A stretch of DNA of 40,199 nt. Source: a virus. Every line of letters starts with the position of its first letter. Positions within the stretch are counted from its first letter, which is position 1. Under the pieces are notes generated by a model. That model was given only the letters and a program-made list of their open reading frames with translations, made no database searches and was not told where the DNA came from. The stretch is from IMG/VR virus record IMGVR_UViG_3300012936_000050, positions 1 to 40,199 of that record, one strand, 5' to 3'. Of the stretch, positions 1-40,199 are shown piece after piece. A program made the translations under genes and the position numbers.

Positions 1-1
1 A

Positions 2-412
2 TTAGAAGATTTCTTTTTTGCATATATGCCTTTCTGCGAAGACTCAACTCAATTTTATGGACAAGCTGTCTGTAACCTGACCCATCATCAAATTAAACTT
101 ATAGTATATAGTAGGGTTTTTAAGTCTATTTTTGAAAAACATGATAAAATCCCAGAACATATCAAAAAAGATCCCGGTGCCCTATTGGATTTTGCAAATT
201 CTTCAGATAAAAATAAAGATGACCTGTCTAAGCATGAAGACAAAAGGGGAGCAACTACAGTTTTCGGAGCAAAGGAAAAAGATTATGAATATATGGGAGT
301 AGACAAAGAAGAGCAACAAAAGGGTGTCTCTTTATATGACGCAGCAAAGAAAAAAGGTGGCTCACTTGATATGAATGATCTAATAGATCTGATGGGAGCC
401 AATCCAAAGTAA
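2..412 (+). CDS. Possible tail assembly chaperone, 3' part (5' end outside window)
   Basis: The reading frame is open to the left edge of the window: eight codons (LEDFFFAY) precede the first ATG at 26, so that ATG is probably internal and the gene starts upstream. About 137 residues are visible. The N-terminal half is compact and mixed hydrophobic (PFCEDSTQFYG, then IKLIVYSRVFKSIFEKH); the rest is charged and probably flexible (KNKDDLSKHEDKRG, KEEQQKG), ending in a short helix-like tail (MNDLIDLMG). I recognise no domain. Its place immediately before the tape measure gene, with only 29 bases between, is where tailed phages usually keep tail assembly chaperones, often made by programmed frameshift. 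That role is inferred from position only. Confidence 0.6.
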   Translation, partial: LEDFFFAYMPFCEDSTQFYGQAVCNLTHHQIKLIVYSRVFKSIFEKHDKIPEHIKKDPGALLDFANSSDKNKDDLSKHEDKRGATTVFGAKEKDYEYMGVDKEEQQKGVSLYDAAKKKGGSLDMNDLIDLMGANPK

Positions 413-421
413 TCATATTTC

Positions 422-431
422 GTGTAAATTA
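422..431 (+). promoter_or_regulatory. GTGTAAT-type box before tape measure gene
   Basis: GTGTAAATTA lies 10 bases before the ATG at 442 and no Shine-Dalgarno site is present. It belongs to a set of similar boxes before unit-leading genes on both strands; the promoter role is inferred. Of the set, this has the longest distance to the start codon and an A instead of T at box position 7. Confidence 0.5.
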
Positions 432-441
432 CTCATAGCTT

Positions 442-3400
442 ATGAGTACATTTCGCCTACCAGTTGAACAAGTTGGACTTGAACAGTCTATTCAGCGCGC
501 AATGCGTAAATTTCAGAATAATCCTCTGAAAATTAATGTAGACGATAAATCTTTCACACAGCCACTAGGTAGAATTACAGCCTCAGCAGATGAATTTACC
601 AAATCAATCGAAGCTTCTAATGCTCGTGTTGTCGCCTTTGGAGCCTCTGTAGCAGTTATTAATTCAATACAAAACGCATTTAAGCAATTAGTCGTTCAGA
701 CGGTACAAGTTGAGAAATCTCTAGCTGAGATAAATGTAGTTCTCGGGGCAACATCCGCCAATTTAGAAAAATTTGGAAATAACTTATTTAAGATATCAAA
801 AAATACTGCACAGAGTTTTGATCAGGTCGCCGCTGCAGCAACTGAATTTGCAAGACAGGGTTTAAGTGTTGAAAAGACTTTACAAAGAACAAACGACGCT
901 TTAGTATTAACTAGGCTAACCGGAATGAAAGCTACAGATGCCGTAAAAGGTCTTACTGCTGCGGTAAACTCTTTCGCTGATGCGGGAGTTAACACTACAG
1001 AGGTAATGAATAAGCTAGCTGCAGTTGATATGGCTTTTGCTGTTAGTTCAGAAGATTTAATTAATGGTCTTTCTAGAGCAGCTGCTGTAGCCCAAGATGC
1101 AGGTATGAATATTGATCAATTAATAGGATCAATTACAGCCGCACAACAAATTACAGCCAGAGGAGGGGCGGTTATAGGAAACTCATTTAAAACAATCTTC
1201 ACAAGAATACAGCGACCGGAAACACTTAATCAATTAGAGCAATTAGGTATCGCTGTTCGAAATGTTCAGGGTGAAGTTCTTCCTGCGGTTAAAATTTTAG
1301 AAAACCTAGCAAAAACCTACGACAAATTATCTCAATCACAACAATCTAATACCGCACAGCTTGTAGGTGGAATGTTTCAAATCAACGTACTTAAGGCTGC
1401 CATGAGGGACTTAGGCAAAGAAAATAGTATTACCGCTCAAGCAATCAAAATTTCAAGCCAAGCTACAGATGAAGCTAGCAAAAAAAATGAGCAGCTAAAT
1501 AAAACAATGGCTGCTTTAACGAGCAGAACGCTAACCAGCCTACAGCAATTAGCAGCGCAAATAGGGGAAATCACAGTAGGTCCCGGTATAGAAAAAATAC
1601 TTAAAGCTGTCAACGGGCTAGCAGAAGGAATTACAAATGTATTAGATGGAGAAGGGATAGCTAGTGACTTTGCCAACGGATTTTTAAAAGGATTGGGTAA
1701 TATAATAACTGGTCCCGGAGCAGTTTTAATCTTAGGTCTTGTTGGCAAACTATTTATAGATGTTGGTAAATTTGCGAGGACTAGTTTGGCAAATTTCATG
1801 GGTATGACCACAGAAGCCCAAAAACAAAAACAGGTCCAAGAATCTATATTAGGTCTTTTAAGAACAAACTCTGAAGTGGCAAACCAACTCATAGGTCAAG
1901 GGCAAACCAAGACCCAACAAGAACAAGTTTTACTGGACTTAATTGTTAAACAAACTGCGGCCCACAGGGAGCAGCTGAGAGTTGCTCAAGAATTATCTAA
2001 GGTTGCTGTAAAAGCTGGTGCCAATCAAGAATTAATAATACCAAGAAGCAGACGGAGAGCTGGTGGGCATATACCAAATTTTGCAAAAAATGAAAGACAG
2101 GGGGCTCTCGAAGGTGGGTATGCCCCCGGCGCAATAAAATCTATGAACATGCCGGGTGAAGGCATGGTAATCTATAATAGTGCAGAAAAAGTTAAAAAAG
2201 TCAAAGGATTTCAACAACCTTTTATTAACCCTCCAATGTCGAGTAATGCCGGAAAAGAACACAGACAGAGATCAATAGATATGTATGGGGTTGATCCATA
2301 TGCATCAAAAGGGTACGTCCCAAATTATGCGGCGATGAAGTTGAGTTCTTATGCAAGTAAAAAAGGGGTGGGCCTTAGCGAGATAGAGGAAGCGGTGGCT
2401 TCAGGAGAAGTAGACGGTCGTGGAGCTTTTGCATTAGATACTCAGTATCCCGGAATTCATAAAGCAGTCACCAGAGGTATGAATGCGAGAAAAGCGGCGG
2501 CAAGTAAAGTAAAAGCAGATAAAGCTGCACTAATCGAAGCTTCTAAAATTAAAATTGACGCAGGATCATCTTTTTTTGGAGGACCATTTGCAGCGCTTAT
2601 ACCTCAAAGAAATGCTAATTTTGACGAAGAATTTCAGCGAATAGATAGCGTCTTTAAAAAAGGAAAAAATACATACCCCTTCGTCATGACAAATCTAGCG
2701 GTTAGAGGTCCAACGATTCCAGTGCCAGAAGGGCAAGTAACAGAGCCTGACGAATCTAAAATAGAAAAAAATATTTCTCAATCAATTTTTGATAATTCTG
2801 CAAAATATGCAAACACAATTTTACCCGTTGGCAAAGGAGATGTTACTTCGGAAGACATAAAGAAAAAACTTCTTTCCGCAGGAGGAGGCAAAGGGGCTGT
2901 CGCTGCTGCCGTTGGAGCAGGTTTTGAATCAGCCGTAGCCTCTGCGTACGGAATAGACTCTGCTCTCAGGACAGAGGGTGGAGACTTTGATATAAAAGAT
3001 AATATAGACTCAGAATCACTAAAGAAAGTTAATCAATTATTTGGCTTAAAAAATTATAGCATAATGGACTTTAAGGCTTCCGCATCTCCAGACAATCTAA
3101 AAAGCATGGCCAAAAAAATCTTTAACCAAAACCCGAGCAAATTTTTAGATCAAGTTAAAGAAAACAAGGAAAAGGCTCAAAGGTCCGCAGCAGATGGCTT
3201 TATTCCAAACTTTGCAAAATCTCCATTAATGGATGCCATACAAAGAGAAAAGGATGCAGGAGTCCCTGTGTCGGCAATAAGAATTAATCAAAGCGATAAA
3301 CTAATAAGTTCCTCTAATCCAACAGGATTGGCGGTCACGAATACAATTGATGAACCAAGAGGATTAAGAGACGTGCCAAACTTTGCAAGTCCCGCCGCAG

Positions 3401-6400
3401 ATTTTGTTCCCGGAAAAGGAACAAAGGGAGGCGCAGATCCTTCGGAATGGTCTAAGCATAGTAGGTTTGTTAGCGATGATATGAAAAAGTTTGTCAGACT
3501 TTACCAGCGAAAAGCTAAAGAAGAAATGGGAGTACTTAAGCAAACTGCTATTGATCGACTATCTAAGAAAAATGCCAGTAAACATGAAACCAGAGAAGCT
3601 CTCAAACAATTAGGCTTTTCTAAACAAGAAACTAAAGAAGCTCTTAAGCAAATTTCAGCGGCCAGAACTGCTGCAGGAAATCCAATGATGGGACCAACTA
3701 ATGTAGTTAGCGCAGGTATGGACAGCTTTAGGCGTAGAGCAGAAGCCCCCAATGCTAGAGGATTCGCAGGAGGAGTAGGTCGTATGGGTGGAGCAATGAA
3801 TGGAATGGCTTTTATGATGGCAGCGCCAATGGCTGGAGCCTTAATTGATAGCGCCCTAAAATCAGATAAGCCAAGAACACAGCAGTCCGAAGGAGAGAGA
3901 TTTTCTCAAAACGTTGGCTCTAATGTATTGACTGGCGCAGCGACAGGAGCAATGATGGGAGGAATGATTGGTAACGTTGTTCCAGTAATAGGTACTGCTG
4001 TTGGTGCGGCAGTTGGAGGCACAATAGGGGCTATAGGAGGTTTAGCAAAAAGTATTGCAGAGATGGAAATAAGTACGGCTGAATTATCAGAAGCAACACA
4101 AGAGTCTGCCGCCGCACACCAATCGAATATACAAGTTTTCAATAGTATAGCAGATGCGCTTAGAACAGGAGGATCTCAGGAAGTCAAAGACATGATTACC
4201 GCTCAGTCTAATAAAGTAAGCGGAATAAAAGTTAAAGGACAAACTTTTATTGAAGCTTTTAGTGCAGCAGGACAAGATAAAAGCGCTCAACAAGAAGTTA
4301 TGCGTAAGTTTACAGCACAATCAAAAGTTAAAGTAGATCAAGCTGGCTTGTTGGAGTCATTTAGTGCCTTCGGGGAAGTTGTGGATGATTCAGAGGTTGG
4401 TGGCGATATGAGAGATGTTAGGCGCGCAAGGCTAGATAAAAATAACACAGATTATAACCAACAAGATTTCGATAACTTTTCATTATCACTAGGAAAAAGC
4501 CTTTCAGGAGAACAAAGAGCTGCTATGCTTGCAAATTTTGAAGACGGAACCTATGATAATATGAAAGGTTTTTTTGGTAATTATGATGTTGGGGCAGATA
4601 TGGCCTCTCAAATGGGTTTTATCAAAGGAAGCCAAGCTCATGAAGATATGGCTGATAAAATTGAAGACCTCATAGACGACGGCGGATATGAAGAGCTTCA
4701 TCAAGCCATAAAAAAATCAATTGAGGCAGAAGAAAAAAACATTAAGACAGCAGAAAAAGTAGTAGAAGAAAGAAACAACTTCGCCGCACAGCAGGCTGCG
4801 GCAACAATGCAAATGCAAAAAAGACTACTGAAAGACGATGTTTCTTTTATGGATGTAAAAGCAGCTAGAAGTATTAATATGGAGGCCACTAAATTTTTAG
4901 CAAAGTATGAAATTTTAAATAAGTCTATAGGAGAGAGAGTCGAGATACAAAAAGCTGTCGCAAAAAAAGAAATTTTACTTAACGCCCAAACAGCAGAAGA
5001 AGAAAGAATTAGAGGCATTCGAACAAAACTTCTAACAGAAGGCCTAAAGCAAATGGAATCCGAAGGAGTCACTGGCCAAATTACACTTCCAGACGGCACA
5101 GTAATAGAAAGGATAGATGCAGCCAGAGAGGCTATCTTAAATGCTTCAGACGATGCGCTAGTCCAAATGATTGAGGACGGCAAAATTTTAGAGGATATTG
5201 TTCAGACCGATAAAGATATATTTAGGGAAGGGGGAAAGGTATCGAATTTACTATCAGACATAAGCCTAGACTACCAGAAACAAAGTACCTTAGCCAAGAG
5301 AAAGACAGAGTTAGATTTAATAGGGGTGAATCTACAGAGCGAATTAAACCGACTTCAGCAAGAAGAAAAAAGAGCAAGAGAGCATTATGCTATTCAGCTT
5401 CAGTCTGCATCTCAAGACCTTGCAATTGCGAGTCGTCAAGTTGATGTAGCTCTAAAATCTCAACTCGGACAAATAGATAGAGACTTTAAATTGCCATTTG
5501 AAGGTAAACTGCGCGCGGGATCTTCAGACCCAGTTGCGTTAAGAAGGATACAAGAAGAAAAAGAGCTAAAAAGAGCAGATGCGCAAAGAAACGCACAGCA
5601 GCAAAAACTAGCAATTGAGTTAGAAAAATCGTTTGTAGATGCCTTTTCAAACGCGAATAATATTCAAGCTCTAGATGATAACACTGAAGCCATTAAAGAC
5701 CTAACGAGACAAATATCGCAGCGAGAAGCTGAAGCTGTAGCTGCGCCACAATTTGAAACACTTCAACGCTTAGCAGAACAATCAGGGCTTGGTAGTGGTG
5801 GTCCTAGAGCAAGATTACTTTCAGAAGATATAGGTAGCGAAATAAAATCAATTGATACTAAAATAAACGAAATAAAATCTCAAGATATTGGGGGAGATAA
5901 AGTAGATAAAGCAATGGAGGGTTTGTTGGAGCTCATGAATATGGATCGGAAATCAAAAAACCAGTCTCCTCTAAAATTTCAAAAAGATGGTGGTAGTGGA
6001 TTTAGAATATTCGATTCTGCCACAGGCGAGCAAATGCAGACAATTACCGCAGGAGATTTTCAGACATACCTTAAGAGTGAAGATTTTGCAAATGATAAAA
6101 GTATTTTAAATAAAAATTTTACAAACACACAAGCGCAACAAGACCTATTTCCATCCTTTAACCGGAATATGAACGGTCAATTCTTCGGTCAAAATTTACG
6201 AATTAATTCACGGCTCATGGACGCCGGCCTTTCCAACGCCTTTTCTAACGCAATGTCTGCATTTGACGATATTACTCAAGACCTTAAAGCAAGAGAGGGG
6301 ACCTTGATGGAGCTCTCCGGGAAAAAGGCCACCTTTGTTGAAAGACAAAAAGCAGCTGCAAGTGCGGAAGATATAATAAGAGACCAGAATTTAGATCCAT

Positions 6401-9384
6401 TAACTGGAAAATTAAACCCAGATCCCCCGGTACCAAAATCTAAAAAATTAACACAATCTCAAATAAATTCCTTCAATCAACATACTAAAAAATTCCTTAG
6501 TGATTTAAGCGCAGTCTCAGGTTCGGCTGATTTGGGATCAGGAGCCTTAAATTTTAGTAGTTCTGGCGCATCCGTTACTGGAAGCTCAGACGAAACTAGA
6601 AAATTAATCAATCATTATAACACCCAACTAAAAGGTATTGGAATAAATTTAGCCGAAAGACCAGATTTAGAATTAAGACTCAATAATGTGATTAAAGATT
6701 CGGTTCAAAAATATGCAGAAATAGAGGCGCAGTATTCTGAGAGTGAACAAAATGCAAAAGCAAACACATTACTATCTGAAAAAGAAAATGATTTACGCAA
6801 CAAATTAAATGCCGCACTATTTGATGCCCAACAGGAAGCAAAGCTACTTAGTGAACAAGGATTTTCAGGAAAAGCACAACAATTACTTTTTGATGCAAAA
6901 GTTGACAGAGGCAGAGCCGACCCAACCTATGCCGGCCCATCGAATGCAGAAGGCTTTAAGGCTGGTTTTGCTAGCATGCTAGATGAAATTCCGACAGAAA
7001 GCCAGTTCTTTAATGAGCTGGGTAGAACTTTACCCCGTACATTTGCAGACAACATGTCTATTGCATTAACAGAGGGCTTAGCAGGCATAAAATCTTGGGA
7101 TGACGCATTACAAGATGTAGCCCTTGGATTCCTAAAAACTTTACAACAAGCACTCAATCAAAGAATCGCGGATCAAATGCTAGGTTTCATGAATCAGGGA
7201 TTAAGCTCATTATTTGGCGGATTTTCTAGAGGAGGAATTGTTAGAAGGAGTTCTGGCGGACTTGTTGAAGGCGGCAGTGGCACAAAGGATGATGTACCTG
7301 CAATGTTAAATTCTGGAGAATATGTAATCAGAAAAGCCGCAGTAAATAAATACGGAACTGAATTTTTAGCATCGTTAAATCAAGGAACTACTCAACGCAA
7401 AAACGAAGGAGGGATAATCCAAGAAGCAATGCTTGGAGATGCTGGACCAGTGGATCCTGCAGTTTATCCAGACAACCAAACAGGAGAAGGTGGATTCCTA
7501 ATGCCATCAAGCGGTCAGGCAGGGACTTTTGCTGCCGGACAAATTGTTGGCAGGGATAACTTGTTAGCATTCGCCAGACAAGGTGCTACAGCAGGCTCAA
7601 GAGATGTCATATCTTCCGCAGGATCAATTGACGAATTTGGACAAACAATGTATCAAGGGCAAGGACTTAATCTTCAGCTAGAAGATGAAAGTATGCGACT
7701 GTCAGGTGTGGGCCTCAGACAAAGCCCAGTTGCAGATGAAGTCTTACAAGCTAAACAACAAGCATTAGAGGCAGTTTCTGCCTATGACAGCAATGTTGCC
7801 GCAATGGAGAAATACCGCAAAGACAGAAAAAAGGCCATAAAGAATGCCATTAAGGGAGTGCTAATTAGCGCCGCAGTAAGCTTTGGAATGAGTCAACTAC
7901 AAGGAGCAATGCAAGCAAGCGCAATGTCAAAAAGCGCAAATACTATTAACGTTGCCGAAGCGGGTGGCCTAGAAGCATATAATGCAGCTAACCCACAAGC
8001 CCCATTGACTCAATCAGACGTCTACATGAAAAGCGGAAACATGAACGTAGGAAAAGCAAATGCAAAGCTCAATGCTTATGGGGTTCCTCAAGGAGCAGAA
8101 AGATCCTATGTATCACAGACTCAAACAGGTCAAATCGGTCAAAATGTAGGACAAACCTCAAGAGGGTCAACAAGCGTATTTTCTAATTTCTTTTCAAGAG
8201 GGGCGACCACCGCAAATGCTGGTTTAGCTCCAATGGGATTCCAAGCGTCTCCATCAGGGGCGATATCTCAGCGAAGGAGTATGTTCTCTGGAAATGTAAA
8301 GAATCCAATTACATATGGCCAAGTGGCTGCAGCCCGAAGTAATCCTTATCAGGGCATCATGAAAGCTCAAGGAACGAACTATGTTGCAAGCGGCGTATCA
8401 TGGACAGGAATGTCCCCAAACTTTGGTTCAGCGAATCAAACTTGGACACCCGATGCAGGTCAATCTGCAACTAATCAAAGTGTAGGAATAAGAAATTTAG
8501 TACAAAGTACTACTACAGCAAAAAGAGCAGCAGGAGGAAGAATATCATCAAGCAAGGTTCCCGCACTACTTACAGGAGGGGAATACGTAATTAATAAAGA
8601 CGCAGTAAGAAAGCACGGACTTTCTTTTATGAATTCTGTTAATTCTCAAAATCTAAATAAAGGCGGTAAAGTAAAAGGCACAAGCATGCCATCCTCTCCT
8701 CTGGAAGATCAGTCTGTTATTTTACAACAAATCCTTGAGACGCTTATGGAGCAAGGAGAGCAAGAGCAAGCTCGTGCAGAACAAATACAAAGCTTAACAG
8801 AAAAATCTGAATCAACAATCAATAATACAACCACTCAAGAAATTAAAACAAAAGGAGAAGAGCAGGTAAAAGTATTAACATCTATCTTAGAAGCAATTAA
8901 AGAACAAAATACAGAACTACCTGCACAAATATCAAACACTTTACAAAATTCTAATGTAGTAAATAATTCTACAATCAATAGTAGTGCAAACTCAACTCAA
9001 TCTTCTAATAGCTCTAATAGCACTATAAACAATACATCTAATTCTTCAACATCTAATAGCTTTGTAGATAATACAACTATACAAAATAATTTATTAGGCG
9101 AAATATTAGAAACCCTTAGATTTCCATCTTCCTCATCCGCGCCCGCAACATCTGTAGGCGGAGGAGGTGGATCTGCAGGAAGTAATGTAAACATAACCGT
9201 TAACGTAGACTCAAAAGGCAATGAAATGGGTGGAGGCAATGAAATGACGAACTCTTCTTCAAGCGGAGTAAATACCGTAACAAAGGATAGAGCCGCAGAA
9301 TTGGCATCACAAATCAAAAGCGCAGTTATTGAAATCATAACTGAACAACAAAGACTGGGGGGAATTCTTAGAAATAAGTCCTAA
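442..9384 (+). CDS. Tail tape measure protein, 2980 aa, with embedded extra domains
   Basis: Tape measure proteins fill the tail tube, set its length and leave the tail ahead of the DNA. Residues about 60-330 resemble the TP901/PhageMin_Tail core (VEKSLAEINVVLGAT, then AAAATEFARQG). Residues 540-985 are unusual: four PNFA-type motifs (P545, P627, P922, P979) frame a possible nuclease-like domain (E829, D848/D850, D876-x-K878). A glycine-zipper hydrophobic stretch lies near 1166-1205 and long charged coiled-coil-like stretches follow. Two copies of the GG...VPA-L-GEYVI-KAV module near 2271-2300 and 2697-2733 are typical of tape measure C-termini. Residues about 2834-2880 are Asn/Ser-rich. The protein ends QQRLGGILRNKS. 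At about 1.5 angstrom per residue the upper bound for tail length is roughly 0.45 micrometre. The identification is secure; the inner domains are inferred. Confidence 0.93.
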   Translation: MSTFRLPVEQVGLEQSIQRAMRKFQNNPLKINVDDKSFTQPLGRITASADEFTKSIEASNARVVAFGASVAVINSIQNAFKQLVVQTVQVEKSLAEINVVLGATSANLEKFGNNLFKISKNTAQSFDQVAAAATEFARQGLSVEKTLQRTNDALVLTRLTGMKATDAVKGLTAAVNSFADAGVNTTEVMNKLAAVDMAFAVSSEDLINGLSRAAAVAQDAGMNIDQLIGSITAAQQITARGGAVIGNSFKTIFTRIQRPETLNQLEQLGIAVRNVQGEVLPAVKILENLAKTYDKLSQSQQSNTAQLVGGMFQINVLKAAMRDLGKENSITAQAIKISSQATDEASKKNEQLNKTMAALTSRTLTSLQQLAAQIGEITVGPGIEKILKAVNGLAEGITNVLDGEGIASDFANGFLKGLGNIITGPGAVLILGLVGKLFIDVGKFARTSLANFMGMTTEAQKQKQVQESILGLLRTNSEVANQLIGQGQTKTQQEQVLLDLIVKQTAAHREQLRVAQELSKVAVKAGANQELIIPRSRRRAGGHIPNFAKNERQGALEGGYAPGAIKSMNMPGEGMVIYNSAEKVKKVKGFQQPFINPPMSSNAGKEHRQRSIDMYGVDPYASKGYVPNYAAMKLSSYASKKGVGLSEIEEAVASGEVDGRGAFALDTQYPGIHKAVTRGMNARKAAASKVKADKAALIEASKIKIDAGSSFFGGPFAALIPQRNANFDEEFQRIDSVFKKGKNTYPFVMTNLAVRGPTIPVPEGQVTEPDESKIEKNISQSIFDNSAKYANTILPVGKGDVTSEDIKKKLLSAGGGKGAVAAAVGAGFESAVASAYGIDSALRTEGGDFDIKDNIDSESLKKVNQLFGLKNYSIMDFKASASPDNLKSMAKKIFNQNPSKFLDQVKENKEKAQRSAADGFIPNFAKSPLMDAIQREKDAGVPVSAIRINQSDKLISSSNPTGLAVTNTIDEPRGLRDVPNFASPAADFVPGKGTKGGADPSEWSKHSRFVSDDMKKFVRLYQRKAKEEMGVLKQTAIDRLSKKNASKHETREALKQLGFSKQETKEALKQISAARTAAGNPMMGPTNVVSAGMDSFRRRAEAPNARGFAGGVGRMGGAMNGMAFMMAAPMAGALIDSALKSDKPRTQQSEGERFSQNVGSNVLTGAATGAMMGGMIGNVVPVIGTAVGAAVGGTIGAIGGLAKSIAEMEISTAELSEATQESAAAHQSNIQVFNSIADALRTGGSQEVKDMITAQSNKVSGIKVKGQTFIEAFSAAGQDKSAQQEVMRKFTAQSKVKVDQAGLLESFSAFGEVVDDSEVGGDMRDVRRARLDKNNTDYNQQDFDNFSLSLGKSLSGEQRAAMLANFEDGTYDNMKGFFGNYDVGADMASQMGFIKGSQAHEDMADKIEDLIDDGGYEELHQAIKKSIEAEEKNIKTAEKVVEERNNFAAQQAAATMQMQKRLLKDDVSFMDVKAARSINMEATKFLAKYEILNKSIGERVEIQKAVAKKEILLNAQTAEEERIRGIRTKLLTEGLKQMESEGVTGQITLPDGTVIERIDAAREAILNASDDALVQMIEDGKILEDIVQTDKDIFREGGKVSNLLSDISLDYQKQSTLAKRKTELDLIGVNLQSELNRLQQEEKRAREHYAIQLQSASQDLAIASRQVDVALKSQLGQIDRDFKLPFEGKLRAGSSDPVALRRIQEEKELKRADAQRNAQQQKLAIELEKSFVDAFSNANNIQALDDNTEAIKDLTRQISQREAEAVAAPQFETLQRLAEQSGLGSGGPRARLLSEDIGSEIKSIDTKINEIKSQDIGGDKVDKAMEGLLELMNMDRKSKNQSPLKFQKDGGSGFRIFDSATGEQMQTITAGDFQTYLKSEDFANDKSILNKNFTNTQAQQDLFPSFNRNMNGQFFGQNLRINSRLMDAGLSNAFSNAMSAFDDITQDLKAREGTLMELSGKKATFVERQKAAASAEDIIRDQNLDPLTGKLNPDPPVPKSKKLTQSQINSFNQHTKKFLSDLSAVSGSADLGSGALNFSSSGASVTGSSDETRKLINHYNTQLKGIGINLAERPDLELRLNNVIKDSVQKYAEIEAQYSESEQNAKANTLLSEKENDLRNKLNAALFDAQQEAKLLSEQGFSGKAQQLLFDAKVDRGRADPTYAGPSNAEGFKAGFASMLDEIPTESQFFNELGRTLPRTFADNMSIALTEGLAGIKSWDDALQDVALGFLKTLQQALNQRIADQMLGFMNQGLSSLFGGFSRGGIVRRSSGGLVEGGSGTKDDVPAMLNSGEYVIRKAAVNKYGTEFLASLNQGTTQRKNEGGIIQEAMLGDAGPVDPAVYPDNQTGEGGFLMPSSGQAGTFAAGQIVGRDNLLAFARQGATAGSRDVISSAGSIDEFGQTMYQGQGLNLQLEDESMRLSGVGLRQSPVADEVLQAKQQALEAVSAYDSNVAAMEKYRKDRKKAIKNAIKGVLISAAVSFGMSQLQGAMQASAMSKSANTINVAEAGGLEAYNAANPQAPLTQSDVYMKSGNMNVGKANAKLNAYGVPQGAERSYVSQTQTGQIGQNVGQTSRGSTSVFSNFFSRGATTANAGLAPMGFQASPSGAISQRRSMFSGNVKNPITYGQVAAARSNPYQGIMKAQGTNYVASGVSWTGMSPNFGSANQTWTPDAGQSATNQSVGIRNLVQSTTTAKRAAGGRISSSKVPALLTGGEYVINKDAVRKHGLSFMNSVNSQNLNKGGKVKGTSMPSSPLEDQSVILQQILETLMEQGEQEQARAEQIQSLTEKSESTINNTTTQEIKTKGEEQVKVLTSILEAIKEQNTELPAQISNTLQNSNVVNNSTINSSANSTQSSNSSNSTINNTSNSSTSNSFVDNTTIQNNLLGEILETLRFPSSSSAPATSVGGGGGSAGSNVNITVNVDSKGNEMGGGNEMTNSSSSGVNTVTKDRAAELASQIKSAVIEIITEQQRLGGILRNKS

Positions 9385-9407
9385 AAAAGTTATTATTATG
9401 AGTCAAC

Positions 9408-12400
9408 ATGAACGATGCTAATTTAAATTACGAACAAAAATTTTTTATTGAACATTATGCCTTATCTGGCGTAGTTTCGATAGATGGTGGCTATGAAATA
9501 AATGAACAGCCCCTAAATGTTCTTGGTCATGGTTATTTTGATAGTCTCGTAAATGCACCCCTTCAAGGAAATTTTAATATAACCAGAAGCTTAATTACAA
9601 GAGACCCTTTACTAAATTATACAGGAGAATGTGGATTTAATGGAGGGATATACTATAATGGCACAAGCTTTGATTTTGTTAGTGGCTATTTAGATCAGTA
9701 TAGCGTAAATTGTTCAATAGGCTCCATACCAGAAGTTAATTCTTCCATATCAGTATATGGCAATATTGGAGGAAGATCTAGAACATTAGAAAAATCGAAA
9801 TATCAACCTTACGAAAGTAACTTTGCCACACATGAAACTGGAGAATTTTCTATATCAGAAACCGGATTAGTTACTGGAGTATTAACTACAGGCATTGCAA
9901 CTGATCCAGCAATAACGAAATTAAATCCAAAAGAAGGAGAAGACTATAAATGGATCGCACTTACTGGTGATCACCCTGTCCCCGCAACACCAGTCTTATT
10001 ACCTGAAGAAGAGGGAGAAATTATACAAATCCCAGATCAGGGATCGATAATTATATCTGGATTCGGCACAGAAAGTAATAGAGTACAAAGCTTTTCCTAT
10101 GACCTCACGATACCTAGAGAGCCAATATACGCGGTAGGCAAAGACAGACCGGTTCAAGTATCCACCATACCTCCATATGAAATTACGGCTAACATACTAT
10201 TACATATTGATGATTATGAGGCCAAAAATGTATTTGACTATTTAATCCAACCCCCTCAACCTCATGAGAAAGACTTATCAATTTTAGTCCAAAATTCAGA
10301 TAAAACATCTACAATTGGGCGCTATAATATCCCAAACGCTAGATTGGTTGCAGAGAATATAGCTGCTGCGGCAGACAGTCAACTAGAAATTTCTTTAACT
10401 TATAGAGGATATTTTAACTCCCTAGACGAAACACTTGTATCGGGAGCACTAAGTGGAGACTATAATATCCCAGTAGATTATTGGGAAGAACAATGTATGG
10501 AGCCAACCATACCAACCCACATTCCCCAAGCTCTGCCTGCGACAAACCACACTCAATTTTGCTTTACGGCAAATTGGCGTGGACACGTCATGGATCACGA
10601 CTATTATTTAGATGTTTCAAAAGAAGATCCATTTTTTAATAATGAGAATAAAGTCATTGATAGGCTTTTAATACCAAGTGATGGTAATGCAGGAGTCATA
10701 TATTCTAAAGAAATTTGTGGCTTAGAACCCGGAACGGTTTACTATTATAGAGTAAAAAGTACAAATGAAAAAGGAGAAGAATCTGCATACTCTAACGTTG
10801 TTTCAACGATCACTATTCCAACCGAAACAGTTATCACAGGAATCAGTGACTGTCAAGACTCTCCAAACTTCGGCTACAGAATAAATTGGAATTCAGTAAA
10901 AGGGGCGAGTGAGTACCTCATTGATGTCGCAGATAATGTAAATTTTTTAAATCCCATATATGATCGTCAATCCGTTTCATCAACCAGCTTTCTCGCCCAA
11001 AATCTCTCCGCGGGCAAAGTATATTACTCAAGAGTAACGTCAAAGAATACGTCAGGGGAAAGTGGATATTCAAATATAATTAATCATATTGTCCGTGCGC
11101 CAAAACCAAACAACCCAAGGGTTATTGACAGCGGTACAGACTTTATGCAAATTGCATGGGACGCTGTACCTTCTACAGATATTTATAAAGTTTCAGTTTT
11201 TATTGATGGAACGTCTTCACCAATTGATGGTTACAACAGAAAAGAAACAAATGATACCAGCATGGTAGTAAAAGGTCTTATTCCGGGAAATAAATACTAC
11301 TTTAAAATCTATGTTGAAAATGACTGCGGAGAAACCAGTGGAACCTCTCCTGTAAACCATACTGTACCTCCCGGAAAAGTTTCCAATGTTATCGCTGGAG
11401 CTTGTACTCTTTATGGTTTTAGAATATCATGGGATAATTTGCATGGAATAGATTCTTATGAAATTGAAGTAACTAAATCATTATATACAAACGGTGATCC
11501 AGATTTTTCTAAATCTATTCAAAATTATAATCCCGCCACGAGCAGTGTCAATTTTTTAGTTGTAACACAGTTAGAGGCTGGAACAAAATATTATTTCAGG
11601 GTAATTGGAAAAAATGAAGGGGGTAAAGGAATCTTTTCAAATGTAGGAGAAAAAACCACTATACCACTAGCTCCTTTATTAAATCCTGTTACAGAAAAAG
11701 ATCAAGATTCATTTAGAATAAACTGGCAAGCAGCAAAAGGAGCAGAATCTTATGAGGTGGACGTATCGACGAGAGCCAATAACTTTAATCCTAATCTAAC
11801 ACTTTATGATTCAAGACAAACTGAAGACCTCTTCATTGATGTAACGGGACTATCTGCAGGAGAAGAATATAAATTTAGAGTCAGATCAATTAATGATTGT
11901 GGAATTTCTAGCAGTTCGGACAGTAATGAAGAATGCGTAAAACCCTCAACTCCGACAAACCTATCTACATCTAATGTCACCACGGACTCCCTTACATTAT
12001 CATGGACTGCTGTTCCAGATGTAGACCGCTATCTTGTTAATGTATCTTCTCTCCCCGGAATGAGTCCAACTCTTCCAGACTATACAAACAAAGTATCAAA
12101 CTCAAATACTATAGAAATAACCGGACTAGAGCAAGATAAGCAATATTATTTCACTGTAAAATCTGTAAAAGACGATTGCGGCACAAGTCCCGCATCTAAT
12201 GTTCATACAGAAATTACCGCAAAGAAAACAAAATTTAAAGTAGCCCTACCTGCGACAGATTGTACCTTTTATGGCTTTACAGCCAACTGGGAATCAGACC
12301 CAGACACAGAGAGTTATGAGCTTAATCTTTCCACGAGCCCTACATTTGATTCTTTTATATCTCCGTATAACACAAGCTTTCGCACGACTAGTGATAAACA

Positions 12401-15400
12401 AGTTATATCCAATTTATCTGCGGGCACAAGATATTACTATAGGCTCAGAGGACATAATCAACACGGACACTCAGACTATTCTAGCACGATAACGATATTA
12501 ACGTTTCCAGCCGAACCTCAAGTTTCCATTAGTGAAGAAACCGCTACATCGTTCAAAGCTTCATGGCCCACGGTTAAATCTGCCACAGCATATGAAGTAG
12601 ATTTATCGAAAGATCAAAATTTTGCTACTTTTGTTGAGCCATATGAAGATTATCAAATCTTTACTAACGAAATCGTATTTTTGAACTTAGAGAAAGAGGT
12701 TCAGTATTATGTAAGGGTTAGGGCAAAAAATGAAGGGTGCGGAACAGGCAATAATTCTACCGCAAAAAGTGGGACAACGAAAGGAATACCTGAACCCCCA
12801 TCAGGACTAACAAAAAGCGTATGTACCCTCGACGGATTTACTGTATCTTGGTCTGCAGACCCCTTGGCGGATTCTTATAATTTAGTTGTATCTGAAGATG
12901 AATTTTTTAATGACTTTATCAGTCCCTATGATTTAGACTATCGGACAACAAATCTTTCAAGATCAATAACAGGCCTTGAAGCAGGTACAAAATACTATTA
13001 CAAAGTAAGATCTATTAGTCAATATGGAAATTCTCCATTTTCCCCAACCTCTTCCACAACAACTCCACCACCAGCGCCAACAGTTTCCATTGCGTCCAAG
13101 ACAGCAACTAGTATAACGGTTTCATGGAACGCAACAAAATCTGCGACAAAGTATGAAATAGATTATTCTGACGACAATGGAGTAACTTATACGACCATAG
13201 AAAATATAACTTTAACACAGCACACCATAACAGGGCTTGACGAAAATAAGGATTATAAAATTAGAGTAAGAGCAGGTAATGAAGATTGCGGTTTTGGTCA
13301 GAACTCTTCAGATAAAGATGGTTCAACAGGAGATATACCAGATACTCCGAGTGGGGTGAATACATCAAATTGTATCCAAGGTGGATTTCAAGTTAACTGG
13401 CAGAGTCAAAGTGGAGCGACTTCTTATGAAATAATATTGTACAAAGACGGGGTTCAAGTATTATCTGCCACTGCACCAGCCTCAGCAAACTCTCATAATT
13501 TTACTAATCTAGAAGATGGAACAGAATATACTTATAAAGTAAAATCAATCAATGAATTTGGAAGTTCCCCCTTGTCTCCAGCAGTTTCAGTGACTACAAA
13601 GCCTCCTGCGCCACAAAATATTTCTGTATCAAACTTATCAAGTAATGCATTTGATTTGAATTGGGATGCAGCCAAATCGGCCACAGAATATGATATTGAT
13701 ATTGCCACAGACTCAAATTTTAATAACATAGTCCAAGCACTATCTAGCACAACGAACTCCAAATCAATCAGCTCACTTACTGCCAATACTATCTTTTATG
13801 TAAGGATTAGAGGCGCAAATTCAAGCTGCGGAGAAGGGCCTTATTCAACAGGAAAACTTATTAAAACACCCCACACTACTCCATCAAAAATAACTTTATC
13901 TCCTGCTTCAGATTGTAGTTATAGCGCGACTCAAGGTTATGGGTTTACTGTCAACTGGCAAGCCGATCCTAGTGCAGACAGATATACAGTAGATATATCT
14001 GAGCAGAGTGATTTTTCCACCATAAAGCAAACTATTAGCACAAATCTTACAAGTCAAGCTTTTGTAGGGCTACTCGCAGGAACCCAGTATTTCTTTAGGG
14101 TACGGGGCGTAAACGACTCCGCTTCAGGAGAATACTCAGAGTCAAGCTCGAAAACAACCATACCTCCTGCGGTCACAAATCTTTCTACGTCGAATATTAC
14201 CTGTGCAGGATGTGTAGATATATCTTTTAATGCAGCTTTAGGGGCCTTAAGTTATGATTTATATATTGCAACAGATAGCGCATTTGCTGCGCTATTGTCA
14301 AATTATGACCCTAAAAATTTAACATCAACTTCAATACAGGTATGTGGATTATCTAGGGGTACGAGATATTATTTAAAAGTAATAGCAAAAAACGATTGCG
14401 GAGAGGGTCTAGAAACGACAACTTCTTTCGTTACCCCTCCTAATCCTACAACCGCAAGGCCCGCTTCGACGATAACCGCTAATCAGTTTGTGGCAAACTG
14501 GGATCAATCTACTTTGGCAACGCATTATTTTATTGATGTTGCTACGGATAGTGCGTTTTCTAATATTTTAAATAGTTATGATAAACTAAGAGTCCCTACT
14601 ACATCTAAAACTATAGAAGGGTTAACTCAAAGCGTATACTACTATAGAGTATATGCCGCCAATGAATCTGGGTATTGCCAAGCTTCTAACACTCAAGTCG
14701 TACAAATGGTGTTGGGTCCGACAACTACATCCCCCGCTTCCAACCTAACGAAAGACTGCAGCATTGAAGGTGGCACGAGCAGCAGTATTGGGGCCGGCTT
14801 TACTGCAAATTGGACCAGAGACCCTGCCGCAGATGGATATTACTTAGATATTAGCAATAATGCAGGATTCAATAGTTTTATAGATGGCTTTGATGGCAAA
14901 AAAATCGAGGGCTCGACAAGCAATAGTGCGTTAGTTACAGGTGTGGCCACAGGAAAGATTTTTTATTATAGAGTCAGGAGCTATAATGACTCTGGAGAGT
15001 CTGTAAATTCAGATATTCGAGAAGTGCTCACTTTACCATTTAGACCTCTTTTAACTCCAGAAACAAATATTGGAGCCGAATCTCTTCAAATTAATTGGGT
15101 GCCAGTGTTTTCTGAAAGCCTAAGTTCTACATCACAGCAAGCTTCATCATATAAAGTAACCTATTCACTTAATGCAAATCTTAGTAACCCAATAAAACAA
15201 AATGAAGTCACTACTTCGTCAAGCTATACAATGTCTCAATTATCTGCGGGTAAAACTTTTTATTATCAAGTGATTGCAACTAATGCCTCAGGGGATAGCT
15301 GTGAATCACTAATTAGGTCTGTATCCACATCTAAAGCTTTACTTAAGCAAACAGAAGAATTAATTTTAAAACAAGATGGGTCTGCTATTCTTCTTGAATC

Positions 15401-15410
15401 AGGCAATTAG
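9408..15410 (+). CDS. Tail-tube-like / distal tail protein fused to about 17 fibronectin III domains, 2000 aa
   Basis: Residues 1-355 resemble phage tail tube proteins and align by eye with the 340-aa product of 22706-23728: SGYLDQYSVN (92-101) matches MYLNSFSVN, and REPIYAVGKDRPVQV (237-251) matches RQPIYVVGKRHPVEV at the same residue numbers. Residues 365-1975 hold about 17 FN3 domains, seen from the repeating W near strand B, Y-DV/Y-I-V strands, GL-G-YY-RV strands and Pro-rich linkers. A short tail (KALLKQTEELILKQ) ends the protein. Directly after the tape measure gene is where distal tail and hub proteins lie, so I infer a tube-capping domain that projects a long FN3 arm, perhaps for weak host-surface binding. 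The start is the first ATG after an in-frame stop at 9399; I see no Shine-Dalgarno site. The FN3 array is secure, the tip role inferred. Confidence 0.82.
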   Translation: MNDANLNYEQKFFIEHYALSGVVSIDGGYEINEQPLNVLGHGYFDSLVNAPLQGNFNITRSLITRDPLLNYTGECGFNGGIYYNGTSFDFVSGYLDQYSVNCSIGSIPEVNSSISVYGNIGGRSRTLEKSKYQPYESNFATHETGEFSISETGLVTGVLTTGIATDPAITKLNPKEGEDYKWIALTGDHPVPATPVLLPEEEGEIIQIPDQGSIIISGFGTESNRVQSFSYDLTIPREPIYAVGKDRPVQVSTIPPYEITANILLHIDDYEAKNVFDYLIQPPQPHEKDLSILVQNSDKTSTIGRYNIPNARLVAENIAAAADSQLEISLTYRGYFNSLDETLVSGALSGDYNIPVDYWEEQCMEPTIPTHIPQALPATNHTQFCFTANWRGHVMDHDYYLDVSKEDPFFNNENKVIDRLLIPSDGNAGVIYSKEICGLEPGTVYYYRVKSTNEKGEESAYSNVVSTITIPTETVITGISDCQDSPNFGYRINWNSVKGASEYLIDVADNVNFLNPIYDRQSVSSTSFLAQNLSAGKVYYSRVTSKNTSGESGYSNIINHIVRAPKPNNPRVIDSGTDFMQIAWDAVPSTDIYKVSVFIDGTSSPIDGYNRKETNDTSMVVKGLIPGNKYYFKIYVENDCGETSGTSPVNHTVPPGKVSNVIAGACTLYGFRISWDNLHGIDSYEIEVTKSLYTNGDPDFSKSIQNYNPATSSVNFLVVTQLEAGTKYYFRVIGKNEGGKGIFSNVGEKTTIPLAPLLNPVTEKDQDSFRINWQAAKGAESYEVDVSTRANNFNPNLTLYDSRQTEDLFIDVTGLSAGEEYKFRVRSINDCGISSSSDSNEECVKPSTPTNLSTSNVTTDSLTLSWTAVPDVDRYLVNVSSLPGMSPTLPDYTNKVSNSNTIEITGLEQDKQYYFTVKSVKDDCGTSPASNVHTEITAKKTKFKVALPATDCTFYGFTANWESDPDTESYELNLSTSPTFDSFISPYNTSFRTTSDKQVISNLSAGTRYYYRLRGHNQHGHSDYSSTITILTFPAEPQVSISEETATSFKASWPTVKSATAYEVDLSKDQNFATFVEPYEDYQIFTNEIVFLNLEKEVQYYVRVRAKNEGCGTGNNSTAKSGTTKGIPEPPSGLTKSVCTLDGFTVSWSADPLADSYNLVVSEDEFFNDFISPYDLDYRTTNLSRSITGLEAGTKYYYKVRSISQYGNSPFSPTSSTTTPPPAPTVSIASKTATSITVSWNATKSATKYEIDYSDDNGVTYTTIENITLTQHTITGLDENKDYKIRVRAGNEDCGFGQNSSDKDGSTGDIPDTPSGVNTSNCIQGGFQVNWQSQSGATSYEIILYKDGVQVLSATAPASANSHNFTNLEDGTEYTYKVKSINEFGSSPLSPAVSVTTKPPAPQNISVSNLSSNAFDLNWDAAKSATEYDIDIATDSNFNNIVQALSSTTNSKSISSLTANTIFYVRIRGANSSCGEGPYSTGKLIKTPHTTPSKITLSPASDCSYSATQGYGFTVNWQADPSADRYTVDISEQSDFSTIKQTISTNLTSQAFVGLLAGTQYFFRVRGVNDSASGEYSESSSKTTIPPAVTNLSTSNITCAGCVDISFNAALGALSYDLYIATDSAFAALLSNYDPKNLTSTSIQVCGLSRGTRYYLKVIAKNDCGEGLETTTSFVTPPNPTTARPASTITANQFVANWDQSTLATHYFIDVATDSAFSNILNSYDKLRVPTTSKTIEGLTQSVYYYRVYAANESGYCQASNTQVVQMVLGPTTTSPASNLTKDCSIEGGTSSSIGAGFTANWTRDPAADGYYLDISNNAGFNSFIDGFDGKKIEGSTSNSALVTGVATGKIFYYRVRSYNDSGESVNSDIREVLTLPFRPLLTPETNIGAESLQINWVPVFSESLSSTSQQASSYKVTYSLNANLSNPIKQNEVTTSSSYTMSQLSAGKTFYYQVIATNASGDSCESLIRSVSTSKALLKQTEELILKQDGSAILLESGN
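10503..15330 (+). repeat. Array of about 17 FN3 domains in two cysteine-marked types
   Basis: Each unit is about 85-110 residues. Type A units carry a Cys just before strand B (CTLYGF, CTFYGF, CTLDGF, CIQGGF), or close to it. Type B units lack that Cys but have one near the end (NDCG, DDCG, EGCG, EDCG, SSCG). Read from the N-terminus the order is A A B A B B A B A B A B A B B A B. The amino-acid pattern is conserved while the DNA has diverged, so the array looks old rather than recently amplified. Confidence 0.8.
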
Positions 15411-15419
15411 TGTAATATA
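15410..15419 (+). promoter_or_regulatory. GTGTAAT box before first fibre gene
   Basis: GTGTAATATA overlaps the last base of the preceding TAG stop and lies 7 bases before the ATG at 15427. There is no Shine-Dalgarno site, so a transcript starting here would have almost no leader. The promoter role is inferred from the recurrence of the box. Confidence 0.55.
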
Positions 15420-15426
15420 ATATGTT

Positions 15427-16200
15427 ATGGCTGATTCCAAAATTACAGAACTCCCAAACCTTTCATCTCCAGCCGGAGATGATGTGTTCCCTATCGTAGA
15501 TGTCTCGCAAGATAAAACTTCTAGGATGACTCTGACCAGCCTTGAAGGCGCAATTTTTCAAGATGGTACAGAAGACATAGATATACTTTCTGGATCTTTC
15601 TCTGACGCACTTTTTGATAATGACATCCAGATTAACGGTACTGGAAATGTAATCACAACCTTACTAGGAAAAATCAATGCAAATACCACCAGTATAACCA
15701 ACCTAGATGGATCATTCGTCACATTAAATACCGCTCAAGATATTACAGCATCAAAGGTTTTTGATGAAGTTGCAGGCTTTAAAAAGGCTGTAAAAATCGG
15801 AGGGAGTTTGGAGTCTGCAACTATTGCCGCAGGATCCAATGGATTTGTCGAAATTAATGGAGAAATCGGAAACACTTCTCTTTATGCAAATCATGATATT
15901 GTTGCTTTTTCAGATGCCTCAGTTAAAGAAAATGTAAGGCCTATAAGTAGTCCTATACAAAAAATAAAAATGCTAAAGGGGAGAATGTATACTCGTAATG
16001 ACGCGACAGATACAGAAAAGCAAAACATGGGACTGATTGCCCAAGAAGTAAATGAAGTTGTTCCGGAAGTTGTTGCAACACTTTCTGACGGCAAAATGGG
16101 AGTTGCTTATCAAAATCTAGTTGCGCTTTTAATTGAAGGAATAAAAGATCAACAAAAACAAATTGATAACCTTAAAAAACAAATTGAGGAAAAAAAATGA
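15427..16200 (+). CDS. Tail fibre protein with C-terminal S74 chaperone domain, 257 aa
   Basis: The N-terminus (KITELPNLSSPAGDDVFPIVD) is a variant of an anchor motif found in four fibre proteins of this window, probably the virion attachment part. A short beta-rich shaft follows (residues 50-160). Residues 160-257 match the peptidase S74 / intramolecular chaperone family: FSDASVKENV, MGLIAQEVNEVVPEVV, VAYQNLVALLIEGIK and a terminal coiled coil. In this family the domain drives trimer folding and cuts itself off, usually at a Ser-Asp bond; S162-D163 with K167 is the candidate site. The stop overlaps the next ATG by four bases. The family is well supported; the receptor target is unknown. Confidence 0.88.
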   Translation: MADSKITELPNLSSPAGDDVFPIVDVSQDKTSRMTLTSLEGAIFQDGTEDIDILSGSFSDALFDNDIQINGTGNVITTLLGKINANTTSITNLDGSFVTLNTAQDITASKVFDEVAGFKKAVKIGGSLESATIAAGSNGFVEINGEIGNTSLYANHDIVAFSDASVKENVRPISSPIQKIKMLKGRMYTRNDATDTEKQNMGLIAQEVNEVVPEVVATLSDGKMGVAYQNLVALLIEGIKDQQKQIDNLKKQIEEKK

Positions 16201-16805
16201 CCCTGCCAACTTCTGGACCAGTCAGCATTGGGGATGTAATTGCTGAGACTGCGCACTGCAAGGGCTCATTATCAAATCAAGGTCAATTTATATCTGATGA
16301 AAAGAGACGACAAAATGAAATTATTGCGCCAAACTTTAATGAAATTTTTGATCAATTTGGCAGCGTTATTCCATGGAAAGATGTTGGCATTAAGGAGTTT
16401 CACGCCTTAGATGGATATAAAGATAATAACTATTTAATTGCTGATGGGGTAGACGGAAAACTTGCGCACTCAGAAAGATCAACAGATACCGAGGCTAAGG
16501 CTATTACAACATCCAATGGCTTTTTAATAAGGACAGATGACAAAACGGGTGCGGAGACAATAATCAAGCATGAAAATTCTAATAATTTAAATGTAGAAGA
16601 TATATTTTTGTTTGCAGAGTTCTGTAGAGAATTCGGAACACCAGATAATCCAGTTTATTTTTTATTTACAAACAGAGGCACAATAGTTAATCTGCACAAA
16701 GAAGCTCACCTCTGGCCAACCAACTCTAAGGTTTATATACTAAATGCAGACCTAGGGTCATGCACTAACCCCTCCTTAAATCAAGGGCTGCACGAGTTGA
16801 TATGA
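16197..16805 (+). CDS. Fibre/adhesin-like protein with SGP-type anchor, 202 aa
   Basis: The start overlaps the previous stop (ATGA) and has a Shine-Dalgarno site (TTGAGG) about 8 bases upstream, so it is translated as part of the operon. The N-terminus (LPTSGPVSIGDVIAE) resembles the SGP-I-L-DI-E leader common on phage tail tip and fibre proteins. The rest looks paralogous to the next gene: NNYLIADGVDG compares with GYYLITDGTST, and YFLFTNRGTIV with SLVFINNGKIF, but the glycine-rich end is missing. It may be a short baseplate or fibre-adaptor subunit, or a partner of the next protein. No enzymatic motif is visible. Confidence 0.7.
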   Translation: MTLPTSGPVSIGDVIAETAHCKGSLSNQGQFISDEKRRQNEIIAPNFNEIFDQFGSVIPWKDVGIKEFHALDGYKDNNYLIADGVDGKLAHSERSTDTEAKAITTSNGFLIRTDDKTGAETIIKHENSNNLNVEDIFLFAEFCREFGTPDNPVYFLFTNRGTIVNLHKEAHLWPTNSKVYILNADLGSCTNPSLNQGLHELI

Positions 16806-17881
16806 CAAGGATAAGTTTACATGAGCTTGCGGGAGAAGACTCGCCCCAATCGGGAATTTCTTTTGCTCGTATAAGGGGTGAGGTAGGAGGACTAGATAAT
16901 ACAGAATTATTATCATCCAATGACTTATCACTGAATACTATACAACAGCAATTTAAGGCAATAGATGAATTTGGCCAAATGCTTCCAGAATTTAATAATG
17001 CATTCCCTATCATTGAAAAAGTATCGGAATATATTTCTATTGATGCAAATCCCGGATATTATTTAATTACAGACGGCACCAGCACAAGCCCAACAACAAT
17101 TACGGGCGTCGCAGATGGTTATTTTGGCACTGATGATGGAGACACCATAGTAACTGATGATGAAGATGGAAATACTTCTTTAGTAAATACCATTGTAGTT
17201 AATAATGCAGAAACATCAGATATTAATTTAAAGTCTTTATTGCTACAAGCGCGCGGAGAAACTACAGAACCGGAGTCTCTTGTTTTTATAAATAATGGTA
17301 AAATATTTTCTTCAGGGATGGAGCAGTATTGTCTCTTTCATGAAAGAATTAGAAATATTCCTGCAATCTCTACTGGTTATCGCTGGATTGAAGGTAGCAA
17401 AATTAAAATTATAAACAACGGCACAATAATTGGATGCGGTGGAGACGGCGGATCTATTTTACATAGACAAGGCAGTTCGGGGGGAGACGCGATAGAAATA
17501 TTTGCCCCAATAACCATTGAAAATAATGGCTTTATTTTTGGTGGAGGCGGCGGTGGGGCAGGAACGTTTTATGGTAATGGAGGAGGTGGAGGGGCAGGCA
17601 AAATTATAGGCAAAGGTGGTGCGGGGTCATTTACCGAAAATAATGGCAATAATGGTTCTGAAAACTCTGGAGGTAGTGCAGGAACACCAATTGATAATAG
17701 TTCAGCATTCGGGACTCAAGTTAATGCAGGCTCCGGAGGTTCGCTGGGTAGTCCCGGTATGGGAAATATTTTATATAATGGAGGCAGTGCGGGCAAGGCA
17801 GTGCAAACGAATAATTTTCAATTAGGAGGTCTCTCCAGAGGAGTTTTTATGACATCTAGTATTAAGGGCGAAATTTTATGA
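16802..17881 (+). CDS. Glycine-rich adhesin-like tail fibre tip, 359 aa
   Basis: The gene overlaps the preceding one by four bases (ATGA). Residues 1-60 carry a divergent anchor (SPQSGISFARIRGEVGG); residues 60-210 are beta-rich and paralogous to the previous protein; residues about 212-330 form a glycine-rich region with repeated GGGGGAG, GNGGGGGAG, GKGGAG and GGSAG runs. Such regions occur in phage adhesins, where in T-even gp38 they fold as polyglycine-II helices displaying variable receptor-binding loops. I infer a receptor-binding tip. The next ORF starts within the last four bases. Confidence 0.75.
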   Translation: MTRISLHELAGEDSPQSGISFARIRGEVGGLDNTELLSSNDLSLNTIQQQFKAIDEFGQMLPEFNNAFPIIEKVSEYISIDANPGYYLITDGTSTSPTTITGVADGYFGTDDGDTIVTDDEDGNTSLVNTIVVNNAETSDINLKSLLLQARGETTEPESLVFINNGKIFSSGMEQYCLFHERIRNIPAISTGYRWIEGSKIKIINNGTIIGCGGDGGSILHRQGSSGGDAIEIFAPITIENNGFIFGGGGGGAGTFYGNGGGGGAGKIIGKGGAGSFTENNGNNGSENSGGSAGTPIDNSSAFGTQVNAGSGGSLGSPGMGNILYNGGSAGKAVQTNNFQLGGLSRGVFMTSSIKGEIL

Positions 17882-18111
17882 TACATGCTTTTTCATGTAA
17901 AAAGAACTTTGTTCATGGAGCAATAGTTTGCGAACACAAAAGGCCTAGAACCGATCTATTTGAGTCCATTCCTATACCTAACCAAGATATTAAAATTATA
18001 GTATTAGACGACGCAGAATATGATAATTTATGGGAAGAATGTATTAGGTCTCCGTATATTGGCACAAAACCTAAATTCCGTATAAAAGACAATAAGCTGT
18101 CTAAGGTGTAA
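17878..18111 (+). CDS. Small protein in fibre operon, 77 aa
   Basis: The ATG overlaps the previous stop by four bases, and AAGGG about 10 bases upstream can serve as a Shine-Dalgarno site. The protein is soluble-looking: a Cys-containing N-terminus (HAFSCKKNFVHGAIVCEHK), a hydrophobic strand (IKIIVLDD), a W-containing helix (NLWEECI) and a basic end. I recognise no family. Small genes directly after adhesin genes often encode fibre chaperones or minor tip proteins, but nothing in the sequence proves that here. Confidence 0.65.
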   Translation: MIHAFSCKKNFVHGAIVCEHKRPRTDLFESIPIPNQDIKIIVLDDAEYDNLWEECIRSPYIGTKPKFRIKDNKLSKV

Positions 18112-18115
18112 TTTA
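18106..18115 (+). promoter_or_regulatory. GTGTAAT box before S74 fibre gene
   Basis: GTGTAATTTA overlaps the stop of the 77-aa gene and lies 8 bases before the ATG at 18124. No Shine-Dalgarno site is present. The promoter role is inferred. Confidence 0.55.
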
Positions 18116-18123
18116 TATTAGTC

Positions 18124-19863
18124 ATGGCTAATATAAAAATTAGAGATTTACCGCTGTATTCTGAAGCAGATTCTAATCGTTCAGAAGAATGGTTAATGGT
18201 CGCGCAATCTGGATCACAAAATGGAAAGAAAACAGTAAGAATATCTCTTGATGAAATTGCCCCAATAGATGGACTCAGTGGATTAATTAAAAACAATAGA
18301 GACAATATCAGTGTCTTAAGTGGAAACTTAAATACTGTTTCAGGCAATGTAGATACGGTTGAAGAAAATCTTATCCTAACAGGGCAAAAATTAGAAAATT
18401 CAAGCAGTTCAAATCTACTAGAATTTACAACAGGGCTTAACCCATCAGATTCATCACAATCAGGATATTTAGTTAATGGCAGATACCGAGAAAACATAAC
18501 CTTGGTTCGCGGGGAAAAGTATGAAATTAGGGCCAATATACCTTCATGCCCACTTTATTTCACCAAGCATGCGGTTGGAGGCGGCGCCGCCCTAGCTCAG
18601 CAAATATCTCCGCCTCAAGATGCTGACGGACAAAACATTGCTTGGGGCGGACCGCTAATGTTTTTTACCGTTCCTGATGATATTTCATCTAATGTATTTT
18701 ATCAATGTTATAACAAGTTAAATTTTGGTGGTAAAATTCACATAACTAATGCCCTTATTTTTGACTCAGACAAAGATACCTCTATAACTCTAGATAACAC
18801 AGGGACAAGTTCGTTTGATACAGATACTATCACTATGACTGCCTCAGGCCAAGAAGTGATGTCTCTCAACGGATCAGAAGCAAAGATAGAAAAAAAGCTT
18901 TTCATCGGAGATGATTCTGACATTTCTGGAAACTTAAGAGTTCGAGGAGATCTAACTGTAAATGGAGGATATACTCAAATCGACACCAATGTCCAAACTA
19001 CAGAACAAATGTCTATTACAAATGACGGCACTGGCCCAGCTATAATAGCAAACCAAAAAGGAGCCCAGCCAATTATTAATCTTCAAGATGATGGGTCTAG
19101 CGTGTTTTTTATAGACAACGGGGGTTTAATTGGATTCGGTACAGAGTCTCCTGAAGTTGCATTAGATATAGATACCACAGATGCAATAAAATTACCTGCC
19201 GGAACTTCAGCCCAAAGGCCCACACAGGCAGGCTCAATCTTAAGTGGAATGATAAGGTTTAATACTGAATCTGGGATATATGAAGGCTATCGTGATTCAG
19301 AATGGAAAGAGATGGGAGGAGGAGGAGTGATAGATGAAGACAAGGACACTTACATTACTCCAGAATCCTCCGCAGATTCAGATGTCTTAGAATTTTATAC
19401 TTCAGGAGTTAAGCGGGCTGAAATTTCTAGTTCGGGAAACTTAAGTATTTCGGGAGCAGCACTTTTTCATAGCACCTTAGACGTTTCTGGAGCAGTGTCA
19501 ATTTCGGGTTTAGTAAATATCGAAGATGATTTAAATGTTTCGGGTGACATCGCTGCCTTTTACTCTACTTCGGATTTAAATTTAAAAGAAAATATATCTA
19601 CAATAAAAGATCCTATTAAAAAAATTAATGAAATTAATGGCGTCAGATTTAATTGGAAAGAAGGTAGTGATAAAAAAACTGGACAAGATATAGGTGTAAT
19701 TGCCCAAGAGGTAGAAAAAGTTATTCCAGAAGCGGTTTTAACTAGAAAAAATGGCATTAAATCTGTAGAATATCATAAGATAATACCGCTACTGATAGAA
19801 TGTATACATAATCAAGAAGAAAGAATAAAGGAGCTAGAAAAGAAATGTCAATACAAAGCATAA
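18124..19863 (+). CDS. Tail fibre protein with C-terminal S74 chaperone domain, 579 aa
   Basis: The N-terminal anchor (IKIRDLPLYSEADSNRSEEW) belongs to the window's four-member anchor family. A helical segment (NNRDNISVLSGNLNTVSGNV) and a beta-rich shaft with repeated SG-L-VSG stretches follow. Residues 479-579 are a second S74 chaperone: FYSTSDLNLKENI, IGVIAQEVEKVIPEAV, VEYHKIIPLLIECI, then a coiled coil. S483-D484 with K488 is the candidate self-cleavage site. The shaft includes a beta domain at about 100-215 that could bind a receptor or sugar (inferred). The end overlaps the next gene by 19 bases. Confidence 0.88.
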   Translation: MANIKIRDLPLYSEADSNRSEEWLMVAQSGSQNGKKTVRISLDEIAPIDGLSGLIKNNRDNISVLSGNLNTVSGNVDTVEENLILTGQKLENSSSSNLLEFTTGLNPSDSSQSGYLVNGRYRENITLVRGEKYEIRANIPSCPLYFTKHAVGGGAALAQQISPPQDADGQNIAWGGPLMFFTVPDDISSNVFYQCYNKLNFGGKIHITNALIFDSDKDTSITLDNTGTSSFDTDTITMTASGQEVMSLNGSEAKIEKKLFIGDDSDISGNLRVRGDLTVNGGYTQIDTNVQTTEQMSITNDGTGPAIIANQKGAQPIINLQDDGSSVFFIDNGGLIGFGTESPEVALDIDTTDAIKLPAGTSAQRPTQAGSILSGMIRFNTESGIYEGYRDSEWKEMGGGGVIDEDKDTYITPESSADSDVLEFYTSGVKRAEISSSGNLSISGAALFHSTLDVSGAVSISGLVNIEDDLNVSGDIAAFYSTSDLNLKENISTIKDPIKKINEINGVRFNWKEGSDKKTGQDIGVIAQEVEKVIPEAVLTRKNGIKSVEYHKIIPLLIECIHNQEERIKELEKKCQYKA

Positions 19864-20312
19864 AAGCAAGAGATCTAATTACGCATACAACTGTTGCGGA
19901 TAACGATGAGCTAATTATCTCTACTGCTGGAGGGAGCACAATGAAATCCACAGCCCTTCAGGTGGGTGGAGTGAGAACTTTAAATGGACTAACCGGACAC
20001 CTTCTCGCTGCCCCGTTTTATGTAAACTTTGAAAATAAAAACACAAACTATACGATCACGGTTGATGATGGACTCAAGGTTCTTCTTGTCAACGGCAAGA
20101 CAATTACATTACCAAATTTAGGCGCAGCAAGCGCAGGCTTACAGCTTACAATAATCAATACAGACACCACGGGCCTACCTACAATATTAGCTACATCTGC
20201 AACAATTTTAAATAGCAAAGGGACGCACCTAGTAGAATATTATGATGCATGTACAATGTTTTATGACGGCGCAACCAACTGGCATGCAGTTGGCAATCTT
20301 GATACACCTTAA
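19845..20312 (+). CDS. Short tail fibre / tip protein, 155 aa
   Basis: The ATG lies 19 bases inside the end of the S74 fibre gene, with AAGGAG about 11 bases upstream. The N-terminus (IKARDLITHTTVADNDELII) is the shared anchor. The C-terminal part is a beta-structured end domain of a kind common in short phage fibres: TITLPNLGAASAGLQ, a run of short strands, and a closing YDGATNWHAVG. It probably forms a trimeric spike. The substrate is unknown. Confidence 0.75.
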   Translation: MSIQSIKARDLITHTTVADNDELIISTAGGSTMKSTALQVGGVRTLNGLTGHLLAAPFYVNFENKNTNYTITVDDGLKVLLVNGKTITLPNLGAASAGLQLTIINTDTTGLPTILATSATILNSKGTHLVEYYDACTMFYDGATNWHAVGNLDTP

Positions 20313-20314
20313 TA

Positions 20315-21286
20315 ATGCATCTAGCTACACTACCATATTTAATTGGCGGAATTTCATGTGGTTGCAAATGCAACGAGTCTGGATTTACATATATTCCCTT
20401 AGGTCGAGGCGGAGTTTTTGATCTGTCTCAATATATAGGAGAGATTGAAGGGCCGTACAGCTGGTCCTTATACTGGTATTATGATTCTGGTTCCGCACCA
20501 TGTTCCGGAACTAACTACCTTTACGGAACATGGGGTTTAGACGCAAACGGTGTCACAAAAACAAGAAAATGTATTAATGCAAAGCAAGAACCTTGGTGGA
20601 TTGTTAAAGGAGGTTATTTTAAAATAGTCAGAGCTGATGATGGAACCGGAGGAAATCCGCCTATTAACGTGCCCGGAAGATACTGGTATGCAGAAAATCA
20701 TGACGATTCATACCCCGTTGGAGACTATGGTACTAATTTTAAACTTTGTATTACTTGCTTGAAAGGTCAGTCTACCAATATTAATGGTATAGATGTATTA
20801 GGCTCAACAAACTGCTCCGCTGCGAGTACCGTAACACCGCCAGATAAGGGCAGTCCACCAACAGATATTATTTTAGATAATTTAACCATTAAAGAGTATG
20901 AACCTGCGGGCACGCTTGTTGGGAAACTAACAGGAGTCGATCCAGATAATGATATAGATGGGTTTTTTATGTTTGGTCTTTTTACTGTGCCATATGGTTC
21001 GAATACAAAATTTGCAATTAATACGGTTAGCTCAGAATTTCATCTAGTTACAGATCCACTAGAGACCGTTCCTGCAAATACAGGCCTTCCCGTCGCGCCC
21101 TTAGTAACTCCATTTTTTCATTATGACACAGAACAGTCTTATGATATAAAAATCCGAGCAATCGACTCATTCGGTCAGGCATTTGATAAAATTTTTACAA
21201 TAACAGTTATTGAGCAAGATGGTATTGAAGCAGACAGCAATTACCCGCTAGAATCTGATGATGGCACACTTCTTTTCCACGATTGA
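20315..21286 (+). CDS. Cysteine-rich tail tip protein with cadherin-like domain, 323 aa
   Basis: The gene starts two bases after the previous stop without a clear Shine-Dalgarno site, so it may depend on translational coupling. Residues 1-170 are aromatic-rich and hold eight cysteines (15, 17, 19, 63, 86, 145, 148, 167), including a CGCKC cluster and a CITC pair; metal binding or disulfides are possible. Residues 181-300 resemble a cadherin-like / Ig-like beta-sandwich (PPTDIILDNLTIKEYEPAGT, GVDPDND, YDIKIRAIDSFGQ), with DPDND a plausible calcium site. The protein lacks the fibre anchor, so it may sit on another tip protein. Confidence 0.7.
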   Translation: MHLATLPYLIGGISCGCKCNESGFTYIPLGRGGVFDLSQYIGEIEGPYSWSLYWYYDSGSAPCSGTNYLYGTWGLDANGVTKTRKCINAKQEPWWIVKGGYFKIVRADDGTGGNPPINVPGRYWYAENHDDSYPVGDYGTNFKLCITCLKGQSTNINGIDVLGSTNCSAASTVTPPDKGSPPTDIILDNLTIKEYEPAGTLVGKLTGVDPDNDIDGFFMFGLFTVPYGSNTKFAINTVSSEFHLVTDPLETVPANTGLPVAPLVTPFFHYDTEQSYDIKIRAIDSFGQAFDKIFTITVIEQDGIEADSNYPLESDDGTLLFHD

Positions 21287-21304
21287 AAAAATAAAAATTT
21301 GACA

Positions 21305-21310
21305 TATAAT
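21305..21310 (+). promoter_or_regulatory. TATAAT box just before 21316 start
   Basis: A perfect TATAAT lies only 5 bases before the ATG at 21316 and there is no Shine-Dalgarno site. The spacing matches the GTGTAAT boxes elsewhere. If used as a -10 element it would give a leaderless mRNA. Confidence 0.4.
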
Positions 21311-21315
21311 ATAGT

Positions 21316-21822
21316 ATGGGCACAAAAATAAGAGATCTGTCAGATGTAGCGACCACAGTAGGAGATAATGATTTTTTTGTAGTCGCCACAAGTGACAATA
21401 AAACAAAAAAAATAACTGGATCAAACTTAAGAAGCTCAATAGCCGGAGGCGCAGGAATCAGCGTTGCATCTAGTCAATTCGGCCACATGAAGACTTGGTC
21501 AGGAAACACAGGCTTTGCCAACCACTCAGGAACTCTTCTTTGGCTGAATGCCCCATACAACTGGAATGCAGGTAATATTATCGATTGGGCTGTTGTCGCC
21601 ATTCCCCGAGTGGAGCACGCAGGTTATTATGTCGGTGGTCCTCCCGGAACTGCAACTGCCCAGACTAGCCTTTCTGGCGTTGCCCAGATCATCACTGGAA
21701 ACACTGCAAAAGGGCTCCCCGGTCTTGCCGTCTGGAGAAATCAATACGGAATAAGCACCCAAGGAAACGTTCCCTATTCTACCCCGAGAGGGGATAGCCA
21801 ATACCATTTCCTAGCTTTCTAG
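21316..21822 (+). CDS. Tail fibre / tip protein with shared anchor, 168 aa
   Basis: The N-terminus (TKIRDLSDVATTVGDNDFFV, then TKKITGSNLRS) is the clearest copy of the anchor module shared with the products at 15427, 18124 and 19845. The remaining 120 residues are rich in W, G, P and small residues (GTLLWLNAPYNWNAG, GLPGLAVWRNQYG) and match nothing I recognise. From about 21480 the DNA is visibly richer in G+C and C-ending codons than its neighbours, suggesting high expression or a recently acquired tip domain. Probably a structural receptor-contact protein. Confidence 0.7.
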   Translation: MGTKIRDLSDVATTVGDNDFFVVATSDNKTKKITGSNLRSSIAGGAGISVASSQFGHMKTWSGNTGFANHSGTLLWLNAPYNWNAGNIIDWAVVAIPRVEHAGYYVGGPPGTATAQTSLSGVAQIITGNTAKGLPGLAVWRNQYGISTQGNVPYSTPRGDSQYHFLAF

Positions 21823-21826
21823 ATGC

Positions 21827-22684
21827 ATGGATAATCTCTCTCACATGCCATTTCTATTTAATCACAATGGCAGCAAATACCTTTTGTATTGTGAAAAAGA
21901 AAAAGACTTATCTATGCTTCTTGGTTTTGAAAATCCAAACTCAGATAATCCGTTTCCGATATATACAAGCTTTATTGGCTGGGCAGTACATATTAAAAAT
22001 CTAGAGACAGGGAAAATCAAAAAAATACCAACGCCAGAAAGCGACCTAGATTGCAACCCATCAATATTCTTTGAAAATGAAAAAATTCTATTATCTTATA
22101 TAGCCACCAATATCATAACTCATCCATACTCTGATGGAGATAAAATGCAGTGCCTAAAAACCAGCTTGCGTACAATAGAATTAAACGAAGACTTCAGCCC
22201 AAAACTAGAAACAGAATCTATTATACAAGATCAGACTTGGACAGGCCTAGTAACTAACAAATATATAATATATAGAAACAATGAATCTGTCGCGGGCCCA
22301 TGTAGTTTTACTATAATTAATAAAAAGACCAAGCAAGAAAAAACCCTTAAGTTAAAAAACCAAAGAATGACGTTTAGGGCAAATCCTATTTGGAACGAAG
22401 AAGATAAATTTATTTTAACATTTGATATGGAAGTCTCAGAGGATTATGTAACCGCTAGTATAGTCATAGACTTAAATACATTAGTTCAGCAATTAATAAT
22501 TAGAACAAATGATCCTAAAATGCCAGATGGAAACATGGACATATATAAGTGCTCAATATTAGATGATAAATTAATTTATAGCAAACGAAATAAAAGAAAA
22601 AAAGGCGCAGAATCTGGAGCGACACTAATAGAGTCGGAATATCAGTTAGTACAAAACAATTTACTTAAGTTGGAATATGTATAA
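21827..22684 (+). CDS. Beta-rich protein of tail region, possibly beta-propeller, 285 aa
   Basis: The gene starts four bases after the previous stop, without a clear Shine-Dalgarno site. The protein has repeated short-strand blocks with a similar rhythm (NPSIFFENEKILLSYIA, ANPIWNEEDKFILTFDM, YKCSILDDKLIYSKRNK), which suggests propeller blades as in sialidase- or glycosidase-like folds. I see no catalytic motif and no Asp-box repeats. Its place between fibre tips and the tube protein suggests a structural or receptor-binding part, but it could be an assembly factor. Confidence 0.65.
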   Translation: MDNLSHMPFLFNHNGSKYLLYCEKEKDLSMLLGFENPNSDNPFPIYTSFIGWAVHIKNLETGKIKKIPTPESDLDCNPSIFFENEKILLSYIATNIITHPYSDGDKMQCLKTSLRTIELNEDFSPKLETESIIQDQTWTGLVTNKYIIYRNNESVAGPCSFTIINKKTKQEKTLKLKNQRMTFRANPIWNEEDKFILTFDMEVSEDYVTASIVIDLNTLVQQLIIRTNDPKMPDGNMDIYKCSILDDKLIYSKRNKRKKGAESGATLIESEYQLVQNNLLKLEYV

Positions 22685-22691
22685 TGTTTTA

Positions 22692-22701
22692 GTGTAATTT
22701 A
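22692..22701 (+). promoter_or_regulatory. GTGTAAT box before tube protein gene
   Basis: GTGTAATTTA lies 4 bases before the ATG at 22706. A TTGGAA at 22670-22675 is 17 bases before TGTAAT, so this copy alone could also pass as a sigma70-like promoter. No Shine-Dalgarno site is present. Confidence 0.55.
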
Positions 22702-22705
22702 TAGC

Positions 22706-23728
22706 ATGAGCAGCAAAAGAAGTTTTTACAGATATACAGAAACACCTCTTTATATAAAGGATACTCCTGCAGATAAGCAGCATTTGGCGAATACCCATGA
22801 TTACCCTGAATACGTCCAAAATAGCACGGTAAATAAACTAGACTACATGTATTCAACTTCGGCTGGTCTCTCTATTTCAGCATCTACACCCCCATTAAGA
22901 ACACTTGGAAGCACTCAACTTCACAAGTATTTTCCAGATGGTCCACTTACTGCTACATTAAATACAGACTTTTATTTAAATGCTGCAACTCAAAGAATTG
23001 TTACCACTACTGGTGAGTCCGCAGAATTACACGGTCAACTTGCTGGATTTAATTTCGGACAAATGTACCTTAACTCATTTAGCGTGAATATGGAACCATA
23101 TGCGCCAGCATTAATCAGCGCAGACTTTTCTATATATCGCATGAGTAGTGATAAAAACGCAAGTACTTCAGCCACAGTTAACGATGATTATCGATTTACA
23201 GGATCTCCTACAAGCTTAGGTGCAGACGCAGAATTAGAGGGAAATAATTTAAATAGTAAAGCTGGAGGCTCAGATCCATCCTCTTTTCCTCCTCCAGTTA
23301 CTCTCGATCTTTTATCTACGCATAACCATGTTATGAGCGACGTACAAGGATTAAATAGAAGCACCTACGGCATTCAGCATCCTGTATCAATAAGTTTTTC
23401 CGAACAATTTGAGCGTCAACCCATTTATGTTGTTGGTAAGAGACATCCCGTTGAGGTTAATCTTGGTGCAGTTAATAGAGAGCTCACAATCCAAGGAGAG
23501 GATATTGGAAAGGTTATTAGCTTTCAAGGCCACGATAAAGGTTCTGAAGGAGCGGGAACAAAAGCTAAAGTTAGCATAGCATTAAGGACGATCGGTACAG
23601 AAAACCAGCCCGGTACGCAGATGGGTAGACTCCTAGAAATTTCTGGGGTGGTAGACACTCAAGATATTAGTGTTTCAGCCGGAGGCTTCATGGAAGGCTC
23701 TGTAACGATAAAACAGTCGGTAAGATAA
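22706..23728 (+). CDS. Probable tail tube (major tail) protein, 340 aa
   Basis: Two segments match features common in phage tail tube proteins: MYLNSFSVNMEPYAPALIS (120-138), comparable to the GYLTSYSV...GDIPTA strand pair, and FSEQFERQPIYVVGKRHPVEV (231-251), comparable to the PIY-LG--NP strand. The N-terminal 355 residues of the giant FN3 protein at 9408 carry the same two segments, at similar or identical residue numbers. The gene has its own box directly before its start, as expected for a structural protein needed in many copies. It is the last gene of the tail module and converges on the opposite-strand minor tail gene with four bases between stops. An alternative is a second tube-like ring protein, with the main tube gene outside the window. 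Confidence 0.68.
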   Translation: MSSKRSFYRYTETPLYIKDTPADKQHLANTHDYPEYVQNSTVNKLDYMYSTSAGLSISASTPPLRTLGSTQLHKYFPDGPLTATLNTDFYLNAATQRIVTTTGESAELHGQLAGFNFGQMYLNSFSVNMEPYAPALISADFSIYRMSSDKNASTSATVNDDYRFTGSPTSLGADAELEGNNLNSKAGGSDPSSFPPPVTLDLLSTHNHVMSDVQGLNRSTYGIQHPVSISFSEQFERQPIYVVGKRHPVEVNLGAVNRELTIQGEDIGKVISFQGHDKGSEGAGTKAKVSIALRTIGTENQPGTQMGRLLEISGVVDTQDISVSAGGFMEGSVTIKQSVR

Positions 23729-23732
23729 TCGG

Positions 23733-25043
23733 CTAGGGTTGGCTAGTATAGCTGTCGTCATAAGATTGCGCGGCGAGATCTATTCCTAATGGGTCTTCAA
23801 TAAAAGTAGCAGATATACTATTATTGTTTAAAAAGTTTTTTGTGAAACTCCATTTTCCACAAATAAAATACCTAGTAAAATTTGTGCTGTAATACGGGGT
23901 CGGCAGTATTGTTCCCAAAACAGGAAATCTAATATGCCCTCTTCTTGATTCTAAGTAATGTAATATAGCGTAGGCTTCTATGTCGCTTCTATTATTGAAC
24001 TGAAAGTTAAAGACTAAAGGGTTAGCATTTCTGCCATCCGATATAACCTCAGTTCTGCCTTCTCCAAACTCACTCATCATCACCCTAGATTGACCGGCGT
24101 TCACACTTCCTTCGCTCGGATTCCAATGAAATTCTGATGACCAGTATCTTTCTACATGTTCAGCAGAGGGAAGATTGCCCCCACCTGCAGCCACACTAAC
24201 ATGATCCTCTTTTGCGTAACGGTATTTTTCGAACCCGCCAGTTGTTGGTTCACTACTGTGGACTAACGAAACTACAGAATGCGTAGAATAAAATGTATCT
24301 TTTTGCCACCCTCTCAACCGCATTTCAAACGGCTCATAGCTATCAGAAGTAGTGGCGATTAAGCCTCGAGTTCCTTGGCCATTCAATCTTGTAATTCTAT
24401 CGTTATAACCTGTTGTTCTATATTTATCATATTCCAAGGGTTCAACTTCTGCTTTTTTATAATTTCCTGTAAATTCAGAAGCTTCTCCAAGATATAAGGT
24501 TGATAATTCTGAGGCAGTTAAAACGCCATAAGATTGCTCGTCTGTACGGTTTATGTTAAGCGAACTTTGGCTCGAGCCTATAAGCGTAACACTAATGGTG
24601 TCTGAGTGGTTTCCGTAATTAGTGCTGTATCCCTCGCATCTAAAGTTATTGTATTTACAGAAAGGCTCAGGAGGAAGAAATGTAAAATTTTCTCCCTGAG
24701 TTGCTTCTAGGAATCCAATAATATTTGGGATAGGATTAACTTTATTAAATTGCTCAGCTCCTTGTTCTGGATATTTTAATCCTTCATAATTCAAGCTAAG
24801 TGTTACCGTCATGGGGTTAACTCCTATTGGGCTAATTGAATAATATCCATCTCCGTAACTAAACATTCTGAATTTAGTGTCATACTCCATTGAGTACCCG
24901 TATGAGGGCCTCAATACTCTACCTCTTCTTTTTACATTAGACCCATCAGTGCCTGCAATATAAAAATTTGCATTATTATCATTTGGCTCATCATTCCAAG
25001 CCGTGTTAGCCTGCCCGGCATCAACATTGTAAGTCCGGTCCAT
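23733..25043 (-). CDS. Minor tail protein with two GpM-like domains, 436 aa
   Basis: Residues about 55-170 have the outline of the lambda GpM-like family: FRMFSYGDGYYSI, SPIGVNPMTVTLSLNYEG, IIGFLEATQGENFTFLPP, FRCEGY and a closing ISVTL strand. Residues about 310-430 repeat that outline: SEFGEGRTEVI, NANPLVFNFQFNN, AILHYLESRRGHIRFPVLG, YFICGKWSF and ISATFIEDP. So it appears to be an internal duplication joined by about 140 residues. GpM-type proteins sit at or near the tail tip in siphoviruses. It is encoded with the head module, far from the tape measure gene. No Shine-Dalgarno site is obvious. Confidence 0.65.
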   Translation of the reverse strand: MDRTYNVDAGQANTAWNDEPNDNNANFYIAGTDGSNVKRRGRVLRPSYGYSMEYDTKFRMFSYGDGYYSISPIGVNPMTVTLSLNYEGLKYPEQGAEQFNKVNPIPNIIGFLEATQGENFTFLPPEPFCKYNNFRCEGYSTNYGNHSDTISVTLIGSSQSSLNINRTDEQSYGVLTASELSTLYLGEASEFTGNYKKAEVEPLEYDKYRTTGYNDRITRLNGQGTRGLIATTSDSYEPFEMRLRGWQKDTFYSTHSVVSLVHSSEPTTGGFEKYRYAKEDHVSVAAGGGNLPSAEHVERYWSSEFHWNPSEGSVNAGQSRVMMSEFGEGRTEVISDGRNANPLVFNFQFNNRSDIEAYAILHYLESRRGHIRFPVLGTILPTPYYSTNFTRYFICGKWSFTKNFLNNNSISATFIEDPLGIDLAAQSYDDSYTSQP

Positions 25044-25057
25044 CTTACTTAATAAAG

Positions 25058-25519
25058 TTATCCAGAAGGAGCGTCTTTTCCTGCGACTTGAACAGGTTTC
25101 GTCTGAAATGATATATACGCACTGACTAGCTTATTTAATTCCTCTGCGTAAGCGCTCGATAAAGACCTGTAGGCGCCCGCAGCGGTCGTTTTGTTAGGTC
25201 GCACGATCATCGACCCATCTGCGTCTCTAATCTGTATAAAATCGCTTGATGTGGTGGCTCCCTGTAAAGTCTTTCTGGACATAGAATTATTAAATGACTT
25301 TAGATACATCGCGCGCAGAATAGCTTCCTCTTCTGCGCAAAAATCTCCTGTAGGGGAAATGTAATTTCCGCTTACCTCAAAAGAGGTATGAATTAACGTA
25401 TTAAGTTCTCCCACGTGAGAAGAGAGCCACCCAGATATTGATGTCAGCGGAGCAACAGAAGCATCTCCGTCAAATTCGTAGTCAAGAATGCTTCTAGCTA
25501 AACCACTGATATCACTCAT
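25058..25519 (-). CDS. Probable head-tail connector or completion protein, 153 aa
   Basis: The start codon overlaps the previous stop (TAATG) and is preceded by a good Shine-Dalgarno site (GAGGTG), so translation is coupled. The protein looks mainly helical with a Ser/Thr-rich centre: SGLARSILDYEFDG, then EEEAILRAMYLKSFNNSM, then AYAEELNKLVSAYISFQTK. I recognise no named family. Genes of this size between the capsid and minor tail genes usually encode connector or neck proteins; the assignment rests on position. Confidence 0.6.
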   Translation of the reverse strand: MSDISGLARSILDYEFDGDASVAPLTSISGWLSSHVGELNTLIHTSFEVSGNYISPTGDFCAEEEAILRAMYLKSFNNSMSRKTLQGATTSSDFIQIRDADGSMIVRPNKTTAAGAYRSLSSAYAEELNKLVSAYISFQTKPVQVAGKDAPSG

Positions 25520-25950
25520 TATTCACCTCTTATGATCCTCAAAGCTTCTTCGTATGATTCGCTTTCAGGATTTAATTTAATCTGCTGTTCGAGACTTTGG
25601 CCTGCAATACCCTGAGTTTTATTTCTGGCGTTGAATGCCTTTAAGAGTCTCTTTTTTAAATTTGGCTTATTAGGGCTTGGCATTACGCCCACTCTAACTG
25701 CGAGAGTTTGCATATCTACCAAAGTCATTTCTGAAATATTTTCTTCAAACACTTGCGCATTGCTAGTACCGAATTCATTGACTTCTTTTACCCCCAATAC
25801 GCTTTCTAACGTTCTTACTTGGTCGGTATATTCTTTGCCCGTAGTTTGCTCCATAGATTCTAACTTATCGAGCAGTGACTTTGATTGACTTTCCTGAGTT
25901 TGTTTCGCAGGAGTCTTCTTTTTTGTAGTTTTACTTTTTTTAGTAGCCAT
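25519..25950 (-). CDS. Lysine-rich head-region protein with SAP-like helix pair, 143 aa
   Basis: The N-terminus is very basic (KKSKTTKKKTPAKQTQ), which suggests nucleic-acid contact or a disordered tail. Residues about 75-115 (MTLVDMQTLAVRVGVMPSP, then LKKRLLKAFNAR) have the helix-turn-helix outline of SAP/HeH-like motifs, in which L-V-L-A-R-G-V and K--L---L recur. The ATG has an A/G-rich leader with AAGG repeats (AAAGGAAAAAGGT) and an extended -10 promoter upstream. A head-tail joining or capsid-associated DNA-contact role is inferred from position. Confidence 0.6.
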   Translation of the reverse strand: MATKKSKTTKKKTPAKQTQESQSKSLLDKLESMEQTTGKEYTDQVRTLESVLGVKEVNEFGTSNAQVFEENISEMTLVDMQTLAVRVGVMPSPNKPNLKKRLLKAFNARNKTQGIAGQSLEQQIKLNPESESYEEALRIIRGE

Positions 25951-25975
25951 ACCTTTTTCCTTTTACCTTAAAGTT

Positions 25976-26003
25976 ATTATATCAGATGTTACACACAATT
26001 CAA
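25976..26003 (-). promoter_or_regulatory. Extended -10 promoter candidate for connector/minor tail unit
   Basis: On the minus strand, TTGAAT (26003-25998) and TGATATAAT (25984-25976) are separated by 16 bases between the hexamers; TG-n-TATAAT is a full extended -10. A GTGTAACATC copy lies between them. The likely start would leave a leader of about 20 bases with AAGG sites before the ATG at 25950, unlike the leaderless units. Confidence 0.55.
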
Positions 26004-26010
26004 GTCTTTT

Positions 26011-26045
26011 AGAAAAACAAAAAGCCCGCCATAAAGGCGGGCTTT
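26011..26045 (-). terminator. Intrinsic terminator after major capsid gene
   Basis: A perfect 10-bp stem (AAAGCCCGCC, 26021-26030, with GGCGGGCTTT, 26036-26045) surrounds the 5-base loop ATAAA. Read on the minus strand it runs into TTGTTTTTCT, a normal U-tract. It lies 24 bases past the capsid stop and separates the capsid unit from the connector unit. Confidence 0.9.
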
Positions 26046-26068
26046 CTGGTTAAGGGTTATTTATGTCC

Positions 26069-27259
26069 TCAGCTAACGGGGTTAGCACCAGACATATCTT
26101 TGGCAATCATGCCAAACAGAGCGCGGTCGTCAAGACAAACGCGTCCTTCTTCAAGAGATCCGTAGTATCCGATCTTTTGTTGACGTACGCTGTATTGGTC
26201 GTCAGCAAGGAGACTCATTTCAGTTCCACTCTCTGCGTCGAGAGCAACAACCTTCATGAGAGAATCCATAGAACGATCCAATCCAAGCATAAGCTCTTCA
26301 GCAGAGCCGTCAGTAAGATCAGAGGAAACTGCATCAAACACCTTGTTGAACTTTTGTCCAACACCCATTTCATTGATTTCCATGATGTTAACACCATAGA
26401 ATTCAGGGATACCGGCATTGTTGTAGATAGCGTTTCTCATCTCATCTGTTGCAGGAATTACTCCAGCAGCAGGATTCGCTACAGTTACGGAACCTGTTCC
26501 GCCACCTGAATCTGTTCCTGCAGGAATATCAACTGCAGCAGTTGTGGTTGTACCAGCACCCTTCGTATTGATCGGGTTATAAGCGATCGTACGAAGTTCT
26601 TGTACAACTTCAGGAGAAACGATAAGATCGGTAACTCCGCCACGACGAGCTGTTGGGGAACCACCACTCCAAGAAGTGTGAATCCTCTTAGCAAGCGTAA
26701 GCATGCGGTTGAAATCATCAAGAAGAACTCGACCGTCAACACCACAATCAATGATGTGCTTGTCGCCATTGGTTTTTGCCTTGGCAAGAGCACCCATGAT
26801 AAGGTTAGCGGAAGTTCTTTCTTGCTTCAGAAGAATTTCCTGAGCTACACGAGCAAAGGTTTTTCCAACTACGTCCATACGAGACTTAGAAGCAAACTTG
26901 CGATCAAAAGAAACAGCACTATCTAAACGATAGGTTGTAACCTTCATTTCGCTGAAGCTAGGCTGTACGGTACTGGTTGGCAGACCGCCGGGAACCGACT
27001 GGCTGTAAACCTGAACGTAGTCTTCATCAACGATATCCGAATACAAATCCAAAGGAATGCTGGGATTGTCGTCTGGGCTGAAGCTTAGTGTTTTGAAAAG
27101 ATTGCTGATTGTAGGAGCGTTATTAATAACTTCTGCAAGTACAGGTGCAAGAAATGCGGCTAATGCGGCTTGTGCCTCATAAGCGGTGTCCCTGTTTTTG
27201 GAAGCCATAGCTTTAACTAGCTCGACTTGCTCTTCAGTTCGTTTAAGAGTAATATTCAT
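26069..27259 (-). CDS. Major capsid protein, HK97 fold, 396 aa
   Basis: Forms the icosahedral shell. The length, the helical N-terminus without a long delta domain, the central beta/alpha P-domain (TDLIVSPEVVQELRTIAYNP), the stretch EFYGVNIMEINEMG and the C-terminal QQKIGYYGSLEEGRVCLDD fit HK97-type major capsid proteins of large phages. The gene lies after the protease-scaffold and decoration genes and before a strong terminator. Codons look more optimised than in neighbouring genes (many AAG, GTT, CGT, C-ending), as expected for the most abundant protein. A GGAAAAAA run upstream may serve as ribosome site. Assigned by sequence character and order; no residue-level match could be run. Confidence 0.85.
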   Translation of the reverse strand: MNITLKRTEEQVELVKAMASKNRDTAYEAQAALAAFLAPVLAEVINNAPTISNLFKTLSFSPDDNPSIPLDLYSDIVDEDYVQVYSQSVPGGLPTSTVQPSFSEMKVTTYRLDSAVSFDRKFASKSRMDVVGKTFARVAQEILLKQERTSANLIMGALAKAKTNGDKHIIDCGVDGRVLLDDFNRMLTLAKRIHTSWSGGSPTARRGGVTDLIVSPEVVQELRTIAYNPINTKGAGTTTTAAVDIPAGTDSGGGTGSVTVANPAAGVIPATDEMRNAIYNNAGIPEFYGVNIMEINEMGVGQKFNKVFDAVSSDLTDGSAEELMLGLDRSMDSLMKVVALDAESGTEMSLLADDQYSVRQQKIGYYGSLEEGRVCLDDRALFGMIAKDMSGANPVS

Positions 27260-27287
27260 TATATATTTTTTCCTTTTCGTTTAAAGA

Positions 27288-27941
27288 TTAGCAATCAATT
27301 TGCACAACTGCATATTTTCCGGAGAAAGCGTCAACAGAAGCTCCCTTGCCGTCAGCTTGGCGTTCGCCTGTGGCGAGAACCTTACCAACAAAGCGCTCAC
27401 CAGAAACTGCTGAGGTAGCTTCGCATTTCCCGTTAGCAGCAACTTTAAGCTTTTTGCCGGGAGCAACGTCACCCCAAGTAGAGTTCTTGATAGCACTTTC
27501 ATGCAGAGTGAAAATACCCTTTGTTGCGACAGGAACAGCCTGTCCCGGAAGAACTGCATAGTTCTCAAGGGCTTTTTGAGGATAGTAGAGAAGCTTTTCG
27601 TCATTCTCATCCTTTAATGCGGTTTGATAGAGCGTAATACCCAACGGAGAATCTGTAGCTCCGGCGAGTTCCACTGTATGAGGAACCGAAGGATAAGCAT
27701 TTCCACCCACGTGTGGGTAGGATGTTTTACCCAAGTAGCTACTATCAGCGTACTCGATCGGATCCTTATTCAGGTCAGCGCTAGCAACTTTAACAAAAAC
27801 TCCGGCGTGAGCTTTATGTCCTGTAATGTCGTCATCAAGCTTTTCAACCAAATTAACATTGGCTGCGCCTGTAGCAAACGAGAACATGTTCACAACGTTA
27901 TTTTCGTCGTACTGTCTGAATGGTAATATTCTGAGTCCCAT
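27288..27941 (-). CDS. Probable capsid decoration protein, 217 aa
   Basis: The protein is beta-rich and soluble, and ends in a compact domain with small strands (GQAVPVATKGIFTLHE, APGKKLKVAANGKC, ERFVGKVLATGE, KYAVVQIDC). That strand set, with its PG-K-L--- turn, resembles the beta-tulip/decoration folds of lambda gpD-like and related head proteins. It sits directly before the major capsid gene and shares its optimised codon use. No Shine-Dalgarno site is visible before the ATG. A role in cementing the capsid is inferred. Confidence 0.65.
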   Translation of the reverse strand: MGLRILPFRQYDENNVVNMFSFATGAANVNLVEKLDDDITGHKAHAGVFVKVASADLNKDPIEYADSSYLGKTSYPHVGGNAYPSVPHTVELAGATDSPLGITLYQTALKDENDEKLLYYPQKALENYAVLPGQAVPVATKGIFTLHESAIKNSTWGDVAPGKKLKVAANGKCEATSAVSGERFVGKVLATGERQADGKGASVDAFSGKYAVVQIDC

Positions 27942-27955
27942 TTTATTATTATTGT

Positions 27956-29590
27956 TTAGTATTGAACAGAAACGCTATCTTTGAACGCACCCTTGAACTT
28001 TTCAGCCCAAGTTTCCGCTTCCTCAGAGAGAGATTCGTTAGAGTTTGAAATTTCAGTATTTGCGGCTTCAGCTTGCTCTAAGGCTTCCTCGACAACTTCT
28101 TCAGTAGTTTCTTCAGCTACTTCTTCAGAGGTAACTTCGGAAGCCACGGAGGTTTCTCCGGATTCCATTTCCTTAAGCTTAGCTTCTAAAGCTGCTTGTA
28201 ACTTTTCTTGAAAAGCTTGTTCTTGCTCTTCTTTGTGCGCTTTGTTTTTGTGCTTCCACACTTGATCAAAGCGAGTACGGTATTCAGCAAAAGCTTCTTC
28301 AGAGACGTCTAGCTGGTTTAATTCTTGAGCGATGATAGTTTTATCTTCGTCCTCAAGATCAAACTCAGAATCGAGAGCTCCCATTCTTTCATTGAATGCA
28401 GCTTTCACAACTTCTTGAGCCTTAGCGTCTTCTAGGTCTTGAACCTTGTCGGTAGCTTCCTTAAGCTGAGCCGCAAGATCTTTAACAGAAGCCTGAAGCT
28501 CTTCTTGCTGTTTAATCAATTCCTTCTCAGCGTTTTGGGCCTGCTCGAGTTCGGCTTGATACTGCTCATCCTTTTGCTTAATAGCACTAGTGAATGTCTC
28601 AGTCATAGAAGCGACAGCTTCTTTATCGAACTTATGCTGGTCCAATGCGGCTTTGAATTCTTGAATTATTTCTTGTGATTCCATGATAATATTTTTGTTA
28701 TCTGATAAGTTTACCCATTTTTTATCGTTCTGGGAAATTTTTTTATTTTCTTTTGTTAATAAAGGGGTTAAAAAGTTTTTATTAATTTCTATTTTTTCTA
28801 CATTAGAATATGATTTTAGAGTCTTTTTTTCTTTCTTTGTTATGAGGCCTTTAACGTCTGCAGCAGGGGTTGCGGTAAATCCAATGCCCAGAGGATATAC
28901 ATCTCCAACCACTAGTCTATTTACCTTTGTACCGTCTTTCATTTTTCCTGCACCGCCTTGAGTAACAAGATACTGAGACAGCTCTTCGACTTGTCCTTCG
29001 TCGGAAATTAATTCTGCTTCAGTAAGATCATCACTACCCAGAGCAATAAGATATTCATTGAAGCCCAACTCCCAACTTGCGGAAACCATTTGATAGTTTT
29101 CGTGCTCGGGATCACTGCTATCATTAATCAAGTTAGCAAAATCTGAATTGACTATTCTATATACTACCGCAGCGAGAGATATATGAAAGGGAGAATAAGT
29201 TCCTTTAAGTTCTTCTTCGGGAATCAATTCAGAACTTTCTTGTCCATAGGCAGATATCCCTGCATTAACAATATGTCCCACAACTCGTGAGCGGTCATGC
29301 TCAATATTTGTAGGCTTATGAATAAAGTAATCTTTTATAGCAAGAGCGGTATTTGTCTCTATACCATCCCCGTTATTATTAAATTTATTTGCAACTGCTG
29401 CATTAAAGGCAACTCCCAATAAATCAATATTTCTGCCCAAATCAACTTCTTCAGGAATTAAAGGCTGAAGGGGATCTAATGATGCAAGTGAAATATTATT
29501 CTCTTCTCCAACCTTAATTGAAGCCAAGGAATTTTGGCTAAACACAGTAGTATACTTAAATGGAGATTTACTTTTGTTATATGACTTCAT
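27956..29590 (-). CDS. Prohead protease fused to scaffold-like domain, 544 aa
   Basis: Residues 1-260 look like a phage prohead maturation protease: FIHKPTNIEHDRSRVVGHI carries H91 and H98, and MVSASWELGFNEYLI carries S170/S172, compatible with the His-Ser arrangement of the S78/U35-type fold. Residues about 303-544 are a long charged coiled coil (KDEQYQAELEQAQNAEKEL) ending in a Glu-rich tail, typical of a scaffold. The two parts are joined by a Lys/Asn-rich linker. An ATG at 28684 (M303) could give a free scaffold, as Nu3 is made inside lambda C, but I see no Shine-Dalgarno site there. It lies between portal and decoration genes, where protease and scaffold genes are expected. Confidence 0.72.
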   Translation of the reverse strand: MKSYNKSKSPFKYTTVFSQNSLASIKVGEENNISLASLDPLQPLIPEEVDLGRNIDLLGVAFNAAVANKFNNNGDGIETNTALAIKDYFIHKPTNIEHDRSRVVGHIVNAGISAYGQESSELIPEEELKGTYSPFHISLAAVVYRIVNSDFANLINDSSDPEHENYQMVSASWELGFNEYLIALGSDDLTEAELISDEGQVEELSQYLVTQGGAGKMKDGTKVNRLVVGDVYPLGIGFTATPAADVKGLITKKEKKTLKSYSNVEKIEINKNFLTPLLTKENKKISQNDKKWVNLSDNKNIIMESQEIIQEFKAALDQHKFDKEAVASMTETFTSAIKQKDEQYQAELEQAQNAEKELIKQQEELQASVKDLAAQLKEATDKVQDLEDAKAQEVVKAAFNERMGALDSEFDLEDEDKTIIAQELNQLDVSEEAFAEYRTRFDQVWKHKNKAHKEEQEQAFQEKLQAALEAKLKEMESGETSVASEVTSEEVAEETTEEVVEEALEQAEAANTEISNSNESLSEEAETWAEKFKGAFKDSVSVQY

Positions 29591-29594
29591 GTGA

Positions 29595-29604
29595 TTTGTT
29601 ACAC
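29595..29604 (-). promoter_or_regulatory. GTGTAA box before protease-scaffold gene
   Basis: GTGTAACAAA lies 4 bases before the ATG at 29590. It is the most divergent member of the set beyond the GTGTAA core. There is no Shine-Dalgarno site. The gap to the portal stop is only 29 bases. Confidence 0.45.
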
Positions 29605-29619
29605 CAATTAAAAAGAATA

Positions 29620-31581
29620 TTATTTTTTATTAAATTTTTTACTGTGATATAATAGTGCCGCAGAATAGGTATCCAACTGATGCTCTACAGAAATATTATT
29701 AATTTCAGTAATAGTTTCAAGTGAAATAATACTTTTTGGATTTTTTATTAGGCGATCCGCATTTTTACTCCAAGTTCCAAGTTCAGAAGAGGTTATGACA
29801 GATTCGCACAAGCGATCTAACAAATCTTTATGTTTTTTAGTAAATCTCTTTATTTGGTTTTCTTTTTTCAACTTGGCCATCGTAGTTTGCCTAAAAGCAT
29901 CTGTTTCTTTTATTACGTCCTGAATATAGTCTACGCTATATAAATCTTTTTTTGCACTAGCTTCTTTAGGTATGCCTGATGTACCAACAGGTCTTCCTGC
30001 AGATTTTGGCGTGGAATTATTATTTGGCTGTTCGGCGCCAGTCATCATGGGCACTCCGCCAACTAAAGGATTGTAATAACCTTTTTCTCTTTCTTCTACG
30101 AAAGCTTCTTGTGCGGGCTCAATCAATTCAGAATCAGGAAAAATTCCTGTTTTAATAACATCAATACCTTGTTGAGGAGTCAGCACTCCAATTTCCATCA
30201 ACCTAGTAGTAACTCTTTGTAGTTGAGTTTCATCCTTAACGTTAACCTCTTCAAATCTAGCAATAGGAGCTTTTTTCATTCCTAGGTTTTTGCATAATTG
30301 ATCGATTTCTGGCTGCAAGAATTGATGCAAGAATGCATTTCTTGATTCCTTAAGCCTTTCTAGAAATATTTCAGCTTTTACTGCTGTATTAGAAAACTTT
30401 TCTTGTCCAACAATAATATTCTGAAGTCCCTCTTTAATATCTTGATTTACAATTTCATATTTTTCCGGTCCGAGAACTTTGTTAATTTCAGGAATAACAA
30501 ACTGGGCTTTGGTTGTATAATCACTAACTAAAACTCTACCAACGCTTTCGTTTTGAAATAAGCTCTGCATAGCAACAAGGTTCTTAGGGTTAACTCCTCC
30601 CTTGTCAGGCTCGGCGCCCATAGTAATTAGTAAAATTACATTTTCAATAGTTCTAGTAATTGCCTGATCTATTTTCTTTAGCTCAAGCTTAAAATTAATA
30701 TCATCCAAAACAGGAAAACCAAAAGGTATTGCAAAAGGTTCGTAATCTTGCTTTTTATAAAAACAATAACGCAAATACTTTGGATCTAAATCAACTTTTA
30801 TACCATCTCGAACATATCCACCTCGTTGAATTTTATCTTTTGCCTCAGGAGACAGAGCTTTATAAATTTCTCTATCAGAGTCAGTTTTTGGATTTTTTAA
30901 TCTCTCTAATTCGTATTCACTTAATATTTTTTGATACAATGAAGTAGAAAATGATGAACTATGTTTTCTTACAATATCGTATGGGTTAATTATAATATAT
31001 TTTAAAGGCAATTCGTTTTTAGAAATAACAGAAAGTTTTTTTGAAAAATTTTTAAAGTCTCCTAATTTAAATTTACCTTGGATAGTATATAAGAAAACGT
31101 TTCCAGACCTATAGTACTCTCTGAAGAATTGGTCTTTTAAGGCCCACATATTTATTTTTTTAAACCAAGTTTCAATAAAGTTTTTAGAGACCGCTGTTCC
31201 TCCTTCAAGGACTAGCTCAGCATTAGAAAATTCTGCCATGATATCAATCGCATTTCGAAAGATAGAAACATTAGCGTAAGCCTTTTGGCATAGCTCGATA
31301 GATTCTTGTATATGTATACCACCCTTGCTATATGAATAAGGAAGCATACCTTTTCCGATATTATCATACGTAGCTCCTTTGTCTGAATTTGTCGCAACAT
31401 TTCTGCGTCGGGTTGTTGTGTTTCTAGCGGCGGCTCCTCTTGAGGCTACAGATTCATAAAATCCTTCCCCCGCAAGCTCTGGAGTCCAAGCTGCCTGACT
31501 CTCCATAAATGACGGAACTGGAGCATTTTGTTCAAATTTCTTCCAGTAGTCTGACTTTTTGGTATATTTTCTTTTGCTCAT
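29620..31581 (-). CDS. Portal protein, 653 aa
   Basis: Forms the dodecameric ring at the capsid vertex through which DNA enters and leaves. Supporting features: a basic, flexible N-terminus; an early helical/beta part (NVSIFRNAIDIMAEFSNAEL, then FFREYYRSGNVFLYTI); a central part with KYIIINPYDIVRK; and a C-terminal crown of helices with MEIGVLTPQQGIDVIKTGIF, a wording common in portals. Length and position right after the large terminase fit. A GTGTAATAAA box lies 5 bases before the start and no Shine-Dalgarno site is seen, so it appears to lead a head-gene unit. Confidence 0.85.
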   Translation of the reverse strand: MSKRKYTKKSDYWKKFEQNAPVPSFMESQAAWTPELAGEGFYESVASRGAAARNTTTRRRNVATNSDKGATYDNIGKGMLPYSYSKGGIHIQESIELCQKAYANVSIFRNAIDIMAEFSNAELVLEGGTAVSKNFIETWFKKINMWALKDQFFREYYRSGNVFLYTIQGKFKLGDFKNFSKKLSVISKNELPLKYIIINPYDIVRKHSSSFSTSLYQKILSEYELERLKNPKTDSDREIYKALSPEAKDKIQRGGYVRDGIKVDLDPKYLRYCFYKKQDYEPFAIPFGFPVLDDINFKLELKKIDQAITRTIENVILLITMGAEPDKGGVNPKNLVAMQSLFQNESVGRVLVSDYTTKAQFVIPEINKVLGPEKYEIVNQDIKEGLQNIIVGQEKFSNTAVKAEIFLERLKESRNAFLHQFLQPEIDQLCKNLGMKKAPIARFEEVNVKDETQLQRVTTRLMEIGVLTPQQGIDVIKTGIFPDSELIEPAQEAFVEEREKGYYNPLVGGVPMMTGAEQPNNNSTPKSAGRPVGTSGIPKEASAKKDLYSVDYIQDVIKETDAFRQTTMAKLKKENQIKRFTKKHKDLLDRLCESVITSSELGTWSKNADRLIKNPKSIISLETITEINNISVEHQLDTYSAALLYHSKKFNKK

Positions 31582-31586
31582 TGAGT

Positions 31587-31596
31587 TTTATTACAC
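31587..31596 (-). promoter_or_regulatory. GTGTAAT box before portal gene
   Basis: GTGTAATAAA lies 5 bases before the ATG at 31581, in the 62-base gap after the large terminase. The gap also holds the palindrome AAAGTACTTT (31632-31641) next to AAAGTTACTTT. No Shine-Dalgarno site is present. Confidence 0.5.
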
Positions 31597-31643
31597 GCGT
31601 TTTTATATAATAAAAGTATAAAGTTACTTTTAAAGTACTTTTT

Positions 31644-33515
31644 CTACTTTATGAATACGGGCGTAAAATCTAAATAAGTCGGCTTAATGTTAACATTTTG
31701 GAAATCATAATATAGCTCAATCATCCAATTACCAAGAACCAACGCAGAGTAGGAGTCTTTTCTTGTTTTCTCTGGCCCACCTTGTCGCTTCAGATTATCT
31801 GGCAAGTCAAATGTTTGAGTTCCTTGAGGAGAAGTTTTGATCTGAATTAGTGCGCACTCCGTTTTAGTTAAATTAAGCATATCGTACTGATGCTCGATAA
31901 AATCGATGATCTTTGCTGAAGATGTTTGACCCTCTTCGGCGTTTCTACTTAAAAATTTCAACTTTTGTATGGGTATTTTTTTTCTTCTCTGAATAGCATA
32001 GTCTTCGTCGATAGCTCTAGATGCAAACCATATTCTTTTATGATCAAAATTAGCTTGTAGTGATTCATTTGCCCTACGAATCCAGTCAGAATTTGGCTTA
32101 CGCAGAAAGCATATTTTTCTAGACTTTAAATTATATTGTTTTCTGGTTTCGGCAAGAACCGATTGGTAGTCACTCAAATCATCAAATTTTACATCTACAA
32201 CACCAAACTCAACTTTATCTTTTTTAAATAGACTACTTTCATTCACTGCATTAATAAATTGAACACCTCCCATGTAGTCGGCAACGATAGAAACAATATT
32301 AAATTTATCTAACAAATATTTAAAATAAAATATATGATCCTTAAGTCGAGTTCCTGCCATAGCATAACTATGGACTAAGGTTCCTTGTCTAGATTTATCG
32401 TCTAACTTTAATACGTGCATCGCAAAATCATCTGAGCTTTCGCTTTCTGCCCAGCTAGGGTCAATAGCAAGTATATATTTGGCATCAGGTTCTCCCGCAA
32501 TCTCTACGCATTGACCTTCTCCATCAGGAATTGTACATTCTGCCATTTTCGAAGTCTTAAAGTATCCACTACTATCATCAGTAAATACAGCGTTAAACTC
32601 CCTATCGAACTGGGATTGACTCATAGTTGCCTTAGATTGATTAATAAGATTTAAATCATACAATTGTTTTGGAGCGCAATCATAACTAAAATGCATGATA
32701 GCTCTACGAGCATTAGATCCATCCTTAGTGTCTACATGATTAGTAATTAACTCTTCAAAATTAGAATATAGTTTATATAAATATTCAAACTTATAACTAG
32801 CGGAAGAAAGCATGATTAATTTATTGTTAGGCCATCGATACCTCTCTTCTTCTTTCATTTTTCCTTGAGCAATCAGATCTGTCTCAAGATTAAATAAATC
32901 TTCTCTTTGAGTGGGGTTCTCCACGACAGATAGAAACGGAACAATAACTTCATTATAAATTCTTTCGGGCATCAATAACATCTCGTCAATAATGATTCGA
33001 TGAAAACGAAACCCCCGCAGTTTAGAACCGTCGCCCAGAGGTAAAGCTCTTATTCGGCTGCGCCCTATTTCCATCAGCCACTCGTCATTGCTTTTACTTT
33101 TTTTAGTTATACAGTTTGCGAGAAACTGCGCCTCGGGTTTTGATGCAATATCTTCGATTTTTTTAAATATTTGCTTAGACTGCCTAAATGATGCGGCGAG
33201 TATTCCAATCTCCATTCCCTGATTTAAAATCGCGTCCAAAAAGGCGTATATTCCTGTAGTAAAAGATTTTGACATACCCCGACTCCAAATACCCAAAAAA
33301 TAATCTGTTTCGAACATGGACTTAATTGCCATGTGCTGAAATGGAAATAAGTCGACGCCTGATAATAAACTCGTAGTAAATGTAATATTTTCTCTTAAAA
33401 ATTTATACAGCAATATTTTAGCCTCATTCTCTTCCAGAAACCCACACTCCAAAAGCATTTTATTTAAATCTTCCTTAGTAGGATTTTGAGGTTGATTACC
33501 TGCTTCCCAAACCAT
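31644..33515 (-). CDS. terL: Terminase large subunit, 623 aa
   Basis: The packaging motor ATPase and DNA-cutting enzyme. The ATPase domain has an early Q-like region (FPFQHMAIK), a deviant Walker A (WSRGMSKS, 77-84), Walker B with the catalytic acid (IIIDE, D177/E178) and a coupling motif (LSSASYK, about 236-242). The C-terminal RNase H-like nuclease has acidic residues at D352 (LAIDPSW), D413 (VADYMGG) and D587 (KDSYSAL). The start codon has an excellent Shine-Dalgarno site (AAGGAGG, 8 bases upstream) and overlaps the end of the nuclease gene by one base, so it is translated from a polycistronic mRNA. Confidence 0.95.
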   Translation of the reverse strand: MVWEAGNQPQNPTKEDLNKMLLECGFLEENEAKILLYKFLRENITFTTSLLSGVDLFPFQHMAIKSMFETDYFLGIWSRGMSKSFTTGIYAFLDAILNQGMEIGILAASFRQSKQIFKKIEDIASKPEAQFLANCITKKSKSNDEWLMEIGRSRIRALPLGDGSKLRGFRFHRIIIDEMLLMPERIYNEVIVPFLSVVENPTQREDLFNLETDLIAQGKMKEEERYRWPNNKLIMLSSASYKFEYLYKLYSNFEELITNHVDTKDGSNARRAIMHFSYDCAPKQLYDLNLINQSKATMSQSQFDREFNAVFTDDSSGYFKTSKMAECTIPDGEGQCVEIAGEPDAKYILAIDPSWAESESSDDFAMHVLKLDDKSRQGTLVHSYAMAGTRLKDHIFYFKYLLDKFNIVSIVADYMGGVQFINAVNESSLFKKDKVEFGVVDVKFDDLSDYQSVLAETRKQYNLKSRKICFLRKPNSDWIRRANESLQANFDHKRIWFASRAIDEDYAIQRRKKIPIQKLKFLSRNAEEGQTSSAKIIDFIEHQYDMLNLTKTECALIQIKTSPQGTQTFDLPDNLKRQGGPEKTRKDSYSALVLGNWMIELYYDFQNVNIKPTYLDFTPVFIK

Positions 33516-34459
33516 TATGCATCCTCCTTATTTTTTGTAGATTTATCAATGTAGTATTGCATATCGCAATCCCATATTTTATCACCAAGGGTTACGATCT
33601 TTGGAATAATTTCTTCAGACTTTGATCGACTGCCTGAAAATACAAATTGACAAACTCCAGCATAATCATGAGTTAAGACACGCATATTATGCCAAACGTA
33701 TTTTAAGTTAGATTTGTGTGCTGCAAAATTATTATTTCTTTTGATTTTTTCAATACTACTCTCTACAACAATAAACATGTAGCATCCAAAGTCTCTCGTT
33801 CTATCAAGTTCTTTTTTAAACCTTTCAAAGCCGGTGGTCATTGTAGATTTAAAATCTTGCTCGCTTTTCCTGTCAACGTAAGTATAGGCGTATTGATCTC
33901 CTGCGGCAGTATAATCCCCAAAATCTAATTTCATTATTGATTGACTAGGAAAGGAGAGAGGTTTTTGTTCTCTTGTATCAATAAATATTTTAGTGTCTTG
34001 GAAGTTCTCTGTAAAAAATTCTCTTGGAATCCTTTTGGTAAAAATCGGCGGTACTCCAACTTTTTCACATGCTGCGGAATAAGAGCCGAATAACATTTTT
34101 AAACTGTCTATTGGGGGCAGGTCTAATATCTCTAGCTCTAAATGATTTGGAGCCCTTTTAAGGCCTTTCTCGGCGACCCTAAGACTAATTTGCTTAATAG
34201 CGTATTTTTTTGCCTCTAAAGAGTCTTTGTTTTTTGCAAGCCATTGTATCATCTGCCATCTGGTAGAAAAGCTATTATTAAAGTAATCCTTTTTGTTTTT
34301 AAATGGAAGCGGCTCTCCAGTCAGTAAGTTTTTTCTGGGGTAGTATGTTGTATAATATTCGGCCATTGTAACAGAATGAGACTTCAGGTGGATATGAAGC
34401 CCCTTTTCTGAGTCAAATGCTTTATTGCATATCTTGCAAACTATACTGTTCTTGTCCAT
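33515..34459 (-). CDS. C2H2 zinc finger plus ERCC4-type nuclease, about 314 aa
   Basis: Residues 8-28 form a classic C2H2 finger (C8-x2-C11-x12-H24-x3-H28) followed by EYYTTYYPRKNLLTGEPLP. The middle has helical repeats around FGSYSAACEKVGVPP, like DNA-binding modules of phage nucleases. Residues about 158-300 are an ERCC4 (XPF/MUS81-like) nuclease: IDTREQKPL with D161 and E164, DFGDY with D182, and VDRKSEQDF with D196-R-K198. The family cuts branched or structured DNA; together with the terminase it may clear junctions before packaging. I chose the ATG at 34459; an in-frame TTG at 34483 is the alternative. The gene overlaps its neighbours on both sides. Confidence 0.82.
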   Translation of the reverse strand: MDKNSIVCKICNKAFDSEKGLHIHLKSHSVTMAEYYTTYYPRKNLLTGEPLPFKNKKDYFNNSFSTRWQMIQWLAKNKDSLEAKKYAIKQISLRVAEKGLKRAPNHLELEILDLPPIDSLKMLFGSYSAACEKVGVPPIFTKRIPREFFTENFQDTKIFIDTREQKPLSFPSQSIMKLDFGDYTAAGDQYAYTYVDRKSEQDFKSTMTTGFERFKKELDRTRDFGCYMFIVVESSIEKIKRNNNFAAHKSNLKYVWHNMRVLTHDYAGVCQFVFSGSRSKSEEIIPKIVTLGDKIWDCDMQYYIDKSTKNKEDA

Positions 34460-35034
34460 ATCGTCAGAGCGTATTTTGTCCAATCTTTCGGGGGAAGTCC
34501 TTCATGGGTAGACTCTCGGTTTAATTTTCCATCAACAATATTTTTCCACATTAATAATTTACCAGTTTTTGGCTTGATTATCGTAGAGAGTTTAGGGAAT
34601 CTGGTTTCCCCACCCCGCTCTCCTTCATTTAAATAAAATAAAAACGTAAAGCCTCTTTGCATTCTTGAGATAGGGCTGATGCTTGAGTATCTTAAGTATT
34701 CTTCTGGTAAAAAATCGTCATGGGCAGCATAATATTCTCCGGGAGAATATTTTAAGAATTGTGGAGTTTCTTGAAACGCAATATCCCGACCTGAAATTTC
34801 TGCACAATATTTTTGCAGTTCTTCAAGCGCGGGGTGTTTTTTGGGAGATATCCATGAAAGCTGATTGGTGCGAGTTTTCGACTGCTTACCCATGGTTCGG
34901 GCGGGCTTAAGCATAAGCTCTCCTATACTAATGATTTCTTTACATACGTTCGCGGGTATAACTTCTTCACAAGTGAATACTCCATCTTGAATTAAAGTTA
35001 TCCTTTTAGGTGATATATGTTTATACCGCGTCAT
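34441..35034 (-). CDS. 2-oxoglutarate/Fe(II)-dependent dioxygenase (prolyl-4-hydroxylase-like), about 197 aa
   Basis: It has the full facial-triad outline of the family: H105-x-D107 (YYAAHDDF), then RGGETRFPKL, a distal H177 (STHEGLP) and a 2-oxoglutarate-binding basic residue (K187, WTKYALTIW). Such enzymes use Fe(II), O2 and 2-oxoglutarate to hydroxylate protein side chains or DNA/RNA bases; the P4H-like layout favours a protein substrate, perhaps a virion or host protein. Related genes occur in many aquatic phages. I used the ATG at 35034. A TTG at 35049 with GGAAGG about 9 bases upstream would add five residues. It overlaps the genes on both sides, so it is part of the packaging operon. 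Confidence 0.83.
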   Translation of the reverse strand: MTRYKHISPKRITLIQDGVFTCEEVIPANVCKEIISIGELMLKPARTMGKQSKTRTNQLSWISPKKHPALEELQKYCAEISGRDIAFQETPQFLKYSPGEYYAAHDDFLPEEYLRYSSISPISRMQRGFTFLFYLNEGERGGETRFPKLSTIIKPKTGKLLMWKNIVDGKLNRESTHEGLPPKDWTKYALTIWTRTV

Positions 35035-36073
35035 CTCTAGATAAACCAAGAATTCTAGCCTTCCAAGACTCCATAGATTCTAAACGATCCGCCTCCTCGT
35101 TCACTAGCTTTTTTTGCATTTCAGCCATCTTAACCATCACTTCTCTTTCTTTTTCGCTTTGAAAATTTTCTACCAATGACAAAATATTCGCATTTTGACC
35201 TTGCTTGCTTTCTATTCGTCGGGCACGATCTCCGTTTAATTTTTTAATTAAAGACTCCATTCGTTTCTCACACTTATCATACTCTTCACTTTTAGTTTTT
35301 AAGAGTTCCGCAAGACGAACTGTCATTTCTTGCTGAGAGTCTGCATCATTAAACATTCTATTTAGCTTTTCGATATTTCTACTTATATTCCTAAGGTTGA
35401 TATAATCTATACAGACGTTAATGTATAAATTAACTTCGTCGGTGGTTAAGTCGGGTTTTTCCCAAGTTGCCCTAACAAATTCTGCTTCAAAAAGCTCTCG
35501 ATCTTCTTTATCTCTATAATTATTAATAGTATTTACAAATCTAGGAGCCTGAAGAAAATGTACGAGTTTTTCTAGTGACTTTTTTTCTATAGAGCTTAGC
35601 TGTGAAGACTCGAGCCCTGTATTCAAGTAAAGATTTACGAGCTGGATAGCTTCATCTGTTGATGAAGGAGGCATATATTTTTCTTTTACCTTTGGTTTCT
35701 CTGCAGCAGAAATTAAGGTGGGTGCGACATCTGTTAGGAATGACATAACAGATCTCTGCTCCATAGATAACTTTTTTACTTCAACGTCTGGAAAAACAAT
35801 TTGAGCGATTTGAAAAGAACTCAGCCCGTCTTCGGCAAGGTCAAGAACTTCTTCTTTTTGATCATCCGTGAGATTAATAGGTTCTTTTTTCTCTTTTTTT
35901 GTTGTGTTGAAATTTAATTCTTCTTTGATCAAAAAATCCTTTACCGCCCGACCTTCTTTTGACCTACCGTCTAAAGTTTCATCAAGAAAAACTGCCTGAG
36001 TCAATTTAATTAAATCAGGAATTTTCTTATGGTTTTCTCTTAGATATTTTCTTTGTTCTTTATTTAGCTTCAT
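35021..36073 (-). CDS. Coiled-coil protein with duplicated helix-turn-helix-like N-terminus, 350 aa
   Basis: The N-terminal third holds two similar helical units: IPDLIKLTQAVFLDETLDG ending AVKDFL (about 18-48), and LSSFQIAQIVFPDVEVKKL ending SVMSFL (about 82-113). Both suggest DNA-binding modules. The middle (140-235) is alpha-helical. Residues about 235-340 form a charged coiled coil. It is encoded three genes before the large terminase in one operon, so a small-terminase or packaging-recognition role is possible but unproven. A perfect extended -10 (TGATATAAT) lies 8 bases before the start, inside the end of the sigma gene. No Shine-Dalgarno site is evident. Confidence 0.65.
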   Translation of the reverse strand: MKLNKEQRKYLRENHKKIPDLIKLTQAVFLDETLDGRSKEGRAVKDFLIKEELNFNTTKKEKKEPINLTDDQKEEVLDLAEDGLSSFQIAQIVFPDVEVKKLSMEQRSVMSFLTDVAPTLISAAEKPKVKEKYMPPSSTDEAIQLVNLYLNTGLESSQLSSIEKKSLEKLVHFLQAPRFVNTINNYRDKEDRELFEAEFVRATWEKPDLTTDEVNLYINVCIDYINLRNISRNIEKLNRMFNDADSQQEMTVRLAELLKTKSEEYDKCEKRMESLIKKLNGDRARRIESKQGQNANILSLVENFQSEKEREVMVKMAEMQKKLVNEEADRLESMESWKARILGLSRDDAV

Positions 36074-36074
36074 G

Positions 36075-36791
36075 TTACATAATTATATCAGTTCGATCAA
36101 GTATTTCTTCTGCTTTGGCTAAAAACATCTTTTTCAAATTTTTTATTTGCTTGTATCCAGCCTTTCTTCCTTTTTCATTACTTTTGTAACCCATTGTTTC
36201 TGCAACTTTCTCATCTGGAATATTTTCAATATATATTAACCTATATATCGTATAGTGCTTTTCGCTTAACTTTTTTTTCATTTCAGAGTGGAGTTTTGAG
36301 GCGGAACTCATAACGTCAAAAGAATCTTGTTGTATGCTAAAAACCTCCTGCGGGTGATGGTCTAAGGCAAGGGGCATTTTTATATCATAGGCATTTTTTT
36401 TAGTTTTTTCCCATTTGGCATACAGAGGGCATTCCCCGCACTGCACCCCGCTTGGAGTAAATGCACACATACCTGAATGAGACTCATCAGCCTCTGTTGA
36501 AGAAGATTGGGCGAATGGACAATTCAAACATGGTCGAGCAAAGTTGGTATAATAATTTCTAAATATATTTTTAAGCTGGTTAGATATAATTTTATTAACC
36601 CAAGGAGCTAGAGATCGCTTTTGATCCCACTGATCCCATTTTTTATATATGTGAGCCCTAATTATTTGTTCGACATCATCGTAATCCATCCATGCCAAGG
36701 CGTGAAGATGCCATTTATGCCTTCTTTTTCGAAGTTCGTTATCGATTACATCCGCACGATCTTCGTATCTGAGTTTTCTAGGTCTACCCAT
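36075..36791 (-). CDS. Phage-encoded sigma factor with cysteine-rich insert, 238 aa
   Basis: Residues 30-85 match sigma region 2: MDYDDVEQIIRAHIYKKW, then LAPWVNKIISNQLKNIFRNY, the -10-recognition and core-binding helices. Residues 175-230 match a region-4-like HTH: LSEKHYTIYRLIYIENIP, KVAETMGY, KQIKNLKKMF. Between them lie five cysteines (88, 91, 109, 118, 121; CxxC...C...CxxC), probably a metal-binding insert. Domain order and size recall late sigma factors such as T4 gp55 (185 aa), but the insert is unusual. The start overlaps the zinc-ribbon gene by 8 bases. I infer that it redirects host RNA polymerase to the phage's own late promoters, most plausibly the GTGTAAT boxes of this window. 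Confidence 0.8.
   Translation of the reverse strand: MGRPRKLRYEDRADVIDNELRKRRHKWHLHALAWMDYDDVEQIIRAHIYKKWDQWDQKRSLAPWVNKIISNQLKNIFRNYYTNFARPCLNCPFAQSSSTEADESHSGMCAFTPSGVQCGECPLYAKWEKTKKNAYDIKMPLALDHHPQEVFSIQQDSFDVMSSASKLHSEMKKKLSEKHYTIYRLIYIENIPDEKVAETMGYKSNEKGRKAGYKQIKNLKKMFLAKAEEILDRTDIIM
36082..36090 (-). promoter_or_regulatory. Extended -10 (TGATATAAT) before coiled-coil gene
   Basis: A perfect TG-n-TATAAT lies 8 bases before the ATG at 36073, within the last codons of the sigma gene. No -35 match is seen at 17 bases. It would give a leaderless mRNA for the packaging operon. Confidence 0.45.
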
Positions 36792-37173
36792 TTAACTCAG
36801 TTGGTTTACCTTGGTTGCGGCATGCCTGCATGCTTTCCATGATAACATCCTTTTCAGACTGAGTAGCGTTGCTTTTGTTTGAAGGCGCTCGGCTTATTCT
36901 GGGCGCTGGGGCAGAAGGATTTTCAATTATTTCTTTACCCTTAATGATATTTGGCATACCATAGTCCACATCATAAGATAGCTGATTTATATTTGGGACT
37001 CTCTCAACATTAGTCTCATCCTCTTGGAGGGTTTGACTTTGCGCAGCAGAAGATTTGCTTGGCATTTGCGAAACTTCAGGAGACATACTTGTTCCGCAGC
37101 TAGAACAAAACTTGGGTTTCGGGTAGGAATATTCAATTTTTGCTCCGCAGCTTGTACAATACACACTATTCAT
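36784..37173 (-). CDS. Zinc-ribbon protein, 129 aa
   Basis: Residues 6-26 form a four-cysteine zinc ribbon (C6-x2-C9-x13-C23-x2-C26; YCTSCG ... FCSSCG). The rest is low-complexity and Ser/Pro/Ala-rich, with no enzymatic motif. Its stop overlaps the sigma gene start by 8 bases, so the two are translationally coupled and may act together; zinc ribbons often contact RNA polymerase or nucleic acid. An accessory role in late transcription is inference. Confidence 0.7.
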   Translation of the reverse strand: MNSVYCTSCGAKIEYSYPKPKFCSSCGTSMSPEVSQMPSKSSAAQSQTLQEDETNVERVPNINQLSYDVDYGMPNIIKGKEIIENPSAPAPRISRAPSNKSNATQSEKDVIMESMQACRNQGKPTELNG

Positions 37174-37175
37174 AT

Positions 37176-37185
37176 TTAATTATAC
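37176..37185 (-). promoter_or_regulatory. GTATAATTAA box before zinc-ribbon/sigma genes
   Basis: GTATAATTAA contains a perfect TATAAT 5 bases before the ATG at 37173. It differs from the GTGTAAT consensus mainly by A for G at the third position, so the sigma operon may be read by the host enzyme, the phage sigma, or both. Confidence 0.4.
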
Positions 37186-37202
37186 GTTTTTTTTGCAATA
37201 AA

Positions 37203-37775
37203 TCAACTTTTAGACAAATAGCCTGCAATGATTCGAGCCTGCATTTTTAAGGATTGCATGCCTTCCCCGCAAACTTCTTTTTTCTGCTTAACAAAATCTA
37301 CCCCTAAAACACCTATAATTCTACCATTTAATAATTTAATAGGAACACATCCAATTGATCGTACGCCTTGTCTTTTTAATTTATCTTTTAATGTAGAATC
37401 CTCAATGGTATTAATATCTCCATAACAGAAGCCATCATTCTTAACTAAATCTTTAATAAAATAATTATAATTTGATACCCTATGGTTTTGGCTGTTTGGA
37501 GCTTCACAACTTATACCCTCATCTACGATTTCATATGTGCAACTAAATTTTTGCTGAGAATTTCCACTGTAGTAGTGATCGCCGTTATGAAATTGATGAA
37601 CGTAACAGCGGTCTGCAGAAAGCTCTTCTAGAGTATACGACAGCGCAGTATATATATTGTCATTTCTGTCAATATCAAACGGAAGGGGGTCTTTTCTTTG
37701 TCGGATCTTACTAGATATGTAAACACCGCCAATGGTAAAAGCTCCTCCTATTAATGCGCAAATTATCTCTATCAT
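37203..37775 (-). CDS. Membrane-anchored GAF-like domain protein, 190 aa
   Basis: Residues 3-22 form a single hydrophobic segment (EIICALIGGAFTIGGVYIS) followed by basic residues (SSKIRQRKD), so the rest should face the cytoplasm. Residues 38-190 have the outline of a GAF domain: an N-terminal helix, YVHQFHNGDHYYSG, GVRSIGCVPIKLLNGRIIG and VLGVDFVKQKK. Five cysteines lie in the domain. GAF domains bind small ligands or sense redox state. I do not know its role; exclusion, lysis timing or a host-state sensor are possibilities. It carries its own GTGTAATTTA box 5 bases before the start. Confidence 0.7.
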   Translation of the reverse strand: MIEIICALIGGAFTIGGVYISSKIRQRKDPLPFDIDRNDNIYTALSYTLEELSADRCYVHQFHNGDHYYSGNSQQKFSCTYEIVDEGISCEAPNSQNHRVSNYNYFIKDLVKNDGFCYGDINTIEDSTLKDKLKRQGVRSIGCVPIKLLNGRIIGVLGVDFVKQKKEVCGEGMQSLKMQARIIAGYLSKS

Positions 37776-37780
37776 TAGGG

Positions 37781-37790
37781 TAAATTACAC
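37781..37790 (-). promoter_or_regulatory. GTGTAAT box before GAF-like gene
   Basis: GTGTAATTTA, identical to the copies at 18106 and 22692 on the other strand, lies 5 bases before the ATG at 37775. No Shine-Dalgarno site is present. Confidence 0.55.
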
Positions 37791-37794
37791 CAAA

Positions 37795-38520
37795 TTATTT
37801 GCTCTCTAATTTTCCAATGATAAATTTAAGTAATTCATCTCGCATGATGTCATGTTTTGTAAATCGAAAGCAGTGGATGCCTTTCAATTTACTATCTTCG
37901 TCATTAAATAAATTATACATCGCATTAAAGCCACTCTTGCCATTAATGTCACTTTGCATAAAATCACCACAAATAAATAATTTAGTATTTTCGCCAATTC
38001 GAGTTATAAGAGTAGTTAACTCTTTAAATGTAAAGTTTTGAGCTTCGTCTGCCACGACAATTTTGTTGATCCAGTTCGCTCCCCTTATAAAGTTTATAGG
38101 CATGGCCTGAACTCTTTGCTCCATAAGCTCTTTCATGACTGTGGGGGCTGTGTTCTTCGCGGGTAGCATCTCGTCAAGCTTATCTTGTAGTGGGCCCATA
38201 TATGGGTTAAACTTTTCGTCTATGTTGCCGGGCAGGGCGCCAAGACCCTTGTCTGCACTTTCAATAATAGTTCTTATATACATTAAATCTAAATCATTAT
38301 TATTACTTAAGTGGCGTAAGGCAGAATAAACTGCCATATATGTTTTTGAGCTTCCAGCTGGACCACAAACGAACATTATTCGAGTGTCCTCTCTTAAAGA
38401 AAGAGCTATAAACTCCTTTTGTTTCTTTGTAAGTCGTTTGTTTTCAACTTTAAACTCAGTTGACTTTAATTGAGGTATTTGAAATGCCTCTTCTTGTTTA
38501 GCAGTTTTTTTGCGTGCCAT
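37795..38520 (-). CDS. phoH: PhoH-like P-loop ATPase, 241 aa
   Basis: The ATPase domain carries Walker A GPAGSSKT (53-60), Walker B VVADEAQN (155-162) and the PhoH-type surrounding segments (LTKKQKEFIALSLRED, LGALPGNIDEKFNPYMGPL, FICGDFMQSD). PhoH proteins are P-loop ATPases related to superfamily 1 helicases and are common in marine phages; the phage role is not settled (RNA handling and phosphate stress have been suggested). The gene heads the minus-strand module; its GTGTAATCTA box forms half of a palindrome with the box of the divergent gene. No Shine-Dalgarno site is evident. Confidence 0.93.
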   Translation of the reverse strand: MARKKTAKQEEAFQIPQLKSTEFKVENKRLTKKQKEFIALSLREDTRIMFVCGPAGSSKTYMAVYSALRHLSNNNDLDLMYIRTIIESADKGLGALPGNIDEKFNPYMGPLQDKLDEMLPAKNTAPTVMKELMEQRVQAMPINFIRGANWINKIVVADEAQNFTFKELTTLITRIGENTKLFICGDFMQSDINGKSGFNAMYNLFNDEDSKLKGIHCFRFTKHDIMRDELLKFIIGKLESK

Positions 38521-38527
38521 CTATTTT

Positions 38528-38537
38528 TAGATTACAC
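38528..38537 (-). promoter_or_regulatory. GTGTAAT box before phoH (left half of divergent palindrome)
   Basis: Read on the minus strand: GTGTAATCTA, 7 bases before the phoH ATG at 38520. One base (A) separates it from the mirror-image box at 38539-38548. Confidence 0.55.
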
Positions 38538-38538
38538 A

Positions 38539-38548
38539 GTGTAATATA
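38539..38548 (+). promoter_or_regulatory. GTGTAAT box before ParS-like gene (right half of divergent palindrome)
   Basis: GTGTAATATA lies 6 bases before the ATG at 38555. With the opposite box it makes a 21-base inverted repeat differing at one symmetric pair. Confidence 0.55.
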
Positions 38549-38554
38549 TTATGC

Positions 38555-38743
38555 ATGAATAAATTTCAAATTTTTCAACGATTGTGTGATGCGCTTGGCC
38601 CAAGAGGCGCGGCAACATGGCTAGGTGAGCCTCATAAAAAATTAAAGGGAGCATATCCAGCAGATTATATTAAAGCAGATAATTTAAAACCTTTAATAAA
38701 AATAATAGAAAAAGAGTTCCCATGTTTGAAGAAGGGCAAATAA
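38555..38743 (+). CDS. Small ParS/MbcA-like (DUF2384-like) protein, 62 aa
   Basis: The sequence GPRGAATWLGEPHKKLKGAY followed by PADYIK and a helix (LKPLIKIIEKEF) resembles the C-terminal toxin-binding domain of Xre/MbcA/ParS antitoxins, where WL--P---L-G--P is typical. No toxin gene is adjacent: the next gene is a fibre, which begins 22 bases before this stop. Its start sits beside the divergent palindrome, so self-regulation is possible. It could equally be an unrelated short helical phage protein. Confidence 0.55.
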   Translation: MNKFQIFQRLCDALGPRGAATWLGEPHKKLKGAYPADYIKADNLKPLIKIIEKEFPCLKKGK

Positions 38744-40050
38744 AGTTTTCTGAAATAAAGCAATTTTTAGAATCTAATCCTGACGGAGTTGAAGCATCCA
38801 GTATTGCTGGATGGAGCGCGCCATTTAAGATGCCAAATGAACTTGATGCGTTTGGACAATCCATAGGGTCCCTAAGAGGGGGATCAAGCTATACACGATC
38901 AAGTTATAGTTTTTCTGAATTTAGAGGTATTACTAAAGCTGATTTACCTGTTATAACTTCTGATTCAATTATTAATAAAAATATTACATCTCTTGTATTT
39001 AATTTCTCTTATCAAATTGTAGCTTCTAATATGTCTGGAGATAAAAATCATCCTTTCTTGTATACTATAAGTAATAATGCTGGAGTTGGATCTTTAACTG
39101 TTAGTAATGCTGGATTGATTAGTGGAGTAATTGATGTGAGCTCTAAAACAATAGTTGACAATACCCTGACTTTATCCTTTAATGCTATAGCCGCCAACTA
39201 TGCAGGAGCTTCTGTTCAGCCAATTACTTTAAATTTAACCGTATCCCTACAAAACGAAAAACCAGAAATTGAAATTATAGGGCTTAATCCAAAATATTTA
39301 ATTACTGGAGACACTTATAATGATGAGGGCGCAACCGCCTTCGACCCAGAAGACGGAGTGATAACTACTAGTATAGTTACAACTAATCCAGTAAATACTG
39401 CTGTGGCAGGAACTTATCAAGTGAAATACAATGTTCAAGATTCTCAAGGACTCGCTGCAGATGAAAAAATAAGAACAGTGATCGTAAATTTACCCGCAAA
39501 TGATCCGCCAGTTATTACGCGAATTGGTCCAGCTTCTGTTACAATTGCTCAAAACACAACATATACCGATCAGGGCGCAACAGCTTCAGATGCACAAGAT
39601 GGAAATATAACCTCAAGAATAGTCACCGTAAATCCTGTAAATACCTCAGTACCAGCTACTTATACAATAACTTATAATGTAACCGATCTAGGTGGACTGC
39701 CTGCAGACCAAGTGACAAGGGTTGTCGTTGTAGAGCCTGCGCCGAACACCCCGCCGACAATAACCTTAACAGGAAGCGCAGCAGTTTCTGTGAATGCAGG
39801 ATCAACTTATACTGATCAAGGAGCAACAGCAGCAGACGCACAAGACGGTAATCTCACAAGCCAGATTGTTGTAACTACTTCTGAAGGAGGTACTAATGCC
39901 AATATATCAACTACAAATCCCAGAGTACTTACTATAACATATACCGTGACAGATTCGGGAGGATTGAGCGCAAGCACGAGTCGACAAGTTACAGTTGTGA
40001 ATACACCGCCAGTTATTACATTGATTGGAGATCCAGTTGTTAATACTTAA
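38722..40050 (+). CDS. Fibre protein with Ig-like DUF5011-type repeats, 442 aa, ending inside a repeat
   Basis: The N-terminus (GQIKFSEIKQFL) resembles the SGP-type leader of phage tail proteins, followed by a short YTRSSYSFSEFRG segment. Residues 80-175 form a cadherin-like beta domain. Three Ig-like DUF5011-type repeats follow (181-256, 262-337, 344-427), each with TY-D-GATA-D--DG--T--IV. A fourth begins at 429 (PPVITLIGDPVVNT) but is cut by a stop after 14 residues; its second half appears in another frame from 40056. Such repeats form extended stalks binding surface glycans. The gene overlaps the 62-aa gene and may lack its own promoter. Confidence 0.75.
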   Translation: MFEEGQIKFSEIKQFLESNPDGVEASSIAGWSAPFKMPNELDAFGQSIGSLRGGSSYTRSSYSFSEFRGITKADLPVITSDSIINKNITSLVFNFSYQIVASNMSGDKNHPFLYTISNNAGVGSLTVSNAGLISGVIDVSSKTIVDNTLTLSFNAIAANYAGASVQPITLNLTVSLQNEKPEIEIIGLNPKYLITGDTYNDEGATAFDPEDGVITTSIVTTNPVNTAVAGTYQVKYNVQDSQGLAADEKIRTVIVNLPANDPPVITRIGPASVTIAQNTTYTDQGATASDAQDGNITSRIVTVNPVNTSVPATYTITYNVTDLGGLPADQVTRVVVVEPAPNTPPTITLTGSAAVSVNAGSTYTDQGATAADAQDGNLTSQIVVTTSEGGTNANISTTNPRVLTITYTVTDSGGLSASTSRQVTVVNTPPVITLIGDPVVNT

Positions 40051-40199
40051 TTATTATGACCGAATACTACCAAGACCCCGGAGCAACCGCAAGTGATGCC
40101 GAAGATGGCGACATCACTAACAAAATTGTAAAAACCATAACAAAAACCACAACGTTTCAAGGCTCAACCTTTGAGGCGCCCGTAGATAATATACCATTA
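39262..40199 (+). repeat. Tandem DUF5011-type repeats across a reading-frame break
   Basis: Units start near nucleotides 39262, 39505, 39751 and 40006. Each encodes P-ITL-G, TY-D-GATA-DA-DG and a final YTVTD-GGL-like strand. The fourth unit is split at 40050/40056. Confidence 0.7.
40056..40199 (+). CDS. Continuation of DUF5011-type fibre in a new frame (3' end outside window)
   Basis: The open frame begins at an ATG five bases after the previous stop and runs to the window edge (48 codons). It opens with TEYYQDPGATASDAEDGDIT, the second half of the repeat interrupted in the preceding gene. No Shine-Dalgarno site is seen. Reading across the junction needs a -1 shift, and no X-XXY-YYZ slippery site is present. 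It may be a genuinely separate gene, a disrupted gene, or a sequencing/assembly indel. Confidence 0.5.
   Translation, partial: MTEYYQDPGATASDAEDGDITNKIVKTITKTTTFQGSTFEAPVDNIPL

Follow-up and report, generated by a model that had tools for sequence, protein, structure and literature searches.

A few cultured phages are known to have promoters that consist of a single element and are read by a phage sigma factor, and certain bacteria are known to make leaderless mRNAs. The closest described systems comprise (i) the late promoters of phage T4, served by the sigma factor gp55 together with gp33 and the gp45 clamp, in which a single box lies one helical turn upstream of +1 and no -35 element is present (PMC2988020); (ii) the middle and late promoters of phiEco32, in which tAATGTAtA stands alone, transcription starts 6-8 bp downstream, and the sigma factor, gp36, is reported to lack region 4 (PMC8948821); (iii) the late promoters of phage 7-11, which depend on gp47 and read GTAAtg-16-aCTA (PMC8948821); and (iv) bacterial leaderless promoters, such as those of mycobacteria, in which the -10 element immediately precedes the start codon and a Shine-Dalgarno (SD) sequence is lacking (PMC4633059; PMC5397173). 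In phage AR9 the measured leaders are 26-491 nt long, although the authors of that study describe phage transcripts as often leaderless (PMC5312081). Leaderlessness of T4 late transcripts is not described in PMC2988020, and a search of open-licence papers found no phage family with leaderless late-type promoters.

The DNA analysed here, called the window, is a 40.2-kb virus record (40,199 nt) encoding tape measure, tail fibre, terminase, PhoH-like, nuclease and sigma-like proteins. Similarity to its terminase and sigma proteins retrieved hundreds of relatives from IMG/VR, with contigs of up to 211 kb, and two of the large relatives, G002 (203 kb) and G003 (211 kb), were analysed at full length, gene calls being longest-ORF calls throughout. 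Among cultured phages, neither the sigma factor S1 nor the probable portal protein, so labelled from its position after the large terminase subunit (TerL) and not from a family match, found any match, and TerL itself found distant matches only, with no record covering 80% of its length. The family comprises large uncultured phages of bacteria and is probably marine, as judged from the sigma factor, PhoH and the context of the records.

The earlier note on this DNA had described nine GTGTAA boxes shortly before start codons, and all nine are present where it placed them (Table 1). Each of the boxed genes begins with ATG and, as had been proposed, none carries an SD sequence, with AAGGAGG standing before TerL; the scoring script counted eight of the nine as boxed and likewise found an SD in none. 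The hexamer occurs 13 times in the window against 15.7 expected by chance, so that the signal lies in position and not in number: nine copies lie in sense orientation at most 24 nt upstream of a start, one is sense coding, two are antisense coding and one falls in other DNA. One copy had been overlooked (23027-23032, minus strand, antisense within a gene). The copy at 25989-25994, which had been set aside as lying inside a promoter, follows a strong terminator and very probably represents a genuine tenth box.

Table 1. Boxes and associated features of the window; gap is the number of nucleotides between GTGTA and the start codon.
Feature	Position	Strand	Start codon or gene	Gap (nt)	Predicted leader (nt)	Remarks
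GTGTAA box	422..427	+	tape measure gene, ATG 442	15		boxed in the one distinct ortholog
GTGTAA box	15410..15415	+	tail fibre gene, 15427	12		ortholog boxed
GTGTAA box	18106..18111	+	tail fibre gene, 18124	13		overlaps stop codon of upstream ORF
GTGTAA box	22692..22697	+	gene at 22706	9	0	orthologs boxed 3/3
GTGTAA box	29599..29604	-	544-aa gene, ATG 29590	9	0	GTGTA in 27/36 distinct orthologs
GTGTAA box	31591..31596	-	653-aa probable portal gene, ATG 31581	10	1	GTGTA in 16/16 distinct orthologs
GTGTAA box	37785..37790	-	GAF-domain gene, ATG 37775	10	1	GTGTA in 21/35 orthologs
GTGTAA box	38532..38537	-	phoH-like gene, ATG 38520	12		GTGTA in 16/19 orthologs
GTGTAA box	38539..38544	+	small gene, 38555	11		back to back with phoH box
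Probable tenth GTGTAA box	25989..25994	-	ATG 25950		~30, with SD	after terminator; overlaps sigma70-like site 25976-26003
Intrinsic terminator	26018..26048	-				ends capsid operon, upstream of tenth box
Sigma factor S1, 238 aa	36075..36791	-				region 2, Cys-rich insert, region 4; candidate box reader
Zinc-ribbon protein gene	36784..37173	-				immediately before S1; 13/13 records tested have a homolog
Sigma70-type promoter TTGATT-16-TATAAT	37179..37206	-	zinc-ribbon/S1 unit			5 nt before ATG
Sigma70-type promoter TTGAAA-16-TATAAT	21283..21310	+	ATG 21316			5 nt before ATG; leaderless in layout too

The density of GTGTAA reaches 12.5/kb upstream of window genes compared with 0.03-0.05/kb in coding DNA, and 5.2 and 3.4/kb compared with 0.04-0.10/kb in G002 and G003; instead of being equally frequent in coding regions, the hexamer is enriched upstream about 50-70-fold in these two independent genomes of ~200 kb. 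Motif discovery, suggested earlier as a check, was carried out by unsupervised EM on upstream regions and returned GTGTAAT/GTGTAA separately in the window, G002 and G003. Genes preceded by GTGTAA at the right distance number 8 in the window, 21 in G002 and 12 in G003, and permuted hexamers precede a mean of 0.0-0.6 and a maximum of 3.

The element is also retained among relatives. Orthologs were collected for each of the 30 window genes and counted as distinct when their 60-nt upstream regions were less than 80% identical; the 30 nt before the start contain GTGTA in 81 of 107 distinct orthologs of boxed genes versus 13 of 301 of unboxed ones (p 5e-48, a nominal value since the sequences share phylogeny), and the sequence around the conserved pentamer is otherwise divergent. 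Retention is incomplete, as in the GAF-domain gene. The part conserved family-wide is GTGTA, followed by A, T or C in decreasing order (45/27/14), and not the full GTGTAATNTA, a 10-mer matched exactly by 6 of the 9 window boxes, which narrows the core first proposed. One lineage (L097, L134, L154) apparently uses GTGTATAA in place of GTGTAAT, and drift at the sixth base may track the sequence of the sigma factor.

The distance from GTGTA to the start codon peaks at 9 nt (71 ATG, 18 GTG) and 10 nt (54 ATG), with a tail to ~16 nt, and at gaps of 8-11 nt there are 141 occurrences versus 9-38 for control pentamers. A count by start codon at gap 9 gave 69 ATG, 16 GTG and one TTG, GTG thus being allowed and TTG practically not; the GTG starts largely represent a clade of portal orthologs, with GTG at exactly this gap. 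At gap 9 a pyrimidine stands before the ATG in 68 of 71 cases; the proportion is 41% at gap 10 and 53% for unboxed genes (p 1e-10 to 1e-12). The best reading is a Y(-1)R(+1) initiator located on the start codon itself, a step at fixed distance that resembles the start site of an RNA polymerase. These patterns support placing +1 nine nucleotides after GTGTA, giving G-14 T-13 G-12 T-11 A-10. The view of TGTAAT as a -10 element is upheld in that no position upstream of the box is conserved across 170 aligned sites, in agreement with the earlier statement that no consistent -35 is seen; according to the initiator signature, however, its alignment with the sigma70 -10 hexamer has to be shifted by roughly one base. 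Likewise, a start at or just before the ATG fits the genes with predicted leaders of 0 or 1 nt, the others having predicted leaders of ~2-7 nt, and since five of the nine window boxes have gaps above 10 nt, strict leaderlessness would apply to a part of the transcripts; the predicted mRNAs are more exactly described as 'leaderless or nearly so'.

Compared with the described systems, the GTGTA class works like the T4 late and phiEco32 promoters, judged from its layout, and belongs to neither. It shares with the T4 late promoters (i) a lone element situated roughly one helical turn before +1, without a -35 and with an AT-rich downstream stretch; (ii) a phage sigma factor acting on host RNA polymerase, a role that here would fall to a putative factor; and (iii) matching bases at T-13, T-11, A-10 and A-9, given +1 as placed by the initiator signature. 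In contrast, G occupies -14 and -12 where T4 has TATA-box bases, GTGTA(A/T/C) is found in place of the T4 late consensus TATAAATA at -13 to -6, and S1 possesses region 4, a further difference from the T4 late system. The phiEco32 gp36 promoters have in common with the present class the single element, the (here presumed) phage sigma and the core TGTA, but outside TGTA the consensus differs and the boxes do not conform to tAATGTAtA. The predicted start, nine nucleotides after GTGTA, would be compatible with the 6-8 bp of the phiEco32 element. Phage 7-11 resembles this family in using a sigma factor with region 4 for its late genes, but its promoter is bipartite, with an upstream element that the GTGTA class lacks. 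With bacterial leaderless promoters the boxes share position and the lack of an SD, each boxed gene of the commonest arrangement having its -10 element no more than ~10 nt before the start; there, however, the host sigma reads a TATAAT-type element, whereas the element here is the phage-specific GTGTA.

Taken together, GTGTA is likely to be the sole element of a phage-specific, -10-only promoter at which host RNA polymerase, guided by a phage sigma factor, starts leaderless or near-leaderless mRNAs. According to this model, GTGTA (G-14 to A-10) would be recognised on its own, and the promoter class would drive virion genes and some others. Host polymerase directed by a phage sigma, most likely S1 and possibly a second factor, S2, would start at a purine ~10 nt downstream, which in the commonest arrangement would be the first base of the start codon, so that the mRNAs would be leaderless or carry leaders of a few nucleotides and would be translated without an SD. 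The sigma70-type promoter before the zinc-ribbon and S1 genes suggests that host polymerase would make S1, which would then activate the boxed genes. The zinc-ribbon protein may be a co-factor of the sigma.

S1 is most likely a sigma-70 family (ECF-like) factor, as its predicted model (pLDDT 75.5) contains both a region 2 and a region 4 fold. The Sigma70_r2 match lies below the Pfam cut-off in the window and above it in 7 of 10 records, and an alignment of 29 sequences has 55 invariant columns, with four cysteines among the conserved residues. The best matches to solved structures are mostly sigma factors, ECF types being prominent; since the Foldseek E-values are weak (0.01 and worse), the fold evidence consists of the consistency of this list and of region 4 taken alone (residues ~160-235), which superimposes on sigma4 structures with an rmsd of 2.0 over 62 residues. 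Whole-length matches to ECF factors give Z values of 8.3-8.8 with a large rmsd, the two domains being mobile. No profile similarity to gp36 of phiEco32 was detected with hhalign (probability 0.2%, E 0.35). A phage-encoded multisubunit RNA polymerase was rejected, no match to an RNA polymerase beta subunit being found in ten records, with all controls positive; a search for single-subunit RNA polymerases gave no match either, but its controls were silent too, which makes it uninformative.

The most serious alternative retains the boxes as promoters and assigns their recognition to S2 or to an unrecognised activator acting with the host sigma, and not to S1. Region 4 normally contacts the -35 element, and its presence in S1, although the box has no -35, is the main loose end; moreover, six records of more than 100 kb (G001-G006) carry S2, a second sigma-like gene of ~200 aa, beside S1 (for instance G002:26208-26414 and G003:134086-134274). 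The strong conservation of S1 and its location in the packaging and structural cluster weigh against this alternative, which is possible though clearly less likely. A phage sigma is probably the reader of the box, with S1 as first choice and S2 as a further candidate.

A second alternative, that the box is a variant of the host's own housekeeping -10 element, draws on the TATAAT promoters that lie near the ATG in the same genomes. These TATAAT elements peak 5-6 nt before ATG, as do two sigma70-type promoters of the window in their layout, so that starting on short leaders is probably usual for the host ribosomes too and not peculiar to boxed genes, LEADERLESSNESS appearing to be general here. 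Some of them, however, show the weak TTGA-like -35 expected of host sigma70, which the GTGTA elements lack, and the zinc-ribbon/S1 unit of the window has a promoter of that sigma70 type, making a host variant very improbable.

GTGTA could alternatively act in the mRNA as a translation-initiation signal in substitution of the SD, a proposal that the fixed distance to the start codon and the lack of an SD in boxed genes would suit equally well. The gene that follows the capsid operon (window 25519-25950) separates the two functions: in 16 of 16 distinct upstream regions the terminator is followed by GTGTA and then by ~14-46 nt before the ATG, with an SD between box and ATG in several of them. 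More generally, an SD is found in 3 of 203 genes with a box at gap 8-16 versus 15 of 57 at gap 25-40, and a terminator precedes the box in 9 of 203 versus 12 of 57; terminators as general predecessors of boxes are therefore discarded, being a feature of the 25-40 class and not of the 8-16 class. The post-capsid regions and the SD counts indicate that the box is tied to the head of the unit and not to the ATG, the SD arising where the leader has room, and keeping to the unit head is promoter behaviour. In addition, the pyrimidine/purine step appears at one box-to-ATG spacing only, and the box stands before chosen genes, being absent before TerL, S1 and the capsid gene both in the window and in relatives. 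A ribosomal signal is accordingly very improbable.

The description of the boxed genes as unit-leading nevertheless goes beyond the gene order, in which several boxes lie within runs of genes on the same strand and are not preceded by any called terminator. A comparison of strand-switch heads with the inside of gene runs (2/2 in the window, 6/34 in G002) is suggestive of a box commoner at the heads, but the presence of other promoters at many heads keeps it from being decisive.

It is likewise very improbable that a phage repressor or activator binds GTGTA as an operator half-site superimposed on host-type promoters: back-to-back TACAC-N-GTGTA pairs do exist, mainly in the phoH divergent region, and one box overlaps a sigma70-like site (25976-26003), but almost every site stands alone and points the same way (at gap 8-11, TACAC 9 versus GTGTA 141), on which ground a paired operator site was rejected, and they combine a fixed distance to the initiator with the lack of an accompanying -35. 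Chance recurrence is ruled out by the de novo motif, the permuted hexamers, the ortholog footprint and the upstream density.

If GTGTA is such a single-element promoter, the family would join single-element promoters and leaderless mRNAs, with a start site readable from the DNA itself, so that promoters, operons and true start codons could be annotated across hundreds of uncultured genomes. It would also become testable whether a virus can steer its late expression through leaderless translation. Late timing is suggested by the presence of virion genes in the boxed set, which also includes metabolic genes. A more tentative, rather doubtful extension is that leaderless mRNA is a property of the late regulon throughout the family: one phage sigma would set the starts of virion mRNAs on the start codon, and the ribosome pool would be switched to leaderless translation late in infection.

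The phoH gene and the gene opposite to it have back-to-back boxes 1-7 nt apart (window 38528-38548; L169:15886, L090:5034, L127:1915), so that simultaneous polymerase occupancy of both promoters would be impossible. The portal-gene box is immediately preceded by a series of ACTTT/AAAGT repeats (31606..31640, minus strand), which is found in all ~20 distinct relatives, ACTTT reaching 3.06 copies per 60 nt before the portal gene versus 0-0.21 before other genes (L007, L017, L024, L154 and others); the array is possibly an activator site or a packaging site.

Regarding the host, an identification from two genome-collection matches was dropped, these being MAG contigs with uncertain binning. DUF1501 is a family known mainly from Planctomycetota and Verrucomicrobiota, and its occurrence in four of the five large relatives examined for it (G002:107101, G003:159532, G005:46245, G006:16614) is a possible hint. 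Both large relatives analysed at full length carry a tmRNA gene, G002 at L165:6699-7062 and G003 at L175:15016-15391, and G003 also has four tRNA genes.
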